Shown piece by piece: positions 1-64,000 of a stretch of 64,000 nt of DNA (its first letter is position 1; each line of letters begins with the position of its first letter). The stretch spans positions 4,960,001 through 5,024,000 of the forward strand of contig NZ_CP107796.1 of NCBI RefSeq assembly GCF_036345995.1. Direction: 5' to 3'. This DNA is from Streptomyces sp. NBC_00557. Lineage in GTDB: Bacteria; Actinomycetota; Actinomycetes; Streptomycetales; Streptomycetaceae. The position numbers were made by a program, and so were the translations under genes. The notes below the pieces were generated by a model. The model saw only the letters and a list, made by a program, of their open reading frames with translations, had not been told where the DNA came from and ran no database searches.

Positions 1-2
1 TG

Positions 3-3000
3 CGGATCATCGACATCCTCAAGGAGGAGCTGGGCGGCGTCAGCGTCGACTTCACCGCCTGGAACACCGAGTCGATCCTCTCCCGGCTGCACTTCGTCGT
101 CCGCGTCCCGCCGGGCACCGAACTGCCCCAGCTGTCGGACGCCGACAAGGAGCGCATCGAGGCCCGCCTGGTCGAGGCCGCCCGGTCCTGGGCCGACGCG
201 TTCGCCGAGGCGCTGACCGCCGAGTGCGGCGAGGAGCGCGCGGCCGAGGTGCTGCGCCGCTACAACAACGCCTTCCCCGAGGGCTACAAGGCCGACCACA
301 CCCCGCGTGCGGCGGTCGCCGACCTCGTCCACCTGGAGCAGCTCAGCGAGGACAAGACCTTCAGCCTGAGCCTGTACGAGCCGGTGGGCGCCGGACCGGA
401 GGAGCGCCGGTTCAAGATCTACCAGAAGGGCGGCACCGTCTCCCTGTCCAAGGTGCTGCCGGTGCTCAGCCGCCTCGGCGTCGAGGTCACCGACGAGCGG
501 CCGTACGAACTGCGCTGCGCGGACCGCACCACGGCCTGGATCTACGACTTCGGCCTGCGCATGCCCAAGACGACGAGCGCGGGCGGGGATCTCGGTGACG
601 ACGCCCGCGAGCGCTTCCAGGAGGCCTTCGCCGCCACCTGGACCGGCAAGGCGGAGAACGACGGCTTCAACGCGCTCGTGCTGAGCGCCGGGCTGACCTG
701 GCGGCAGGCCATGGTGCTGCGCGCCTACGCCAAGTACCTGCGGCAGGCCGGCTCGACCTTCTCGCAGGACTACATGGAGGACACCCTCCGCAACAACGTC
801 CACACCACCCGGCTCCTCGTCTCCCTGTTCGAGGCCCGGATGTCCCCGGACCGGCAGAAGGCCGGCCTGGAGCTGATCGACGCCCTCCTCGAGGAGGTCG
901 ACGCGGCCCTGGACCAGGTGGCGAGCCTGGACGAGGACAGGATCCTGCGCTCCTTCCTCACCGTCATCAAGGCGACCCTGCGCACGAACTTCTTCCAGGA
1001 GGCGGAGGGCGGCAGGCCGCACGACTACGTCTCCATGAAGTTCGACCCGCAGGCCATCCCGGACCTGCCGGCGCCCCGCCCGGCGTACGAGATCTGGGTG
1101 TACTCGCCGCGTGTCGAGGGCGTGCACCTGCGCTTCGGCAAGGTCGCGCGCGGCGGCCTGCGCTGGTCCGACCGGCGCGAGGACTTCCGCACCGAGATCC
1201 TCGGCCTGGTCAAGGCGCAGATGGTGAAGAACACCGTCATCGTGCCGGTCGGCGCCAAGGGCGGCTTCGTCGCCAAGCAGCTGCCGGACCCGAGCGTGGA
1301 CCGCGACGCCTGGATGGCCGAGGGCATCGCCAGCTACAAGATGTTCATCTCGGGCCTGCTCGACATCACCGACAACATGGTCGCCGGCGAGGTCGTGCCC
1401 CCGCAGGACGTCGTCCGGCACGACGGCGACGACACCTACCTGGTCGTCGCCGCCGACAAGGGCACCGCCACCTTCTCCGACATCGCCAACGGAGTCGCCG
1501 AGAAGTACAACTTCTGGCTCGGCGACGCCTTCGCCTCCGGCGGCTCGGCCGGCTACGACCACAAGGGCATGGGCATCACCGCGCGCGGCGCGTGGGAGTC
1601 CGTGAAGCGGCACTTCCGCGAGCTGGGCGTGGACACGCAGACCGAGGACTTCACGGTCGTCGGCATCGGTGACATGTCCGGTGACGTGTTCGGCAACGGC
1701 ATGCTGCTGTCCGAGCACATCCGCCTGGTCGCCGCCTTCGACCACCGGCACATCTTCATCGACCCGAACCCGGACGCGGCGACCTCCTACGCCGAGCGCC
1801 GCCGGCTGTTCGAGCTGCCCCGCTCCAGCTGGGCCGACTACAACACCGAGCTGCTGTCGGCGGGCGGCGGGATCTTCCCGCGCAGCGCCAAGTCGATCCC
1901 GGTCAACGCCCACATCCGCGAGGCCCTCGGCATCGAGGACAAGGTCACCAAGATGACCCCGGCCGACCTGATGAAGGCCATCCTCAAGGCGCCGGTGGAC
2001 CTGCTGTGGAACGGCGGCATCGGCACGTACGTGAAGTCGTCGGCCGAGTCGCACGCGGACGTCGGCGACAAGGCGAACGACGCCATCCGCGTCGACGGCA
2101 GCGACCTGCGGGTCAAGGTCGTCGGCGAGGGCGGCAACCTGGGCCTGACCCAGCTCGGCCGGATCGAGTTCGCCATGCACGGCGGCAAGATCAACACCGA
2201 CGCGATCGACAACAGCGCCGGCGTGGACACCTCCGACCACGAGGTGAACATCAAGATCCTGCTCAACGGCCTGGTCGCGGACGGCGACATGACCGTCAAG
2301 CAGCGCAACAAGCTGCTCGCCGAGATGACCGACGAGGTCGGCGCGCTGGTCCTGCGCAACAACTACGCGCAGAACACCGCGATCGCCAACGCCCTGTCCC
2401 AGGCCAAGGACATGCTCCACGCCCAGCAGCGGTTCATCCGCCATCTGGTGCGCGAGGGCCACCTGGACCGGGCGCTGGAGTTCCTGCCGACCGACCGCCA
2501 GATCCGCGAGCGCCTCGCCCAGGGGCAGGGGCTGACCGGCCCGGAGACCGCCGTCGTCCTGGCGTACACGAAGATCACGGTCGCCGAGGAGCTGCTGCAC
2601 ACCACGCTCCCCGACGACCCGTACCTGCGCGGCCTGCTGCACGCCTACTTCCCGACGGCCCTGCGCGAGAAGTTCGCCGAGGCCATCGACAAGCACCCGC
2701 TGCGCCGTGAGATCACCACGACCGTGCTGGTCAACGACACGGTCAACACGGGCGGTACGACCTATCTGCACCGCCTGCGCGAGGAGACCGGCGCCTCCCT
2801 GGAGGAGATCGTCCGGGCGCAGACCGCGGCCCGCGCGATCTTCCGCTCGGCGCCGGTGTGGGACGCGGTGGAGGAGCTGGACAACAAGGTCGAGGCGGCC
2901 GTGCAGACCCGGATCCGGCTGCACTCGCGCCGGCTCGTGGAGCGCGGCACGCGCTGGCTGCTCAACAACCGGCCGCAGCCGCTGCAGCTCGCCGAGACGG

Positions 3001-3560
3001 TCGAGTTCTTCGCCGAGCGGGTCGAGCGGGTCTGGCAGGAGCTGCCCAAGCTGCTCAGGGGCGCCGACCTGGAGTGGTACCAGCAGGTGTACGACGAGCT
3101 GTCCGCGGCCGGCGTCCCGGACGAACTGGCCACGCGCGTGGCCGGGTTCTCCTCCGCCTTCCCGGCGCTCGACATCGTGTCGGTGGCCGACCGCATGGGC
3201 AAGGAGCCGCTGGACGTCGCCGAGGTGTACTACGACCTCGCCGACCGGCTCAGCATCACCCAGCTCATGGACCGCATCATCGAGCTGCCCCGCACCGACC
3301 GCTGGCAGTCCATGGCCCGCGCCTCCATCCGCGAGGACCTGTACGCGGCGCACGCGGCGCTCACCGCGGACGTCCTCGCGGTCGGCAACGGCACCTCCAC
3401 GCCGGAGCAGCGCTTCAAGGCCTGGGAGCAGAAGAACGCGCCCATCCTGAGCCGGGCGCGCACCACCCTGGAGGAGATCCGCGGTTCGGAGACCTTCGAC
3501 CTCGCCAACCTCTCGGTGGCGATGCGGACGATGCGGACGCTTCTGCGCACGCATTCGTAG
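3..3560 (+). CDS. gdh: NAD-specific glutamate dehydrogenase, large (about 180 kDa) type, 5' end outside window
   Basis: C-terminal 1185 residues of the large bacterial NAD-glutamate dehydrogenase, which oxidatively deaminates glutamate to 2-oxoglutarate and ammonia in the cytoplasm. The reading frame is open from base 3, so the true start lies upstream; family members are roughly 1600 residues. The catalytic core is visible: LVKAQMVKNTVIVPVGAKGG (around residues 410-430 of the visible part) holds the substrate-binding lysines, and GDMSGDVFGNGML (about 560) is the dinucleotide-binding segment. The long helical C-terminal extension typical of this class follows. It ends at TAG before a strong hairpin terminator, so it is transcribed apart from the GtrA gene. 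Family assignment is firm; the cofactor is inferred from the family. Confidence 0.95.
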   Translation, partial: RIIDILKEELGGVSVDFTAWNTESILSRLHFVVRVPPGTELPQLSDADKERIEARLVEAARSWADAFAEALTAECGEERAAEVLRRYNNAFPEGYKADHTPRAAVADLVHLEQLSEDKTFSLSLYEPVGAGPEERRFKIYQKGGTVSLSKVLPVLSRLGVEVTDERPYELRCADRTTAWIYDFGLRMPKTTSAGGDLGDDARERFQEAFAATWTGKAENDGFNALVLSAGLTWRQAMVLRAYAKYLRQAGSTFSQDYMEDTLRNNVHTTRLLVSLFEARMSPDRQKAGLELIDALLEEVDAALDQVASLDEDRILRSFLTVIKATLRTNFFQEAEGGRPHDYVSMKFDPQAIPDLPAPRPAYEIWVYSPRVEGVHLRFGKVARGGLRWSDRREDFRTEILGLVKAQMVKNTVIVPVGAKGGFVAKQLPDPSVDRDAWMAEGIASYKMFISGLLDITDNMVAGEVVPPQDVVRHDGDDTYLVVAADKGTATFSDIANGVAEKYNFWLGDAFASGGSAGYDHKGMGITARGAWESVKRHFRELGVDTQTEDFTVVGIGDMSGDVFGNGMLLSEHIRLVAAFDHRHIFIDPNPDAATSYAERRRLFELPRSSWADYNTELLSAGGGIFPRSAKSIPVNAHIREALGIEDKVTKMTPADLMKAILKAPVDLLWNGGIGTYVKSSAESHADVGDKANDAIRVDGSDLRVKVVGEGGNLGLTQLGRIEFAMHGGKINTDAIDNSAGVDTSDHEVNIKILLNGLVADGDMTVKQRNKLLAEMTDEVGALVLRNNYAQNTAIANALSQAKDMLHAQQRFIRHLVREGHLDRALEFLPTDRQIRERLAQGQGLTGPETAVVLAYTKITVAEELLHTTLPDDPYLRGLLHAYFPTALREKFAEAIDKHPLRREITTTVLVNDTVNTGGTTYLHRLREETGASLEEIVRAQTAARAIFRSAPVWDAVEELDNKVEAAVQTRIRLHSRRLVERGTRWLLNNRPQPLQLAETVEFFAERVERVWQELPKLLRGADLEWYQQVYDELSAAGVPDELATRVAGFSSAFPALDIVSVADRMGKEPLDVAEVYYDLADRLSITQLMDRIIELPRTDRWQSMARASIREDLYAAHAALTADVLAVGNGTSTPEQRFKAWEQKNAPILSRARTTLEEIRGSETFDLANLSVAMRTMRTLLRTHS

Positions 3561-3577
3561 CCGTACGGCAGCCAGAG

Positions 3578-3610
3578 CGCCCCGGGCCGACGTCGCATCG
3601 GCCCGGGGCG
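3578..3610 (+). terminator. Rho-independent terminator after gdh
   Basis: Perfect 13-bp inverted repeat (3578-3590 with 3598-3610), 7-nt loop, followed by the pyrimidine-rich run ttccctttcttg. It lies 17 bases beyond the gdh stop codon. Confidence 0.85.
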
Positions 3611-3697
3611 TTCCCTTTCTTGCCGAGGATTAGCCAAAAAAGACCGGTGAATTTACCGTTTCCTGCTCATCGACCGGTTTCGGATAGGGTCTGCGCT

Positions 3698-4177
3698 GTG
3701 ACTGTTCAACTCACCGAGACGCGTCCGGCACCGCCTCCCGCACCGGCTCCGGCCCGGCGGCCCGCCACACGGGTCGTGCTCGAGGTCGTGAAATTCGGGA
3801 TCGTCGGCGGCAGCGGTGTCCTCGTCAATTTCCTGATCTTCAACCTGCTGCTGCACGGCCTTGGTTGGCAGGCGATGACCGCCACCGTCCTGGCCAGCTG
3901 TATCGCGATGGCGACCAATTACCTCGGCTTCCGCTATTTCGCCTATCGCGACCGGGCGTCGCGCACCCGCGGCCAGATCATCCTGTTCTTCGTCTTCAGC
4001 GGCCTCGGTGTCGTGATGGAAATCGGTCTGTTCTGGGTCGGTTACCACGGTCTCGGCCTGCACAGCATGCTCGAATCCAATGCGGCGAAGGCACTGTCGA
4101 TCGTGCTCGCCTCCGCGTTCCGTTTTCTCGTCTACCGCACCTGGGTGTTCCGGCAGGATGCACACCGCACCGTCTGA
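3698..4177 (+). CDS. GtrA family membrane protein (polyprenyl-phosphate sugar flippase type)
   Basis: 159 residues from GTG. After a Pro/Ala-rich cytoplasmic tail (about 1-28) come four predicted membrane helices (about 30-52, 58-78, 92-112, 122-142) in the GtrA pattern, with FGIVGGSGVLVNF, ATNYLGFRYFAYR and a C-terminal FRFLVYRTWVF. GtrA proteins are thought to move polyprenyl-phosphate-linked sugars across the membrane for decoration of surface polymers. Its stop overlaps the next start by 20 bases, so the two are translationally coupled and probably act as a flippase plus membrane glycosyltransferase. No sugar specificity can be read from the sequence. Confidence 0.85.
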   Translation: MTVQLTETRPAPPPAPAPARRPATRVVLEVVKFGIVGGSGVLVNFLIFNLLLHGLGWQAMTATVLASCIAMATNYLGFRYFAYRDRASRTRGQIILFFVFSGLGVVMEIGLFWVGYHGLGLHSMLESNAAKALSIVLASAFRFLVYRTWVFRQDAHRTV

Positions 4178-5705
4178 GACCGAACCGGTGAGCCGCACCG
4201 AACCGCCGACGGCCGTGGCGCGGGCCGCCCGGGCGCTGCCGCAGGCGGCCGCCGCGCTCGTCGTGGTCCTTCTGCTTCTGGTGATCGTGCGCCTGCCCTG
4301 GGCGGGCGACCTCGGCATGCACGCGGCCACCGTCCAGCGCCTGAGCCACCACCTGGCCCACCCCGGCAACCCGCTGGTCGACGCCGACACGCCGAGCCCC
4401 TATTACTCGCCGTGGATGCTGGTCCTCGGCGTGGTCGCCAAGCTGACCGGCCTGTCGGTGTTCGTGGTGCTGCGGCTGGCCGCGCTGGCCGGCCTGAGCC
4501 TGCTGGTCACCGGCGTGTGGCGGTACGTCCGCACCCTCTCCGCGCACCGCGCGGCCCCCGCGCTGGCCCTGCTCGGCCTGGTCTTCCTGTGGGGCCCGCT
4601 GCTGTTCAACTGGTCCGGCTTCCTGGGCCTGAACTCCCTCGCGCTGACGGTGTCGTACCCCAGCGTGTTCGCGCTCGGCCTCACCTTCCACTTCTGGGCC
4701 TGGCTCACGCGCGCGGCACGCGAGGAGGCGCCGTGGGGGCGGTGGCTGTGGCTCGGCGTGCTGTGGGCGCTGATCCTGCTGTGCCACCAGTTCACCGGAG
4801 TCGTGGCCTCGCTCGGTGCGCTGGCGATGGTGATCGCGGCGCGCCCGCCCCGCCCGGTGCTGCTGCGGCCGGCCGCCGCGCTCGCCCTGGGCCTGCTCCT
4901 GCTGTGGCTGTGGCCGTACTACGACTTCTTCTCCCTCTTCTCCGCCGGTGCGGACCTGGAGGCCATCCACAAGCCGCTGTACGAGCATCTGGCCGCGCGC
5001 TTCGGCCTGGTGCTGCTCGGGGTGGCGGCGCTGGCGCTGCGGCTGCGCCGCGACCGCTGGGACCCGCTGGCGCTGTTCTTCGTGCTGGGTGTGCTGGTGT
5101 TCGCCGCGGGCGGGCTGAGCGGCCACTACTCCTGGGGGCGGGCCCTGCCCGCCGCGCTCATCCCGGCGCAGCTCGCCGCCGCGCTGGAGGCCGTGCCGGC
5201 GGGGCGGCGTGCGATGGGGGACCCCCCGCGCGAGCGAAGCCGAGCGTGGGTGAAGACGGGCTGGGCGTGTCTGCTGGGCGCCGGACTGCTCGTCGGGGCG
5301 TGGACGCAGGCCGGCACGCTCGGGTATGTGACGGGGCGGGACGCGCTGCCGTCCGCGGTCGCCGCGAAGTACCGGACGCCGTGGGTGGGCTACCACTGGA
5401 TCACGCCGTGGGTGAAGTACGGGGACGTGGTGATGGCCAAGGAGTTCCCGGCGCGGCAGATTCCGGCGTACGGGCCGTACACCGTGGCACCGGGGTATCC
5501 GGATGTGTTCCTGAAGGATGCTGCGCGGCGGGAGGACGCGGTTGCCCGCTACTTCGCCGCGGGGACTTCTTCGGCCGACCGGGCCGGGATCCTGCGGAAG
5601 TACGACGTGAAGTGGGTCGTGGGACCGAAGAGCCTGGCGGGGCCGGGACTTCGCGAGGTGAAGGCCGGCCCGGCCGCCCAGGTCCTGTACCGCGTGGTGC
5701 GCTGA
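4158..5705 (+). CDS. Polytopic membrane protein, GT-C glycosyltransferase-like
   Basis: 515 residues from the ATG at 4158, inside the 3' end of the GtrA gene. About ten hydrophobic helices follow a short cytoplasmic tail. The first outer loop contains an acidic residue in PWAGDLGMHAATVQRL, the position where GT-C enzymes carry their catalytic Asp/Glu, and the C-terminal third (about 400-515) is a soluble, presumably extracytoplasmic domain. I infer that it transfers a polyprenyl-phosphate sugar supplied by the GtrA partner to a surface polymer. This rests on topology and context; I do not recognise a named family. It faces the next gene convergently across a repeat/terminator. Confidence 0.65.
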   Translation: MHTAPSETEPVSRTEPPTAVARAARALPQAAAALVVVLLLLVIVRLPWAGDLGMHAATVQRLSHHLAHPGNPLVDADTPSPYYSPWMLVLGVVAKLTGLSVFVVLRLAALAGLSLLVTGVWRYVRTLSAHRAAPALALLGLVFLWGPLLFNWSGFLGLNSLALTVSYPSVFALGLTFHFWAWLTRAAREEAPWGRWLWLGVLWALILLCHQFTGVVASLGALAMVIAARPPRPVLLRPAAALALGLLLLWLWPYYDFFSLFSAGADLEAIHKPLYEHLAARFGLVLLGVAALALRLRRDRWDPLALFFVLGVLVFAAGGLSGHYSWGRALPAALIPAQLAAALEAVPAGRRAMGDPPRERSRAWVKTGWACLLGAGLLVGAWTQAGTLGYVTGRDALPSAVAAKYRTPWVGYHWITPWVKYGDVVMAKEFPARQIPAYGPYTVAPGYPDVFLKDAARREDAVARYFAAGTSSADRAGILRKYDVKWVVGPKSLAGPGLREVKAGPAAQVLYRVVR

Positions 5706-5720
5706 GCTGCCGCTGGGCTT

Positions 5721-5800
5721 GGCGCCCCGAAGGGGCGCGGGGCTGTGTCGGTATGCGGCTCCGTCGCGTGGGCGCGGTCAGCCACGACGGACCCGCAGTC
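5721..5800. repeat. Streptomyces interspersed intergenic repeat, copy A
   Basis: Begins with the hairpin GCGCCCC-gaa-GGGGCGC (5722-5738), then CGGGGCT, GCGGCTCCG, GCGTGGGCGCG and a GACGGACCCGCAG tail. The same ordered blocks occur inverted at 61423-61503. I recognise this as a common repeat of Streptomyces intergenic regions. Here it fills the space between two convergent genes and probably works as a bidirectional terminator. Confidence 0.75.
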
Positions 5801-5842
5801 CCGCGCCTCCTCAGGCCCAGCGGCGCTTCGAAACCGGCCCCT

Positions 5843-7507
5843 TTACCTCAGCACGCTCGACAGCAGCTTCGCTGCCTTGCGGACGCGGGGGCGGGCGATC
5901 TTCTGGACGACCGGGCGGACCACGTGGGCGGTGACTCCCACCGGGCGCCAGCGGAGCTGCAGGCGGCCGGGGTTGCGGCCCTCGGGTTCGATGGTCAGCT
6001 CGTGCGGGGCCGCGCCGGAGCGGTACTCGATGCGGGCCGTGAGGACCGGGAAGGCCAGCGGGGCCAGCAGCAGACCGGAGTTGGACAGGCCCTGCTGCTG
6101 GAGCCGGACGAGGGGATGCCGTACGCCCGCGAAGCCCTGGAGGGGCAGCGGGGCCTCGGCGAGGTCCAGGCGGACCGTGCCCTCGAAGACGCCGGGGCTG
6201 ACCGGGTCCAGCCGGAAGGGGACCGTCATCCGGCGGTTGCCGGGGGAGAGGACCAGGCCGGCGCGCTGCGGGCCGACCGGGAGGCGCAGGCCGGGGTCGT
6301 AGGTGCGGACGGCGAGGGTGAGGGACGCCCCCGGCCCCGGCGTCAGCTCCGTGATCTCGTGCCGGAACAGCGCGCTCGGGAACGGGCGCGTGTCCAGCTC
6401 GAGGTCGGACACGGCCAGTTCACGCCGGGCGCGGTCGGTCGAGGGCACACTGTCGCCCCAGTACGGGACGCCGGACGCGTCGGAGGTGACCTGGCGCGGA
6501 GCGACCTCGTGGCCGAGTCCGCGGGCCGCGAGCCTGGTCTCCGCCAGCCGGCCCTGCCGCAGCAGTTCCAGGACGATCCGCTCCTGGCGGGGCAGACGGG
6601 TGTACGCGCCGTCGGACAGCGTCTCCAGGTACGGGTTCATGATGTCCGCGAAGGCCTGGAGCCACTCCTCGTCCCGGTAGGGCAGGTCACCCGCGTACAT
6701 CCGGAAGTCGTGCTTGAGGAACTTGTAGTCCTTGTCCTCCCGCAGCCCCGCGTGCCCGCTCTCGACCAGGAAGTCGTCGATCAGGCGCTGGACGTGGACG
6801 CGGTCGCGGACGTTGGTGACCTTGTGCCGCTGGTTGGAGATGGACGCCGAGGCGGCCGCCGCGAACGGGTCGATGTACCAGACGTACACCGGGTCCGGGA
6901 TGATCGTGAACGCCTCCGCCAGGCAGTAGGCCTGCGCCGAGAACAGCTGGTCCTCGTAGTGGATGCCCTCCGGGAAACGCAGCTGGTGGCGGTCCAGGAA
7001 GGAGCGGGCGTACATCTTGCTGGTGGAGAGGTGCTCGAAGAGCAGGCGGGGGTCCGCCTCGATGCCCTCCACGGTGCGGCGCTCGGCGACCAGGTGCGGC
7101 ATCCACGTCGTACGGCGGCCGTTGTCCACGCGGACGCGGCGTACCGCGCCCATGGTGAAGTCGACCTTGCGCTCGCGGTGCGCGGCGAGCAGCAACTCGA
7201 CCGCGCGGGGCGGGAGTTCGTCGTCGCTGTCGAGGAACATCAGATACGGGGCGCGGGCGATGTCGATGGCCCGGTTGCGCGGGGCGCTGCAGCCGCCGCT
7301 GTTCTCCGGCAGGCGGAGGTAGCGGATGCGGGGGTCCTCCGACTCCAGCCGGCGTGCCACCGCGGGCGTGTCGTCCGTGGAGTGGTCGTCGCTGATGATG
7401 ATCTCGATGTTCGCGTGCGTCTGCGCGCGCAGCGAGGCGACCGCCCGGGGCAGGCGGGCGGCGTCGTTGTAGACGATGACCGTCACCGTCACGTCGGGGG
7501 TCGTCAT
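5843..7507 (-). CDS. GT2 glycosyltransferase with long C-terminal extension
   Basis: 554 residues. The N-terminal 230 or so residues form a GT-A fold of family 2: VTVTVIVYNDAARL, the nucleotide-binding IIISDDHSTDDT, NSGGCSAPRNRAID, and the metal-binding LDSDDE. The following IHYEDQLFSA supplies the usual acidic acceptor-site residues. The C-terminal 300 residues hold no motif I know, but parts resemble the protein at 13634-15328. The enzyme should use a nucleotide-sugar in the cytoplasm to extend a surface polymer. Its ATG overlaps the TGA of the GT2-TagF gene upstream (ATGA), so the two are translationally coupled. The stop is TAA next to repeat copy A. Confidence 0.85.
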   Translation of the reverse strand: MTTPDVTVTVIVYNDAARLPRAVASLRAQTHANIEIIISDDHSTDDTPAVARRLESEDPRIRYLRLPENSGGCSAPRNRAIDIARAPYLMFLDSDDELPPRAVELLLAAHRERKVDFTMGAVRRVRVDNGRRTTWMPHLVAERRTVEGIEADPRLLFEHLSTSKMYARSFLDRHQLRFPEGIHYEDQLFSAQAYCLAEAFTIIPDPVYVWYIDPFAAAASASISNQRHKVTNVRDRVHVQRLIDDFLVESGHAGLREDKDYKFLKHDFRMYAGDLPYRDEEWLQAFADIMNPYLETLSDGAYTRLPRQERIVLELLRQGRLAETRLAARGLGHEVAPRQVTSDASGVPYWGDSVPSTDRARRELAVSDLELDTRPFPSALFRHEITELTPGPGASLTLAVRTYDPGLRLPVGPQRAGLVLSPGNRRMTVPFRLDPVSPGVFEGTVRLDLAEAPLPLQGFAGVRHPLVRLQQQGLSNSGLLLAPLAFPVLTARIEYRSGAAPHELTIEPEGRNPGRLQLRWRPVGVTAHVVRPVVQKIARPRVRKAAKLLSSVLR

Positions 7508-9711
7508 GCCGAGGCCTCCTCGGGGGTCGGGGCGGGGACGCGTTCCTCGAGCGGGACCACCGGTGGCAGCGACTCCTCCGGTTCGCCCAGGAACACCCGT
7601 CGTACGACCCGTTCGGCGGCGCGGCCGTCGTCGTACTCGCAGAACCGGCGCCGGAAGGCGGCCCGCGCCTTGGCCGCGGTCTCGTCGCGCCAGGCGCCGG
7701 AGGCGAAGATCTCCGTCAGCTCCTCCTGGGTGCGGGCGACCTGGCCGGGGTGGTCGGTCATGAGGTCGAAGTAGACGCCGCGGGTGGTGCGGTAGGTCTC
7801 CCAGTCGTCGGCGTAGATCACGATCGGGCGGTCGAGGTTGGCGTAGTCGAACATGATCGAGGAGTAGTCCGTGACCAGCGCGTCGGCGGCCAGGCACAGC
7901 TCCTCGACGGGGTCGTAGGAGGAGACGTCGATGATCCGGCCGGAGCGGCGCAGGCCGGTCAGCGGGGAGGCGGCGCCGCCGTAGAAGTAGTGGGCGCGCA
8001 CCAGCAGCACGGTGTCCTCGCCGAGCCGGTCGGCGAGGGCCGCGAGGTCCAGGCGCGGGGTGAAGCCGGCCTCGTAGTCGCGGTGGGTCGGGGCGTACAG
8101 GACGGCCGTCCTGCCCGGCGCGATGCCGAGGCGCCGGCGCGCGGCGCGGACCTCCTCGGCGCCGCTCGTGTAGAAGACGTCGTTGCGCGGATAGCCGTAG
8201 TCGAGGGAGGTGTAGCGGGCCGGGTAGGCGCGCTCCCACATGCGGGTGGTGTGGCTGTTGGCGCTGATGCTGTAGTCCCACTTGTCGATGCGGGCCAGCA
8301 GGGCGGCGAAGTCCAGGCCCTTGGCGGCGGCCGGGTGTTCCATCTGGTCCAGGCCCATGCGCTTGAGCGGGGTGCCGTGGTGGGTCTGGAGGTGGACCGC
8401 CCCGGGGCGTTTGACCACCGCGTTGGGGAAGTTGACGTTGTTCGTCAGGTACTTGGCGGTGGCCAGGGTCTCCCAGTAGCGGCGGGTGCCGGGGACCACG
8501 AAGTCGGTGCCGGGCGGCAGCAGGGCCGTGTTCTCCTTCGACACCGTCCACACCTGGTGGATGTGCGGGGCGAGTTCGGCGAGCTTGGCGGCGATCGCGG
8601 CCGGGTTGCAGGCCACCCCGCGGTCCCAGTAGGCGGCGAACACGGCCAGGTTCTCGTCGACCGGGCGGCTCAGGGCGCGCCGGTACTGCTGGTCGCGGAG
8701 CTTGGCGCCGACCTGCTTCTTGCGGGTCCGTACGGCCTTCTTGGCGGCGCGGCGGGTGCGGTTGGCGGCCTGGAACGCGCGGTACTTGGTGTACGCGCCC
8801 TCCTCCAGCAGGGCGTGCCGTACGCCCTCCACACCGGCCGGGCGCTCGTGGTTCTCGGGGCGCCAGCGGACCGCGGCGAGGGAGGCGCGGCGGAAGAACT
8901 CGCGGGCCACCGCGTCGGGCAGGTTCTCGCCGGCGAAGGTGCGTACGAGGTCGCGCATCATCAGGTCGTAGAGCACCGTGCGGGCGGCGCGGCGGTCCTT
9001 GGCGAGCGCGAGCAGCGACTCGTAGCGCTCGATCAGCGCGAAGCGGTCCTCGGGGGCGAGCGGCGGCAGGCTCTCGGGGCGCAGTTCACGGCTGTCGTAC
9101 GCCATCTGGTTGAGGCAGGCGACGCGGCCGGCGTGCAGCAGGGCGGCGTGGGCGGCCTGTGCTTCGTCGTCGGTGGTGAGCTGCTGTTCGTGGGCCCGCC
9201 AGAACGCGGCGCGCAGGGCGCGGTTGCCGAGGATCGGCCTGAGGCGCAGCAGGTCGGCGGCCTCGTCCAGGGGGCGGCTCTCGCGGCCGACGGCGGCGAG
9301 GAGGCGGCCGTCGCGGGAGGGGGTGCCGGCGGTCTGCCAGGTGGTGGTGACGTGGTCGAAGAGGAGGACGTCGGCGTCCTCGGCGCCGGCGGCGTCCAGT
9401 TCGGCGGTGCGCTCGGCGATCTGCCGGGTGGCGCCGGCCGGCAGGCCGTCCTTGGCGTGCACGAAGTGCAGCCAGCGGCCGGTGGCGCGGGCGGCGCCGG
9501 CGGCCCGGGCCGCCGCGTCCGAGGTGCCCTCCGGCAGCGGGACGACCACGGTCTCCGGGGCGTGGGCCTCGGCCGTCTCCCGCGCCCAGTCGCCGACCGC
9601 GGCGACGATGACCTCGGCGTCGGGCAGCGGCCGGGACTCCAGCGAGTCCAGCAACTCGGTCAGATGCCCCTGTGCGTTCGGTCCGTAGACGATGACGCTG
9701 AGTTGGGGCAT
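7504..9711 (-). CDS. GT2-like/TagF-type fusion (CDP-glycerol glycerophosphotransferase family) with degenerate GT2 half
   Basis: 735 residues from the ATG at 9711, chosen because GGAG lies 10 bases upstream; an in-frame ATG at 9753 would add 14 residues. The C-terminal half (about 370-720) matches the CDP-glycerol:polyglycerophosphate transferase family: THHGTPLK with His445, VLYAPTHRD, VRAHYFYGG and TDYSSIMFDYANLDRP. These are the family's usual catalytic and phosphate-binding motifs. The N-terminal 230 residues align with the GT2 domain of the sister proteins at 19396-26201 but lack both acidic motifs: where they have VDD and LDSDD this one reads VAAVGD and VHAKD (residues 84-88). The GT2 half is therefore probably inactive. 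It is second-last in a minus-strand cluster with the exporter. Confidence 0.85.
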   Translation of the reverse strand: MPQLSVIVYGPNAQGHLTELLDSLESRPLPDAEVIVAAVGDWARETAEAHAPETVVVPLPEGTSDAAARAAGAARATGRWLHFVHAKDGLPAGATRQIAERTAELDAAGAEDADVLLFDHVTTTWQTAGTPSRDGRLLAAVGRESRPLDEAADLLRLRPILGNRALRAAFWRAHEQQLTTDDEAQAAHAALLHAGRVACLNQMAYDSRELRPESLPPLAPEDRFALIERYESLLALAKDRRAARTVLYDLMMRDLVRTFAGENLPDAVAREFFRRASLAAVRWRPENHERPAGVEGVRHALLEEGAYTKYRAFQAANRTRRAAKKAVRTRKKQVGAKLRDQQYRRALSRPVDENLAVFAAYWDRGVACNPAAIAAKLAELAPHIHQVWTVSKENTALLPPGTDFVVPGTRRYWETLATAKYLTNNVNFPNAVVKRPGAVHLQTHHGTPLKRMGLDQMEHPAAAKGLDFAALLARIDKWDYSISANSHTTRMWERAYPARYTSLDYGYPRNDVFYTSGAEEVRAARRRLGIAPGRTAVLYAPTHRDYEAGFTPRLDLAALADRLGEDTVLLVRAHYFYGGAASPLTGLRRSGRIIDVSSYDPVEELCLAADALVTDYSSIMFDYANLDRPIVIYADDWETYRTTRGVYFDLMTDHPGQVARTQEELTEIFASGAWRDETAAKARAAFRRRFCEYDDGRAAERVVRRVFLGEPEESLPPVVPLEERVPAPTPEEASA

Positions 9712-9859
9712 CGCAGTGGACTCCTTCGGCTCGTCGGCGTGAACACCCTTCATAACATACTGTCACTAAGCGGATGAAAGGGATAACCGTACGCGGAGTA
9801 AGAGACGCCCCGGAAGGAAGAGGCGGTTCCGTAGCCCGGGGTTTCCTCTCCGGCCGCCT
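9712..9859 (-). promoter_or_regulatory. Gap with possible internal promoter for the GT genes
   Basis: 148-bp spacer between the exporter ATPase and the GT2-TagF gene. On the minus strand it holds the AT-rich hexamer TATGTT (9749-9754) about 40 bases upstream of the ATG at 9711, a plausible -10. An imperfect GC-rich inverted repeat at 9818-9856 could terminate the exporter transcript. Neither site is certain. Confidence 0.3.
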
Positions 9860-10690
9860 TTACGCCGCCTTCTTACCCTTGCCGCCGGGCTTCTTGTCGC
9901 TCTTGTCGCCGGTGAAGGCCTCGTACTCCTTCATGACCTCCTCGGTCGGCCCGTCCATGCGCAGCTCGCCGCGCTCCAGCCACAGGACCCGCTCGCAGGT
10001 GTCGCGGATCGACTTGTTGTTGTGGCTGACCAGGAAGACCGTGCCCGCGCGCTCGCGCAGTTCGCGGATCCGTTCCTCGGAGCGCATCTGGAACCGGCGG
10101 TCACCGGTGGCCAGGGCCTCGTCGATGAGCAGGACGTCGTGGTCCTTGGCGGCGGCGATGGAGAACCGCAGCCGGGCGGCCATGCCGGAGGAGTACGTGC
10201 GCATCGGCAGGGTGATGAAGTCGCCCTTCTCGTTGATCCCGGAGAAGTCGACGATGTCCTGGTAGCGCTCCTTGACCTGCTCCCGGGACATGCCCATGGC
10301 GAGGCCGCCGAGGTAGACGTTCCGTTCACCCGTGAGGTCGTTCATCAGGGCGGCGTTGACGCCGAGCAGCGAGGGCTGGCCATTGGTGTAGATGTGGCCG
10401 TTCTCCACGGGGAGCAGTCCGGCGACGGCCTTCAGCAGCGTCGACTTGCCGGAGCCGTTGGTGCCGATGAGGCCGATCGCCTCGCCCTTGTAGGCAATGA
10501 AGGACACGTTCTTCACCGCGTGCACCCTGCGCACGCCGGCCGCCTTCTCGGTCTGCTTGCGGCGCAGGATGCGGTTGAGGGCGGCGGTGGCGGAGCCGCG
10601 GCCCGCGCCGGTGCCGTTGACGCGGTAGACGATGTCGACGCCGTCGCAGATGACGGTGGGGATCTTCTCGGTGGGGGTCTGCTCAGCCAC
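9860..10690 (-). CDS. ABC transporter ATP-binding protein, TagH/Wzt type polysaccharide exporter
   Basis: 276 residues from a GTG that overlaps the permease stop codon by 8 bases. Walker A GTNGSGKST is at 76-84, the signature is SSGMAARL as in TagH and Wzt, and Walker B/D-loop is LLIDEALATGD followed by the switch His in LVSHNNKS. The C-terminus ends in a short Lys-rich tail and lacks the carbohydrate-binding domain of O-antigen Wzt proteins, which favours a teichoic-acid type (TagH) role. With the permease it should export a completed lipid-linked glycopolymer across the membrane. Confidence 0.9.
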   Translation of the reverse strand: MAEQTPTEKIPTVICDGVDIVYRVNGTGAGRGSATAALNRILRRKQTEKAAGVRRVHAVKNVSFIAYKGEAIGLIGTNGSGKSTLLKAVAGLLPVENGHIYTNGQPSLLGVNAALMNDLTGERNVYLGGLAMGMSREQVKERYQDIVDFSGINEKGDFITLPMRTYSSGMAARLRFSIAAAKDHDVLLIDEALATGDRRFQMRSEERIRELRERAGTVFLVSHNNKSIRDTCERVLWLERGELRMDGPTEEVMKEYEAFTGDKSDKKPGGKGKKAA

Positions 10691-11597
10691 GGCCGTACTT
10701 CTCCTCAGCCTTCCAGAAGTAGATGAAGCCTCCGACGCCGGCGAGCAGGGCCCAGCCGGTGGCCGTGGCCCACACGTGCGGGGGGAGCTGCCTGGCGTGG
10801 AAGCTCTTGATCAGCGCGTAGCGCATGAGGTCGATGTAGACCGCGGCCGGGTTGTTCTCCAGCAGGATCGTGACGATGTGCGGCAGGTGGTCCTTCTTGG
10901 TGAGCTTGCTGATGCTCCACATCACGCCGGACACGTACATCCAGGTGCGCAGCACGAACGGCATCAGCTGGGCGATGTCCGGGGTCTTGGCGCCCATCCG
11001 CGCCATGATCATCGCCATGCCCGCGTTGAACAGGAACTGCAGGACCAGCACGGGGATCACCAGCAGCCAGCCGGGGGTGACCGGCAGGCCGAAGCCCAGC
11101 AGGATGACGACCAGCGCGGCCATCGAGAACAGCAGTTGCTGGAGCTGCTGGATGCAGAAGGAGATCGGCAGGGCGGCGCGCGGGAAGTGCAGGGCACGCA
11201 CCAGACCGAGGTTGCCGGAGATCGCCCGGGTGCCCACCTGGATCGAGCTCTGCGTGAACGTCCACACGAACACGCCGGTGACCAGGAAGGGGATGTAGTC
11301 CGGGACGCCCTTCTTGGTGCCGAGCAGCACGCCGAAGATGAAGTAGTAGACCGCCGCGTTCAGCAGCGGGGTCATGACCTGCCAGATCTGGCCGAGCTTC
11401 GCCTGGCTGTACTGCGCGGTGAGCTTGGCGGTGGCGAAGGCGGTGATGAAGTGCCGCCGGGCCCACAGCTGGCGGACGTACTCCGGCAGGGTCGGGCGGG
11501 CGCCGCTGACCGACAGGCCGTGCCGGGCGGCGAGCGCCGCGAGATCGTCGTCGGCCGGGGCCCGGGTGGGGGGCGGTGTGTCGAGGACCTGGCTCAC
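10683..11597 (-). CDS. ABC-2 type permease, TagG/Wzm polysaccharide exporter
   Basis: 304 residues if started at the GTG at 11597; the frame stays open upstream to 11765, but that stretch is Arg/Pro-rich and unlike the family, so the short form is preferred. No good ribosome site was seen at any start. About six hydrophobic helices lie after the amphipathic RRHFITAFATAKLTAQYSQAKLG segment typical of ABC-2 exporters, which is followed by GQIWQVMTPLLNAAVYYFIF. It pairs with the overlapping ATPase. It is divergent from a TetR gene 200 bp away, the likely local regulator. Confidence 0.88.
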   Translation of the reverse strand: MSQVLDTPPPTRAPADDDLAALAARHGLSVSGARPTLPEYVRQLWARRHFITAFATAKLTAQYSQAKLGQIWQVMTPLLNAAVYYFIFGVLLGTKKGVPDYIPFLVTGVFVWTFTQSSIQVGTRAISGNLGLVRALHFPRAALPISFCIQQLQQLLFSMAALVVILLGFGLPVTPGWLLVIPVLVLQFLFNAGMAMIMARMGAKTPDIAQLMPFVLRTWMYVSGVMWSISKLTKKDHLPHIVTILLENNPAAVYIDLMRYALIKSFHARQLPPHVWATATGWALLAGVGGFIYFWKAEEKYGRG

Positions 11598-11717
11598 ATC
11601 CGCTGCTTTCGCTCGGGGGGAGGGGATGCCGCGGCCCGGCCGGCAGCCGGGGCGCTCGGTCACGTGGTCCGGCGTTTCCTTGCGCTTCTCTTCACGTTCT
11701 CTTACGTCGGGACGGGA

Positions 11718-11781
11718 CCGTATCGTCGCAACGCGAGCGTAGAACCAATCGACGTCGGAACGCAACCGTTTCGTCGTAACG
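11718..11781. promoter_or_regulatory. Two direct repeats, candidate TetR operators
   Basis: ACCGTATCGTCGCAACG (11718-11734) and ACCGTTTCGTCGTAACG (11765-11781) match at 15 of 17 positions and are 47 bp apart. Each contains a CGTT/AACG-like inverted core. The second copy abuts the TATGCT hexamer of the tetR promoter. Autoregulation and control of the divergent exporter genes is inferred. Confidence 0.5.
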
Positions 11782-11784
11782 CCC

Positions 11785-11790
11785 TATGCT
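11785..11790 (+). promoter_or_regulatory. -10 hexamer of a leaderless tetR promoter
   Basis: TATGCT ends 6 bases before the ATG at 11797, the spacing expected if transcription begins at the start codon. There is no ribosome-binding site before the ATG, and no clear -35 was seen. Confidence 0.45.
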
Positions 11791-11796
11791 GGGGTC

Positions 11797-12423
11797 ATGA
11801 CGACGAACGCCGACGAGCCCTCGACGCGTCCGCGCCGCCGGACGCCCGCCGGGGCCGCCGTACTCCGGGAGGACGTGACCGAGGCCATCCGGGCGGCGGT
11901 CTTCGAAGAGCTCGCGGCCGTGGGCTACGCCCGCATGTCCATCGAGGGCATCGCGCGGCGGGCCGGCGTCGGCAAGACCGCGGTGTACCGGCGCTGGCGT
12001 TCCAAGCTGCACCTGGTGCTGGACGTCGTCTCGGCCATGGCGGTGCTGGGCCTGCCGGTGCCCGAGACGGGCTCCCTCGAGGGCGATCTGCGCCTGCTGT
12101 ACGAGGTCACCTCGCGCGCCCTGCGCCATCCGGTCGCCTCGCAGATCATCCCCGACCTCCAGGCGGAGGCGGCCCGCAACCCCGACATCGCCGACGCCTT
12201 CCAGAAGGCCCTGCGGGACGGCCAGGAGGGTGTGGCCAGCAAGATCGTGGCGGCGGCGGAGGAGAGGGGCGAGCTCCGCGCGGGCGTCGACCCCGACCTC
12301 GCCCTCGACCTGATCTCCGGACCCCTGTACTGGCGCGCGGTGGTGATCCGCACCCCGAAACTCCCGAAGGGCTACCTGGCCGACCTGGCCCGCGCGACGG
12401 CGGGGGCGCTCAAGGCGCTGTGA
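11797..12423 (+). CDS. TetR family transcriptional regulator
   Basis: 208 residues. The N-terminal helix-turn-helix (about 28-72) includes GYARMSIEGIARRAGVGKTA followed by VYRRWRSK, a standard TetR recognition helix. The C-terminal domain (about 80-205) is helical and of the kind that binds small ligands. It is transcribed away from the exporter operon with two 17-bp repeats between them, so it probably represses itself and perhaps the exporter. The ligand is unknown. A hairpin terminator follows at 12432-12466. Confidence 0.9.
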   Translation: MTTNADEPSTRPRRRTPAGAAVLREDVTEAIRAAVFEELAAVGYARMSIEGIARRAGVGKTAVYRRWRSKLHLVLDVVSAMAVLGLPVPETGSLEGDLRLLYEVTSRALRHPVASQIIPDLQAEAARNPDIADAFQKALRDGQEGVASKIVAAAEERGELRAGVDPDLALDLISGPLYWRAVVIRTPKLPKGYLADLARATAGALKAL

Positions 12424-12431
12424 CGGACGGG

Positions 12432-12466
12432 CGCCGCGCCCGGGCCGCTGCGCAACGGGCGCGGCG
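12432..12466. terminator. Hairpin between convergent tetR and galE
   Basis: Perfect 11-bp stem (CGCCGCGCCCG with CGGGCGCGGCG) with a 13-nt loop, 9 bases after the tetR stop. There is no U-tract, as is usual in Streptomyces. Confidence 0.6.
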
Positions 12467-12510
12467 TGACCTCCCGGGGCGGACGGCGCGAGTCCGACGA
12501 CAGGGCCTGG

Positions 12511-13491
12511 CTAGGCCCGTGCTGCCTCCGGGTGGTGGTGTACCCAGCCGGCCCAGGCCGAAGTGATCATGTCCTCGACGTCGTACTTGGCCTGCCAGCC
12601 CAGTTCCGTGGCGATGCGGGCCGCCGAGGCGACCACGCGCGCCGGGTCGCCGGGGCGGCGCGGGGCGACGGCCGGCGGGCGGGCGTAGCCGGTGAGCGCG
12701 TTGATGCGGTCGATCATCTCGCGGACCGACACGCCCTCGCCGCGGCCGATGTTGAGGGTCAGGTCGGCGCCGGGGGAGGAAGCCAGGGCGCGGGCGACGG
12801 TGACATGGGCCTCGGCCAGGTCGACCACGTGGATGTAGTCGCGCACACAGGTGCCGTCCGGCGTCGGGTAGTCGTCGCCGAAGATCCGCGGTGACGCGCC
12901 CTCGGTGAGCTTCTCGAAGACCATCGGGACGAGGTTGAACACGCCGGTGTCGGCGAGTTCGGGGGCGGCCGCGCCCGCCACGTTGAAGTAGCGCAGGGAC
13001 GCCGTGGACAGGCCGGTGGCCCGGCCCGTCGCGCGCACCAGCCACTCGCCGGCCAGCTTGGTCTCGCCGTAGGGGGACAGGGGCCGGCAGGGGGTCTCCT
13101 CCGTCACCAGGTCGACGTCCGGCATGCCGTACACGGCGGCCGACGACGAGAAGACGAAGGAGGGGACCTCCGCCCGCGTCACCTCCTCCAGGAGGGTGCG
13201 CAGACCCTCGACGTTCTCCCGGTAGTACTCCAGCGGGCGCTCCACCGACTCCCCGACCTGCTTCTTCGCCGCCAGGTGCACGACCCCGCTGATCTCGTGC
13301 TCCGCGAGTGTGCGGGCCACCCGGTCCGCGTCCAGCACGGAGCCCCGCACCAGCGGGACCTCCGCCGGCACGCGCCTGGCGTCGCCCGTGGACAGGTCGT
13401 CGTAGACGACCGCGCGCTCGCCCGCCTCGGTCATCGCCCGTACGACGTGTGCCCCGATGTATCCGGCACCGCCGGTGATCAGCCAGGTCAT
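12511..13491 (-). CDS. galE: UDP-glucose 4-epimerase
   Basis: 326-residue extended short-chain dehydrogenase that interconverts UDP-glucose and UDP-galactose (or the N-acetyl forms) with bound NAD. The NAD-binding loop is GGAGYIGAH (7-15), the catalytic serine lies in FVFSSSAAVYG, and the catalytic pair is Tyr141 and Lys145 in SPYGETK. RDYIHVVDLAEAH and the C-terminal RRPGDPA are typical GalE segments. Within a cluster of glycosyltransferases it most likely supplies UDP-galactose or UDP-GalNAc for the glycopolymer, though a role in galactose catabolism cannot be excluded. The GT2 gene upstream is 142 bases away in the same direction. Confidence 0.93.
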   Translation of the reverse strand: MTWLITGGAGYIGAHVVRAMTEAGERAVVYDDLSTGDARRVPAEVPLVRGSVLDADRVARTLAEHEISGVVHLAAKKQVGESVERPLEYYRENVEGLRTLLEEVTRAEVPSFVFSSSAAVYGMPDVDLVTEETPCRPLSPYGETKLAGEWLVRATGRATGLSTASLRYFNVAGAAAPELADTGVFNLVPMVFEKLTEGASPRIFGDDYPTPDGTCVRDYIHVVDLAEAHVTVARALASSPGADLTLNIGRGEGVSVREMIDRINALTGYARPPAVAPRRPGDPARVVASAARIATELGWQAKYDVEDMITSAWAGWVHHHPEAARA

Positions 13492-13633
13492 TGCGGCCGT
13501 CTCCTCGTCAGTCGGCCCGTGCGACCGCTCGGCGGAGCGGACGCGGGCATCTCTCGGTCAAGCAGTGGCGTCCCGCCGGCGCACTCGGTGTCCCTGGTGA
13601 AGCGGCGGGCGTCCCGGTGAGCCCGGGGCCGTC

Positions 13634-15328
13634 TCAGTGAAGCAGGCGGCGCAGCCGGCCGCGCACCACCCGCAGTACCCCGCGCACGCCGGTCGCCACG
13701 CGAATCGCCAGCGCGCCGGAGTGCGTGGCGTACGGCTGCACCAGGAGCACGCCGTGCCGGGCGCTCGGGACGGCGCGCCGGGCCAGCCGGCCGGCGCCCG
13801 TCAGCGCGTGCGCCGTGACGTCCCGCTGCGCGCCGTCCGCGAAGCGCAGGGTCAGCCGCAGGTCCCAGGTGCCGGCGCCGAGCGCGGCCAGGTCGACGGG
13901 CAGCTCGGCCGTCCAGCTGTCCGCGGCGCCTTTCACACCGGATTCCGAACTGCTGGGCGTGTCGCCGCGGGTGCCGGAGGGCGTGAGCGGGACCGTCGTA
14001 CGCCCCCGCGTCCGCTCGTCGTCCCGGGACTGCCACGCCACGTCCACCTCGCGCGGGCCGGCCTCGGCGACCCTGCCGTACAGCTCGTGCAGCCGCAGGC
14101 GCAGCAGCGAGGCACGCGCGCGTGGCCGCAGTTCCGCGTCGACTGCGAGCGGGAGGACACCGATGGGGCGGGTCAGGAACGGCGCGAGGGTGACCTGGGG
14201 AAGATCGGCGGACCAGACGGGGACGCCGTCGGGAGTGCGGGCGTAGGGCGGCAGCAGCCGCGCCGGGCGGGCGGCCAGCTCGCGCAGCCGGGGCAGGTCG
14301 CGCGGCTCCGGCGACTCCATGACGACCCGCGCCAGCACCCGGCCCGGAGCGCTCGGGTTCAGCTCCCAGTCGGTGGCGTCGTAGCGCGCGAGGTACTCGC
14401 GGGTGTGCGTCCACCACGCGCGCCGGTAGTCCGCGTCGCGCAATCCCAGCTCGCGCGCGTACATGCGCACCTCGTGATCGAGGAACTTGGCCCGCGCCGC
14501 CCTGGCCAGCTCCTTCTGACCGGCGCCCAGCAGGATGTCGTATGCCAGCGCGCACGCCTCCACGCGCGCCTTCCAGTTGTCTATGTGCTCCCGGTTCAGC
14601 GAGAGCGACAGCTGCTCGGCGGAGCGGCGCACGTGCCACACGTACACACGGTCCGGTACGAGCGCGATGCGCGGGCCGGCGGCCAGCACGCGCGCGGTGA
14701 AGACGATGTCCTCGTAGAGGAAGCGGCCCTCGGGGAAGCGGATGCCGTGCTCGCGCAGGAAGCCGGTCCGGTACAGCTTGTTGACGCACAGCGTGTCGTG
14801 GACCAGGCTCGGGCGCTGGGCGGGGCGGGCGAGCACGGTGCGCGCCGTGTAGAGGGGCGCCTGCCAGGGTTGTTCACGCCCCGAGGGCAGCTCCCGGCGC
14901 ACGCACAGCCCGCTCGCGACCTCGGCGTGCGCCCCGGTGGCCGCCGCCAGCAGCGCGTCCACCGCACCGGGCGGCAGCACGTCGTCGCTGTCCAGGAACA
15001 TCACGTACGGCGCGGTCACCGCGGCGATCCCGGCGTTGCGCGGGCTGCCGCAGCCGCCGCTGTTCACGTCCAGGCGCACCACCCGCAGCCGGGGCTCCTC
15101 GGCGGCCAGCCGGCCGAGCAGCTCGGCGCTGCCGTCCGTGGAGCAGTCGTCCACGGCGACGACCTCCGCGACCGCCGGCCCCTGCGCCAGCGCCGAACGC
15201 ACGGCGTCGCCGACATGGGTACGGTCGTTGTAGCCGATGACGACCACGGCGACCTGCGCCGTGCGCGCCGCCTCGGCGGTACCTGCCGTATCGGGTGTGT
15301 CGTTCGCGTCTGATCGCATCGGGTCCAC
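13634..15328 (-). CDS. GT2 glycosyltransferase with long C-terminal extension (paralogue of 5843-7507)
   Basis: 564 residues from the GTG at 15328; an in-frame ATG at 15319 is the alternative. No ribosome site is present, but TACGCT lies 8 bases before the GTG, which suggests a leaderless message. The GT-A domain (about 25-240) has VVVIGYND, VVAVDDCSTDGS, NSGGCGSPRNAGI, MFLDSDD and the acceptor-side FLYEDIVF. It shares NSGGC, the WH/WYI region and the layout of its C-terminal half with the protein at 5843-7507, so the two are paralogues that probably add different sugars or linkages. Its acidic motifs are complete, so it should be active. Confidence 0.87.
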   Translation of the reverse strand: MDPMRSDANDTPDTAGTAEAARTAQVAVVVIGYNDRTHVGDAVRSALAQGPAVAEVVAVDDCSTDGSAELLGRLAAEEPRLRVVRLDVNSGGCGSPRNAGIAAVTAPYVMFLDSDDVLPPGAVDALLAAATGAHAEVASGLCVRRELPSGREQPWQAPLYTARTVLARPAQRPSLVHDTLCVNKLYRTGFLREHGIRFPEGRFLYEDIVFTARVLAAGPRIALVPDRVYVWHVRRSAEQLSLSLNREHIDNWKARVEACALAYDILLGAGQKELARAARAKFLDHEVRMYARELGLRDADYRRAWWTHTREYLARYDATDWELNPSAPGRVLARVVMESPEPRDLPRLRELAARPARLLPPYARTPDGVPVWSADLPQVTLAPFLTRPIGVLPLAVDAELRPRARASLLRLRLHELYGRVAEAGPREVDVAWQSRDDERTRGRTTVPLTPSGTRGDTPSSSESGVKGAADSWTAELPVDLAALGAGTWDLRLTLRFADGAQRDVTAHALTGAGRLARRAVPSARHGVLLVQPYATHSGALAIRVATGVRGVLRVVRGRLRRLLH

Positions 15329-15363
15329 GGGCCGGGAGCGTAGAAATGTTCGGTAATACCCCG

Positions 15364-16632
15364 TTAAGAGAGGCTTAGCGCTCGTTCCGGAAGACGGTCG
15401 GAACCGGGCCGGGGTTCCGTCGTCCGCACGGTCTTTTGCCTCGGTTCAGTCGAGCGCCACAACCGGACCAGCGACAGCACGGCCGCGACGGCCAGGATCC
15501 CGTTGCGGGCCAGCATCAGCAGACAGCCGGTCCAGGTGCCCGCCGTCACCTCGCCGTAGTTCATCGGGAACACCAGGGTGCTCAGCGCCGTCGCCGCCAG
15601 GACCAGCGCCGCGGCCGGCCGCTGGCTGGTGTGCCGCGAGGTCAGGCACACCGCGGCGAGACCGAGCAGCCAGACCATGTACTGCGGGCTGATCACCCGG
15701 CTGGTGACCGTGAACAGCAGCACTGCGCTCAGCGCCGCGTCGAACGGCGTCGCCTCGGTCCAGCGCCGCGCCCGCACCCGCCACAGCACCAGCAGCCCGA
15801 AGGCGACCACGGTCAGCGCCAGACAGGCGGCGGCGACGGCCGCCACATGCGGGCCGACCAGCTCGGTGGCGCCGTACCGGTAGCGCGCCCGGCCCGGCCA
15901 GCCGGCGTGCCGCGCCAGGTTCAGCGCCGTGCCGGCCAGCGACTCGATCTGCACGCCCCGCCCGCCCTGCCCGCGCAGGAAGGACAGGGGGTGGTCGAAG
16001 CGCACGGCGAGCACGCCGAACGCGGTGACCGAGGCCGCCGTCGCCCAGCCCCACGCCCGGCGCGTCGCGGCCCCCCGGGGCGTGCCGAGCAGCACCAGCG
16101 CCGGCCACACCTTCACCAGCGCGCCCAGCGCCCCGAGCACACCGCACGCGCGCGTGGAGCGCCCGAGCACCAGCAGGGAGAGCACCGCGAAGGCAGTGGC
16201 CTGGACGTCGTACCGGGCGAGCGGGAGCTGCAGCAGCAGCGGCAGGCCGCCCGTCCACAGGGCCGCGCCGCGCAGGCTGCGCCCGGCCCGCCGCCCCGTG
16301 CGGGTCAGCGCGGCCGTGACCAGCGCGTCCGCGGCCAGGGTGAGCACCACGAACGCCGGGAAGTACGCAGGCCACGGCAGCAGGCGGGGCGCCAGCAGCA
16401 CCGCGCCGGCGCCCGGCGGGTACTGCCACAGCGTGTCGTGCACCGGGAACGAACCGCGCGCGAGCACGCCGGACCAGTCGAAGTACAGCTGCCGCACCTC
16501 ACCGGACACCGTGCCGCCGCCGAGCAGCCGAGCGGTGTCGTGGGTGAGCAGCCACAGCATCAGGGCGCGGGTGCCCAGCCAGGCGAGAGTGACGCAGAGG
16601 ACCCGACCGGAGTTGACACGGAGACGGTTCAT
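15364..16632 (-). CDS. GT87-like polyprenol-phosphate-dependent mannosyltransferase (DUF2029 type)
   Basis: 422 residues from the ATG at 16632; an upstream in-frame start at 16698 was rejected because the added residues are unlike the family. About ten to eleven hydrophobic helices alternate with short loops. The first outer loop has YFDWSGVLARGSFPVHDTLWQYPPG-type sequence, matching the GT-C/GT87 layout in which an Asp near the end of helix 1 is catalytic. Actinobacterial GT87 enzymes extend lipomannan-like chains outside the membrane from polyprenyl-phosphate-mannose. It is divergent from another GT-C gene 96 bp away. Confidence 0.75.
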   Translation of the reverse strand: MNRLRVNSGRVLCVTLAWLGTRALMLWLLTHDTARLLGGGTVSGEVRQLYFDWSGVLARGSFPVHDTLWQYPPGAGAVLLAPRLLPWPAYFPAFVVLTLAADALVTAALTRTGRRAGRSLRGAALWTGGLPLLLQLPLARYDVQATAFAVLSLLVLGRSTRACGVLGALGALVKVWPALVLLGTPRGAATRRAWGWATAASVTAFGVLAVRFDHPLSFLRGQGGRGVQIESLAGTALNLARHAGWPGRARYRYGATELVGPHVAAVAAACLALTVVAFGLLVLWRVRARRWTEATPFDAALSAVLLFTVTSRVISPQYMVWLLGLAAVCLTSRHTSQRPAAALVLAATALSTLVFPMNYGEVTAGTWTGCLLMLARNGILAVAAVLSLVRLWRSTEPRQKTVRTTEPRPGSDRLPERALSLS

Positions 16633-16728
16633 CGCACGGGAGCCTAAGCGGCACGGATCGCATATCCCCGCTGATACGCCGTCAGAAGCGTAAAACATTG
16701 GCTAATCGCAAGAGATCGGGCGGGCGCT

Positions 16729-18381
16729 GTGGTGAACGTCGGGCTACCTGTGAAACCGAGGTCCCGTGGGGAGGCCGCGACGGCGGCCGGCGCGCCGCCC
16801 GGCGCCACGGCGCGCGTGGCGCGCGGCGAGGGCGACCGGGCCCGCCGCCGGGTCGCCGTGGGCGTGCCCGCGCTGGTGATGCTCGCGGTCGGGCTCCGGG
16901 GGCTGGACCGCAACGGAATGTGGCGCGACGAGGCCGTCAGCTTCCAGGTCGGGCGGCGCACGGTGCCGCAGATCTGGCGGCTGCTGCACGACGTGGACGC
17001 CGTGCACGGCCTGTACTACCTCCTCGTGCACGCCGTCCTGACCGTGCACCCCGGCGAGGTGGCGCTGCGGCTGCCGTCGGTGTGCGCGGCGGCGGTGACG
17101 GCCGCGCTGGTGGCGGCGCTCGGCACGCGGCTTCTGCGGCCGCGTGCGGGGCTGTGGGCCGGGCTGCTGTACGCGCTCACGCCGATGGCCGGGCACTACG
17201 CGCAGGAAGGCCGCTCGTACGCCCTGGTGGCCGCCGGGGCGACCGGGGCGACGCTGCTGTTCGTCCGGGCCGTCGAGGAGGGTTCGCGCGCGCGGGCCTG
17301 GGCGGCGTACGGCGCCGTCCTCGCGCTCACCTGCTGGCTGCACGAGTTCGCGGTGCTGCTGCTGTGCGCCCACGCGGCGTCGCTGGCGCTGACCCGGGCC
17401 GGGGCGAGGGCGTGGCGTGGCTGGGGGTGCGCGGCGGGCGGGGTCGCGGTCTCGCTGGTGCCGATGGTGCTGGTGTCCCGGGGGCAGGCGGCGCAGGTGG
17501 CGTGGCTGCGGAGGCCTACGGCCGTCAGCGCGGAGGAGTTGGCGCGGGCGTTCTTCGGGCCGTCCGGGGCGGTGTACGCGGTGTGCCTGTGCCTGGTGTT
17601 CGCAGGGCTGCCGGGGCTTGTGGGGCGGCGGGGGAATGTCACTCTCGTGGGGGTGGCCCTGCCGTTGACGGTGGTGCCGCCGGTGGTGCTCATGCTGGCC
17701 TCGCAGGTGTCGCCGCTGTTCGTCAACCGGTATGTGCTGTACGCGTTGAGCGGGGCGCCGTTGCTGGTGGTGGCGGGGGCGGAGCGCGTGGCCGGGATGG
17801 CGGGGCGGCTGCCGCTCGGCGGCCGTCGTGTGCGACCGCGGCTCGTCGTGCTCGCCGGGGTTCTCGCGGTCGGCGCCGGATTCCTGCACCAGCTTCCGGT
17901 GCTGCGGGCCGATCGGGATCCCGGCACCCGGCCCGACGACCTCGGAGCCGTGTCCCGGGTGGTGGCACGGGAGGCCGCGGAAGGGGACGCGGTGCTGTTC
18001 CTGCCGGCGCCTGCGCGGAACGCGGCGCTGGCCTACCCGGGGGCGTTCCGCGGGGTGCGGGACGTCGCGCTGGTGGAGGGGGCCGCCGGGTCGGGGACCC
18101 TGTACGGGCGCGAGGCCGGGCCGGGCGAGGTGCGGCGGAGGGTGGCGCGGCTTGACCGGGTGTGGGTCGTGGCGGACCCGGGCCTGCTCGCCGGACGCCG
18201 ACGCCCGTCGAACCCCGTCGAGCAGGCCAAACTCGCCGTGCTGCGGCGGGACTTCACCGGGCGGAAGGAGGTCCGGCGGGGCGGCCTGGTCGTACGGCTG
18301 TATGTGCGCGACCCCCTGTCCGGGCCGGTCAGCCGGCCTCGCTCTCCGCTGTCAGGGCCGCCGCGTCCAGGGCGGTCGTGA
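16729..18381 (+). CDS. GT39/ArnT-like membrane glycosyltransferase
   Basis: 550 residues from GTG (a second GTG is 3 bases later). After a basic cytoplasmic leader (1-42), the first hydrophobic helix is followed by GLDRNGMWRDEAVSFQVGRR, whose DE pair corresponds to the catalytic acidic residues of protein-mannosyltransferase-like GT-C enzymes. The next conserved patch is GHYAQEGRSYAL. About ten helices are followed by a soluble C-terminal domain (about 400-550). It should transfer a sugar from a polyprenyl-phosphate donor on the outer face of the membrane. Its last 53 bases overlap the convergent ohrR gene. Confidence 0.78.
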   Translation: MVNVGLPVKPRSRGEAATAAGAPPGATARVARGEGDRARRRVAVGVPALVMLAVGLRGLDRNGMWRDEAVSFQVGRRTVPQIWRLLHDVDAVHGLYYLLVHAVLTVHPGEVALRLPSVCAAAVTAALVAALGTRLLRPRAGLWAGLLYALTPMAGHYAQEGRSYALVAAGATGATLLFVRAVEEGSRARAWAAYGAVLALTCWLHEFAVLLLCAHAASLALTRAGARAWRGWGCAAGGVAVSLVPMVLVSRGQAAQVAWLRRPTAVSAEELARAFFGPSGAVYAVCLCLVFAGLPGLVGRRGNVTLVGVALPLTVVPPVVLMLASQVSPLFVNRYVLYALSGAPLLVVAGAERVAGMAGRLPLGGRRVRPRLVVLAGVLAVGAGFLHQLPVLRADRDPGTRPDDLGAVSRVVAREAAEGDAVLFLPAPARNAALAYPGAFRGVRDVALVEGAAGSGTLYGREAGPGEVRRRVARLDRVWVVADPGLLAGRRRPSNPVEQAKLAVLRRDFTGRKEVRRGGLVVRLYVRDPLSGPVSRPRSPLSGPPRPGRS

Positions 18382-18814
18382 GGCGGTCGAGGCGTTCGCG
18401 CAGGTCGGCGATCTCCGCCAGGTCGAAGCCGGTCGCCCCCATGATGCGGCGCGGCACCTGAAGGGCCCGCTCGCGCAGCGCGGCGCCCTCCTCGGTGAGC
18501 CGCACCTGGACCGAGCGCTCGTCCCGCGCGCTGCGCTCCCGGTGCACCAGACCGGCCGCCTCCAGCCGCTTGACCAGCGGGGACAGCGTGCCGGAGTCGA
18601 GCCGCAGCTGCTCGCCGAGCTTCTTGACGGGCAGGTCGCCCTGTTCCCAGAGGACCAGCATCACCAGGTACTGCGGATAGGTGAGCCCGAGGTCCTTGAG
18701 GATCACGCGGTAGACGCCGTTGAAGGCGCGCGACGCGGCGTGCAGGGAGAAGCAGATCTGGCGGTCCAGGCGGAGCCAGTCGGCGTCGGCGGAGGAAGGG
18801 GGCGAGGCGGTCAT
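18329..18814 (-). CDS. ohrR: OhrR, MarR-family organic-peroxide-sensing repressor
   Basis: 161 residues from the ATG at 18814. The N-terminal segment DRQICFSLHAASRAF carries Cys21 at the position of the single reactive cysteine of Bacillus OhrR, whose oxidation by organic hydroperoxides releases DNA. The winged helix covers about 55-120 (LGEQLRLDSGTLSPLVKRLE, then RSARDERSVQVRLTEEG). Divergent ohr lies 110 bp away with a perfect palindrome between. The pair interrupts the glycosyltransferase cluster and looks functionally separate from it. Confidence 0.92.
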   Translation of the reverse strand: MTASPPSSADADWLRLDRQICFSLHAASRAFNGVYRVILKDLGLTYPQYLVMLVLWEQGDLPVKKLGEQLRLDSGTLSPLVKRLEAAGLVHRERSARDERSVQVRLTEEGAALRERALQVPRRIMGATGFDLAEIADLRERLDRLTTALDAAALTAESEAG

Positions 18815-18843
18815 GCGTCCAGGGTAGCGCTGGCGAGCCATTT

Positions 18844-18857
18844 AGTTGTGCACAACT
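18844..18857. promoter_or_regulatory. OhrR operator palindrome
   Basis: AGTTGTGCACAACT is a perfect 14-bp palindrome in the ohrR-ohr intergenic region, and a half-site-like TTAATTGTGTGC follows at once. TTGTGC (18846-18851) could be the -35 of the ohr promoter with TACTTG (18871-18876) as -10. If so, bound OhrR would block RNA polymerase. Confidence 0.75.
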
Positions 18858-18923
18858 TAATTGTGTGCTCTACTTGTGCTCGCAAGCCCGCACCGCACAC
18901 CGCAACGAGAAGGACGGGTCACC

Positions 18924-19337
18924 ATGGACGCGCTCTACACCGCAGTCGCCACCGCCACCCACGGCCGGGACGGTCGTGCCGTCTCCTCCGACGGCAGGAT
19001 CGACCTCAAGCTGGCCCCGCCGGTGGAGCTGGGCGGCAACGGCGAGGGCACCAATCCCGAGCAGCTCTTCGCCGCCGGGTACGCCGCCTGCTTCGGCAGC
19101 GCCCTGGGCCTGGTCGGCCGGCAGGCCAAGGTCGACGTCAGCGACGCGGCCGTGACCGCCGAGGTCGGCATCGGCAAGCAGGGCGAGGGCTTCGGGCTGA
19201 AGGTGACGCTGCGCATCGAGCTGCCCGACACCGTGGACCAGGAGACCGGCCGCAAGCTGGTCGAGACCGCCCACCAGGTCTGCCCCTACTCCAACGCCAC
19301 CCGCGGCAACATCGACGTCGACCTCGTCATCGAGTAG
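18924..19337 (+). CDS. ohr: Organic hydroperoxide resistance protein Ohr (OsmC/Ohr family)
   Basis: 137 residues. It is a thiol peroxidase that reduces organic and fatty-acid hydroperoxides in the cytoplasm. The two catalytic cysteines are Cys56 in YAACFGSAL and Cys120 in HQVCPYSNATRGN, the spacing of true Ohr proteins rather than OsmC. The start ATG follows a GAGAAGGA ribosome site. Control by the divergent OhrR through the palindrome at 18844 is strongly suggested. A perfect hairpin terminator follows. Confidence 0.95.
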   Translation: MDALYTAVATATHGRDGRAVSSDGRIDLKLAPPVELGGNGEGTNPEQLFAAGYAACFGSALGLVGRQAKVDVSDAAVTAEVGIGKQGEGFGLKVTLRIELPDTVDQETGRKLVETAHQVCPYSNATRGNIDVDLVIE

Positions 19338-19355
19338 GCCCGCGGGAAGCCTTCC

Positions 19356-19383
19356 GAGGGTGCCGGCCCCGGCCGGCACCCTC
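19356..19383. terminator. Bidirectional terminator between ohr and the GT2-TagF gene
   Basis: Perfect 13-bp stem (19356-19368 with 19371-19383) with a 2-nt loop, between convergent genes. Confidence 0.8.
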
Positions 19384-19395
19384 GCGCGCGTGGCC

Positions 19396-21603
19396 CTATG
19401 CCGAGGCCAGCGTGTCCCGGCCGGCCTGCTGCCCCGGAATCCGTACCGCGCCCGGTCCGGTCAGCGGCTCACCCAGCAGCAGCGTCCGTACGACCCGCTC
19501 GGCGGCCCGGCCGTCGTCGAACTCGCAGAACCGGGACCGGAACACCGCCCGCAGCCGCGCCGACTCCTCGTCCCGCCAGGCCCCCGAGGCGAACAGCCGG
19601 ACCAGCTCCCGGTAGGAGCGCGAGACGTGGCCCGGCGGCTCGGCCGTGATGTCGAAGTAGGCACCCCGGCTCGCCGCGTACGCGGGCCAGTCGTCGGCGT
19701 GCACCACGATCGGCCGGTCCAGGTTGGCGTAGTCGAACATCACGGCCGAGTAGTCGGTGACCAGCACGTCCGCCGCGAGCATGACCTCCTCCGCGCGCGG
19801 CTCGTCGGTCGCGTCGACGACGATCCCGCGCCGGGACAGCTCCGCCAGTCCCATCCCGCGCGCGGGGCCCGCCGCCAGCGACGGATGCAGCCGCACCACC
19901 AGCGTGTGCCCCTCGCCCAGATCGGCCGCGAACCGGGCCAGGTCGATCCGGTCGACATGCCCGAGACGGCGGTAGTCCCGCCGGGTCGGCGCGTACAGCA
20001 CCACCGTGTCCGTCTCCGGGATGCCGTACCGTCGCCGGAAGTCGCTGTCGCCGCCGTTCACCAGCACGTCGTTGCGCGGGCTGCCCGTGCGCACCGAGGT
20101 GAAGTGGCAGGGGTAGGCCCGCTCCCAGACCAGCTCGGAGTGGCGGTTGGCGACCAGGCTGTAGTCCCACCGGTCGGCCCGGCGCAGCATCTGCGGCACG
20201 TCGAAGCCGAGCCGGGCCCCCGGCTTGTCCAGCAGATCGGCGCCCATGTACTTCAGCGGGGTGCCCTGGTGGGTCTGGATGTGCACGCTGCCGGGCCGCT
20301 TGACCAGCGTGCCCGGCCAGTTGACGTCGTTGACGAAGAACGCCGCCCGTGAGGTGACCTCCAGATAGCGCCGGGAGCCCACGATCACGTGCTCCACACC
20401 GGACGGCAGCAGCGCGGCGGTCTCCTCGTCCCGCACCACCCACACCCCGCGCAGCTGCGGGGCGATCCGGCGGGCCTTGGCGTACACGGCGGCCGGGTCG
20501 CCGAGCATGCCCCGGTGCGAGGACGCCGAGTAGACGACCAGGTCCGGATCGAGCGGGCGGCGCGCGTGCAGGCCGGCCCAGCCGGAGCGGGCCCGCGCGG
20601 CCGCCGCGCCCCGGGCCAGCCCGGCCAGCCGGGCCGCCTCCGCGCCGGCCCGCGCCGCCCGCCGCCTGATCCGGTATCCCGTCCAGGAGCCCTCCAGCAG
20701 GCCCACCTCGCCGTCGGCCAGGGCGCCCTCGGGCCGGTACGCGCGGAACTTCTCCGCCGTACGCCGGAAGAACTCGGCCTTGTCGGCGGGCGGCAGCCGG
20801 TCCGGCTTGGCCAGGATGTCCAGGCAGTGCTCGCCCATCTTGCGGTGCAGGTACGGCCGCCAGTGCGCCAGCTCGGGGTGCCGCTGAAGGAACGCGAAAA
20901 CCCGGTCGTACTGGTCGTGGATGTCGAAGTGCTTGCGGCTGGTGGTGGACAGGATGTTGCCCTGCCGGCGCTGCCGGTAGTTCACGCAGATCCGGTCCAG
21001 CGTGGCGATCCGGCCGGCGCTGAGCATGACCGGGAAGGTCCACGGGGTGTCCTCGTAGTAGCCCGGCGGGAACGCGAAGCCCTCCGCCTCGACGAACTCG
21101 CGCCGGTAGACCTTGTTCCACACCACCATCAGCAGGTCCAGGATCCGCGGGAACTCGTCCGCGGTGAAGGTGCCCGGGCCGGCCTCGGCGAGCACCTCGG
21201 CCAGGGCGTTGCGCCGGGTGCCGCCCCACCAGTAGGTGCGGGCGTAGTCGAAGACCAGCACGTCCGGGTCCCCGGCCTCCTCGAGACGGTCGGCCATCGC
21301 CTGCAGCGCGCCCGGGGTGAGGGTGTCGTCGCTGTCCAGGAAGAACAGGTAGTCGCCGGTGGCGTGCGGCATCCCGGCGTTGCGGGCGCGGCCGAGGCCC
21401 ACGTTCTCCGGCAGGTGCAGCACCTTCACCCGGGGGTCGCGCCCGGCGTACTCGTCGAGGATGGCGCCGCAGCCGTCCGGGGAGCGGTCGTCCACGGCGA
21501 TCAGCTCGAAGTCGTTGAAGGACTGCAGCAGCACCGAGTCCAGGCACTCGCGCAGAAAGCCCTGCACCTTGAAACAGGGCACGATCAGACTGAAGCGGGG
21601 CAC
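19396..21603 (-). CDS. GT2-TagF fusion glycopolymer synthase; TagF half lacks first catalytic His
   Basis: 735 residues. The GT2 domain (1-230) is complete: FSLIVPCFKVQGFL, LIAVDDRSPDGC, VGLGRARNAGM, FFLDSDDTL and YYEDTPWTFP. A helical linker (about 230-350) follows. The TagF-like half (about 355-715) has IQTHQGTPLK, where the family's catalytic His is replaced by Gln446, then VLYAPTRRD, VVRLHPSLAAG (second His kept) and TDYSAVMFDYANLDRP. One active GT2 site and an impaired or altered glycerophosphotransferase site are inferred. It starts 6 bases after the stop of the next sister gene, so the two are one transcription unit. Confidence 0.85.
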   Translation of the reverse strand: MPRFSLIVPCFKVQGFLRECLDSVLLQSFNDFELIAVDDRSPDGCGAILDEYAGRDPRVKVLHLPENVGLGRARNAGMPHATGDYLFFLDSDDTLTPGALQAMADRLEEAGDPDVLVFDYARTYWWGGTRRNALAEVLAEAGPGTFTADEFPRILDLLMVVWNKVYRREFVEAEGFAFPPGYYEDTPWTFPVMLSAGRIATLDRICVNYRQRRQGNILSTTSRKHFDIHDQYDRVFAFLQRHPELAHWRPYLHRKMGEHCLDILAKPDRLPPADKAEFFRRTAEKFRAYRPEGALADGEVGLLEGSWTGYRIRRRAARAGAEAARLAGLARGAAAARARSGWAGLHARRPLDPDLVVYSASSHRGMLGDPAAVYAKARRIAPQLRGVWVVRDEETAALLPSGVEHVIVGSRRYLEVTSRAAFFVNDVNWPGTLVKRPGSVHIQTHQGTPLKYMGADLLDKPGARLGFDVPQMLRRADRWDYSLVANRHSELVWERAYPCHFTSVRTGSPRNDVLVNGGDSDFRRRYGIPETDTVVLYAPTRRDYRRLGHVDRIDLARFAADLGEGHTLVVRLHPSLAAGPARGMGLAELSRRGIVVDATDEPRAEEVMLAADVLVTDYSAVMFDYANLDRPIVVHADDWPAYAASRGAYFDITAEPPGHVSRSYRELVRLFASGAWRDEESARLRAVFRSRFCEFDDGRAAERVVRTLLLGEPLTGPGAVRIPGQQAGRDTLASA

Positions 21604-21609
21604 GGCGGG

Positions 21610-23811
21610 TCAGCTCCTCACGAGGGTCGCGGCGGCGGGGGCGGGGACGCGCTGCGCGAGCGGCACCACCGGTGCGATGGCCTCGGGCGGCTCCCCGAGC
21701 AGCACCCGCCGTACCACCCGCTCGGCGGCCAGGCCGTCGTCGAACTCGCAGAACCGCTCCCGGAACGCGGCCCGCAGCGCCGCGGCGTCCGCGCCCGCGT
21801 ACGAGCCGTCGCGGAAGACGGCGGCCAGCTCCTCGGGGGTGCGCGCGACCGGCCCGGGCGGCTCGGCCGTCAGATCGAAGTAGACGCCCCGGGTCTCCCG
21901 GTAGACGTCCCAGTCGTCGGCGTACACGACGATCGGCCGGTCCAGGTTGGCGTAGTCGAACATGATCGAGGAGTAGTCGGTGACCAGCGCGTCCGCCGCC
22001 AGGCACACGTCCTCCGAGGAGCGGTGCGCGGTGACGTCGATGACCCGGCCGGAACTCGCCGCGGACCCCCGGTCGTAGAAGTAGTGGGCGCGCAGCAGCA
22101 CGACGACGTCCTCGCCGGCCGCCGCGCAGAAGGCCTCCAGGTCGAGGCCGGGCTCGAAGCCGGTGTGGTGGTCGCGGTGGGTGGGCGCGTACAGGACGGC
22201 CGTCGCGCCCTCGGGCACCCCCAGCTCCCGCCGGATGCGGGCCACGTCCTCGGCGCTCGCCGTGTAGTAGACGTCGTTGCGCGGATAGCCGTACTCCAGC
22301 GCCTCCCAGGAGCCGGGGAAGGCGCGCTCCCACATCTGCGTGGAGTGCCGGTTGGCGGAGAGGTTGAAGTCCCAGCGGTCGACGCGGCCGAGCAGCCGGG
22401 TGTAGCTGCCCGACTGCGCCGCCACCACCGGATACGGCGACTGGTCCACGCCCATCGTCTTCAGCGGGGTGCCGTGCTGGGTCTGCAGATGCACGCTGCC
22501 GGGGCGCTTGACGATCCCCTCGGCGAAGTTGGCATTGTTGACCAGGTACTTGGCGCGGGCCAGCACCTCCCAGTAGCGGCGCGAGCCGATCACCGCGTAC
22601 TCCACGTCCTTCGGCATCGCGTGCTCCTGGCCGGGCTCCACCAGGAACACCGAGCGGATGTGCGGGGCGAGTTCCCGGGCCTTGGCGTGGATCGCGGCCG
22701 GGTTGCAGGTGTAGCCGCGGCCCCAGTAGGCGCAGTACACGGCCAGGTTCTCGTCGAGGGGGCGGCGCAGGTCGCGGGCGTAGCGCAGCCGGGTGCGCAC
22801 CGCGCGCGGGCGGGGCAGGCCCTCGGAAGCGTGCACTGCCACCCGGTTGGCACCGCGCAGCGCCCGGAACGCGCTGTAGGCGCCGGCCGCCAGCAGCCGG
22901 TGCTGCACGCCCAGGCTGCCGCCCGGCGCCCGGTAACCGGCCGGCCGGTGACGCCGGTAGAGACGGGCGGCCCGGCGGAAGAACGCCCGGTGCCCGGACG
23001 GCAGCCGCTCCGGCCGGGACGCCGTCTTCAGCACCTGGCCGAACAGCTGCTCGAAGAGTGCGCGCGTCCGCTCGGCGGGCAGTTTCCGCTCGGCGGCCCG
23101 CGTCAGCACCAGGTCCACCTGGTCGAGCAGTTCGTGCTGGTGCGGCCCCGGCAGATTGAGCCGGCTGCCCTGCCGGCGCAGCCGGTGCCGTACGACGACC
23201 CGGCGCAGCACCGCGATCCGCCCGGCCGCGAGCGTCGTCAGCCCGCCCCAGCCCAGGTCGGTGAAGTGACTGTCGGGAAAGGCGAGTTCCCGCTCGGTGA
23301 GAAAGGCACGGCGGTACACCGCGCTCCACGCCGGGAGCTGCACGCCGGTCAGCTCCGGCAGGTCGGCCGGGGCGAAGGCGCCCTCGGGGGCGCGGGCGAA
23401 CAGCGGTGCCGCCGGGTTCGTCGGCTCGCCCTCCCACCAGGGGGCGCGCTCGTGCTCGACGTAGAGCACGTCCACGTCGGCGGTCTCGGCCAGCCGGGCG
23501 TCCAGCGCCGCGAGCGCGCCCGGCAGCAGCAGGTCGTCGCCGTCGAGGAACAGCACATACACGCCGGTCGCCGCCCGGATCCCCGCGTTGCGCGCCCCGC
23601 CCAGACCGGCGGACGGCGGCGAGTGGACCGCGGTCACCCGGGAGTCCCGCGCCGCGAAGCCGGCGGCCACCTCGGCGGCCGGGGCGTCGGGGCCGTCGCA
23701 GACCGGGATCAGCTGCAGATCGCCGAAGGACTGGCCGAGAACCGAGTCCAGCGCCTGGGACAGCCGGCCGGCGACCCCGTGGGACGGGACGATGATGCTG
23801 AAGCGGGGCAT
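21610..23811 (-). CDS. GT2-TagF fusion glycopolymer synthase, both halves intact
   Basis: 733 residues from the ATG at 23811, which follows the ribosome site AAAGGA. The GT2 domain has FSIIVPSHGVAG, GLGGARNAGI and LFLDGDDLL, though the first acidic motif is weakly kept (LIPVCDGPDA). The TagF half has LQTQHGTPLK with His446, VLYAPTHRD, LRAHYFYDRG and TDYSSIMFDYANLDRP, all conserved. This is the only one of the four fusions that keeps the DXD and both TagF histidines. It could alternate sugar and glycerol-phosphate addition in one polypeptide, as do some teichoic-acid and capsule polymerases. The donor of the second half is inferred from family only; no CDP-glycerol synthase is nearby. Confidence 0.85.
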   Translation of the reverse strand: MPRFSIIVPSHGVAGRLSQALDSVLGQSFGDLQLIPVCDGPDAPAAEVAAGFAARDSRVTAVHSPPSAGLGGARNAGIRAATGVYVLFLDGDDLLLPGALAALDARLAETADVDVLYVEHERAPWWEGEPTNPAAPLFARAPEGAFAPADLPELTGVQLPAWSAVYRRAFLTERELAFPDSHFTDLGWGGLTTLAAGRIAVLRRVVVRHRLRRQGSRLNLPGPHQHELLDQVDLVLTRAAERKLPAERTRALFEQLFGQVLKTASRPERLPSGHRAFFRRAARLYRRHRPAGYRAPGGSLGVQHRLLAAGAYSAFRALRGANRVAVHASEGLPRPRAVRTRLRYARDLRRPLDENLAVYCAYWGRGYTCNPAAIHAKARELAPHIRSVFLVEPGQEHAMPKDVEYAVIGSRRYWEVLARAKYLVNNANFAEGIVKRPGSVHLQTQHGTPLKTMGVDQSPYPVVAAQSGSYTRLLGRVDRWDFNLSANRHSTQMWERAFPGSWEALEYGYPRNDVYYTASAEDVARIRRELGVPEGATAVLYAPTHRDHHTGFEPGLDLEAFCAAAGEDVVVLLRAHYFYDRGSAASSGRVIDVTAHRSSEDVCLAADALVTDYSSIMFDYANLDRPIVVYADDWDVYRETRGVYFDLTAEPPGPVARTPEELAAVFRDGSYAGADAAALRAAFRERFCEFDDGLAAERVVRRVLLGEPPEAIAPVVPLAQRVPAPAAATLVRS

Positions 23812-23963
23812 GCTGTCCTTTCTGTCGTCTTGCGGACGCGCATCCTGCGGACGGGACCTGTCGCCCGTCCGGGCCGCCCCGCCGGGCGGCGGACGGGCGG
23901 CCGGCTCGGGACGGGCCGGGTCGAGCCGAGGAGCGCGCGAACTCCCGGAAGGGCCAACGCCGT
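23812..23963 (-). other. 152-bp GC-rich spacer between two fusion genes
   Basis: It contains several overlapping G/C inverted repeats (for example around 23870-23912) and an AAAGGA ribosome site at its left end. No gene or clear promoter was recognised. Confidence 0.3.
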
Positions 23964-26201
23964 TCAGCACCCCTCGGTGACGGTCAGGGCACCGGAAGGT
24001 TGCGGCACGGTGGCCGGCGGTGACCCGGCGCAGGCCGACGGCACCGGCTTGCGCTCGGCGAGCGGGATCACCGGCAGCGGCTCCGTCTCGCCCAGCACCA
24101 CATGCCGTACGACCCGCTCGGCGGCGCGTCCGTCGTCGTGGGGGCAGAACCGCTCCCGGAACACCGCCCGCAGCTGGGCCGAGCGCGAGCCGCGCCATTG
24201 GCCGGTCGCGAAGATGTCGATCAGCTCGTCCTCGCTGTGCCCGACCGCGCCCGGCGGGAAGGCGGGCAGGTCGACGTAGGCGCCGCTGGCCGCCCGGTAC
24301 ACCTCCCAGTCGCCGGTGTGCACCACGATCGGCCGGTCCAGACCCGCGTAGTCGAACATGATCGGGTGGTAGTCGGTGAGCAGGGCGTCCGAGGCCAGGC
24401 ACAGGGCCTGCACGCTCGGGTGGTCGCGGACGTCGATGATCCGGGGGCCCTCGGGGCACCGCTCGCCGTGGGTGCGGGCCAGGATCACGAAGCGGGGGCC
24501 GAGCCGGCGCGCGATCCGCTCCAGGTCCAGCGGCGGGCGCTGGGTGCGCACATGGTCCCGGCGGGCCGGCGCGTACAGGACCGCGACCGCGCCCGGCGGG
24601 ACACCGAGCGACTCGCGCAGCCGGGTCACGTCCGCCGACGTGGCCCGCTGGAACACGTCGTTGCGCGGCGAGCCGTACTCCAGCGTGCGGTACCGGCCCG
24701 GGAAGACCCGCTCCCAGACGAGCGTCGCGTGCCGGTTGCCGGACAGTACGACGTCCCACTGGTCCACGCCGCGCAGCAGCCCGGCGAAGTCGGTGCCGCG
24801 GGCCGCCGCCGGGCGCTCCTGCAGGTCCAGGCCCGTGTGCCCCAGCGGCGTGCCCTGCTGGGCCCGGACCAGGATCTGCCCGCGCCGCTTGCGCAGCCCC
24901 GTCTCCAGGACGTCGTCGGTGACCAGGTACTTGGCGCGGGCCAGCGCCGTCCAGCAGGCGGCAGTGCCGGGGCGCAGCCGGCGCGGGCCGGGCGGCACCG
25001 TGTGCTCGTGCTCGGGGCGGGCGATCCAGGCGGTGCGGATGTGCGGGGCGTGGGTGCGGAACGCCTCCTCCAGGGCGCCCGGGTCGCCGCCGTGGCCCCG
25101 GCCCGCGCCCGAGGCGAACACCGCCCGGTCGGCGCGGACGGGCAGCCGCAGCTGGATCCGGTAGTGCAGCCGCAGCACACCGGTGCGCAGGGCGCGGGCC
25201 AGCCGCACCGCCGCCTTCAGCGTGCGCCGGCGCACGGCCGAGGCCAGCCGGAGGGCGCGGAACGTGCGGTGCAGACCGAAGCGGACCAGGATGTTCCGGC
25301 GCCGCATCCGGGCGCCGGGGGCATGATGGCGGCGGTAGTGGGCGCGGGCCCGGCGCAGGAACTCGCCGTGGCTGCCGCGCGGCAGCCGGCCCCTCCTGGT
25401 GAACACCGTCGCGTAGTGGTCGATCATGCGGCGGAACAACTCCGGGCGCCAGCAGGACAGTTCCGGACGCGCGTCGACGTAGGCGAACACCCGGTCGTAC
25501 TGCTCGAAGAGGTCGAAGTGCCTGCGGCTGGTGGTGCCGAGGATGTTGCCCTGCCGGCGCTGCCGGTAGTGCACGCACACCCGGTCCAGGGTGGCGATCG
25601 ACTCCGCCGCCATCAGCACCGGGAACGTCCACGGGGTGTCCTCGTAGTAGCCCGGCGGGAAGGCGAAGCCGTGGCGTTCGACGAACTCCCGCCGGCAGGC
25701 CTTGTTCCAGGCCACCATCAGCAGCCGCAGCAGTTCCGGCCGGTCCCGCAGGCGGAAGGGCGCCGGGCCCTGCTCGGTCAGCGGGCCGGTGAGCTGGTTG
25801 CGCACCGACCGGCCGTCCCAGTACGTGCGCGCGTAGTCGTACACCAGCACGTCCGGCTCGCCGGACTCCTTGATCCGGTCGGCGATCGCGCGCAGCGCGC
25901 CCGGGGCGAGCGTGTCGTCGCTGTCCAGGAAGAGCAGATAGTCACCGGTCGCCTGGGCGATGCCCGCGTTCCTGGCCCGGCCGAGCCCCTGGTTCTCGGC
26001 CAGGTGCACGGGCCGCACGCGCGCGTCGCGGGCCGCGTACTCCTCGATGATCTCCCCGCAGGCGTCCGGCGAGCAGTCGTCCACGGCGATCAGTTCCAGA
26101 TCGGGGTACGACTGCGTCAGCACCGAGTCCAGGCACTCGGAGAGATACGCCTGGACCTTGTACGCGGGGACAATGACACTGAACCTGGGCAAGGCGGGCA
26201 T
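23964..26201 (-). CDS. GT2-TagF fusion with strongly diverged TagF half
   Basis: 745 residues. The GT2 domain (about 5-235) is intact: FSVIVPAYKVQAYL, LIAVDDCSPDACG, QGLGRARNAGI, LFLDSDDTL and YYEDTPWTFP, very like the protein at 19396-21603. The linker is unusually basic. In the TagF half the motif reads RAQQGTPLGHTG (Gln449 for the catalytic His and loss of the following Lys), the second motif is VLYAPARRD, and the phosphate-binding site is TDYHPIMFDYAGLDRP instead of TDYSS. The second His in LARTHGER remains. The GT2 half is probably active while the C-terminal half may have lost or changed its activity. It is first in the minus-strand group and follows a terminator at 26315-26342. Confidence 0.85.
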   Translation of the reverse strand: MPALPRFSVIVPAYKVQAYLSECLDSVLTQSYPDLELIAVDDCSPDACGEIIEEYAARDARVRPVHLAENQGLGRARNAGIAQATGDYLLFLDSDDTLAPGALRAIADRIKESGEPDVLVYDYARTYWDGRSVRNQLTGPLTEQGPAPFRLRDRPELLRLLMVAWNKACRREFVERHGFAFPPGYYEDTPWTFPVLMAAESIATLDRVCVHYRQRRQGNILGTTSRRHFDLFEQYDRVFAYVDARPELSCWRPELFRRMIDHYATVFTRRGRLPRGSHGEFLRRARAHYRRHHAPGARMRRRNILVRFGLHRTFRALRLASAVRRRTLKAAVRLARALRTGVLRLHYRIQLRLPVRADRAVFASGAGRGHGGDPGALEEAFRTHAPHIRTAWIARPEHEHTVPPGPRRLRPGTAACWTALARAKYLVTDDVLETGLRKRRGQILVRAQQGTPLGHTGLDLQERPAAARGTDFAGLLRGVDQWDVVLSGNRHATLVWERVFPGRYRTLEYGSPRNDVFQRATSADVTRLRESLGVPPGAVAVLYAPARRDHVRTQRPPLDLERIARRLGPRFVILARTHGERCPEGPRIIDVRDHPSVQALCLASDALLTDYHPIMFDYAGLDRPIVVHTGDWEVYRAASGAYVDLPAFPPGAVGHSEDELIDIFATGQWRGSRSAQLRAVFRERFCPHDDGRAAERVVRHVVLGETEPLPVIPLAERKPVPSACAGSPPATVPQPSGALTVTEGC

Positions 26202-26314
26202 CCATGGGTCGTCGGTAGGCGCGGGGGTTCTGACCGGAAACGGCCGATGGAGTGAATTGGTTACGGTTCGTACGGCATGTGGGGGACGCCAGGACGACGG
26301 CCGGTGAACGGCGA

Positions 26315-26342
26315 GGGGCGGACCCGCCCGCGGGCCCGCCCC
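26315..26342 (-). terminator. Hairpin after the sugar ABC operon
   Basis: GGGGCGGACCCG (26315-26326) pairs with CGGGCCCGCCCC (26331-26342), with one mismatch and a 4-nt loop, 14 bases beyond the stop of the last permease gene. Confidence 0.65.
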
Positions 26343-26355
26343 CTGTGGAGAGCGG

Positions 26356-27264
26356 CTACTTGACCGCGCCCGCCATCACTCCGGACACGAACTGCCGCTG
26401 GAACGCGAAGAACACGGCCAGCGGGATCACCATGGAGATGAACGCGCCGGGCGCCAGCACGTCGATGTTGTTGCCGAACTGCCGGACCTGCGTCTGCAGC
26501 GCGACCGTGATCGGCTGGGTGCCCGACTTGGTGAACACCAGCGCGACCAGCATGTCGTTCCACACCCACAGGAACTGGAAGATGCCGAGGCTCGCGATCG
26601 CCGGGCCGCCGAGCGGCATCACCACCCGCGCGAACAGCCGCAGTTCACCGGCGCCGTCCAGCCGGGCCGCCTCCAGCAGCTCGCGCGGGATCTCCGCGAA
26701 GAAGTTCCGCAGCAGGAACACCGCGAACGGCAGACCGAAACCCGTGTGGAACAGGATCACCCCGAGGATCGTCCCGAACAGGCCGATCTTGCCGAACAGT
26801 TCGGCGATCGGGATCAGTGCCACCTGCACCGGCACCACCAGCAGGCTCACCACGCCCAGGAACCACCAGTCCCGGCCCGGGAACTCCATCCACGCGAACG
26901 CGTAGCCCGCGAGGGAGCCGACCACGACGACCAGGACCGTCGCCGGGACCGTGATCAGCACGGTGTTCCACAGGGAATGGGTGATGTCGCCGTTCTCCAG
27001 CAGCTTGCGATAGCTCTCGAACGTCAGCTGGGACGGCCTGGAGAACACCTTCCACCAGCCGCTCGCGCTCATGTCCTCGGGCGCCCGCAGCGAGGAGACG
27101 AGCAGACCGATCGTCGGCACCAGCCAGAACAGGCCGACCACGATCAGGAAGACGCGGACCAGCCCGCCGCTCAGCTTCTCGGCGATCTTCGCCCCGACCG
27201 ACTGCCGCGCCTTCACCGTCCGCACCGGCCCGGCCTTCGTGACACTCCCGGCGGCCACCGTCAT
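26356..27264 (-). CDS. Sugar ABC importer permease, MalG type
   Basis: 302 residues with six membrane helices (the first about 35-57). The cytoplasmic EAA loop, which docks the ATPase, reads IPRELLEAARLDGAGELRLF. The C-terminus ends in QRQFVSGVMAGAVK, a typical MalG-type tail. Its ATG overlaps the stop of the MalF-type gene in an ATGA junction, so the two are coupled. No ATPase gene is present; Streptomyces sugar importers of this type usually share the MsiK ATPase encoded elsewhere. Confidence 0.92.
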   Translation of the reverse strand: MTVAAGSVTKAGPVRTVKARQSVGAKIAEKLSGGLVRVFLIVVGLFWLVPTIGLLVSSLRAPEDMSASGWWKVFSRPSQLTFESYRKLLENGDITHSLWNTVLITVPATVLVVVVGSLAGYAFAWMEFPGRDWWFLGVVSLLVVPVQVALIPIAELFGKIGLFGTILGVILFHTGFGLPFAVFLLRNFFAEIPRELLEAARLDGAGELRLFARVVMPLGGPAIASLGIFQFLWVWNDMLVALVFTKSGTQPITVALQTQVRQFGNNIDVLAPGAFISMVIPLAVFFAFQRQFVSGVMAGAVK

Positions 27265-28607
27265 CGCCTGACCTCCCGCCTCAGCCGACGGATGTTGAAC
27301 AGCATCACCGGGATCACCAGGACCAGCAGCAGGACGGCGATGGCGCTGGCGACGCCCGGCTGGTTCTCGGCGAAGCCCTTGCGGTACAGCTCCAGCGCCA
27401 GCACGTTCGCGTCGTCCTGGGAGGAGCCCGGGGCGATGATGTAGACGAGGTCGAACACCTTCAGCACGTTGATCATCAGCGTGACGGTGACGACCGCGAG
27501 GACCGGGGCCAGCAGCGGCACGGTGACCTTGCGGAACACCTGCCACTCGTTGGCGCCGTCCACCCGCGCCGCCTCCAGCAGCTCCCGGGGCACGCCCGCG
27601 AGCCCGGCCGCGATCAGCACCATCGCGAAGCCCGCCCACATCCACACGTACGCCCCGATGACCGCCGGGGTGACCAGCGACGGGCCGAGCCACTCGACCC
27701 CGTTGTACGGCTCCCGGAAGTTGCTCGCCGGAAGCCGCAGCCGGGCCCCGTCGGCCGAGGCGGGCAGCGTGAACGTGCCGTCCCCGGACGCCTTGGCCGA
27801 GGCGACCACCTTGCCGTCCTTCACGGCCTCGATCCGCATCCCGGCGTACCCCAGCTCGGACGGGTCGGGCGCGCCGAGCCGGCCCACGCCCTTGCCGCGC
27901 GTGAAGTCCTGCCAGGTGGTGCCGGTGATCCTCCCCGGCTCCGGCTTGGCCGCCGCGGCCTTCTTCGCGCCGTCCGGCATCTGGTCCGGGGCGACGCCGA
28001 CGAGGGGCAGCGTGACCGGCTGCCCCGCGTGCACCGGGGCCTTCGTGATGAAGCCGCCGGCCTGCGGGACGAGCGGCGACTCGCGGCCCGGGTGGGCCTT
28101 CGGGAACGCCGACGACTGCGCGAAGGTGTCGTGCACGCCCACCCACACCGCGTTCGCCACGCCCTTGTTCGGGTCCTGGTCGTACACCAGCCGGAAGATG
28201 ATCCCGGCCGCCAGCATCGAGATCGCCATCGGCATGAAGACGACCAGCTTGAACGCCGTCCCCCAGCGCACCCGTTCGGTCAGCACCGCGAAGATCAGAC
28301 CGAGCGCGGTGGAGACCGTGGGCGCGAACACCACCCAGATGACGTTGTTCTTCAGGGCGGTGCGGATGCCGTCGTCCGTGAAGAGCGTCTTGTAGTTGTC
28401 GACTCCGGAGAAACCGTCGCCGTTCGCGTCGTAGAAGCTGCGGACGACCGAGTACCCGATCGGGTAGACCACGAGCGCGCCGAGCAGCACCAGGGCGGGC
28501 AGCAGGAACAGCGCTGCCACCGCCTTGCGGGTGCCGGTCACGCTCTTGCGACTGCGGGGCGCGGCGGGGCCCGGTGGGGCCCCGGCCGCCGTTGCCGCCG
28601 ACGCCAT
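27261..28607 (-). CDS. Sugar ABC importer permease, MalF type, with large extracytoplasmic insertion
   Basis: 448 residues, about 140 longer than most MalF-type permeases of this family. Helices at about 30-52, 88-110 and 118-141 are followed by a soluble stretch at about 150-308 and then the remaining helices, with the EAA loop VPRELLEAARVDGANEWQVF. The insertion includes GRITGTTWQDFTRGKG and a beta-rich segment, MRIEAVKDGKVVASAKASGD, continuing to residue 296. Its place between the third and fourth helices is like the P2 loop of E. coli MalF, which contacts the binding protein, but the sequence looks unrelated. It probably touches the lipoprotein encoded just upstream, 7 bases away. Confidence 0.9.
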   Translation of the reverse strand: MASAATAAGAPPGPAAPRSRKSVTGTRKAVAALFLLPALVLLGALVVYPIGYSVVRSFYDANGDGFSGVDNYKTLFTDDGIRTALKNNVIWVVFAPTVSTALGLIFAVLTERVRWGTAFKLVVFMPMAISMLAAGIIFRLVYDQDPNKGVANAVWVGVHDTFAQSSAFPKAHPGRESPLVPQAGGFITKAPVHAGQPVTLPLVGVAPDQMPDGAKKAAAAKPEPGRITGTTWQDFTRGKGVGRLGAPDPSELGYAGMRIEAVKDGKVVASAKASGDGTFTLPASADGARLRLPASNFREPYNGVEWLGPSLVTPAVIGAYVWMWAGFAMVLIAAGLAGVPRELLEAARVDGANEWQVFRKVTVPLLAPVLAVVTVTLMINVLKVFDLVYIIAPGSSQDDANVLALELYRKGFAENQPGVASAIAVLLLVLVIPVMLFNIRRLRREVRR

Positions 28608-28614
28608 CGCCGGC

Positions 28615-29997
28615 TCAGCTCCCGCTTCCGTACGCGGCCGCCGCGTCCTTCTCCAGCTTCGCCTGGGTGCCCGCGACGTCCGTGGGGTTCTTCAGGAAGT
28701 CCTGCAGGTCCTTCCACTCGCCCTTGCCCGGGGTGCCGCCGAAGGCCTGCGGCGCCTGGTCGGACATGTCGAAGCGGAAGTCGTCGCCGGACGCGATCAG
28801 CGCCTTGGCGATCTTCTGCTGCACCGCGTTCGGATACGCCGAGACCGGCACGTTCTTGTTCGGCGACAGATAGCCGCCGAGCTTCGCCTGGATCGTCGCC
28901 GCGTCCGGGGAGGCGAGGAAGGTGACCAGGGCCTGGGCCGCCTTGGAGTCCTTCAGGATCACCGCCGCGTCACCGCCGGAGACCACGGGCGCGGTGGCGC
29001 CGACCGCCGGGAACGGGAACACCTTCGCGTCCGTGCCGATCTTCGCCTTGGTCTCACCGATGTTGACCTGGGCGAAGTCGCCCTCGTAGACCATTGCGGA
29101 CTTCGGCTGGTCGCCGCCGTTGAAGGTCTGGGTGACCGAGGCCGGGAACTCCGTCTGCAGCGCGCCGTTCTGGCCGCCCGCGAGATAGTCCTTCTTGCCC
29201 CAGATCTGCGCGAGGGTCGTCAGCGCCTGCTTGACCGACGGATCCGTCCACTTGATCTTGTGCTGGGCCAGCTCGTCGTACTTCTGCGGCCCCGCCTGGG
29301 ACAGGTAGACGTTCTCGAACCAGTCCGTCAGCGGCCAGCCGTCCGCGCCGGCCACCGAGAACGGTGTGACACCCGAGTCGTACACCGCCTGCGACGTGGT
29401 CAGCAGGTCCTTCCAGGTCTTCGGCTCCTTGGCGCCCGCGTTCGCGAACACCTTGGCGTTGTACCAGATCAGCGACTTGTTGGCGGCCTTGTAGTAGACG
29501 CCGTACTGCTTGCCGTCGACCTTGCCGATGTCCTGCCAGCCCTGCGAGTAGTTCTTCTGCAACTCCTTCACGGCCTCCGGGCCGAGCGGCTTGGCCCACT
29601 TGCGCTGCACGGCCTGCTTGATGGCGCCGGGCTGCGGCAGCATGGCCACGTCCGGCGGCTGGCCGCCCGCGATCTTCGAACCGAGGAAGTTGATGATCGG
29701 GTCCTGGGCGGGCACGAAGGTGACCTTCGCGCCGGTGCGCCGGGTGAACTCGGCCAGGACCTGCTTGAAGTTCTTCTGCTCCTGACCGGTCCAGACGGCG
29801 GCGATCTCCAGGCTGGCGCCGTTCAGCTTCGGCAGGCTGACGGTCGAACCCGTCTGGGACGGCTCGCTTTTGTCCCCGTTGCTCTTCTTGCCGTTGTCCC
29901 CGCTGGAGCACGCGGTGAGCGCCAGGGCTCCCGCGAGCAGTGCGGCGAGTGTCGTGACGGCCCTGCTCGTCCGGATGGTGCTGCTCTTTCCGTGCAT
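28615..29997 (-). CDS. Extracellular sugar-binding lipoprotein of the ABC importer
   Basis: 460 residues from the ATG at 29997 (GGGGA 4 bases upstream; the GTG directly before it is the alternative). A lipoprotein signal peptide ends in LALTAC with Cys30 as the lipidated residue, followed by a Ser/Lys/Asp-rich tether. The mature part (about 55-460) has the layout of cluster-1 solute-binding proteins: LEIAAVWTGQEQKNFKQVLA, then PDVAMLPQPGAIKQ and YKAANKSLIWYNAKVF. It captures a saccharide outside the membrane and passes it to the two permeases that follow in the same operon. The ligand cannot be read. No LacI-type regulator is adjacent. Confidence 0.92.
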   Translation of the reverse strand: MHGKSSTIRTSRAVTTLAALLAGALALTACSSGDNGKKSNGDKSEPSQTGSTVSLPKLNGASLEIAAVWTGQEQKNFKQVLAEFTRRTGAKVTFVPAQDPIINFLGSKIAGGQPPDVAMLPQPGAIKQAVQRKWAKPLGPEAVKELQKNYSQGWQDIGKVDGKQYGVYYKAANKSLIWYNAKVFANAGAKEPKTWKDLLTTSQAVYDSGVTPFSVAGADGWPLTDWFENVYLSQAGPQKYDELAQHKIKWTDPSVKQALTTLAQIWGKKDYLAGGQNGALQTEFPASVTQTFNGGDQPKSAMVYEGDFAQVNIGETKAKIGTDAKVFPFPAVGATAPVVSGGDAAVILKDSKAAQALVTFLASPDAATIQAKLGGYLSPNKNVPVSAYPNAVQQKIAKALIASGDDFRFDMSDQAPQAFGGTPGKGEWKDLQDFLKNPTDVAGTQAKLEKDAAAAYGSGS

Positions 29998-30164
29998 CAC
30001 TTCCCCGTTCTTCGTTCTTCGTTGAACGTCAGAACTCTGTCCCGTGCGCTCCGGTCTACGCCGGGCCGTTCATGGTGGGCAAGAGCGCCTGCGCTGTCCA
30101 GCGGCGCATCGTGACCCGCTCGTGACCGGGAAGGCATGCGGCTGGTCCCCGACGGGAGACCCGG

Positions 30165-33100
30165 CTAGAGAAGGGACGGAAGCCGGGCCGCGGACACCTC
30201 GCGCGCCGCCCGCTCCAGCGCGCTCGCCAGCAGGGCCAGGTCCGTGGGTCCGTTGCCCAGCTCCCGCACGGGCCGGCGGGCCGGCGGATCGCCCATGCGC
30301 TGCCAGTCCAGCGGGACCACCGTGGGCCGCTGGGTCGCGGTCCGCGGGATGCGGCCCGTGACCCGGCCGCCCTGGAAACCGACGGCCCGGCCGTCCGCGT
30401 ACACCAGCCGGCCACGCCCCGCCGCCGGTTCGTCCGGCCCCTGCCGGGGAGCGTCCAGCGCGATGCGCAGGGCCGCCCGCCGTGCCGGCTCCGTCTCCGC
30501 CGTACGGCCCCCGGTCCCGGCAGCCGCCACCACATGCACCCCGAGCCCCTCGCCCTCCCGGGCCACCGCCTCCAGCGCGCGCATCACCGAACCGGCGGCG
30601 GGCCGGCCCGGCGAGCCCAGCGGGGGCGAGACCAGCGCGTCCAGGTCGTCGACGACGACCACGAGCCGCGGCAACGGCGGCGCCGCCTCGGCCTGCTGCC
30701 GCGCGGCCGCGCCCGGCCGCAGCCGCAGGGTGGAGCTGGGCGGCGCCTCCAGGTCGCCGTTCGCGGGCGTGCGCTGCGCCACGATCCGCCCCGCCACCGC
30801 ACGCCCCGCGTGCCACTGTGCGAAGTCCGTCCGGCCCAGCAGCTCCGCCCGCCGCTTCAGCTCGGCGGTCAGCGACTGGGCGAACTCCCGCATCCGCACG
30901 GGGTCGTTGGCGATCAGGTGCGTGGTGACGTGCGGTATGTCCGTGCACACGTGCAGGCCCTCGGTGCGCCCGGCGCCCACGCCGACGCCGTCCCGGCCGT
31001 CGATCAGCACCATGCCCAGCCGGTCCGGCCGCTCGGCGGCGGCCAGCGAGGCCACCACGGCCCGCAGCAACTCCGTACGACCGCTGCCGGCCGGCCCCTC
31101 TATCAGCAGATGCGGACCGTCGGCGACGAGGTCGACGGTGACCGGCCCGCGCGGCCCGGCGCCGAGCACGGCGCGCGCCCGCCCGCCCAGGGACCGGGTG
31201 TCGTCGGCCGCGTCGGCCCAGCGCGCCATCAGCGACGCCGGGGTGGCCCGGGCCAGCCCCAGCTCGTCCAGCAGCCGCGCCGACTGCGGCAGCGGCGCCG
31301 CCAGACGGGGCTCCCGCACACCGGCCGGAGCATCCGGGCGCAGTGGCGCCAGCGCCCGCGCGAACCGCTCCGCCCAGGCGCCGGACACGGCGTCCACGGC
31401 GGCGAGCGTCCCCGGGCCGACGGGGCCGCCCGGCGCCACCCGCATCAGCCGCAGCGCCGTCGCCACGTCGCCGCTGAGCAGCGCGACGGCACCGCAGTGC
31501 CGGAACGTCGGCGTCACCGCGCACGCGGCCTCGTACGTCAGCGACACCGGGGAGGCGGGGGAGGCGGGCTCGGTCTCGGCGAGACACACCACATGGATCC
31601 CGGCCCGCGGCCCGGCCACGGCCAGCCGCGCCACCGCGTCCCGCAGCGCGGCGCCCCCGGGATCACCGTCCACGACGACGACGGTGTACGGCCCCGGGAA
31701 CCCGCCGGCCTCGCCGATTCCGGCGTCTTCCCTGGCCCAGGAGGGGCGACGAGCGGGGGCGGGGTGGGAGGCCGTTGGGCGGGTGCCGCTCGGGGTGTGG
31801 GCGCCGGAGGTTCCGGGGGCGGGGTGGCCGGTTGCTTGGCCGTGCGCGGAGGCGCCGGGGGGGGTGGGGTGGCCCGGGACCGATCCATTGGTCCCGGTCG
31901 ATCCATGGGTCCCGGTGCCGGGATGGCCGGAACGGGTCGCCTGGGTGGGGGAGTCCCACTCGGCGGTCGCCTGGGTCAGGGCCGCGGGCGCAGGTGAAGG
32001 GGCGCCGAGGTGGTGGCCGGAGGCCGTGCCCTCCGGACCGGCGTCCTGGCGGGGCGTGCCCGTGGCGGTGCCGGGCGTGGCGGTGCCGTTCCTGGGGTTG
32101 GCGGCCGGGAGGGGGGCTGAGGCGGGGCGGGCCGTGCTTGCACCGGTCGTCGCGTGGTCGTCGACCCGGCGCAGCAGCTCCTCCGTACGGGCCGCCGCCT
32201 GCTCGCGGTCGTAGGCCAGCAGCAGCCTGCAGTCCTGGCCGTGCCCCGGCCGGACGTGCGGGAGCCAGCCCAGCCAGGCCCACTCGGCCGTGCGCTCCTC
32301 CACGGGACGGGAGCGGTCGGCGCTGATCAGCACGATCTCCAGCAGGTCGGGGGAGTGCAGCGCGGCCAGCTGGGCCAGCACCGCGCGGGCCAGTCCGGAC
32401 AGCCGGGGGCGCGGACCGGCCAGGCCCAGCGCGCCCGCCTCGCGTAGCGCGGTCGTCACGGGCACCGCGGGCAGCAGGCCGGAGCCGTCCGGGGCGCTGC
32501 GGTCGGCCGTGCCGAGCCGCACGGTCAGCGCCTCCGGGTGACCGGGCCCGCGCTCCCACAGCCGGGGGCCGGGGCCGAGCGCCGTCAGCAGCAGAGAGGC
32601 GGGATCCGGCCAGGTCTCGGGCTGCTGCGGCACGGTGCGGGCGGCCGGGGCGACGCCTGTGGGGGCCGCGGGGCCGCCGTACGTCTCGGGTGCGGCGGGC
32701 TGCTCCCCGCGTCCGCCGGTCAGCCGGCGCGCCCACGCGCCGAGGCCCCGCCGCCGGGTTCCCTGGGGGGTGTCGACGCCTCGGACGGGAGTGCCCTTAC
32801 GGCCGGTGCCCAGCGGCTGTCCGCCGGTCCCGCCGACACCGAGCCGCCCCGCGTGCGTGTCTCCGCCGGAGGGGCCGGGCGCGCTCTCGATCCGCGGCGC
32901 CCCGGCCTGTTCCGGCACCACGGCCGCGTCCTGCCGCCGATGCTCCTGCCCCCCGCTGCCGGAGGTCCCCCACCCACCGGCCCCGTAACCGTGCTGTGCG
33001 GGTGGGAACCCGGCCCCGGCCGAAGGCCGGACGCCCCCCAACGCACCCGCACCCGAGGACGTCCCGGCACCCGCGTCCGCGAACGCCCCCGCACCAGAAG

Positions 33101-33806
33101 ACGCCCCGGCACCGGCAGCCGCGACCGCCTCCGCCTCCGAACGCCCCCCGGCGACAACCCGAACGCAGCCCTCCCCGTCGGCGACGGTCCGCACTCGCGC
33201 CCCCGGTCCCCCGGACGGAGTAACCCGCAGCGCCGACTCGCCGATCCGCAGCAGCCCCCCGGCAGGGACCCGCACCGGACGCTCGCCGACCCGCGTCCCG
33301 TCCAGCGCCGTACCGTTCGTGGAGCCGAGGTCGGCGACCGAGACGCGGCCGTCCGCGTCGACGGTGACCGCGCAGTGCAGCCGGGACACGTCGGGGTCGT
33401 CCAGCGGCACGTCCGCGTCGGCCGAGCGGCCCACGGTGATCCGGCCGCCGTGCAGCAGATGGACCCCGCCCGCGTCCGGGCCCGCGACGACATGCAGCTG
33501 GGTCGGCGCCTCGTCCAGCTCGGGGTGCGGCTCGGGAGCCGCCGGGGTGCCCAAAGACAGCACGGCGCCGTCGATCAGCGGGGGCTCGCCGAGGGTGCAG
33601 CGGCGCGGGTCCAGCCGCTCGGCGCCGGCGTACAGCACGGGGGATCCGGAGTCGCGGCCCTCCCCGGCGACCGCCCCGGCCAGCGCCGACGCGACCGCGG
33701 CCAGGTCCGTGCCCGCGGGCGCCGTGACCAGCACGTCGCGGCTCGCGGCGCGGCCCCGCTGCGGAGCCGGGCCCAGCGGGTCTACGACGGTCAGCCGGAT
33801 CTGCAT
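30165..33806 (-). CDS. FHA domain and FtsK/SpoIIIE-like ATPase fusion protein
   Basis: 1213 residues from the ATG at 33806 (an upstream ATG at 33881 is open but adds an unlikely leader). Residues 1-88 form a small N-terminal domain, perhaps ubiquitin-like. An FHA phosphothreonine-binding domain covers about 103-196, with GRS at 126-128, SRLH at 141-144 and LGSTNG at 160-165. A low-complexity Gly/Ala stretch follows, then an EssC/EccC-like segment (LISADRSRPVEERTAEWAWL, then GWLPHVRP), a Pro/Thr-rich linker, and an FtsK-type core at about 890-1130. Its Walker A is GPAGSGRT (904-911) with Arg910 where Lys is expected; Walker B is LVVVVDDLDAL. No membrane helix was seen. It is divergent from two Ser/Thr kinases, which suggests that it reads their phosphorylation. 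No WXG100 genes are nearby. Confidence 0.85.
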   Translation of the reverse strand: MQIRLTVVDPLGPAPQRGRAASRDVLVTAPAGTDLAAVASALAGAVAGEGRDSGSPVLYAGAERLDPRRCTLGEPPLIDGAVLSLGTPAAPEPHPELDEAPTQLHVVAGPDAGGVHLLHGGRITVGRSADADVPLDDPDVSRLHCAVTVDADGRVSVADLGSTNGTALDGTRVGERPVRVPAGGLLRIGESALRVTPSGGPGARVRTVADGEGCVRVVAGGRSEAEAVAAAGAGASSGAGAFADAGAGTSSGAGALGGVRPSAGAGFPPAQHGYGAGGWGTSGSGGQEHRRQDAAVVPEQAGAPRIESAPGPSGGDTHAGRLGVGGTGGQPLGTGRKGTPVRGVDTPQGTRRRGLGAWARRLTGGRGEQPAAPETYGGPAAPTGVAPAARTVPQQPETWPDPASLLLTALGPGPRLWERGPGHPEALTVRLGTADRSAPDGSGLLPAVPVTTALREAGALGLAGPRPRLSGLARAVLAQLAALHSPDLLEIVLISADRSRPVEERTAEWAWLGWLPHVRPGHGQDCRLLLAYDREQAAARTEELLRRVDDHATTGASTARPASAPLPAANPRNGTATPGTATGTPRQDAGPEGTASGHHLGAPSPAPAALTQATAEWDSPTQATRSGHPGTGTHGSTGTNGSVPGHPTPPGASAHGQATGHPAPGTSGAHTPSGTRPTASHPAPARRPSWAREDAGIGEAGGFPGPYTVVVVDGDPGGAALRDAVARLAVAGPRAGIHVVCLAETEPASPASPVSLTYEAACAVTPTFRHCGAVALLSGDVATALRLMRVAPGGPVGPGTLAAVDAVSGAWAERFARALAPLRPDAPAGVREPRLAAPLPQSARLLDELGLARATPASLMARWADAADDTRSLGGRARAVLGAGPRGPVTVDLVADGPHLLIEGPAGSGRTELLRAVVASLAAAERPDRLGMVLIDGRDGVGVGAGRTEGLHVCTDIPHVTTHLIANDPVRMREFAQSLTAELKRRAELLGRTDFAQWHAGRAVAGRIVAQRTPANGDLEAPPSSTLRLRPGAAARQQAEAAPPLPRLVVVVDDLDALVSPPLGSPGRPAAGSVMRALEAVAREGEGLGVHVVAAAGTGGRTAETEPARRAALRIALDAPRQGPDEPAAGRGRLVYADGRAVGFQGGRVTGRIPRTATQRPTVVPLDWQRMGDPPARRPVRELGNGPTDLALLASALERAAREVSAARLPSLL

Positions 33807-34141
33807 CCCCACCCCAACACGAGCACGTCGGTCAGTACTGCAAGGCATCCTCGCACCTGCCACTGACAACACGCCCGCCACCCGGCGTCAAGTGATCTTG
33901 ATTGGTCGGCTCTGCCCGCAAAAGTGCCTGACCAGTGCCGTACGAACGATCAGTTGAGATCGGTCACGTCCGCTCCCCGGCAACCGGCGGACCGGCCCGC
34001 GCGTCTTTCCGTCGAACACGTCGAACAGGGTCGGGAACGTTTGCGTAGTGCCCTGGAGGGCGGCACTACAGTGGACCGGAACCGGAACGACAACCGGAAT
34101 GCAGGCAAGCAAGCATCAGCAAGCAGCAGGGAGCGCGTGAC
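33807..34141. promoter_or_regulatory. Divergent promoter region between FHA-ATPase and kinase genes
   Basis: 335 bp without a gene. Near the kinase end is an inverted repeat AGTGCC (34047-34052) / GGCACT (34062-34067) that runs into the hexamer TACAGT (34067-34072), a possible -10, with TTGCGT (34041-34046) upstream at a long 20-bp spacing. The kinase ribosome site AGGGAG lies at 34128-34133. The FHA side shows GGGGTGGGG directly before the ATG. Confidence 0.4.
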
Positions 34142-35806
34142 GTGCGGCCAGTCGGCAGCAAGTACCTGCTTGAGGAGCCGCTGGGACGCGGCGCCACAGG
34201 CACCGTCTGGCGTGCCCGCCAGCGCGAGACCGCGGGCGCCGAGGCGGCCGTGCCCGGACAGCCCGGCGAGACGGTCGCGATCAAGGTCCTCAAGGAGGAG
34301 CTGGCGAGCGACCCGGACATCGTGATGCGCTTCCTGCGCGAGCGCTCGGTCCTGCTCCGCCTCACCCACCCCAACATCGTCCGGGTGCGCGACCTGGTCG
34401 TCGAGGGCGATCTGCTGGCGCTGGTCATGGACCTCGTCGACGGCCCCGACCTGCACCGCTACCTGCGCGAGAACGGCCCGCTGTCGCCGGTCGCCGCCGC
34501 GCTGATGACCGCGCAGATCGCCGACGCGCTCGCCGCGAGCCACGCCGACGGGGTGGTCCACCGGGACCTGAAGCCCGCGAACGTGCTGCTCATGCAGCAC
34601 GACGGCCAGATGCACCCGATGCTGACCGACTTCGGCATCGCCCGGCTCGCCGACTCCCCGGGCCTGACCCGCACCCAGGAGTTCGTCGGCACGCCCGCGT
34701 ACGTGGCGCCGGAGTCCGCCGAGGGCCGCCCGCAGACCTCCGCCGTGGACATCTACGGCGCCGGCATCCTGCTGTACGAGCTGGTCACCGGCCACCCGCC
34801 GTTCTCGGGCGGCTCGGCCCTCGAGGTCCTGCACCAGCACCTGAGCGCCGAGCCGCGCCGCCCCTCCACCGTCCCGGACCCGCTGTGGACGGTCATAGAG
34901 CGCTGCCTGCGCAAGAACCCCGACGAACGGCCGAGCGCCGAGAACCTCGCGCGCGCCCTGAGGGTCGTCGCCGAGGGCGTCGGCGTGCACGCGAACGCCG
35001 CGCAGATCGCCGCCGCCGAGGGCGTGGGAGCGCTGCTGGCCCCGGACCCGGCCCCGACCGCCGTACCGGGCGTGCCCGGCGCCGCCGACCCCACCCAGGT
35101 GCTGCCGCAGGGCTCCGCGGGGGCGTACGACCCGAACGCCGCGACCAGCGTGCTGCCGCACACCGGCGGCCCCGCGGGTGCCGCCGACCCCACCGCCGTC
35201 CTGCCGAACACGGGCGCGGCGGACCCGACCGCGGTGCTGCCGAACACCGGCCCGCAGGGGCAGCAGCCCGAACAGCCGCACCCCTGGCAGACCCAGCTGC
35301 GCGCGGCCCGCGACCGCAACGAGCAGACGCAGATCCAGTACCTCTCGCCGGAGGACGACCCGCTGCGCCACCGGCCCCAGCGGCAGGTGGCCCGGCCGCA
35401 GCAGCAGCCGCGGCAGGCCCCGCAGTCCCGCCCGCAGCAGCCGCAGCCGCGCGGCCGTCAGCAGGGCTACCAGCAGGGGTACGGCTATGCGCCCGAGCCC
35501 CAGCAGTACGCGCCCCCGCGGCGTCCGCAGCGGTACGCGCCGCCCGCGCCGGAGCCGCAGCGGCCCGCGCGAGAGCCGCGGCAGCGCAGCGCCAACCCGA
35601 TGAAGATCCCGGGTCTCGGCTGCCTGAAGGGCTGCCTGTTCACGATCGTCATCCTGGTCGTGGCGAGCTGGCTGATCTACGAGCTGACACCGGTGCACAC
35701 CTGGATCGGCCAGGGCCGCGGCTACTGGCACGAGGTGAGCCACTGGGTCGGCCGGGCCAGCAAGTGGATCAAGGATCTCGGCGGCTCCTCCGGCGGCGGG
35801 AACTGA
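34142..35806 (+). CDS. pkaA: Ser/Thr protein kinase, Hanks type, with single C-terminal membrane helix
   Basis: 554 residues from GTG. The kinase domain covers about 8-275: glycine loop LGRGATGTVW (14-23), ATP-binding Lys48, catalytic Asp142 in HRDLKPAN, DFG at 163-165, and activation-segment GTPAYVAPE. A Pro/Gln-rich linker (about 300-485) contains four [PA]TxVLP repeats at roughly 313-371, then Arg/Gln/Pro-rich sequence. One hydrophobic helix (about 499-516, TIVILVVASWLIYEL) and a 35-residue outer tail follow, with no PASTA domains. A second kinase gene begins 121 bases downstream. The symbol follows the S. coelicolor gene in the same place and is a synteny-based inference. Confidence 0.92.
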   Translation: MRPVGSKYLLEEPLGRGATGTVWRARQRETAGAEAAVPGQPGETVAIKVLKEELASDPDIVMRFLRERSVLLRLTHPNIVRVRDLVVEGDLLALVMDLVDGPDLHRYLRENGPLSPVAAALMTAQIADALAASHADGVVHRDLKPANVLLMQHDGQMHPMLTDFGIARLADSPGLTRTQEFVGTPAYVAPESAEGRPQTSAVDIYGAGILLYELVTGHPPFSGGSALEVLHQHLSAEPRRPSTVPDPLWTVIERCLRKNPDERPSAENLARALRVVAEGVGVHANAAQIAAAEGVGALLAPDPAPTAVPGVPGAADPTQVLPQGSAGAYDPNAATSVLPHTGGPAGAADPTAVLPNTGAADPTAVLPNTGPQGQQPEQPHPWQTQLRAARDRNEQTQIQYLSPEDDPLRHRPQRQVARPQQQPRQAPQSRPQQPQPRGRQQGYQQGYGYAPEPQQYAPPRRPQRYAPPAPEPQRPAREPRQRSANPMKIPGLGCLKGCLFTIVILVVASWLIYELTPVHTWIGQGRGYWHEVSHWVGRASKWIKDLGGSSGGGN

Positions 35807-35927
35807 CCGCGAGTTTGCGGATTTGTCGACATCCGGCGGGTGATTTCCGTCTCCGCGGTGAAGGTTGGCTCGTCGGACGCGTAGTTTTGGCGGCACCACG
35901 CGACAACGCGCGTCTGTAGGAGCAGTC

Positions 35928-37151
35928 TTGGCACGGAAGATCGGCAGCCGGTACACCGCGAACCAGATCCTGGGTCGGGGCAGCGCCGGCACGGTGTGGC
36001 TGGGCGAGGGGCCGGACGGGCCCGTCGCCATCAAGATGCTGCGCGAGGACCTCGCCTCCGACCAGGAGCTCGTCGGACGCTTCGTGCAGGAGCGCACCGC
36101 GCTGCTCGGCCTGGAGCACCCGCACATCGTCACCGTGCGCGACCTGGTGGTCGACGGCAACGACCTCGCCCTCGTCATGGACCTGGTGCGCGGCACCGAC
36201 CTGCGCACCCGGCTGGAGCGCGAGCGGCGGCTCGCCCCCGAGGCGGCCGTCGCGATCGTCGCGGACATCGCCGACGCGCTGGCGGCGGCCCACGCGGCCG
36301 GGGTCGTCCACCGGGACGTCAAGCCCGAGAACGTCCTCCTGGACATGCAGGGCCCGCTCGGCCCCGGCGGCTCGCACCCCGCCCTGCTCACCGACTTCGG
36401 CGTGGCCAAGCTCATCGACTCGCCGAAGCGGACGCGCGCCACGAAGATCATCGGCACGCCGGACTACCTGGCCCCGGAGATCGTCGAGGGCCTGCCGCCC
36501 CGCGCGGCCGTGGACATCTACGCCCTGGCGACGGTCCTGTACGAGCTGCTGGCCGGCTTCACCCCGTTCGGCGGGGGTCACCCCGGCGCGGTGCTGCGCC
36601 GCCACGTCACCGAGACCGTCGTACCCCTGCCCGGCATCCCCGAGGAGCTGTGGCAGCTGATCGTGCAGTGCCTGGCCAAGGCGCCCGCGTCCCGGCTGCG
36701 CGCCTCGGAGCTGGCGGCGCGGCTGCGCGAGCAGCTGCCGACGCTGGCCGGGATGCCGCCGCTGGACGTCGACGAGCCGGAGCCGTCCGAGGAGGCGGCA
36801 CAGGAGCCGGCGCCCCCCGCCCCGGGCGGCGAGCCGCTGCGGCGGCGGGGCGCGGTCCCGCTCGTCCCCGGCGCCAAGCCGGACTCCAACCGCGACACGC
36901 ACACGTCGATGCGCGTACCGGGACCGGACGAGCTGGCGGGCGGCGCCCACGGGACGGCTCGCGCCCCCCGGGCCGCCGGTGCGCCCCGGCCGGGCTCGGC
37001 GAGGCACCGGGCGGCGCTGCGGCGGCGCAGGCTGACCCTGGGCGCGGCCGGACTGGTCGTGGCGGCCGTCGTGGGCGTCGGGGCGTGGTGGGTGTCGGCG
37101 GACGACGACTCCGGGACGCCGTCCGGCACCCACAGCACGTCGACCCCCTGA
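35928..37151 (+). CDS. pkaB: Ser/Thr protein kinase, Hanks type, TTG start
   Basis: 407 residues. The start chosen is TTG at 35928, because AGGAG lies 5 bases upstream and the protein then begins just before the kinase domain, at LARKIGSRYTANQILGRG. Kinase motifs are LGRGSAGTVWL, Lys36, HRDVKPEN with Asp130, and DFG at 156-158, with activation segment IIGTPDYLAPE. An acidic, then Arg/Pro-rich linker (about 280-365) precedes a single C-terminal helix (about 372-389) and a short outer tail. It is a close neighbour and probable paralogue of the kinase just upstream, forming a tandem pair. Symbol by synteny only. Confidence 0.9.
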   Translation: MARKIGSRYTANQILGRGSAGTVWLGEGPDGPVAIKMLREDLASDQELVGRFVQERTALLGLEHPHIVTVRDLVVDGNDLALVMDLVRGTDLRTRLERERRLAPEAAVAIVADIADALAAAHAAGVVHRDVKPENVLLDMQGPLGPGGSHPALLTDFGVAKLIDSPKRTRATKIIGTPDYLAPEIVEGLPPRAAVDIYALATVLYELLAGFTPFGGGHPGAVLRRHVTETVVPLPGIPEELWQLIVQCLAKAPASRLRASELAARLREQLPTLAGMPPLDVDEPEPSEEAAQEPAPPAPGGEPLRRRGAVPLVPGAKPDSNRDTHTSMRVPGPDELAGGAHGTARAPRAAGAPRPGSARHRAALRRRRLTLGAAGLVVAAVVGVGAWWVSADDDSGTPSGTHSTSTP

Positions 37152-37210
37152 CCCGCCCGGGGCGGGCGAGGCGGCGGGGACGCTCGGCCGAGGTCGGTTG
37201 CCACAGCCGT

Positions 37211-37216
37211 TACGCT
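37211..37216 (+). promoter_or_regulatory. -10 hexamer close to the prfB start
   Basis: TACGCT ends 7 bases before the GTG at 37224, fitting a very short or absent leader, although GGAGG also lies in that gap. Confidence 0.35.
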
Positions 37217-37223
37217 GGGAGGC

Positions 37224-38330
37224 GTGGCAGTCGTCGATGTATCCGAAGAGCTGAAGTCCCTCTCCTCGACCATGGAGTCGATCGAGGCCGTCCTGGACCT
37301 CGACAAGATGAGGGCAGACATCGCCGTGCTCGAGGAGCAGGCGGCCGCGCCGTCCCTGTGGGACAACCCGGACGAGGCGCAGAAGATCACCAGCAAGCTC
37401 TCCCACCTCCAGGCCGAGGTCAGGAAGGCGGAGGCGCTGCGCGGCCGGATCGACGATCTCGCGGTCCTCTTCGAGATGGCCGAGGAGGAGAACGACCCGG
37501 ACACCCGTGCCGAGGCCGAGTCCGAGCTGGCCGCGGTGAAGAAGGCGCTGGACGAGATGGAGGTCCGCACGCTCCTCAGCGGTGAGTACGACTCGCGTGA
37601 GGCGCTCGTCAACATCCGCGCCGAGGCCGGCGGCGTCGACGCCGCCGACTTCGCCGAGAAGCTCCAGCGCATGTACCTGCGCTGGGCCGAGCAGCGCGGC
37701 TACAAGACGGAGCTGATCGAGACGTCGTACGCCGAAGAGGCCGGCATCAAGTCGACCACCTTCGCCGTCCAGGCGCCGTACGCCTACGGCACCCTCTCCG
37801 TCGAGCAGGGCACGCACCGCCTCGTGCGCATCTCGCCCTTCGACAACCAGGGCCGCCGCCAGACCTCCTTCGCGGGTGTGGAGGTGCTCCCCGTCGTCGA
37901 GCAGTCCGACCACGTCGAGATCGACGAGTCCGACCTGCGCATCGACGTCTACCGCTCCTCCGGTCCCGGCGGCCAGGGCGTGAACACCACCGACTCCGCG
38001 GTGCGCATCACCCACATCCCCACCGGCATCGTGGTCTCCTGCCAGAACGAGCGGTCGCAGATCCAGAACAAGGCCACCGCGATGAACGTCCTCCAGGCCA
38101 AGCTGCTGGAGCGCCGCCGGCAGGAGGAGCAGGCCAAGATGGACGCCCTCAAGGGCGACGGCGGCAACTCCTGGGGCAACCAGATGCGCTCCTACGTGCT
38201 GCACCCGTACCAGATGGTCAAGGACCTGCGCACCGAGTACGAAGTGGGCAACCCGGAGGCCGTGTTCAACGGCGAGATCGACGGGTTCCTGGAGGCCGGT
38301 ATTCGCTGGCGCAAGCAGCAGGAGAAGTAA
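37224..38330 (+). CDS. prfB: Peptide chain release factor 2
   Basis: 368 residues from GTG. It is the release factor for UGA and UAA stop codons. The tripeptide anticodon SPF is at 204-206 and the GGQ motif that triggers hydrolysis is at 249-251 in [16 protein letters not shown]. The N-terminal coiled helical domain spans about 1-110. The frame is continuous with no internal TGA, so the programmed frameshift of E. coli prfB is absent. It sits upstream of the cell-division and ribosome-rescue genes ftsEX and smpB but is separated from them by a terminator. Confidence 0.97.
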
Positions 38331-38354
38331 CCGCAGAAGTGACTTTGTCGACAT

Positions 38355-38385
38355 GACAACTGCCGCCCGAGAGGCGGCAGTTGTC
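38355..38385 (+). terminator. Rho-independent terminator after prfB
   Basis: Perfect 13-bp stem (38355-38367 with 38373-38385) and 5-nt loop, followed by ttatg and a later gtttt run. Confidence 0.9.
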
Positions 38386-38638
38386 TTATGTCTGGGTTTT
38401 ACATCACACTCACACGCTTCAACTCGCCGCATACGGCTCCCGAGTGGACATAGCGCCCGCAACGGCCTTGACGTTGCTTTGAAAAATCGGAAGGGTTAAG
38501 CGCGGCATGCGTAACTTCAGGGGCGCATGTGAACCGGGGGAATGAGTTGACGCGCTTCGTCACCGGCTGCCTCCCGTCGATCACGGCACGCCCCATGCGC
38601 CGCCTCATGGACGATCAGCTACTGGGGGTAGCAACCAT
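38386..38638 (+). promoter_or_regulatory. Leader and promoter region of the LAETG protein gene
   Basis: 253 bp without a gene. TTGACG (38470-38475) is a good -35 hexamer but no convincing -10 follows it. The ribosome site GGGGGTA lies 8 bases before the ATG. Nothing else was recognised. Confidence 0.35.
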
Positions 38639-39511
38639 ATGACGAAGAAGACGCGGATCCGGGTCGCGCGGATAGCCGCCGGCGCCGTGATCGCGGCCGG
38701 TGCGTCACTGACCGCAGCCGGCGCGGCCTCCGCCCTGGACCTCGATGTCAAGGCCGGTCCGATCAGCCTCGGTGTCACCACGGACGGCAACGACACCGAC
38801 GGCACGACGCAGGGGACGACCGAGGGTGACATCCAGGGCGCCACTCTGGGCGTGACCGAGGGGACGACCCAGGGCTCCACCCAGGGGTCGACCGAAGGCG
38901 ACACCCAGGGCTCGACCCAGGGTGACACCCAGGGCACCACCGAGGGCGACACCCAGGGTGAGACCCAGGGCACGTCCCTCGGGGCCACCGAGGGCGCGAT
39001 CCAGGGCTCCACCGAGGGCGCGATCCAGGGTTCGACCCAGGGCTCGACCGAGGGTTCCACCCAGGGCAGCACCCAGGGTTCGACCCAGGGCAGCACCGAG
39101 GGCTCGACCCAGGGTTCCACCCAGGGCAGCACCGAGGGCGGTTCCGGTGACGGCGGCAACGGCGGCCACACCGGCGGCAACGGCAACGGTGGCAACGGCA
39201 ACGGCGGCAACACCGGCGGCAACGGCAACGGCAACGGCAACGGCGGCTCCGGCACCGGCGGTTCCAGCACCGGCGGCAACCACGACAACCCGCAGGGCGG
39301 CAGCGGCACGGCGCCCCAGGAGGAGGGCTCCTCGGCCCTCACCGACACCGGGTCCGACAGCAAGGCCCAGGGCGGGGACAAGCAGCTCGCCGAGACCGGT
39401 GCCGGGCAGACCGCGTTCCTGGTCATCGGCGCCGCGACGATGATCGCCGGCGGCATCGGCTTCCGCGTCCTGCCGCGACTGGCGGGCGGCCGGGGCGGCG
39501 CGGCCGCCTGA
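38639..39511 (+). CDS. Sortase-anchored surface protein with (T-Q/E-G-x)n repeats and LAETG signal
   Basis: 290 residues. A Sec signal peptide (1-32, basic MTKKTRIRVAR, hydrophobic core, cleavage near ASA-LD) is followed by about 27 tandem tetrapeptides of the form T-Q/E-G-S/D/T (about residues 56-167), encoded by 12-bp units. A Gly/Asn-rich flexible stretch (about 168-225) and a short acidic segment come next. The C-terminus has LAETG at 250-254, a hydrophobic helix, then RVLPRLAGGRGG, the sorting signal used by class E sortases of Streptomyces. It is therefore probably linked covalently to peptidoglycan. The repeats have no Cys or aromatic residue and no catalytic domain is present. Function unknown. 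Confidence 0.85.
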   Translation: MTKKTRIRVARIAAGAVIAAGASLTAAGAASALDLDVKAGPISLGVTTDGNDTDGTTQGTTEGDIQGATLGVTEGTTQGSTQGSTEGDTQGSTQGDTQGTTEGDTQGETQGTSLGATEGAIQGSTEGAIQGSTQGSTEGSTQGSTQGSTQGSTEGSTQGSTQGSTEGGSGDGGNGGHTGGNGNGGNGNGGNTGGNGNGNGNGGSGTGGSSTGGNHDNPQGGSGTAPQEEGSSALTDTGSDSKAQGGDKQLAETGAGQTAFLVIGAATMIAGGIGFRVLPRLAGGRGGAAA

Positions 39512-39554
39512 GCGTAGCCGTACGCTGACGCAGCGCGCACGACGTGCACGCGCA

Positions 39555-39583
39555 AGGGCCCGGAGCCTGACGCTCCGGGCCCT
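39555..39583. terminator. Bidirectional terminator between the LAETG gene and the zinc-ribbon gene
   Basis: Perfect 12-bp stem (39555-39566 with 39572-39583) and 5-nt loop, followed on the plus strand by gacgggtttgtg. It separates two convergent genes. Confidence 0.85.
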
Positions 39584-39604
39584 GACGGGTTTGTGTGACT
39601 TCTC

Positions 39605-39796
39605 TTACGCGGTCTGGTGCGCCAGCAGCGCCACCGCGGCGATCAGCACCGCCAGCAGCGCGATCAGCGCCATCGGGTTCACCCCGCCGAGGAAGCCCTC
39701 TTGCTGCAGTCGCTCGCGGTTGGCACGGCACACCGGGCACCGGCCCTCGCTCACGGGCGCCGCGCAGTTCGCGCACACCAACCGGTCGTACGTCAT
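39605..39796 (-). CDS. Small zinc-ribbon membrane protein
   Basis: 63 residues from the ATG at 39796, fixed by the strong ribosome site AAGGAGGG 8 bases upstream. Residues 7-25 ([17 protein letters not shown]) hold two CxxC pairs, a compact zinc ribbon. Residues 40-60 ([20 protein letters not shown]) form one membrane helix, so the ribbon should lie in the cytoplasm at the membrane. The gene is on the opposite strand to, and just upstream of, ftsE. I know of no characterised homologue, and its role is unknown. Confidence 0.8.
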
Positions 39797-39840
39797 GCGC
39801 TCGCCCTCCTTGCACCGGCCATCACACGTACAACGCTCAT

Positions 39841-39858
39841 GGGAACGAGAACGTTCCC
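39841..39858. promoter_or_regulatory. Inverted repeat between the zinc-ribbon gene and ftsE
   Basis: GGGAACG-AGAA-CGTTCCC is a perfect 7-4-7 inverted repeat, 45 bp upstream of the small gene's start and 175 bp upstream of ftsE. A protein-binding site is inferred from symmetry and position. Confidence 0.4.
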
Positions 39859-40032
39859 CCTCCACTGTGCCAGGTTCGCGGAGCGCGTGCGCGGGCCCCC
39901 GGGGAGCCGAGGAAGAACAGCAGCCGGTACAAAAACGTACAAGCCTTACCCAACCTCGACCTGCGACTGCACTTGCACACCCGGTTCGCGTATGGTCACG
40001 CTCATCTACCCCCGGCGACCCGTGGTGCATCC

Positions 40033-40722
40033 GTGATCCGATTCGACAACGTCTCCAAGGTCTACCCCAAGCAGACCCGCCCCGCACTCAGGGATGTCTC
40101 CCTGGAAGTGGAGAAGGGCGAGTTCGTGTTCCTCGTGGGGTCCTCCGGCTCCGGAAAGTCCACCTTCCTGCGGCTCATCCTCCGCGAGGAGCGCTGCAGC
40201 CACGGCCAGGTGCACGTGCTCGGCAAGGACCTCGCACGCCTCTCCAACTGGAAGGTGCCGCAGATGCGCCGCCAGCTGGGGACCGTCTTCCAGGACTTCC
40301 GCCTGCTGCCGAACAAGACGGTCGCGGAGAACGTGGCCTTCGCGCAGGAGGTGATCGGCAAGTCCAAGGGCGAGATCCGCAAGTCCGTGCCGCAGGTGCT
40401 CGACCTCGTCGGCCTCGGCGGCAAGGAGGACCGCATGCCCGGCGAGCTGTCCGGTGGTGAGCAGCAGCGCGTCGCCATCGCGCGGGCGTTCGTCAACCGG
40501 CCGAAGCTGCTGATCGCCGACGAGCCCACCGGCAACCTCGACCCGCAGACCTCCGTCGGCATCATGAAGCTGCTCGACCGCATCAACCGGACGGGCACCA
40601 CCGTCATCATGGCGACGCACGATCAGAACATCGTGGACCAGATGCGCAAGCGCGTCATCGAGCTGGAGAAGGGCCGCCTCGTCCGCGACCAGGCCCGCGG
40701 CGTCTACGGCTACCAGCACTAA
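40033..40722 (+). CDS. ftsE: Cell division ATP-binding protein FtsE
   Basis: 229 residues from GTG. It is the ATPase of the FtsEX complex, which activates peptidoglycan hydrolases at the membrane. Walker A is GSSGSGKST (36-44), the Q-loop is [13 protein letters not shown], the signature is [14 protein letters not shown], Walker B is [12 protein letters not shown], and the switch His is in MATHDQ. Length and motifs fit FtsE exactly. ftsX follows after 34 bases. Confidence 0.97.
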
Positions 40723-40756
40723 GCAAGTTCACGACGGAAAGGCTCGACCAGACGCC

Positions 40757-41674
40757 ATGCGCGCCCAGTTCGTCCTGTCGGAGATCGGTGTCGGTCTCCG
40801 CCGCAATCTGACGATGACCTTCGCCGTCATCGTCTCCGTCGCCCTGTCCCTGGCGCTGTTCGGCGGTTCGCTGCTGATGAGCGACCAGGTGAGCACCATG
40901 AAGGGCTACTGGTACGACAAGGTCAACGTCTCGATCTTCCTGTGCAACAAGCACGACGCCGACTCGGACGTCAACTGCGCCAAGGGCGCGGTCACCGAGG
41001 ACCAGAAGAACCAGATCCTCTCGGACCTGCACAAGATGCAGATCGTCGAGAAGGTCATCTACGAGTCGCAGGACCAGGCGTACAAGCACTACAAGGAGCA
41101 GTTCGGCAACTCCCCGCTGGCCGGCTCGCTCACGCCGGACCAGATGCAGGAGTCGTACCGGATCAAGCTGAAGGACCCGCAGAAGTACCAGGTGATCGCG
41201 TCCGCGTTCAACGGACGGCCCGGTGTGCAGTCCGTGCAGGACCAGAAGGGCATCCTGGACAACCTCTTCCAGCTGCTGAACCTGATGAACCGGGGTGCGC
41301 TCGGCGTGATGGCGATGATGCTGGTCGTCGCGCTGCTGCTGATCGTCAACACCGTGCGCGTCTCGGCGTTCAGCCGCCGGCGCGAGACCGGGATCATGCG
41401 CCTGGTCGGCGCCTCGGGCTTCTACATCCAGGCGCCGTTCATCGCCGAGGCCGCGGTCGCCGGGCTCATCGGCGGCGGGCTCGCCTGTGTGGCGCTGGTG
41501 GTCGGCCGGTACTTCACCATCGACCACGGCATGGACCTGTCCCACAAGCTGACGCTCATCAACTTCGTCGGGTGGGACGCGGTGTTGACCAAGCTGCCGC
41601 TGATCCTCGCGACGAGCGTGGTGATGCCGTCCTTGGCGGCGTTCTTCGCTCTGCGCAAGTACCTGAAGGTGTGA
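40757..41674 (+). CDS. ftsX: Cell division permease-like protein FtsX
   Basis: 305 residues with the FtsX topology: cytoplasmic N-terminus, first helix about 20-41, an extracytoplasmic domain (about 42-172) that holds two cysteines (CNKHDADSDVNC), then three helices (about 180-205, 228-253, 273-298). The cytoplasmic loop SAFSRRRETGIMRLVGAS is the FtsE-contacting segment. In mycobacteria the outer domain binds the hydrolase activator RipC, and a similar partner is likely here. The two cysteines could form a disulfide. Confidence 0.96.
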   Translation: MRAQFVLSEIGVGLRRNLTMTFAVIVSVALSLALFGGSLLMSDQVSTMKGYWYDKVNVSIFLCNKHDADSDVNCAKGAVTEDQKNQILSDLHKMQIVEKVIYESQDQAYKHYKEQFGNSPLAGSLTPDQMQESYRIKLKDPQKYQVIASAFNGRPGVQSVQDQKGILDNLFQLLNLMNRGALGVMAMMLVVALLLIVNTVRVSAFSRRRETGIMRLVGASGFYIQAPFIAEAAVAGLIGGGLACVALVVGRYFTIDHGMDLSHKLTLINFVGWDAVLTKLPLILATSVVMPSLAAFFALRKYLKV

Positions 41675-41729
41675 CGCACGCCAAGACGGGCCGTGCGGTC
41701 AACCGGCCGTACGGCCCTTCGCGTTGTCC

Positions 41730-41735
41730 TAGACT
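41730..41735 (+). promoter_or_regulatory. -10 hexamer of a likely leaderless promoter for the S41 protease
   Basis: TAGACT ends 7 bases before the ATG at 41743, and no ribosome site is present. It would let the protease be expressed apart from ftsEX. Confidence 0.4.
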
Positions 41736-41742
41736 CACCGCC

Positions 41743-42930
41743 ATGTCAGGTCGTGACCTGTTCTGCCCGCCCCGCCGCTTCCGCCGCGGGGCCGCCCTGA
41801 CATTGGTCTTCGCCGGCGTCCTGGTCACCGGCGCCGCCACCGGCTCCTTCCCGGAACCCGACGCCGCCGCACCGGCGGCGTCCGCGCGCAGGGCCGCACC
41901 CGCCCCGAAGGGTGCGGCCACCGGGCACGAGGACGTGCAGCGGGCCGCCGCCCAGGCGATGGCCGACGGCACGTCCCCGATGGAGGCGGCCGAGCGGGCC
42001 GTCAGCCGCAGCGGGGACCGCTGGGGCGCCGTCTATTCGGAGGACGAGTACCAGGAGTTCCAGGACGCGCTCGACGGCCGCTACACCGGCGTCGGCCTGT
42101 GGGCGCGGCGCGAGCGGGACGGCCGGATCGAGGTGACCCGGGTGCAGCCCGGCTCGCCGGCCGCCGAGGCGGGGATCCGCGCCGGCGACCGGCTGCGCAG
42201 CGTCGACGGCCGCAAGGTCGACGGCCGGCCCGTCACCGAGGTGGTCTCGCTGCTGCGCGGCGACGCCGACGACGCGGCCGCCGGCACGACGGTCACCCTG
42301 GGCCTTGAGCGCGGCACGCGCGCGTGGACCGAGACGCTGCGCCGGGCCCGGCTGTCCACCGACTCGGTGACCGTGCGCCGGCTGCCGGACGGGGTCACCA
42401 TCATCAGGATCGCCGCGTTCACCAAGGGCTCGGGGGACACCGTCCGCAGCGCCGTACGGCAGGCCCCGGCCGACGCCGGGATCGTGCTCGACCTGCGCGG
42501 AAACTCCGGCGGGCTGGTCACCGAGGCCGTCAAGACCGCCTCCGCGTTCCTCGACGGCGGCCTGGTCGCCACCTACGACGTCGACGGCGTCCAGCGCGCC
42601 CTGCACGCCGACTCCGGCGGCGACACCACCCGGCCCCTGGTCACCCTGGTGGACGGCGGCACGATGAGCGCGGCCGAGATGCTCACCGGGGCCCTGCAGG
42701 ACCGGGGCCGCGCGGTGGTCGTCGGCTCCCGCACCTTCGGCAAGGGCTCCATCCAGATGCCGACCGGCCTGCCCGACGGCTCGGTGGCCGAGCTGACCGT
42801 GGGCCACTACCGCACCCCGCTGGGGCACGCGGTCGACGGCCGGGGCATCACCCCCGACCTCGAGGCGGCGCCGGACGAGGCCGAGCGGCGGGCCGAGACG
42901 GTCCTCGCCGGCCTGGGCGACCCCTCCTAG
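41743..42930 (+). CDS. PDZ-containing carboxyl-terminal processing protease (S41 family)
   Basis: 395 residues. After a basic N-terminus, one hydrophobic segment (about 17-36) acts as signal or anchor and is followed by an Ala/Pro-rich linker. A PDZ domain lies at about 105-195 ([31 protein letters not shown]). The protease core (about 205-370) has Ser309 in [10 protein letters not shown] and Lys334 in [10 protein letters not shown], the catalytic dyad of CtpA/Prc-type proteases, plus LDLRGNSGG. It should cleave exported or cell-wall proteins from their C-termini. It lies between ftsX and smpB in the same direction. Confidence 0.93.
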
Positions 42931-42986
42931 CCACGCGTAATCGGCTGTACGCACACCCCCGGTGTGGTGCGAAAATGGGCGGCACT

Positions 42987-43466
42987 ATGGCTAAGGAAAA
43001 AGGGCGCAAGCTGATCGCGCAGAACAAGAAGGCGCGGCACGACTACCACATCCTCGACACCTACGAGGCCGGTCTGGTCCTCATGGGCACCGAGGTGAAG
43101 TCACTGCGCCAGGGGCGGGCCTCGCTGGTCGACGGCTTCGTGCAGCTGAGCGACCACGAAGCGTGGCTGCACAACGTGCACGTCCCCGAGTACAGCCAGG
43201 GCACCTGGACCAACCACAGCGCCCGCCGCAAGCGCAAGCTGCTGCTGCACCGCGCGGAGATCGACAAGCTGGAGTCCAAGTCCCAGGAGACGGGCCACAC
43301 CATCGTGCCGCTCGCCCTGTACTTCAAGGACGGCCGGGCCAAGATCGAGATCGCGCTGGCGAAGGGCAAGAAGGAGTACGACAAGCGGCAGACCCTGCGG
43401 GAGAAGCAGGACCGGCGCGAGGCGGACCGGGCGATGGCGGCGGCCCGGCGCAGGCAGCGCGGCTGA
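42987..43466 (+). CDS. smpB: SsrA-binding protein SmpB
   Basis: 159 residues. It binds tmRNA and carries it to stalled ribosomes for trans-translation. The family sequence is clear: [38 protein letters not shown], the RNA-binding [16 protein letters not shown], and the basic C-terminal tail [17 protein letters not shown] which probes the mRNA channel. The tmRNA gene lies 191 bases downstream on the same strand, the usual pairing. Confidence 0.98.
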
Positions 43467-43657
43467 GCCGGCGCCGGTTCGGCCCCGCTCCCGGGAATGT
43501 TCCGGAGCCGGGCCGCGTTGCACACTCCGAACGCCGTACGACGGCCGGGTGACCGGCGGGAATACGGTGGCATCGGCGGGCGTTGTTGCTCTACGATGGC
43601 ACCGCACTCCACAGCGGGTGCATGCGACCCTCGTCGGAGGGTTTGAAAAATCAACAT

Positions 43658-44026
43658 GGGGATGATCGGTTTCGACAGCGGCTGTCGAAGCAGGGGAAGC
43701 GTGTCGAGGAAGCGGCCATGATCTCGTAAACCACAGGCCGAAAAAAATAATCGCCAACACCAAGCGCGATTCCTTCGCCCTCGCTGCCTAAGTAGCGACT
43801 CGCGAAGTGTCAGCCCGGGGCTGTTCCCGACCCGGATCCTGGCATCAGCTAGGGAACTAAACCTTGATCCCGGTCACGGGGTGAAAAGGGAAATCAAACA
43901 GTGACTGAGCCCGTCGGAGACTTGTCCGCGTGATCTCCGGGGCCGAGAAAAGCGAAGCGGACTGCACACGGAGAAGCCCTGGTTCTGCACCGTTGGACGC
44001 GGGTTCGATTCCCGCCATCTCCACCA
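43658..44026 (+). ncRNA. ssrA: tmRNA (10Sa RNA)
   Basis: 369-nt transfer-messenger RNA that rescues stalled ribosomes. The 5' end GGGGATGATCGGTTTCGACA pairs with the 3' CATCTCC before ACCA, including a third-position G-U pair, the identity element for alanyl-tRNA synthetase. The T-arm GGTTCGATTCC and encoded CCA end are at 44007-44026. The tag frame runs from 43753 to the TAA at 43789-43791 and encodes ANTKRDSFALAA, ending in the LAA degron read by Clp proteases. A-rich sequence (43740-43750) precedes the resume codon GCC. smpB is just upstream. Confidence 0.97.
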
Positions 44027-44056
44027 AGCCCCTTCGGGGGTTCGCCCCATGTTCAC

Positions 44057-44088
44057 AACGCCCCGTCGCTTTCGAGCGGCGGGGCGTT
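44057..44088. terminator. Terminator between ssrA and the convergent MFS gene
   Basis: 14-bp stem (44057-44070 with 44075-44088) with one G-U pair and a TTCG tetraloop, stable in both orientations. Confidence 0.8.
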
Positions 44089-44090
44089 CG

Positions 44091-45320
44091 TCATGCGGCA
44101 GCGTCGTCGGCCGCGACGTCCGGCGGCACCCCGCCGACACGGGTGAGCGCGGCCACCCCCAGCGCCAGCGCGGCGGCGCCGGCCGGGACCGCGTACGCGG
44201 CCGTCGGGGACAGGTGCTCCGCCGCCCAGCCCCCCGTCGCCGAGCCGCACGCCACCCCCGTGAGCAGTCCCGTCACCATCAGGCTCATGCCCTCGTTCAG
44301 ACGGTCGGCCGGGGTGCGCCGCTGGACCAGGGTCATCGCGGTCACCATCGTCGGCGCCGTGGCCATCCCCGCCACCAGCAGCGCCCCCGCCAGCGCCCAC
44401 AGCGAACCGGCGAGGCCGGCGGCGGCCCACGGCAGGGCCATCAGCGCCGCCATCCCCGTCAGGCAGTGCCCCAGCCGTATCCCCGCCGGCTTCAGCGCCC
44501 CGTACACCAGCCCCGCCGCGCACGACCCCGCCGCCTGCAACGCGAGGACCGCGCCTGCCGCCGTACGGTGACCCTGCGCATCGGCGTAGGCGATCGTGAC
44601 GACCTCCATCGAGCCGAACACCGCACCGGTCGCGGTGAAACACGCCAGCAGCGGCGGGATCCCCGGCGTGCGCAGCGGCGGCCGCGCCTGTGAACGCCCC
44701 CGCGGCGGCGGCTCGGTGGCCCGCTGGGCGGTGAACAGCAGCATGCCGGTCAGCAGCAGGACCGCCCCGGTCAGGGTGCCCGCCTCCGGGAAGAACGTGC
44801 CGGTGAGGAAGGAGGCCAGCACCGGCCCGAGCATGAAGCACAGCTCGTCGGCGGCCTGTTCGAAGGAGTTCGCGGTGTGCAGCGCGCCGGGGTCGTCGTG
44901 CAGCAGATGGGCCCAGCGCGCCCGGGACAGGCCGCCGATGTTCGGGGTCGCCGCGGTGCCGGCGTAGGCGGCGAACAGGGTCCAGTCGGGGGCGCCGTAG
45001 CGGACGCACAGCAGCAGCGCGAGGCTGCCGAGCACCGAGGCGAGGGTGGCCGGGACCGCGACCCGGGCCTGCCCGTGCCGGTCGACGAGCCGCGCGACCC
45101 ACGGCCCGGCCAGCGCGGTCGCCGCGAGCCCGGTCGCGGTGACCGCGCCGGCCAGGGCGTACGAGCCCCGCGAGCCGGCGATCATCACCACCGCGCTCAC
45201 ACTGAACATGCCCATGGGCAGCCGGGCGAGGAGGTTGCCGGCGGTGAAGGCACGGGCGCCGGGGAGAGCGAAGAGACGGCGATAGCCGCTGGTGGTGGAT
45301 AGGACCGGGGTCATGGACAT
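44091..45320 (-). CDS. Major facilitator superfamily transporter
   Basis: 409 residues from the ATG at 45320 (another ATG at 45314). Twelve hydrophobic helices are spaced as in MFS drug or metabolite exporters, with the loop signature GPWVARLVDRHGQARV between helices 2 and 3 and a long cytoplasmic mid-loop (about 195-225, TEPPPRGRSQARPP). Divergent from a LysR-type gene 84 bp away, which probably regulates it. The substrate is unknown. Confidence 0.9.
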   Translation of the reverse strand: MSMTPVLSTTSGYRRLFALPGARAFTAGNLLARLPMGMFSVSAVVMIAGSRGSYALAGAVTATGLAATALAGPWVARLVDRHGQARVAVPATLASVLGSLALLLCVRYGAPDWTLFAAYAGTAATPNIGGLSRARWAHLLHDDPGALHTANSFEQAADELCFMLGPVLASFLTGTFFPEAGTLTGAVLLLTGMLLFTAQRATEPPPRGRSQARPPLRTPGIPPLLACFTATGAVFGSMEVVTIAYADAQGHRTAAGAVLALQAAGSCAAGLVYGALKPAGIRLGHCLTGMAALMALPWAAAGLAGSLWALAGALLVAGMATAPTMVTAMTLVQRRTPADRLNEGMSLMVTGLLTGVACGSATGGWAAEHLSPTAAYAVPAGAAALALGVAALTRVGGVPPDVAADDAAA

Positions 45321-45404
45321 GGCCCCACCCTCGCCCGCGGTCGATCTCCCGGTCCAACACCTTCCCGGCGCCGATTCACGCACTCTCGTTGTAAGTTCAC
45401 GGGC

Positions 45405-46376
45405 ATGCCCGCGCCCACCGACATGGACCCCCGCCTGCTCCGTGCCTTCGTGGCCGTCGCCGAGGAGTTGCACTTCACCCGCGCCGCGGCCCGCCTGTAC
45501 GTCGCCCAGCAGGCGCTCAGCCGCGATGTACGGCGGCTGGAGCGGGAGTTGGGGGCGGAGCTGTTCGTGCGAACGACCCGGCAGGTGACGCTGACCCCCG
45601 ACGGTGTACGGCTGCTCCCGCTGGCCCGCCGGGTCCTGGCCGCCCAGGACGACCTGCTCGCCGCCTTCGTCCCCGGCCAGTCCCGCCCGCTGCTGGTGGA
45701 CGTCAACTCGCCGGGCCTGGCCACCGGCCGCCGCGTGCTGCACCGGGCCCGGGAACTCGCCCCCGACTGCGAGCTGATGGCCCGCTACGAGAGCGGCCTG
45801 ACCGGAGCCGCCGCCGAGCTGCTGGCCGGCCGGCTGGACGCCTCCTTCGGCCGTTTCGCCGGCCTGGACCCGGCGCTGCGGTCCGGCCTCGCCCAGCAGC
45901 CGGTGCGCTACGAGCCGATGGCCGTCGTCCTCCCGGACGACCACCCCCTGGCCGCCCTCGCCGAGGTGCCGCTGGCCGCGCTGGCCGGCGAGACGGTGTA
46001 CGCCGGCGCCGGGAACCCGCGCACGCTGGAGTGGACCGACCTGGCGCGCCGGCTCTTCGAGGAGTACGGCGTCCGGCTCGCCCCGCCGCTGCCGCTGGCC
46101 GTCGGGGACGAGGAGTTCGAGCGGATCATGGCCAAGACCCGGCACCCGGTGCTGGCCGTGGTCGACTTCCCGGCCCTGCCCCGCACGGTCCGCCGCCCGC
46201 TCGTCGATCCCGTCCCGCTGTCTCCGGTCTCCCTGGTGTGGCGGAAGGGGCTGGTCCATCCCGCGCTGGACGCGCTGCGCCGGGCGGCGGCCGGGCTCGC
46301 GGCGGAGGAGGGGTGGCTGCGGCGGCCCGCCGGAGGATGGATTCCGGCCATGGACGAGACCGTGATGGGAGGGTGA
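45405..46376 (+). CDS. LysR family transcriptional regulator
   Basis: 323 residues from the ATG at 45405; the ATG at 45423 (MDPRLLRAF) fits the usual LysR start equally well. The helix-turn-helix is ELHFTRAAARLYVAQQALSR followed by VRRLERELGAELFVRTTR. The C-terminal effector domain (about 95-300) is periplasmic-binding-protein-like. It faces away from the MFS transporter gene across an 84-bp region, the classical LysR arrangement. The inducer is unknown. Confidence 0.92.
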   Translation: MPAPTDMDPRLLRAFVAVAEELHFTRAAARLYVAQQALSRDVRRLERELGAELFVRTTRQVTLTPDGVRLLPLARRVLAAQDDLLAAFVPGQSRPLLVDVNSPGLATGRRVLHRARELAPDCELMARYESGLTGAAAELLAGRLDASFGRFAGLDPALRSGLAQQPVRYEPMAVVLPDDHPLAALAEVPLAALAGETVYAGAGNPRTLEWTDLARRLFEEYGVRLAPPLPLAVGDEEFERIMAKTRHPVLAVVDFPALPRTVRRPLVDPVPLSPVSLVWRKGLVHPALDALRRAAAGLAAEEGWLRRPAGGWIPAMDETVMGG

Positions 46377-46394
46377 CCTGCGGCCGAAAGAGAT

Positions 46395-46430
46395 GCCCGG
46401 ACATCACGGGCGCACGGCGTGCGCTACATT
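46395..46430 (+). promoter_or_regulatory. Possible matA promoter with inverted repeat
   Basis: GCCCG (46395-46399) / CGGGC (46407-46411) form an inverted repeat upstream of TACATT (46425-46430), a possible -10. That would give a 115-nt leader before the ATG at 46551. No good -35 was seen. Confidence 0.3.
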
Positions 46431-46550
46431 CATGCCGCGAGCGCAGAGTTGGTAGGTGGGGGCGCTCGAACCAGGTGGGGGCGTGTTCCGGTCGACGGCG
46501 CTCGGGCCGTCAGCGCACCCGGAAAGTGTCCCGTGGGGGGAAGCGCGCGC

Positions 46551-48035
46551 ATGAAAAACTGGCCAGAAGACGCCCAACCAGACGGTCCGAGAACCGCCCA
46601 GCCGGCAACGGACGCGATGGTCGCCCAGCCACCGGCCCCAGCCGCGCCGGAGCCCGCCCCCGCCGAACACGAGGCGACCACTCCGGCCACCGAGCCACTC
46701 CCGGCCGCCGAGCCGTCGGTTCCGGGGGCCGAGTCGATCCCGGCCGCGGAGCCGGTTCCGGGCGCCGAGTCGGTCCCGGGCGCCGAGCCGGTTCCGGACG
46801 CCGAGCCGTCGGTCCTGGCCGCCGAGCCGGTTCCGGACGCCGAGTCGTCGGTCCCGGCCGCCGAGTTGGTTCCGGGCGCCGGCCCCGTTCCGGCCGCCGA
46901 GCCGGTCCCCGGTGCCGGAGAGACTGTGCCCGCCGACGCCGCGCACGCCGCCGCACCGTCCGAGGGCACCACGGGCGCGCCGGCCTCCGGCGAGGGCGCG
47001 GGCAGGGATGACGCGTCGGGCGCGGGCATGGTCGCGGGCAGCGGTGACGCGGCGCATGCCGGCGTGGTCGCGGTGAACGAGGCTGAGATCGCCGACGCCG
47101 CCGTGGCCGGCGAGAGCCCCGAGATCGCTGCGGAGTCCCGGGACGTCGAGCCCGCCGAGGTCGCTGCGGGTTCCGGAGAGGTCGAGGCCTCCGAGGTCGC
47201 CGCGGGGTCCGGAGACGTCGAGGTCGCCGAAGTCGCTGCGGAGCCCGGAGACGCGGAGAATCCGGCCCTCTCCGCGGAGACCGCCGCACCCCGGCCCCGG
47301 CCCCAGCCCCCGACCGACGACCGCCCCGCCGCCCCGGCCCACGGTGCCGCCGCCCAATCCGCCGGTCCCGCGGATGCACCGGGCCACGCCCCGTCCGCCC
47401 CCGTCACCACCAGCGCCCACGAACTCCCCGACGTGACGGCACAGGCGGCTGCGATGCGGTCCGGGGACGCCCCGGATTCCGCTGGCGCCGGTGCCGACGG
47501 TCCCGTCTTCGTCGATGCCTCCGGTCGCCGTGGGCGGCGTTTCCGGCGGCTCGGGATGGCTGTCGCCGTTGCCTGTGCCGGGTACGCCGCCGTCATCGTC
47601 GCGACCCTGCTGTCCGGCAACTCCACCGCCCCATGGCTGCCGGTGCCCGGGCAGGGGGACGACAAGCCGGCCGGGCAGGTGCACGTCTCGCCGCGGCCCA
47701 GCGCCTCCTCCGCGCCGAGCCTGTCGGGGCCCGGTGCGGTGACCGGGACGGGGCTGCCCGCGCCGGCGAGTGGGACCGGCGTACCGGGGTCCGGTTCGCC
47801 CAGTCCGACGCCCGGTGGCTCCAAGGCCGCCGCGTCCACCGCCGGCGCCCCCAGCGCCCCCGCGTCGGGCGGCCCCGGGGACTCCCCGTCCGCGACGGCC
47901 CCTTCGCCGGGCGCGTCCCCGGCCCCGTCCGCCTCGGGCGGCGCCACCTCCCCGGCCCCCGCCTCGTCGCCGACGCGCGCCAGGCGCACACCCCCCGGCC
48001 GGGCCAGGCACTCGCACGTTCCGCTCCCGCTCTGA
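46551..48035 (+). CDS. matA: MatA-like single-pass membrane protein with low-complexity arms
   Basis: 494 residues from the ATG at 46551, preceded by GGGGGGAAG. The first 330 residues are Ala/Glu/Pro-rich with two blocks of imperfect repeats, PVPGAE/PVPDAE-like (about 57-122) and EVAAGSG-like (about 190-240), and should be disordered and cytoplasmic. One helix (about 334-354, GMAVAVACAGYAAVIVATLL) crosses the membrane after a GRRGRRFRR patch. The outer tail (about 355-494) is Ser/Pro/Gly/Ala-rich. It lies 82 bases before the deacetylase/synthase gene and by position and layout corresponds to matA of S. coelicolor/S. lividans, needed with matB for the aminoglycan that glues hyphae into pellets. 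Its molecular role is not known to me. Confidence 0.75.
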   Translation: MKNWPEDAQPDGPRTAQPATDAMVAQPPAPAAPEPAPAEHEATTPATEPLPAAEPSVPGAESIPAAEPVPGAESVPGAEPVPDAEPSVLAAEPVPDAESSVPAAELVPGAGPVPAAEPVPGAGETVPADAAHAAAPSEGTTGAPASGEGAGRDDASGAGMVAGSGDAAHAGVVAVNEAEIADAAVAGESPEIAAESRDVEPAEVAAGSGEVEASEVAAGSGDVEVAEVAAEPGDAENPALSAETAAPRPRPQPPTDDRPAAPAHGAAAQSAGPADAPGHAPSAPVTTSAHELPDVTAQAAAMRSGDAPDSAGAGADGPVFVDASGRRGRRFRRLGMAVAVACAGYAAVIVATLLSGNSTAPWLPVPGQGDDKPAGQVHVSPRPSASSAPSLSGPGAVTGTGLPAPASGTGVPGSGSPSPTPGGSKAAASTAGAPSAPASGGPGDSPSATAPSPGASPAPSASGGATSPAPASSPTRARRTPPGRARHSHVPLPL

Positions 48036-48117
48036 ACCTCCCCCTCCGCCCCTCCCGCTCCTGAATCTCCCGCTCCTGAATCCCCCGCTCTGAATCCGAC
48101 CAGGGAAACACCCTCTG

Positions 48118-50292
48118 ATGGCTTCGCGTCTCCGCGGCCGCCGCCGTACCCCGTCACCGGCACGCCGCCCCCGGCTGCCCCTGCGCTATCTGCTCCCCGT
48201 GCTGGTGCTGTGCGCGACCCTGGCGATGCTCATGCTGCGCGGCTACGTGCACAGCGAGATCCTCGCGGACCACCGCATCCGCCCGGAGTCGGCGCACGAC
48301 CAGGTGCCGGCGAAGATCCTCGACGGCGGCCCGGTCATCGACACCCGGGGCGGCGCCGTCACCAGCCTGCGGATCCCGGACCACCGGATCGTCCTCACCT
48401 TCGACGACGGCCCCGACCCCACCTGGACCCCGAAGGTCCTCGACGTCCTGAAGAGGCACCACGCGCACGCGGTCTTCTTCGTCACCGGCACCATGACCTC
48501 GCGCCATCCGGACCTGGTCCGGCGCATGGTGGCCGAGGGACACGAGGTCGGCGTGCACACCTTCGGCCACCCCGACCTGTCGTACCACTCCACGCGGCGC
48601 ATCGACTGGGAGCTGTCGCAGAGCCAGCTGGCGCTCGCCGGCGCCGCCGGCATCCGCAGCTCCCTGTTCCGGCCGCCGTACTCCTCCTTCGCGGACGCCA
48701 TGGACGACCGGTCCTGGCCGGTGACCGAGTACGTCGGCAGCCGCGGCTACCTCACCGTCGTGGACGACATCGACAGCGAGGACTGGCGCAGGCCCGGCGT
48801 GGCCCGGATCATCCGCAACGCCACGCCCCACGGCGGCAAGGGCGCGGTCGTCCTCATGCACGACTCCGGCGGCGACCGCCACCAGACGGTCCAGGCGCTC
48901 GACCGGTACCTGTCCCGGCTCCAGCAGCAGGGGTACGCGTTCCAGACCGTCACCGAGGCCCTGAAGGCGCCGAGCGCCGACACCCCGGTCTCCGGCCTCG
49001 ACCGGTGGAAGGGCAAGGTCTGGATCTTCCTGGTGCGGGCGGCGGACGACGTCACCGGCGCCCTCGTCGCCGGTCTCGCGGTCACCGGCGTCCTCGTCCT
49101 CGCCCGCTTCGCCCTGATGCTGCTGCTGGCCGGCGTCCACGCGCGCCGCACCCGGCGCCCGGACTTCCGCTGGGGCGAGGAGTCGGTCACCGAGCCGGTG
49201 TCCGTGCTGGTCCCGGCGTACAACGAGGCCAAGTGCATCGAGAACACGGTCCGTTCGCTGATGCGCAGCGAGCATCCGATCGAGGTGCTCGTCGTCGACG
49301 ACGGCTCCACGGACGGCACCGCCGGCATCGTGGCGGCCCTGGACCTGCCGAACGTCCGGGTGATCCGGCAGGCCAACGCGGGCAAGCCGGCCGCTCTCAA
49401 CCGCGGTGTCGCCGAAGCCCGGTACGACCTGATCGTGATGATGGACGGCGACACGGTCTTCGAGCCCTCCACCGTCCGCGAACTCGTGCAGCCCTTCGCC
49501 GACCCGCGCGTCGGCGCGGTCGCCGGCAACGCCAAGGTCGGCAACAAGCACCGGCTCATCGGCGCCTGGCAGCACATCGAGTACGTGATGGGCTTCAACC
49601 TCGACCGCCGGATGTACGACATCCTGCGCTGCATGCCGACGATCCCGGGCGCGGTCGGCGCGTTCCGCCGCGCGGCCCTGCACCGCGTCGGCGGGATGAG
49701 CGACGACACGCTCGCCGAGGACACCGACATCACGATGGCGCTGCACCGCGACGGCTGGCGGGTCGTCTACGCCGAGCGCGCCCGCGCCTGGACCGAGGCG
49801 CCCGAGTCGGTCCAGCAGCTGTGGTCCCAGCGCTACCGCTGGTCGTACGGCACCATGCAGGCGATCTGGAAGCACCGCCGTGCCCTGTTCGAGCGGGGAC
49901 CCTCCGGCCGCTTCGGCCGCGTGGGCCTGCCGCTGGTGTCGCTGTTCATGGTGCTGGCCCCGCTGCTGGCCCCGCTGATCGACCTCTTCCTCGTCTACGG
50001 CCTGGTCTTCGGGCCGACCGTGAAGACGATCGGCGCCTGGTGCGGCGTCCTCGCGGTGCAGGCGGTTTGCGCGGCGTACGCCTTCGCCCTGGACCGCGAG
50101 CGGCTCACCCCGCTGCTGTCGCTGCCCCTGCAGCAGATCCTGTACCGGCAGCTGATGTACGTCGTGCTGCTGCAGTCCTGGATCACCGCGCTCACCGGCG
50201 GCCGGCTGCGCTGGCAGAAGCTGCGCCGCATGGGCGGCGTGGCCGCGCCCCCGGCGGAGCGGAACCTCTCATCCCCCCTGCGGACGGGGTGA
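48118..50292 (+). CDS. matB: MatB-like bifunctional polysaccharide deacetylase/GT2 synthase
   Basis: 724 residues. A helix at about 22-41 is followed by an outer NodB-type deacetylase domain (about 90-285): TFDDGPD (94-100), HTFGHPD, RPPYSS, DIDSEDW and VLMHDSGG, the five metal and catalytic motifs. A membrane segment (about 310-345) leads to a cytoplasmic GT2 synthase (about 360-590) with VLVPAYNEAK, VVDDGSTDG, MDGDT, EDTDIT and SQRYRW, as in PgaC/IcaA-type processive synthases. Four helices follow. It should polymerise GlcNAc, export the chain and partly deacetylate it, joining in one protein what pgaB and pgaC do separately. The product in Streptomyces is reported to be poly-beta-1,6-GlcNAc. 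Confidence 0.92.
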   Translation: MASRLRGRRRTPSPARRPRLPLRYLLPVLVLCATLAMLMLRGYVHSEILADHRIRPESAHDQVPAKILDGGPVIDTRGGAVTSLRIPDHRIVLTFDDGPDPTWTPKVLDVLKRHHAHAVFFVTGTMTSRHPDLVRRMVAEGHEVGVHTFGHPDLSYHSTRRIDWELSQSQLALAGAAGIRSSLFRPPYSSFADAMDDRSWPVTEYVGSRGYLTVVDDIDSEDWRRPGVARIIRNATPHGGKGAVVLMHDSGGDRHQTVQALDRYLSRLQQQGYAFQTVTEALKAPSADTPVSGLDRWKGKVWIFLVRAADDVTGALVAGLAVTGVLVLARFALMLLLAGVHARRTRRPDFRWGEESVTEPVSVLVPAYNEAKCIENTVRSLMRSEHPIEVLVVDDGSTDGTAGIVAALDLPNVRVIRQANAGKPAALNRGVAEARYDLIVMMDGDTVFEPSTVRELVQPFADPRVGAVAGNAKVGNKHRLIGAWQHIEYVMGFNLDRRMYDILRCMPTIPGAVGAFRRAALHRVGGMSDDTLAEDTDITMALHRDGWRVVYAERARAWTEAPESVQQLWSQRYRWSYGTMQAIWKHRRALFERGPSGRFGRVGLPLVSLFMVLAPLLAPLIDLFLVYGLVFGPTVKTIGAWCGVLAVQAVCAAYAFALDRERLTPLLSLPLQQILYRQLMYVVLLQSWITALTGGRLRWQKLRRMGGVAAPPAERNLSSPLRTG

Positions 50293-50406
50293 GAGCAACG
50301 TTCCCTTCCGGTCACCCACAGCCACAGGCCGGAAACGCGCCCTCCCTACCTTCGGGCTCAGTCACTGGTGTGGCAGACCGAGCAGCCGGAGCCCCGTGGA
50401 GGCGTG

Positions 50407-51777
50407 ATGACAGCCCCAGCCCCAACCCGTCGCAGTGGCCGCTGGATCGAGCGCTGGGACCCGGAGGACGAGGGGTTCTGGAAGGCGACCGGGGAGCGGA
50501 TCGCCAACCGGAACCTGTGGTTCTCCGTCCTGTCCGAGCACATCGGCTTCTCGGTGTGGACCCTGTGGTCGGTCCTCGTCCTGTTCATGGGCCCGGAGTA
50601 CGGCCTCACCCCCGCCGACAAGTTCCTGCTGACCTCGATGGTCACCCTCGTCGGCGCGGTCGTACGGGTCCCGTACACCTTCGCCGTGGCCGTCTTCGGC
50701 GGCCGTAACTGGACGATCATCTCGGCGAGCCTGCTGCTGATCCCGACGATCGCGGCCTTCGCGGTCATGGAGCCCGGCACGTCCTTCACCACGTTCCTCC
50801 TCGTGGGCCTGCTGGCGGGCATCGGCGGCGGCAACTTCGCCTCCTCCATGACCAACATCAACGCCTTCTTCCCGCTGAGGAAGAAGGGCTGGGCGCTCGG
50901 CCTGAACGCGGGCGGCGGCAACATCGGCGTGGCGGCCATCCAGCTGGTGGCCCTCGCGGTCATCGGCGCGAACGCCGGACCGCGGGTCCTGCTGGGCATC
51001 TACATCCCGCTGATCGTCGTGGCCGCCCTGCTCGCCGCCGTCTTCATGGACAACCTGGCGACGGTGAAGAACGACACCGGCGCGGCCAGGGACGCCGCCA
51101 GGGACGCCCACACCTGGATCATGTCGTTCCTGTACATCGGCACCTTCGGCTCCTTCATCGGCTACAGCTTCGCCTTCGGCCAGGTGCTGACGAACCAGTT
51201 CGGCCGGACCCCGCTGCAGGCGACCTACCTCACCTTCATGGGACCGCTGCTCGGCTCGCTGGTCCGGCCCATCGGCGGCCGGCTCGCGGACCGCTTCGGC
51301 GGCGCCCGCATCACCCTGTGGAACTACGTCGCGATGGGCGCCGCCACCGCCGTCCTGGTCGCGGCCAGCCTGCAGAAGTCGCTGCCGCTGTTCGTCGTCG
51401 CCTTCGTCGTGCTGTTCGCGCTCACCGGCATCGGCAACGGCTCCACGTTCAAGATGATCCCGGGCATCTTCCACACGAAGGCCCTGGCCAAGGGCCTGCG
51501 GGGGGAGGCCGCGGTGCTCCACGGCCGCCGGCTGTCCGGCGCCTCGATGGGCCTGATCGGCGCGGTCGGCGCGCTCGGCGGCGTCGCCATCAACCTCGCC
51601 TTCCGCCAGTCCTTCCTGTCCTACGGCACCGGCACCGGCGCGTTCGTCGCCTTCCTCGCCTACTACGCCCTCTGCTTCACGGTGACGTGGTCCGTATACC
51701 TTCGCCGGCCCGTCGGCCAGGCGGAGCCCGTGGCGGCTTCGGAGACGAAGTCGCAGCTCAGCTACGCCGAAGTGTGA
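50407..51777 (+). CDS. NarK-type nitrate/nitrite transporter (MFS, NNP family)
   Basis: 456 residues from the ATG at 50407, set by GGAGG 5 bases upstream; an earlier in-frame ATG at 50368 lacks a ribosome site. Twelve helices are present. The nitrate signature is seen twice, as GIGGGNFASSMTNINAFFP and in the second half as TGIGNGSTFKMIPGIF, and RVPYTFAVAVFGGRNW carries the conserved substrate Arg. It moves nitrate or nitrite across the membrane. The HemD-type regulator that follows fits a link to nitrite reduction, whose siroheme is made from uroporphyrinogen III. Confidence 0.93.
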   Translation: MTAPAPTRRSGRWIERWDPEDEGFWKATGERIANRNLWFSVLSEHIGFSVWTLWSVLVLFMGPEYGLTPADKFLLTSMVTLVGAVVRVPYTFAVAVFGGRNWTIISASLLLIPTIAAFAVMEPGTSFTTFLLVGLLAGIGGGNFASSMTNINAFFPLRKKGWALGLNAGGGNIGVAAIQLVALAVIGANAGPRVLLGIYIPLIVVAALLAAVFMDNLATVKNDTGAARDAARDAHTWIMSFLYIGTFGSFIGYSFAFGQVLTNQFGRTPLQATYLTFMGPLLGSLVRPIGGRLADRFGGARITLWNYVAMGAATAVLVAASLQKSLPLFVVAFVVLFALTGIGNGSTFKMIPGIFHTKALAKGLRGEAAVLHGRRLSGASMGLIGAVGALGGVAINLAFRQSFLSYGTGTGAFVAFLAYYALCFTVTWSVYLRRPVGQAEPVAASETKSQLSYAEV

Positions 51778-51804
51778 CGTAACACCGGTGCAATGAAGCC
51801 GAAC

Positions 51805-51834
51805 CGAGCCTGTCACGCGCCGTTGACAGGCTCG
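51805..51834 (+). terminator. Hairpin after the nitrate transporter gene
   Basis: Perfect 11-bp stem (51805-51815 with 51824-51834) and 8-nt loop between the transporter stop and the HemD-type gene. There is no U-tract, so it may attenuate rather than end transcription. Confidence 0.6.
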
Positions 51835-51863
51835 ATTCGCGTGCCGGTCAGCTAGGAGATCCC

Positions 51864-53021
51864 ATGTACGACGAAGAGCAGCAACCCGGAGCCGAGCACG
51901 GTCCGCTCGCGGGGTTCACGGTGGGCGTCACCGCCGCCCGCCGTGCCGACGAGCTGGGCGCCCTGCTCCAGCGGCGCGGTGCCGCCGTCCTGCACGCACC
52001 CGCTCTGCGCATCGTGCCGCTCGCCGACGACGGCGAACTCCTCGCCGCCACCAAGGAGATCATCGACCAGGCGCCGGACGTGGTGGTGGCCACCACGGCG
52101 ATCGGCTTCCGGGGCTGGGTCGAGGCCGCCGAGGGCTGGGGCCTGGGCGAGCCGCTGCTCGGCCGGCTGCGCGGGGTCGAGCTGCTGGCCCGGGGCCCGA
52201 AGGTGAAGGGCGCGATCCGCGCGGCCGGCCTGACGGAGGAGTGGTCGCCGTCGTCGGAGTCCCTGGCGGAGGTGCTGGACCACCTGCTGGCGCAGGGCGT
52301 GGACGGCCGCCGTATCGCCGTACAGCTGCACGGCGAGCCGCTGCCGGGCTTCGTCGAATCGCTCCGGGCCGGGGGAGCGGAAGTGGTCCCCGTCCCGGTG
52401 TACCGCTGGATGCCCCCCGAGGACATCACCCCCCTGGACCGCCTGCTGGACGCGACGGTCTCCCGCTCCCTGGATGCCCTCACCTTCACCAGCGCCCCGG
52501 CCGCGGCATCCCTCCTCTCCCGGGCCGGGACCAGGGGCCTGCTCCCGGAACTCCTGTCCGCCCTGTCCCACGACGTCCTCCCGGCCTGCGTCGGCCCGGT
52601 CACGGCGGTCCCGCTGCAGGCACACGGCGTGGACACGGTCCAGCCCGAACGCTTCCGCCTGGGCCCCCTGGTCCAGCTCCTCTGCCAGGAACTCCCGTCC
52701 CGCGCCCGCCCGTTGCCCGTCGCCGGCCACCGGGTGGAGATCCGGGGCCACGCGGTCCTGATCGACGGCGCCCTCAAGCCGGTCCCCCCGGCGGGCATGT
52801 CGCTGCTCCGGGCCCTGTCCCGCCGCCCCGGCTGGGTGGTCCCCCGCGCGGACCTCCTGCGCGCCCTCCCCGGCGCCGGCCGCGACGAACACGCCGTGGA
52901 AACGGCGATGGCCCGCCTCCGCACGGCCCTGGGCGCCCCGAAACTGATCCAGACGGTGGTCAAACGCGGCTACCGCCTGGCCCTGGACCCGGCGACGGAC
53001 GCGAAGTACGCGGACGCGTAG
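51864..53021 (+). CDS. Uroporphyrinogen-III synthase fused to a winged-helix DNA-binding domain
   Basis: 385 residues. Residues about 15-265 form a HemD-like two-lobe domain (FTVGVTAARRADELGALL, VVVATTAIGFRGW, DALTFTSAPAAASLL). Residues about 285-378 are an OmpR/PhoB-type winged helix without a receiver domain (VEIRGHAVLIDGALKPVPPA, VETAMARLRTALGAPKLIQT, VVKRGYRL). The same architecture next to a NarK gene is known in mycobacteria (Rv0260c with narK3). I infer a transcription factor that senses a tetrapyrrole or nitrogen signal and controls nitrate/nitrite uptake or reduction. Whether the HemD part is still catalytic is unclear. Confidence 0.88.
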   Translation: MYDEEQQPGAEHGPLAGFTVGVTAARRADELGALLQRRGAAVLHAPALRIVPLADDGELLAATKEIIDQAPDVVVATTAIGFRGWVEAAEGWGLGEPLLGRLRGVELLARGPKVKGAIRAAGLTEEWSPSSESLAEVLDHLLAQGVDGRRIAVQLHGEPLPGFVESLRAGGAEVVPVPVYRWMPPEDITPLDRLLDATVSRSLDALTFTSAPAAASLLSRAGTRGLLPELLSALSHDVLPACVGPVTAVPLQAHGVDTVQPERFRLGPLVQLLCQELPSRARPLPVAGHRVEIRGHAVLIDGALKPVPPAGMSLLRALSRRPGWVVPRADLLRALPGAGRDEHAVETAMARLRTALGAPKLIQTVVKRGYRLALDPATDAKYADA

Positions 53022-53039
53022 GGGGCGGCGGCCCGGCCA

Positions 53040-53537
53040 TCAGCCCGGCTCGGCGCCGCTGTGAGCCGGTGGGGCGGTGACGGGGGCCTTGGCGTGGTGG
53101 TCGCGGACGGCGTCCAGGACCTCGGGGAGGTGGCCGCGGGCCGCGGCGGAGCGCAGGTGGTCCAGGTAGTCGCGGGACTCGACGATCTTCCCGTCCCTGA
53201 CGCGGAGCACGAAGATCCCCGGGATGGTGAAGGGCTCGCCGGTCTCCACCACCACGCCCTCGTACTGGAACTCGGCCACGACGACCTCCGGATCGGTGGT
53301 CTCGTGGACGTTGATCCGCGTCGGCCGGCGTCGCAGGGTCGGGCCCTGGTACGGCTGCGACCCGCCGCCGAAGTGCGCCCGCAACTCGTCCCGGGAGCGC
53401 ATGGGCGGCGCCCCCAGCGGGTGGAAGGGGTGCGAGACATCGGTCTGCTCGGCGTACAGGTCCACCACGTCCGCCCAGCGTTCTTCGCAGACGCCGTGCA
53501 CCAGTTTCAGGAAGACTTCGCGAGGAGTGTCGGTCAC
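53040..53537 (-). CDS. SnoaL-like / NTF2-fold protein
   Basis: 165 residues from the GTG at 53537; the frame is open to 53600 but upstream residues are unlike the fold. There is no ribosome site, and TATCGT ends 8 bases before the GTG, so the message may be leaderless. The sequence follows the NTF2 fold: helix REVFLKLVHGVCEERWADVV, DVSHPFHPLGAPP, strands VVVAEFQYEGVVV and GIFVLRVRDGKIVESRDYLD. SnoaL-like proteins range from polyketide cyclases to isomerases and to binding proteins with no activity; nothing here points to one. It ends 18 bases from the convergent HemD-fusion gene. Confidence 0.75.
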   Translation of the reverse strand: MTDTPREVFLKLVHGVCEERWADVVDLYAEQTDVSHPFHPLGAPPMRSRDELRAHFGGGSQPYQGPTLRRRPTRINVHETTDPEVVVAEFQYEGVVVETGEPFTIPGIFVLRVRDGKIVESRDYLDHLRSAAARGHLPEVLDAVRDHHAKAPVTAPPAHSGAEPG

Positions 53538-53572
53538 CGGATCAACGATAACTCGACCTCCCCCGCACGGAG

Positions 53573-53803
53573 TTGGGTCACCGGCCGCCGCCCACCTCAA
53601 CGGGGCAGTCCTTCGACTACGTCGAGGGACCGGTTCCGCAGCTCGACACCGTGCAGCTGGACACCCGCCACGGTGGGTGCGGATTCCTGGATGCCGGGGC
53701 CCAGTTGAAGAAGTACCGTGCCGTGCTGGACCGCATGGAGTCCTGCGCGCTCGGCCCCGCGGAGTCGCGCGACTTCATCCAGGACCTCATCCGGGACATC
53801 TGA
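53573..53803 (+). pseudogene. C-terminal remnant of a DUF5753 helix-turn-helix regulator
   Basis: 76-residue open frame whose last 62 residues match the end of Scr1/DUF5753-type XRE regulators: a tyrosine-containing FDYVEGP, QLDTVQLDTRHGGCGFL, then LKKYRAVLDRMES and ESRDFIQDLIRDI. Family members are about 280 residues with an N-terminal DNA-binding domain; here everything before the last quarter is missing and the region upstream is the SnoaL-like gene on the other strand. I read this as a truncated gene. The partner DUF397 gene remains intact 10 bases downstream. Confidence 0.75.
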
Positions 53804-53813
53804 GAGAGCGACC

Positions 53814-54014
53814 GTGCAGACACTCCACTGGCAGAAATCCAGCTACAGCGGCGACAGTTCGAACTGCGTCGAGACAGCCACCACCCCCACCGCCATCCAC
53901 ATCCGCGACTCCAAGACCCCCACCGCTCCTCATCTCACCCTCGCTCCTTCCACCTGGACGGACTTCCTGGCGCACGCGACCGAGGTCGGGGGCGGCGCAA
54001 CCGAATCGCGCTGA
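53814..54014 (+). CDS. DUF397 protein
   Basis: 66 residues from GTG with a purine-rich GAGAGAGCG before it. It shows the DUF397 consensus: LHWQKSSYSGDSSNCVETA, then IHIRDSKTP and an end resembling WTDFLAHA. In Streptomyces, DUF397 genes almost always follow a DUF5753 helix-turn-helix gene and the pair forms a small regulatory unit. Here the regulator is only a remnant, so this protein is an orphan unless it works with another copy elsewhere. Confidence 0.85.
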   Translation: MQTLHWQKSSYSGDSSNCVETATTPTAIHIRDSKTPTAPHLTLAPSTWTDFLAHATEVGGGATESR

Positions 54015-54116
54015 CGGTGGTTTCAGGAGGAACCCGGATACGCGGAAGAGAGTGATTACGTACTCGAGGGTTCCGGCCTGGGCTCCGGGCAGGCACTGTG
54101 AAGAGGAGGGCCCCGT

Positions 54117-54180
54117 GGAGCCCCGATGAATGGCTCGGAGCCCCGAAGAACGCCGGAGCCCCCGAAAGAACCCCTCGGAG
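54117..54180. repeat. Three short imperfect tandem repeats
   Basis: GGAGCCCCGATGAATGGCTC, GGAGCCCCGAAGAACGCC and GGAGCCCCCGAAAGAACCCCT follow one another directly, then CGGAG. They lie just upstream of the CGNR gene, in a 203-bp gap with no other recognised content. Confidence 0.5.
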
Positions 54181-54217
54181 AACAGCCCCCGCTCCCTGCC
54201 TAGGCGGTGACAGGCAC

Positions 54218-54811
54218 ATGGCACTGGGTACGGCCACGCCCCCGTACGAGCCGCGGTTCGACGCCGGGCGGATCTGTCTGGATCTCCTCGCGACCGCGCA
54301 TCCGGCCGAACGGCTGGACGGCGTGGAGGCGTTGCGCGCGTGGATCGCCGGGGCGGGGCTCGTGCCGGAGGGTACGGGGCTCGGGCACGCCGATGCGTCC
54401 TGGCTCGTGGGGTTCCGGGAACTGCGCGCCCACATCGGGCAGTTGGTCCGCAACCCGCACGCGCCGGACACGCCGTCGTACGAGCGCGCGCTGCGGCGGG
54501 TCAACGAGGTCGCGCGGGGCGAGACCCCCGCCCCGCGCGCCGTACGCGATCCGGACCGCGGTCTCAGCAGGGAGCTGGCCGGGCCGCCGGCCTGTGCCGG
54601 GCTGCTCGCGCTCCTCGCGCGGGACGCCGTCGACCTGCTCACCGACCCCGTCGCGCGGGCCGCCGTACGGGAGTGCGAAGGGGACAACTGCCCGCTCGTG
54701 TACCTCGACACGTCACGCGGGCGGCGCCGGCGGTGGTGCTCCAGCGAGGTGTGCGGCAACCGGGAGCGGGTGGCCCGGCACCGGCGGCGGGCCGCGCTCG
54801 CGCGGGCGTGA
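54218..54811 (+). CDS. CGNR zinc-finger protein
   Basis: 197 residues from the ATG at 54218; the frame is open from 54098 but the added residues come from tandem repeats. The N-terminal helical domain (about 10-140; FDAGRICLDLLATAHP) is that of the ABATE family. The C-terminal zinc finger (about 150-197) reads CEGDNCPLVYLDTSRGRRRR then WCSSEVCGNRERVARHRRR, with the CGNR signature. Such proteins are thought to be stress-related transcription regulators; the target is unknown. Confidence 0.9.
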   Translation: MALGTATPPYEPRFDAGRICLDLLATAHPAERLDGVEALRAWIAGAGLVPEGTGLGHADASWLVGFRELRAHIGQLVRNPHAPDTPSYERALRRVNEVARGETPAPRAVRDPDRGLSRELAGPPACAGLLALLARDAVDLLTDPVARAAVRECEGDNCPLVYLDTSRGRRRRWCSSEVCGNRERVARHRRRAALARA

Positions 54812-55034
54812 TTTCCGTAACACCGAGTTTGAGTGGGCCGTACACGGGAAGCTGCGGCCAACTCCCCTTCCGTGTCTGGATTGTGAAGATCGCGGGGTGG
54901 GAATGTGCGCGCATGTCCCTGTCGTCACGTCAGCTCAGAGAAAACTGTCACCTCCGTTTGAACACCGCGCCGCTTCCTTCCGTACGGGTGGGCGAGCGAC
55001 CGACTGGGGGAACCCCCGGACACCGGAGGTGGGC
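54812..55034 (+). promoter_or_regulatory. Upstream region of the sigU operon
   Basis: 223 bp without a gene. It holds no obvious hairpin terminator for the CGNR gene. The ribosome site GGAGG (55025-55029) lies 5 bases before the GTG at 55035. AGAAAACTGTCACC (54937-54950) might include an ECF-type promoter element, but this is a guess. Confidence 0.3.
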
Positions 55035-55613
55035 GTGCGCAAGGATGCGGCCGTGGCCAATGAACGTGGAACGAGGGCCCGACATCGCATGTCCTCACAG
55101 CCCTCGGAACCTGACGAGGAGCTGATGCGTGCGCTGTATCGAGAGCACGCCGGACCCCTGCTCGCGTATGTCCTGCGCCTGGTCGCCGGAGATCGGCAGC
55201 GCGCCGAGGACGTCGTACAGGAAACGCTCATCCGTGCCTGGAAGAACGCCGGTCAGCTCAATCGGGCGACCGGTTCGGTACGCCCCTGGCTGGTGACGGT
55301 CGCGCGCCGCATCGTCATCGACGGCCACCGCAGCCGGCAGGCCCGGCCGCAGGAGGTCGATCCGTCGCCGCTGGAGGTCATCCCCGCGGAGGACGAGATC
55401 GACAAGGCGCTGTGGCTGATGACGCTGTCGGACGCGCTCGACGACCTGACCCCGGCCCACCGAGAGGTGCTCGTCGAGACGTACTTCAAGGGGCGTACGG
55501 TCAATGAGGCGGCCGAGACGCTGGGCATACCCAGCGGCACGGTGCGGTCTCGGGTGTTCTACGCCCTGCGTTCGATGAAGCTGGCACTGGAGGAGCGGGG
55601 GGTGACGGCGTGA
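55035..55613 (+). CDS. sigU: ECF sigma factor (SigU-like)
   Basis: 192 residues from the GTG at 55035, preferred because GGAGG sits 5 bases upstream; the ATG at 55089 gives 174 residues and is the alternative. Region 2 is LMRALYREHAGPLLAYVLRL with the core-binding EDVVQETLIRAWKNA; region 4 is LDDLTPAHREVLVETYFKGR and the helix-turn-helix VNEAAETLGIPSGTVRSRVF. It directs RNA polymerase to a small regulon. The next gene, a zinc anti-sigma factor, overlaps its stop codon, so the pair is cotranslated. The name is by synteny with S. coelicolor sigU. Confidence 0.88.
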   Translation: MRKDAAVANERGTRARHRMSSQPSEPDEELMRALYREHAGPLLAYVLRLVAGDRQRAEDVVQETLIRAWKNAGQLNRATGSVRPWLVTVARRIVIDGHRSRQARPQEVDPSPLEVIPAEDEIDKALWLMTLSDALDDLTPAHREVLVETYFKGRTVNEAAETLGIPSGTVRSRVFYALRSMKLALEERGVTA

Positions 55614-56446
55614 TGAGCAGTGGTTACGGGGGAATGCAGGGATTCGGGGCGCAAGGTCCGGGTATGCCTGGCCCCATGAACCCCAGTCCGGGATCTCCGG
55701 TGCCGAGCGAGCACGAGACCGTGGGCGCCTACGCCCTCGGCATCCTCGACGACGCCGAGGCAACCGCTTTCGAGGCCCACCTCGCCGGCTGCGAGTGGTG
55801 CGCCCAGCAGCTGGACGAGCTGGCCGGGATGGAGCCGATGCTGGCCGCCCTCGCGGACCTGCCCGGTTCCGGCAGCACGCCCGCGATCGGCGAGTCGCTG
55901 TCCGCCAAGCCCACGCCCCGCCTGGTGGAGAAGCTGGTCGACGAGGTCGCGGAGAAGCGCGCCCAGAAGCGCCGGCGCAGCTTCTACATGATCGCGGCGG
56001 CGGCCGCACTGATCATCGCCGGCCCGCTGGCCGCGGTGGCGGTGAACGGCGGCTCCGGCGGGAGCGGGGGCCAGGTCACCGCGTCCTCGGCGCAGACGGC
56101 GTTCGCCTCGATGCCCGACAAGAAGTCCGCCACGGACCCGTCGTCCCAGATCAGCGCTACCGTCGCCATGGCGCAGAAGGACTGGGGCACCCAGGCGGTC
56201 CTGGAGCTGAAGAACGCCAAGGGGCCGATCAAGTGCTCCCTGGTGCTCGTGGCGAAGAACGGACAGCGCGTGACGATGTCCTCCTGGTCCGTGCCGAACT
56301 GGGGCTACGGCATCCCGGACGGCAAGACGCCCGAGTCCAGGAAACCGCTCTACATCGGTGGCGCGGCGGCCTTCAAGCCCAACGAGATCGATCACTTCGA
56401 GGTCGTGACCTTCCAGGGGAAGAAGCTGGTACAAGTCGACGCGTAG
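55613..56446 (+). CDS. rsuA: Zinc-binding anti-sigma factor, membrane-anchored (RsuA-like)
   Basis: 277 residues from the ATG at 55613, inside the sigma factor stop codon. After a Gly/Pro/Met-rich leader (1-30), the ZAS domain reads HETVGAYALGILDDAEATAF then HLAGCEWCAQQL, the H-x3-C-x2-C zinc motif that clamps the sigma factor. One helix (about 122-142, FYMIAAAAALIIAGPLAAVAV) crosses the membrane, followed by an outer domain (about 145-277). Release by regulated proteolysis after an envelope signal is the usual mechanism for this family; the signal is unknown. Confidence 0.9.
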   Translation: MSSGYGGMQGFGAQGPGMPGPMNPSPGSPVPSEHETVGAYALGILDDAEATAFEAHLAGCEWCAQQLDELAGMEPMLAALADLPGSGSTPAIGESLSAKPTPRLVEKLVDEVAEKRAQKRRRSFYMIAAAAALIIAGPLAAVAVNGGSGGSGGQVTASSAQTAFASMPDKKSATDPSSQISATVAMAQKDWGTQAVLELKNAKGPIKCSLVLVAKNGQRVTMSSWSVPNWGYGIPDGKTPESRKPLYIGGAAAFKPNEIDHFEVVTFQGKKLVQVDA

Positions 56447-56506
56447 CTTCCACCGGCCCCCTTCGCGTACGGTTGACGGCTGCCCAGCACGTCAGAAGGG
56501 GGCCAG

Positions 56507-58891
56507 GTGGCCGCTCAGGTTCAGCAGTCCGCGGTCGGCTCGGTACACGGCGCACAGGATTCCGTCCGTGACCGGGAGATCGGCGTCGAACAGGAACACC
56601 TGGACCGGGTGTACCGGCGGCTGGAGGAGAAGATCCACGAGGCCGAGTTCCTGATGCACGACGCGGCCAAGCGCGGCCAGGTGGGCACCCCGGGCGCGCT
56701 GGCCGAACGGGACGCGCAGGTCTTCCGCGCCGGCATCCACCTGAACCGGCTCAACAACGAGTTCGAGGACTTCCTCTTCGGCCGGATCGACCTGCTCCCC
56801 GGCAAGGACGGCAAGAAGGGGCCCGACGGGGCCTATACGGCGGTGGAGCCCGCGGAGGGCGCCGTACGCCCCGACCACACCGCCGACATCGCCGAGACCC
56901 TGCACATCGGGCGCATCGGCGTCCTCGACGAGGACTACGCCCCGCTGGTCATCGACTGGCGGGCGCCCGCCGCCGCGCCCTTCTACCGGGCCACCCCGGT
57001 GGAGCCCGGGCGGGTCGTACGGCGCCGGGTCATCCGGTCCAAGGGGCGCCGCGTGCTCGGCGTCGAGGACGACCTGATGCGGCCCGAGCTGACCGCCTAC
57101 CTGGACGGCCGCGAGCTGCCCGTCATCGGCGACGGCGCCCTCATGGCGGCCCTCGGCCAGGCCCGCACCCACACCATGCGGGACATCGTCTCCTCCATCC
57201 AGGCCGAGCAGGACCTGGTGATCCGCGCCCCCGCGGCCTCCGTCACCCACGTCGAGGGCGGGCCCGGCACCGGCAAGACCGCCGTCGCCCTGCACCGCGC
57301 CGCCTACCTGCTCTACCAGGACAGACGCCGCTACGCGGGCGGCATCCTCATCGTCTCCCCGACCCCGCTGCTCGTCGCCTACACCGAGGGCGTGCTGCCC
57401 TCGCTCGGCGAGGAGGGCCAGGTAGCGATCCGCGCCATAGGCTCGCTCGTCGACGGCGCGGAGGCGACCCTGTACGACTCCCCGGCCGTGGCCCGCGCCA
57501 AGGGCTCGTACCGGATGCTGAAGGTGCTGCGGAAGGCGGCCCGGGGCGCGCTGGAGCTGGGGCCGGGCGGCGCCGCCGGGGCGGGGCGGCTCGCCCTGGA
57601 CGCCGTGGACGACGCGCCGGACACCGAGCCGCAGGCCCCCGCCGGGCCGCCCTCCCGCCTGCGCGTCGTCGCCTTCGGGCGCCGTCTGGAGCTCGGGGCC
57701 GAGGAGCTGGAACGTATCCGCCGCACCGCCCTCGGCGGCACCGCGCCCGTCAACCTGCTCCGCCCGCGCGCCCGCAGGCTGCTGCTGGACGCCCTGTGGG
57801 CCAGGTCGGGGGCGGCCGACCGGCACACCGACCCGGAGCTGGCCGCCGAACTGCGCTCCTCCTTCGACGAGGACGTCAGCTCCGAGGACTCCTTCGCCGC
57901 CTTCCTCGACGCCTGGTGGCCCGAGCTGACCCCGAAGGCCGTGCTCGCCGCCATGGCCGACGAGAAGCGGCTCGGCCGCTGGGCCCGCCGGATCCTCAAC
58001 CCCGGCGAGATCCGCAAGGTCGCCCGCTCCCTGGCCCGGGACGGCTACTCGGTCCACGACATCGCCCTGCTCGACGAACTGCAGGCGATCCTCGGCGTCC
58101 CGGCCCGGCCGCGCAAGAAGCGCGAGATCGATCCGCTGGACCAGCTCACCGGCCTGGAGGAGCTGATGCCGGTGCGCGAGGAGTCGCAGCGGGAGCGGGC
58201 CGAGCGGCTCGCGCAGGAGCGCACCGAGTACGCCCACGTCATCGTGGACGAGGCGCAGGACCTCACCCCGATGCAGTGGCGCATGGTCGGCCGCCGCGGC
58301 CGGCACGCCACCTGGACGGTCGTCGGCGACCCCGCCCAGTCCTCCTGGTCCGACCCGGACGAGGCGGCCGAGGCCCGCGACGAGGCCCTGGGAACCCGGC
58401 CCCGGCGCCGCTTCCAGCTCACCGTGAACTACCGCAACCCGGCGGAGATCGCCGAACTGGCCGCCAGGGTGCTCGCGCTCGCCATGCCGGGCGCCGAGGC
58501 GCCGAGCGCGGTCCGCTCCACGGGCGTCGAGCCGCGTTTTTCGGTGGTGGGGGAGTCCCTGGGGGCCACGGTGCGGGCCGAGGCCGAGCGGCTGCTGGAC
58601 CTGGTGGACGGCACGGTCGGCGTGGTCGTCGCGATGAACCGGCGCGAGGAGGCCCGGCGCTGGCTGGCCGGTCTCGGCGACCGGGTGGTGGCGCTCGGCA
58701 GCCTGGAGGCCAAGGGCCTGGAGTACGACGCGACGGTGGTCGTCTCGCCCGCGGAGATCGCCGACGAGTCCCCGGCCGGCCTGCGCGTGCTGTACGTGGC
58801 GCTGACCCGGGCGACCCAGCAGCTCACGGTGGTCTCGGGCGACCGCGACGAACCGGACGCGGCCGGGGTGCCGGATCTGCTGCGGGACTGA
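56507..58891 (+). CDS. HelD-like superfamily-1 ATPase (RNA polymerase recycling type)
   Basis: 794 residues from GTG, preceded by AGAAGGGGG. The N-terminal arm is a charged antiparallel coiled coil (about 25-95) that in HelD inserts into RNA polymerase. Walker A is EGGPGTGKTAVALHRAAYLL (about 247-266), motif II is VIVDEAQDLTPMQW, motif III is WTVVGDPAQSSW, then TVNYRN, LEAKGLEYD and YVALTRATQQL. The split between the motor halves (about 330-540) is larger than in UvrD and fits HelD. HelD-type proteins remove RNA polymerase from stalled complexes, and some Streptomyces members (HelR) protect against rifamycins. I saw no rifamycin-associated inverted repeat upstream. Confidence 0.88.
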   Translation: MAAQVQQSAVGSVHGAQDSVRDREIGVEQEHLDRVYRRLEEKIHEAEFLMHDAAKRGQVGTPGALAERDAQVFRAGIHLNRLNNEFEDFLFGRIDLLPGKDGKKGPDGAYTAVEPAEGAVRPDHTADIAETLHIGRIGVLDEDYAPLVIDWRAPAAAPFYRATPVEPGRVVRRRVIRSKGRRVLGVEDDLMRPELTAYLDGRELPVIGDGALMAALGQARTHTMRDIVSSIQAEQDLVIRAPAASVTHVEGGPGTGKTAVALHRAAYLLYQDRRRYAGGILIVSPTPLLVAYTEGVLPSLGEEGQVAIRAIGSLVDGAEATLYDSPAVARAKGSYRMLKVLRKAARGALELGPGGAAGAGRLALDAVDDAPDTEPQAPAGPPSRLRVVAFGRRLELGAEELERIRRTALGGTAPVNLLRPRARRLLLDALWARSGAADRHTDPELAAELRSSFDEDVSSEDSFAAFLDAWWPELTPKAVLAAMADEKRLGRWARRILNPGEIRKVARSLARDGYSVHDIALLDELQAILGVPARPRKKREIDPLDQLTGLEELMPVREESQRERAERLAQERTEYAHVIVDEAQDLTPMQWRMVGRRGRHATWTVVGDPAQSSWSDPDEAAEARDEALGTRPRRRFQLTVNYRNPAEIAELAARVLALAMPGAEAPSAVRSTGVEPRFSVVGESLGATVRAEAERLLDLVDGTVGVVVAMNRREEARRWLAGLGDRVVALGSLEAKGLEYDATVVVSPAEIADESPAGLRVLYVALTRATQQLTVVSGDRDEPDAAGVPDLLRD

Positions 58892-58949
58892 ACTCTCCGG
58901 TGAATCCCCGGGACAGGAATGGTCACCGGCATCCGTTTGTTAGCCTGGA

Positions 58950-59090
58950 TGCGGCACCGGCTCGATCCAAGCCCCCGGGCCCAACCTTCGTCCCTTCGAG
59001 GGACCACTTGCCGCGAGGCGAGCATGGCGGGTCGGTGTCGTCAGCGTGAGAGAGGCCCACGTCCGTGTGACGTGGGCCTCTTTCTTTTGA
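58950..59090 (+). ncRNA. Candidate intergenic small RNA
   Basis: The hexamer TAGCCT (58940-58945) could be a -10, giving an RNA start near 58952. The proposed RNA contains the stem-loop GTCCCT-TCG-AGGGAC (58990-59004) and ends at the window's best intrinsic terminator, a perfect 13-bp stem (59051-59063 with 59069-59081) followed by TTCTTTT. The distance from the HelD stop (160 nt) is long for a simple gene-end terminator. I recall that a small RNA has been reported downstream of the equivalent S. coelicolor gene but cannot verify it here. Confidence 0.45.
59051..59090 (+). terminator. Strong intrinsic terminator upstream of the malic enzyme gene
   Basis: 13-bp perfect stem of AGAGGCCCACGTC and its complement, 5-nt loop, followed by the T-rich tract TTCTTTT. 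Confidence 0.9.
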
Positions 59091-59248
59091 CCGATCGTTT
59101 CTCGTATGGTGGAAATGGTTTTCCGAAACTGGCACACCGCTCATGAACACAACGTCCGCAATCCAGGGCGACTACCACGTACTCCGCGGTAGGTGCGACG
59201 ATCGGACGGCTACAACTCGCGACACGGTGAAAGCAGAGGAAGTCGGCC

Positions 59249-60664
59249 ATGGCAACGGCGCCCAGCGTCTCCTACTCGATGACCATCCGGCTGGAGGTGC
59301 CCGCGAGCGGAACCGCCGTCTCGCAGCTCACCACCGCGGTGGAGTCCTCCGGAGGCTCGGTGACCGGCCTCGACGTCACCGCGTCCGGGCACGAGAAGCT
59401 CCGTATCGACGTCACCATCGCGGCCACCTCCACGGCCCACGCCGAGGAGATCGTCGAGAAGCTGCGCGGGATCGAGGGCGTCACCCTCGGCAAGGTCTCC
59501 GACCGCACGTTCCTGATGCACCTCGGCGGCAAGATCGAGATGGCGTCGAAACACCCCATCCGCAACCGTGACGACCTGTCCATGGTCTACACGCCCGGCG
59601 TGGCCCGCGTCTGCATGGCCATCGCCGAGAACCCCGAGGACGCCCGTCGCCTCACCATCAAGCGCAACTCCGTTGCGGTCGTGACGGACGGCTCCGCCGT
59701 GCTCGGCCTCGGCAACATCGGCCCCAAGGCCGCGCTGCCGGTCATGGAGGGCAAGGCGGCCCTCTTCAAGCGCTTCGCCGGCATCGACGCCTGGCCGATC
59801 TGCCTCGACACCCAGGACACCGACGCCATCGTCGAGATCGTCAAGGCCATCGCCCCCGGGTTCGCCGGCATCAACCTCGAGGACATCTCCGCCCCCCGCT
59901 GCTTCGAGATCGAGGCCCGGCTCCGCGAGGCCCTCGACATCCCCGTCTTCCACGACGACCAGCACGGCACCGCGATCGTCGTCCTCGCCGCCCTGACCAA
60001 CGCACTTCGCGTCACGGACAAGGCCATCGAGAACATCCGGGTCGTCATGTCCGGCGCCGGCGCGGCCGGCACGGCCATCCTCAAGCTGCTGCTCGCCGCA
60101 GGCGTGAAGAACGCCGTCGTCGCCGACATCCACGGCGTCGTCCACTCCGGCCGCGAGGACCTGGTCGCCGCGCCCGCGGACTCCCCGCTGCGCTGGATCG
60201 CGGACAACACCAACCCCGAGGGCCTCACCGGCACGCTCAGGGAGGCCGTGCGCGGCGCGGACGTCTTCATCGGCGTCTCCGCCCCGAACGTGCTCGACGG
60301 CGACGACGTGGCCGCCATGGCCGACGGCGCCATCGTGTTCGCGCTCGCGAACCCCGACCCCGAGGTCGACCCGGCAATCGCCCGTCAGACGGCGGCCGTT
60401 GTGGCCACCGGCCGCTCCGACTTCCCGAACCAGATCAACAACGTGCTGGTCTTCCCGGGCGTCTTCCGCGGCCTGCTGGACGCCCAGTCCCGCACCGTCA
60501 ACACCGAGATGATGCTCGCCGCCGCGCAGGCCCTCGCCGACGTGGTCAGCCAGGACGAGCTGAACCCGAACTACATCATCCCCAGCGTCTTCAACGACAA
60601 GGTCGCGGGCGCGGTCGCCGGGGCGGTCCGCGAGGCCGCGAAGGCGGCGGGCGCGACCGCCTAG
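59249..60664 (+). CDS. Malic enzyme (NAD-type) with N-terminal ACT domain
   Basis: 471 residues. Residues about 8-88 form an ACT domain (YSMTIRLEVPASGTAVSQLT), usually an allosteric amino-acid-binding module. The malic-enzyme core follows: MVYTPGVARVC with the catalytic Tyr, TDGSAVLGLGNIGP, KRFAGIDAWPICLDT, the metal site INLEDISAPRCFEIE, FHDDQHGTAIV, and the dinucleotide fold SGAGAAGTAIL. It oxidatively decarboxylates malate to pyruvate in the cytoplasm. The S. coelicolor gene in this position is, to my knowledge, the NAD-dependent enzyme. It follows its own promoter region after a terminator. Confidence 0.94.
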   Translation: MATAPSVSYSMTIRLEVPASGTAVSQLTTAVESSGGSVTGLDVTASGHEKLRIDVTIAATSTAHAEEIVEKLRGIEGVTLGKVSDRTFLMHLGGKIEMASKHPIRNRDDLSMVYTPGVARVCMAIAENPEDARRLTIKRNSVAVVTDGSAVLGLGNIGPKAALPVMEGKAALFKRFAGIDAWPICLDTQDTDAIVEIVKAIAPGFAGINLEDISAPRCFEIEARLREALDIPVFHDDQHGTAIVVLAALTNALRVTDKAIENIRVVMSGAGAAGTAILKLLLAAGVKNAVVADIHGVVHSGREDLVAAPADSPLRWIADNTNPEGLTGTLREAVRGADVFIGVSAPNVLDGDDVAAMADGAIVFALANPDPEVDPAIARQTAAVVATGRSDFPNQINNVLVFPGVFRGLLDAQSRTVNTEMMLAAAQALADVVSQDELNPNYIIPSVFNDKVAGAVAGAVREAAKAAGATA

Positions 60665-61076
60665 CCGGCCTCGCCGCCGCTCGCCGCCCGGCCGCCCCCG
60701 GCGCCGCTCGCCGCCGCGCCGGATGACGGTGGGGCGGCGGCCGGGTGACGTCCCGATGACGGCGTGCCGTACTGTGCTGGGGCTGTGAGGATCACCACGG
60801 CGGCCCCTGCACCGGCGCGTCGTGGAACCAGCCGATGCCGTGTGCCCTCTAGGGTGACGCCGAGCGGGCGCTCTTCGTGCGACTCCCCAGGGTGTTCTCA
60901 CGACTCCTACGGGTGCCGGATTGGCTTTACCGCCGCAGGTAGGGGCAGGATGCTCCCCCAGGGACTCCGTCCCCGGGGGTACCCCCACTGGGCGCGAGCG
61001 CATCGGCATCGCAGTGCCTCGGGCGGATCCGCCGCGTGGCACACCCCAACGGCAAGAAATACACGGGAGTAACAAC
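60665..61076 (+). promoter_or_regulatory. 412-bp leader region of the HU gene
   Basis: No protein gene was recognised. TGACGT (60746-60751) and TACTGT (60770-60775), 18 bp apart, form a fair promoter, which would give a 5' leader of about 295 nt. CCCCCAGGGACTCCGT then CCCCGGGGGTACCCCC (60954-60986) form overlapping hairpins of a kind seen often in Streptomyces spacers. The ribosome site is GGGAG (61065-61069). Confidence 0.4.
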
Positions 61077-61358
61077 ATGAACCGCAGTGAGCTGGTGGCC
61101 GCGCTGGCCGACCGCGCCGAGGTGACCCGGAAGGACGCCGACGCCGTGCTGGCCGCGTTCGCCGAGACCGTCGGCGAGATCGTCGCCAAGGGCGACGAGA
61201 AGGTCACCATCCCCGGTTTCCTGACCTTCGAGCGCACCCACCGTGCCGCTCGCACCGCCCGCAACCCGCAGACCGGCGAGCCGATCAACATCCCCGCCGG
61301 GTACAGCGTGAAGGTCACCGCGGGCAGCAAGCTCAAGGAAGCCGCCAAGGGCAAGTAA
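61077..61358 (+). CDS. hupA: HU family nucleoid-associated DNA-binding protein
   Basis: 93 residues. HU dimers bend and compact DNA. The N-terminal helical body is MNRSELVAALADRAEVTRKD, and the DNA-binding arm includes FERTHRAARTARNPQTGEPI followed by NIPAGYSVKVTAGSKLKEAA. It lacks the long Lys/Ala-rich tail of the second Streptomyces HU (HupS), so it matches the short vegetative form HupA. The start ATG follows GGGAG. Confidence 0.96.
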   Translation: MNRSELVAALADRAEVTRKDADAVLAAFAETVGEIVAKGDEKVTIPGFLTFERTHRAARTARNPQTGEPINIPAGYSVKVTAGSKLKEAAKGK

Positions 61359-61422
61359 GCGGAAGCGCTCCGCTCTGAGCGCCGGTCCACTGGAGCGCCG
61401 TTCGACCGGAGCGCCGTGGCTG

Positions 61423-61503
61423 GCTGCGGGCCGGGCTGTCGCCGGCCGCGCCCGCGCGGCGGAGCCGCAGGTCCGACTGAGCCCCGCGCCCCTTTCGGGG
61501 CGC
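61423..61503. repeat. Streptomyces interspersed intergenic repeat, copy B (inverted)
   Basis: Read on the minus strand from 61503, it gives GCGCCCC-gaaa-GGGGCGC, CGGGGCT, GCGGCTCCGCCGCGCGGGCG, then a CCCGGCCCGCAGCC tail, in the same order as copy A at 5721-5800. It lies between convergent hupA and murA. Confidence 0.75.
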
Positions 61504-61522
61504 TTTCAGCTGAAGACGCCAC

Positions 61523-61558
61523 ATGGGCGGCCCCCCTTTCGCCAGGGGGACCGCCCAT
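61523..61558. terminator. Bidirectional terminator between hupA and murA
   Basis: 15-bp stem (61523-61537 with 61544-61558) with one G-U type mismatch and a 6-nt loop, followed on the plus strand by TTT. It follows repeat copy B. Confidence 0.8.
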
Positions 61559-61574
61559 TTCCCGTTCGTGAGGC

Positions 61575-62915
61575 CTAGCCGAGCGCCTTGCCCGGCAGCT
61601 CGACCTTCGCGCCCAGCTCCACGAGCTTCTCCATGAAGTTCTCGTAGCCGCGGTTGATCAGGTCGATGCCGTGGACACGGGACGTGCCCTCGGCCGCCAG
61701 GGCCGCGATGAGGTACGAGAAGCCGCCGCGCAGGTCGGGGATGACCAGGTCGGCGCCCTGGAGCTTCGTGGGGCCGGAGACGACCGCGGAGTGCAGGAAG
61801 TTGCGCTGTCCGAAGCGGCAGTCGGAGCCGCCCAGGCACTCGCGGTAGAGCTGGATGTGCGCGCCCATCTGGTTCAGCGCGGAGGTGAAGCCGAGCCGGG
61901 ACTCGTACACCGTCTCGTGGATGATGGACAGGCCCGTGGCCTGGGTCAGGGCCACCACCAGCGGCTGCTGCCAGTCGGTCTGGAAGCCGGGGTGCACGTC
62001 CGTCTCCAGCGCGATGGACTTCAACTGCCCGCCGGGATGCCAGAAACGGATGCCCTCGTCGTCGATCTCGAAGGCGCCGCCCACCTTCCGGTAGGTGTTC
62101 AGGAACGTCATCATCGACCGCTGCTGGGCGCCGCGGACGTAGATGTTGCCGTTGGTCGCGAGCGCGGCGGAAGCCCAGGACGCGGCCTCCAGGCGGTCCG
62201 GCAGGGCGCGGTGGGTGTAGCCGGACAGCTTGTCCACACCGGTGATGCGGATCGTGCGGTCGGTGTCCATCGCGATGATCGCGCCCATCTTCTGCAGCAC
62301 GCAGATGAGGTCCTCGATCTCCGGCTCGACGGCCGCGTTGGACAACTCCGTGACGCCCTCGGCGAGTACGGCCGTCAGCAGCACCTGCTCGGTCGCGCCG
62401 ACGGACGGGTACGGCAGCCGGATCTTCGTGCCGCGCAGTCCCTTCGGCGCCTCCAGGTACTGCCCGTCCGCGCGCTTCTCGATGACCGCGCCGAACTGCC
62501 GCAGCACGTCGAAGTGGAAGTCGATGGGCCGGCCGCCGATGTCGCAGCCGCCGAGACCCGGGATGAACGCGTGGCCGAGACGGTGCAGCAGCGGGCCGCA
62601 GAAGAGGATCGGGATGCGGCTGGAGCCGGCGTGGGCATCGATGTCGGCGACGTTGGCGCTCTCGACGTACGTCGGGTCGAGCACCAGCTCGCCGGGCTCC
62701 TCGCCGGGACGGACCGTCACCCCGTGCAGCTGGAGCAGGCCGCGCACGACCCGCACGTCACGGATGTCGGGAACATTGCGCAGTCGGCTCGGCGCGCTGC
62801 CCAGCAGGGCGGCGACCATGGCCTTCGGTACGAGGTTCTTCGCACCTCGGACACGGATCTCGCCCTCCAGCGGGGTTCCGCCGTGGACAAGCAGGACATC
62901 GTCGTTGACGGTCAT
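61575..62915 (-). CDS. murA: UDP-N-acetylglucosamine 1-carboxyvinyltransferase
   Basis: 446 residues. MurA transfers enolpyruvate from phosphoenolpyruvate to UDP-GlcNAc, the first committed step of peptidoglycan synthesis, in the cytoplasm. The sequence starts with the usual GGTPLEGEIRVRGAKNLVPK, and the catalytic cysteine is Cys124 in GLGGCDIGGRPIDFH, so the fosfomycin target residue is kept (mycobacteria have Asp there). LPDRLEAASWASAALATNGN and DLRGGFSYLIAAL are further family blocks. Convergent with hupA. Confidence 0.97.
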   Translation of the reverse strand: MTVNDDVLLVHGGTPLEGEIRVRGAKNLVPKAMVAALLGSAPSRLRNVPDIRDVRVVRGLLQLHGVTVRPGEEPGELVLDPTYVESANVADIDAHAGSSRIPILFCGPLLHRLGHAFIPGLGGCDIGGRPIDFHFDVLRQFGAVIEKRADGQYLEAPKGLRGTKIRLPYPSVGATEQVLLTAVLAEGVTELSNAAVEPEIEDLICVLQKMGAIIAMDTDRTIRITGVDKLSGYTHRALPDRLEAASWASAALATNGNIYVRGAQQRSMMTFLNTYRKVGGAFEIDDEGIRFWHPGGQLKSIALETDVHPGFQTDWQQPLVVALTQATGLSIIHETVYESRLGFTSALNQMGAHIQLYRECLGGSDCRFGQRNFLHSAVVSGPTKLQGADLVIPDLRGGFSYLIAALAAEGTSRVHGIDLINRGYENFMEKLVELGAKVELPGKALG

Positions 62916-63186
62916 GTATCTCGCGTTCCGATGAGTTGGGCAGGGGGTGGCTGCGGCCGATCACTCGCGCAGGGGCCGGGGAGACAGCGTAATCGCCGAT
63001 TACCCCCCGTCCGTAAGTCCAAGTACCGCCCAGACACGTCATAGCTGTGTCACAACACGAACCGTGCGCTTTCGGACACATGGGGTCACCGCTCGCGGCG
63101 TGCGCCGGTAGTGCTTCCGCGCTCTCTGAGCTGCGTTCACTCCCCGGCCCCGATTGGCTCCCCACCGGAGGGGAAGATGCGGGATC
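62916..63186. other. 271-bp divergent spacer between murA and the YqgE gene
   Basis: Upstream regions of both genes. No palindrome, terminator or small gene was recognised with confidence. Confidence 0.3.
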
Positions 63187-63768
63187 ATGTCTGGCATGAC
63201 CGAGGTGTCCTCGCTCACAGGGCGGCTGCTCGTGGCCACTCCCGCCCTGGCGGACCCGAACTTCGACCGCGCGGTGGTGCTCCTTCTCGACCACGACGAG
63301 GAGGGCTCCCTCGGTGTCGTCCTCAACCGCCCCACCCCGGTGGACGTGGGCGACATCCTGGAGGGCTGGGCCGACCTCACCGGCGAGCCCGGTGTGGTCT
63401 TCCAGGGCGGCCCCGTCTCGCTGGACTCGGCGCTCGGCGTCGCGGTGATCCCCGGCGGGGCGAACGGCGACCTCGCCCCGCTGGGCTGGCGCCGGGTGCA
63501 CGGCGCGATCGGCCTGGTCGACCTGGAGGCGCCGCCGGAGCTGCTGGCCTCCGCCCTGGGCTCCCTGCGCATCTTCGCCGGATACGCCGGCTGGGGGCCG
63601 GGCCAGCTGGAGGACGAGCTGGTCGAGGGCGCCTGGTACGTGGTCGAGTCCGAGCCGGGGGACGTCTCCTCACCGGCCCCGGAGAGACTCTGGCGCGAAG
63701 TGCTGCGCCGCCAGCGCAACGAGCTGGCGATGGTGGCCACGTATCCGGACGACCCGTCGCTCAACTGA
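63187..63768 (+). CDS. YqgE/AlgH family protein
   Basis: 193 residues from the ATG at 63187 (an ATG three codons later is possible). It has the family's blocks: SLTGRLLVATPALADPNFDR, HDEEGSLGVVLNRP, VVFQGGPVSLDSALGV, and the C-terminal RIFAGYAGWGPGQLEDEL with GAWYVVE. The family is widespread and of uncertain function; AlgH was linked to alginate control in Pseudomonas. No catalytic residues are established. It is followed 29 bases later by a DUF3039 gene. Confidence 0.9.
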   Translation: MSGMTEVSSLTGRLLVATPALADPNFDRAVVLLLDHDEEGSLGVVLNRPTPVDVGDILEGWADLTGEPGVVFQGGPVSLDSALGVAVIPGGANGDLAPLGWRRVHGAIGLVDLEAPPELLASALGSLRIFAGYAGWGPGQLEDELVEGAWYVVESEPGDVSSPAPERLWREVLRRQRNELAMVATYPDDPSLN

Positions 63769-63797
63769 AGGCTGTGAGCTTCAGTACCCTTGGGCTT

Positions 63798-64000
63798 ATG
63801 AGCACTCTCGAGCCCGAGCGCGGGACTGGTACGGGGACCCTCGTAGAGCCGACGCCACAGGTGTCCCACGGCGACGGCGACCACGAGCGCTTCGCCCACT
63901 ATGTCCAGAAGGACAAGATCATGGCGAGCGCCCTCGACGGCACCCCCGTCGTGGCGCTGTGCGGCAAGGTCTGGGTGCCGGGCCGCGACCCGAAGAAGTA
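63798..64000 (+). CDS. DUF3039 family protein, 3' end outside window
   Basis: First 67 residues of a small actinobacterial DUF3039 protein. After a Gly/Thr-rich start (MSTLEPERGTGTGTLVEPTP), the conserved part reads HERFAHYVQKDKIMASALDG then TPVVALCGKVWVPGRDPKK, the first half of a likely zinc-binding segment whose second Cys pair would lie past the window. The function is unknown. There is no clear ribosome site before the ATG. Confidence 0.85.
   Translation, partial: MSTLEPERGTGTGTLVEPTPQVSHGDGDHERFAHYVQKDKIMASALDGTPVVALCGKVWVPGRDPKK

Follow-up and report, generated by a model that had tools for sequence, protein, structure and literature searches.

Asymmetric catalytic heads among four GT2-TagF fusion proteins suggest shared polymerisation at a Streptomyces wall teichoic acid-type locus

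Why should one locus encode four proteins that each join a GT2 glycosyltransferase head to a TagF phosphotransferase head? The question is raised by positions 5843-26201 of a 64,000-nucleotide stretch of Streptomyces sp. NBC_00557 DNA (hereafter referred to as the window). Pfam domains and the high third-position GC of the coding frames bore out the gene set given for this region in a preliminary description (Table 1), with small corrections of two ORF ends: the genes within the listed ORFs 5843-8551 and 21610-25632 end at 7507 and 23811, respectively. The four fusions claimed there were recovered as genes with both GT2 and PF04464 matches, the GT2 match of TagFA being weak (18 bits). Their PF04464 domains score 321-447 bits against a curated cut-off of 22.1, placing them in the family, and all four frames lack an internal stop in the window's genome. 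The domain is uncommon in this genome, with five matches, four of them at this locus; a sixth, divergent match (32.6 bits) lies in a protein scanned elsewhere in the genome. Just outside, where a GtrA/GT-C pair had been described, the protein at 4080-5705 had no Pfam match. A tRNA-Arg placed by ARAGORN at 20533-20618, within TagFB, is probably false.

Table 1. Features of the locus, with positions in the window
Feature	Coordinates	Strand	Description	Basis
GT2x1	5843..7507	-	GT2 head and predicted TarS/RmlT-like C-terminal beta-rich domain, 554 aa	Pfam
TagFA	7504..9753	-	GT2-TagF fusion lacking the GT2 DxD and DDxS motifs; intact TagF site	Pfam GT2 and PF04464, predicted model
TagH-type ABC ATPase	9860..10690	-	Best NCBIfam TagH NF010066	Pfam
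TagG-type ABC permease	10683..11663	-	Start uncertain, up to 11765	PF01061 (ABC2)
Operator-like inverted repeat	11770..11807	.	tagG/tagR intergenic; right arm overlaps tagR start codon
TetR regulator, TagR-like by position	11797..12423	+	Arrangement as in PMC10269677	Pfam
GalE-type UDP-sugar 4-epimerase	12511..13491	-		Pfam
GT2x2	13634..15328	-	TarS-like GT2 with C-terminal region	Pfam
GT87-type membrane glycosyltransferase	15364..16698	-		Pfam
PMT_2-type membrane glycosyltransferase	16729..18381	+		Pfam
MarR-OsmC pair	18329-19337		Inside locus
TagFB	19396..21603	-	GT2 motifs intact; TagF catalytic His to Gln, His one residue upstream	Pfam GT2 and PF04464
TagFC	21610..23811	-	TagF site intact; first GT2 motif degenerate (CDGP), DxD kept	Pfam GT2 and PF04464
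TagFD	23964..26201	-	Eroded TagF site (H444 to Q, K to G, S to H) beside intact GT2 motifs	Pfam GT2 and PF04464

The locus is of a known type, that of the Streptomyces wall teichoic acid (WTA) genes: a TagGH-type exporter stands together with TagF-type polymerases. In PMC3937824, SCO2981, SCO2982, SCO2983 and SCO2997 are counted as WTA glycosyltransferases, with Kleinschnitz 2011 given as the source for the TagF homologue SCO2997; PMC10269677 reports that tagGH is repressed by a TetR protein encoded divergently from it and that a tagG deletion is complemented by B. subtilis tagG. The earlier view that the locus is uncharacterised and that its gene set has no assigned product in Streptomyces is thus superseded as far as these texts go. 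The present locus shares gene types with the SCO genes and with S. roseosporus TagR-TagG-TagH, including the TetR gene divergent from tagGH, the likeness to the SCO genes being one of gene types and not a gene-by-gene match, as S. coelicolor is absent from the 80 named loci retained out of 164. By position and family, the TetR gene probably encodes a TagR. The exporter proteins score below the NCBIfam cut-offs (185 bits for the ATPase against 320; 69 bits for the permease against 380, its top family being a galactan exporter permease). In 13 of 15 other genomes, TagG and TagH accompany TagFB and TagFC; in the remaining two, G022 and G038, the stretch stops short of that place. The exact pattern of the inverted repeat is missing in 8 of the 13 stretches checked. 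The gene families support the earlier proposal of a wall phosphopolymer that is made in the cytoplasm, exported by TagGH and glycosylated. Earlier work links loci of this type to sporulation and osmotic tolerance in Streptomyces. S. epidermidis TagF (3L7I) is a single polymerase protein, whereas the window has several copies with asymmetric active sites.

To describe this asymmetry, we scored two histidines, H444 and H584, which we take as catalytic in TagF because the PDB variants differ from the wild-type chain exactly there (H444N and H584A) and because, in PMC5974469, His-to-Ala mutants of Cps1B and Cps7D yield no polymer. In the window, TagFA and TagFC have both histidines and TagFB and TagFD lack H444; neither TagFA, TagFB nor TagFD has both heads intact. 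In TagFA, H444, H584, the Lys and the Ser-Ser are intact in all 80 named orthologues, and the GT2 DxD is lost in 78, the other 2 being gapped. TagFD shows the reverse: its DxD is kept in 120/120 and H444 in 46/120 of the best 120 of 3161 homologues, Q, R, E, P, D and T being found as replacements. TagFB keeps the DxD in all of the best 120 of 3274 homologues; both best-120 sets weight the near relatives of the window most. Among the genomes with TagFC, 42/43 TagFB lack H444, the 45 TagFB rows including G028 and G147, which are 44-45% relatives and not true TagFB. TagFC has H444 in 45 of 46 rows and the DxD in 41 of 46, and its GT2 head may be functional, given this retention. The source name "bifunctional glycosyltransferase/CDP-glycerol glycerophosphotransferase" may be wrong for many TagFB and TagFD homologues.

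Loss of the TagFD phosphotransferase site is associated with the presence of TagFA. With TagFA present, 5 of 30 genomes retain H444 of TagFD; without TagFA, 39 of 45 do so and 6 have lost it (Fisher p 1.2e-9), the 5 retentions and the 6 losses running against the trend. These counts come from 75 TagFD sequences (74 genomes and the window) out of 124 matching genomes, a sample of the orthologues, in which TagF sequences below 330 aa were left out of the motif scoring and each genome contributed a single copy of each paralogue (G055 carries two TagFD-like copies). Because five of these 75 sequences have no GT2 part, the tree has 70 leaves. On this tree, which is a gene tree built from the same TagFD protein, the likelihood test gave an H444 loss rate of 9.7 with TagFA and 0.35 without it (p = 0.0006). 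The divergence of the TagFD TagF domain relative to that of TagFC was 1.48 with TagFA and 0.79 without it. G005, whose TagFA-like gene is divergent (40%), was treated as a genome without TagFA in the Fisher test, tree and divergence, and as one with it in the co-occurrence count and in a recoded likelihood test (p = 0.002). The TagFA genomes G087, G088, G097 and G133 lie outside the TagFD set, and the 31-32% matches to the TagFA query in G081 and G139 were excluded from the TagFA count, a limit chosen after seeing the lists. In genomes with neither TagFA nor TagFC, TagFD keeps H444 in 24 of 29; this retention suggests that the TagFD ancestor was two-headed. In the split by TagFC, here and in the tree and divergence analyses, a 37% match alone places G056 with the TagFC genomes.

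Does TagFA have a partner? The co-occurrence comparison proposed earlier showed that TagFA and GT2x1 share the same 35 of 150 genomes, GT2x1 being counted from 61% up (next best 48%), again a limit chosen with the lists in view. A single frame carries both a TagF domain and a GT2x1-like part in at least 11 genomes. GT2x1 and GT2x2 had been described as GT2 enzymes with an unknown C-terminal domain; the former part is upheld by Pfam, and for the latter the fold of GT2x1 points to a TarS/RmlT-like domain. The best solved relative of GT2x1 is TarP (82 bits), and its predicted model (pLDDT 83) matched RmlT (E 2.1e-24) and TarS (E 2.5e-23) in a whole-protein Foldseek search, with alignments of about 550-590 columns and an overall rmsd of about 12-13. 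The model has the arrangement of a GT-A domain, a linker and a C-terminal beta-rich domain; TarS, RmlT and TarP share the first two, and TarS and RmlT the last, at about 15-23% identity to GT2x1.

That the four two-headed polymerases differ in which head looks intact suggests, from their motifs, that one bifunctional enzyme may have been split into cooperating copies. The best overall explanation, and a probable one, is a WTA-type locus whose paralogous GT2-TagF proteins divide the work of polymerisation. The polymer would grow in the cytoplasm on a lipid-linked linkage unit, with TagFA and TagFC providing the TagF head, TagFB and TagFD the GT2 head, and GT2x1 acting together with TagFA; TagGH would export it under TagR control, and ligases encoded elsewhere would join it to peptidoglycan. 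TagFD would have started out two-headed and lost its TagF head to decay once TagFA and GT2x1 made that head dispensable. More tentatively, and with our confidence just short of balanced, a two-headed wall-polymer polymerase has been replaced by a team of single-headed paralogues working in trans, in which a TagF-only copy (TagFA) and its TarS/RmlT-like partner (GT2x1) repeatedly released the phosphotransferase head of the ancestral enzyme to decay, the glycosyl head still being selected. This would be a natural division of labour resembling the published in-trans complementation of single-domain capsule polymerase mutants, as seen with Cps1B single-head mutants. The GT-A/TagF-like capsule polymerases (Cps1B, Ccs2, Cps12B, CslB) likewise have a GT-A head followed by a TagF head, but are single intact two-headed proteins of Gram-negative capsules, most with a TPR domain. 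The WTA assignment of the gene types was known; how the four fusions differ in intact heads is new, no description of head asymmetry having been found in the literature searched, a scope exclusive of subscription papers such as Kleinschnitz 2011. The locus points to catalytic heads worth testing and would be a natural counterpart of a complementation described, in the texts consulted, for engineered mutants.

Plain redundancy is another explanation: surplus heads of four WTA polymerase copies would decay without acting together in trans, and polymer would be made by TagFC (and TagFA) alone. The varied replacements of TagFD H444 are as expected of decay, and TagFC keeps its H444 almost throughout, but the DxD motifs of TagFB and TagFD persist while the TagF sites change; selection seems to act on the GT2 heads, since the DxD is kept in all of the best 120 homologues of each and the four frames have no internal stop in the window's genome. 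We consider this explanation unlikely. TagFB is a case of its own: H444 is replaced by Gln or Arg (HQ in 119/120, HR in 1/120), and His at 443, the Lys and H584 are present in 120/120 of the best 120 of 3274 homologues. Its TagF head, at first regarded as dead, is so strictly conserved at its site that this idea was withdrawn; because these residues are kept, TagFB may be active through a shifted base, a point against the shared-head explanation. It could even be a specialised active enzyme (HQ instead of QH), for example a primer or terminator, an improbable reading since the published catalytic position is the residue before Gly.

PF00953, LCP and CTP_transf_like had no match among the 18 proteins scanned, in agreement with the earlier statement that CDP-glycerol synthase, TagO-like transferase and LCP ligase are not encoded inside the locus. 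That the first two come from elsewhere was right for the TagO type, with three PF00953 matches elsewhere in the genome, besides one of TagA type (PF03808); a TagD-like gene was not found in the genome, but a TarIJ-type CDP-ribitol synthase is encoded at a separate locus that also holds TagF-like and TarS-like genes.

A glycosylated polyol-phosphate WTA, with the TagF heads polymerising polyol phosphate and the GT2 heads, GT2x1 and GT2x2 decorating it, is a reasonable candidate, though we lean against it. These glycosyltransferases resemble TarS, TarP and RmlT, the genome has TarIJ, and ribitol-phosphate WTA is reported from S. griseus and S. antibioticus walls in PMC13274773. Against it stand the separate location of TarIJ, its absence from 18 of 35 TagFA genomes and the lack of a TagD-like match in the window's genome. 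Rather doubtful is a poly(oligosaccharide phosphate), perhaps polydiglycosylphosphate, to which the GT2 head would add hexose and the TagF head hexose-1-phosphate. GalE in the locus favours it, and 15 of 45 TagFC genomes lack both a TarIJ fusion and a TagD-like match of at least 50 bits and have only one IspD-type gene above 100 bits, although further CDP-polyol synthases could have escaped detection. The predicted closest folds of the GT2 heads, however, are WTA glycosyltransferases. GT2 enzymes are inverting. GT-A-TagF capsule polymerases make such sugar-phosphate polymers, but their published products are beta-linked (PMC5974469), whereas alpha-Gal is present in the polymer described from S. 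coelicolor. Polydiglycosylphosphate was at first assumed to be the product, on the model of B. subtilis GgaB; the alpha linkage argues against it. A wall phosphopolymer not yet assigned may exist in many species. CDP-ribitol from TarIJ as an obligatory donor is weakened by the presence of TarIJ in only 17 of 35 TagFA and 27 of 45 TagFC genomes. TarIJ is also present in G020, G021 and G032, where PF04464 has no match at E 0.001.

Pfam searches of the window, positions 4,960,001-5,024,000 on the main contig of a 9.0-Mb genome, bore out the gene list of the preliminary description: four fusions of a GT2 head to a TagF (PF04464) head (TagFA to TagFD), a pair of GT2 proteins that carry a further C-terminal region (GT2x1 and GT2x2), TagG, TagH, a divergent TetR gene, GalE and two membrane glycosyltransferases (a GT87 and a PMT_2 protein). 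The locus also encloses unrelated-looking MarR and OsmC genes, possibly an OhrR/Ohr-type peroxide pair. The membrane-type protein between the dehydrogenase and GT2x1 had no Pfam match; eight other genomes encode a relative with 37-39% identity, placed between tagFB and the OsmC gene. The ARAGORN tRNA-Arg call falls within the TagFB coding frame and is probably false.

Coordinates of the features discussed (window positions unless a locus label is given)
Feature	Position	Content
NAD-glutamate dehydrogenase	249-3560	
Membrane-type protein	4080-5705	
GT2x1	5843-7507	GT2 + C-terminal region (Pfam)
TagFA	7504-9753	GT2-PF04464 fusion (Pfam)
Inverted repeat	11770-11807	TTCGTCGT-N22-ACGACGAA
GT2x2	13634-15328	GT2 + C-terminal region (Pfam)
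MarR and OsmC genes	18329-19337	
TagFB	19396-21603	GT2-PF04464 fusion (Pfam)
tRNA-Arg call	20533-20618	
TagFC	21610-23811	GT2-PF04464 fusion (Pfam)
TagFD	23964-26201	GT2-PF04464 fusion (Pfam)
Second wall-polymer locus	L099:9815-15106 = G000:C1:5427814-5433105	TarIJ fusion, 707 aa protein, GT2 with TarS linker
Polysaccharide cluster	L101:2515-11979	PF03808 gene

As a yardstick for the TagF site, we used alignments that place the variants of the TagF structures 3L7J and 3L7M at two catalytic residues, H444 and H584 (for 3L7M, the title reads H548A and the chain numbering gives 584). In TagFA, H444, H584, the Lys and the Ser-Ser were all intact in 80/80 named orthologues, all from Streptomyces except one titled 'Actinobacteria bacterium', and the GT2 motif DxD was missing in 78 and gapped in 2. 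TagFC had H444 in 45 of 46 rows and DxD in 41, with a degenerate first GT2 motif. Among the best 120 of 3274 TagFB homologues, the Lys, H584 and DxD were invariant, and positions 443-444 read His-Gln in 119 and His-Arg in one. The best 120 of 3161 TagFD homologues all had DxD, but 46 of them retained H444 and 41 a complete TagF site; the 74 sequences lacking H444 retained the Lys in 25 cases and H584 in 49. Across these 120-homologue sets, the TagF site of TagFD is thus eroding, whereas that of TagFB is fixed in a non-canonical form, which could mean altered chemistry instead of loss.

This complementary active-site loss within one locus is a non-trivial and testable pattern. TagFA and TagFC would supply the TagF heads, and TagFB and TagFD the GT2 heads. 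In homologous GT-A/TagF capsule polymerases, mutating either head kills activity and mixing single-head mutants restores it (PMC5974469). By analogy, the Streptomyces paralogues resemble a naturally occurring form of this in-trans complementation.

The state of TagFD followed the presence of TagFA. Across 75 TagFD sequences, H444 was retained in 5/30 with TagFA versus 39/45 without it (Fisher p 1.2e-9), and among TagFC genomes in 5/29 versus 15/16 (p 6e-7). The exceptions were G031, G056, G077, G094 (which has lost the Lys) and G096, retaining H444 despite TagFA, and G006, G053, G103, G108, G118 and G149, lacking it without TagFA. The TagFD DxD was intact in all 70 sequences reaching that motif. 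Since nine different residues replace H444 in the TagFA group, the data point to several independent losses. On a 70-leaf tree of the TagFD GT2 domain, a gene tree from part of the same protein, parsimony required H444 to change 9 times and TagFA presence 10 times. A model with TagFA-dependent loss rates fitted better (9.7 versus 0.35; likelihood ratio 11.7, p 0.0006, asymptotic test), also when G005 was recoded as TagFA-positive (8.2 versus 0.35; ratio 9.6, p 0.002, asymptotic test). Relative to TagFC, the TagF domain of TagFD has also diverged faster where TagFA is present (1.48 versus 0.79), the pairs being non-independent.

Searches of the same 150 genomes with the TagFA N-terminus and with GT2x1 hit an identical 35, the two genes being present or absent together. 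Of these genomes, 34 hold clear pairs (TagFA at least 53%, GT2x1 at least 69% identity); the remaining one, G005, is divergent (40% and 61%). They adjoin in 34 and lie on separate contigs in G015. Weaker GT2x1 matches (40-41% identity) share 961-1068-codon frames with PF04464 in at least 11 genomes (G006, G010, G019, G022, G030, G034, G036, G037, G040, G046, G047), a Rosetta-stone fusion supporting the notion that GT2x1 and TagFA act together. In 20 stretches from 15 other genomes, TagFC and TagFB were present in all 15, TagFD and the MarR-OsmC pair each in 14, TagG and TagH in 13 (the G022 and G038 stretches stop short of that place), the TetR gene in 12 (G060 has none) and a PMT_2-type gene in 12. 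Within this sample, GT2x2 occurred in 9/9 other TagFA genomes and in 1/5 judgeable genomes without TagFA (G038). Where stretches extend that far, the dehydrogenase was found in 4 and a sugar ABC permease in 6.

From the gene content and the adjacent dehydrogenase, a neighbour of that region, we infer that the window corresponds to SCO2981-SCO2998. Kleinschnitz (2011) reportedly studied SCO2997. The designation 'uncharacterised' in the preliminary description did not hold; this kind of locus is known, and its function partly so. The published wall teichoic acid (WTA) glycosyltransferases of S. coelicolor include SCO2981, SCO2982, SCO2983, SCO2997, SCO2589, SCO2590 and SCO2592 (PMC3937824). The tagR gene, divergent from tagGH, encodes a TetR protein that represses a WTA exporter, and tagG deletion causes sporulation and plasmolysis phenotypes that B. 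subtilis tagG complements (PMC10269677). A tagO deletion was reportedly not obtainable in S. coelicolor (PMC7300013). The tagG/tagR intergenic region carries an inverted repeat, with a right arm that overlaps the start codon of tagR. None of 100 shuffles contained this repeat; it was matched in 37/184 loci, of which many miss that place and some overlap, and the exact pattern was absent from 8/13 stretches checked.

The described wall polymers of S. coelicolor are teichulosonic acid and a minor polydiglycosylphosphate (PMC7831098); S. griseus and S. antibioticus have WTA of the ribitol-phosphate type (PMC13274773). For the present locus, the TarS/RmlT type of the GT2 heads favours a glycosylated polyol phosphate. 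The genome does encode a TarIJ-type protein at the second wall-polymer locus (NF001183 ribitol-5-phosphate cytidylyltransferase model, 167.7 bits, cut-off 166); its neighbours there are a divergent protein of 707 aa, matching PF04464 weakly, and a TarS-linker GT2. TagD was not found among its three PF01467 genes, one HldE-like and the others, judged by place and size, NadD and CoaD; no match to the TagD model exceeded the cut-off in the 150 genomes. A sugar-phosphate polymer is favoured by the apparent independence of the locus from a recognisable CDP-ribitol or CDP-glycerol supply: 15 of 45 TagFC genomes lacked both a TarIJ fusion and any TagD-like match of at least 50 bits, and had only one IspD-type gene above 100 bits, in a search that showed the fusion too in control genomes G008, G031 and G096. 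The one TagA/WecG-type gene (PF03808) detected in this genome lies in a separate polysaccharide cluster.
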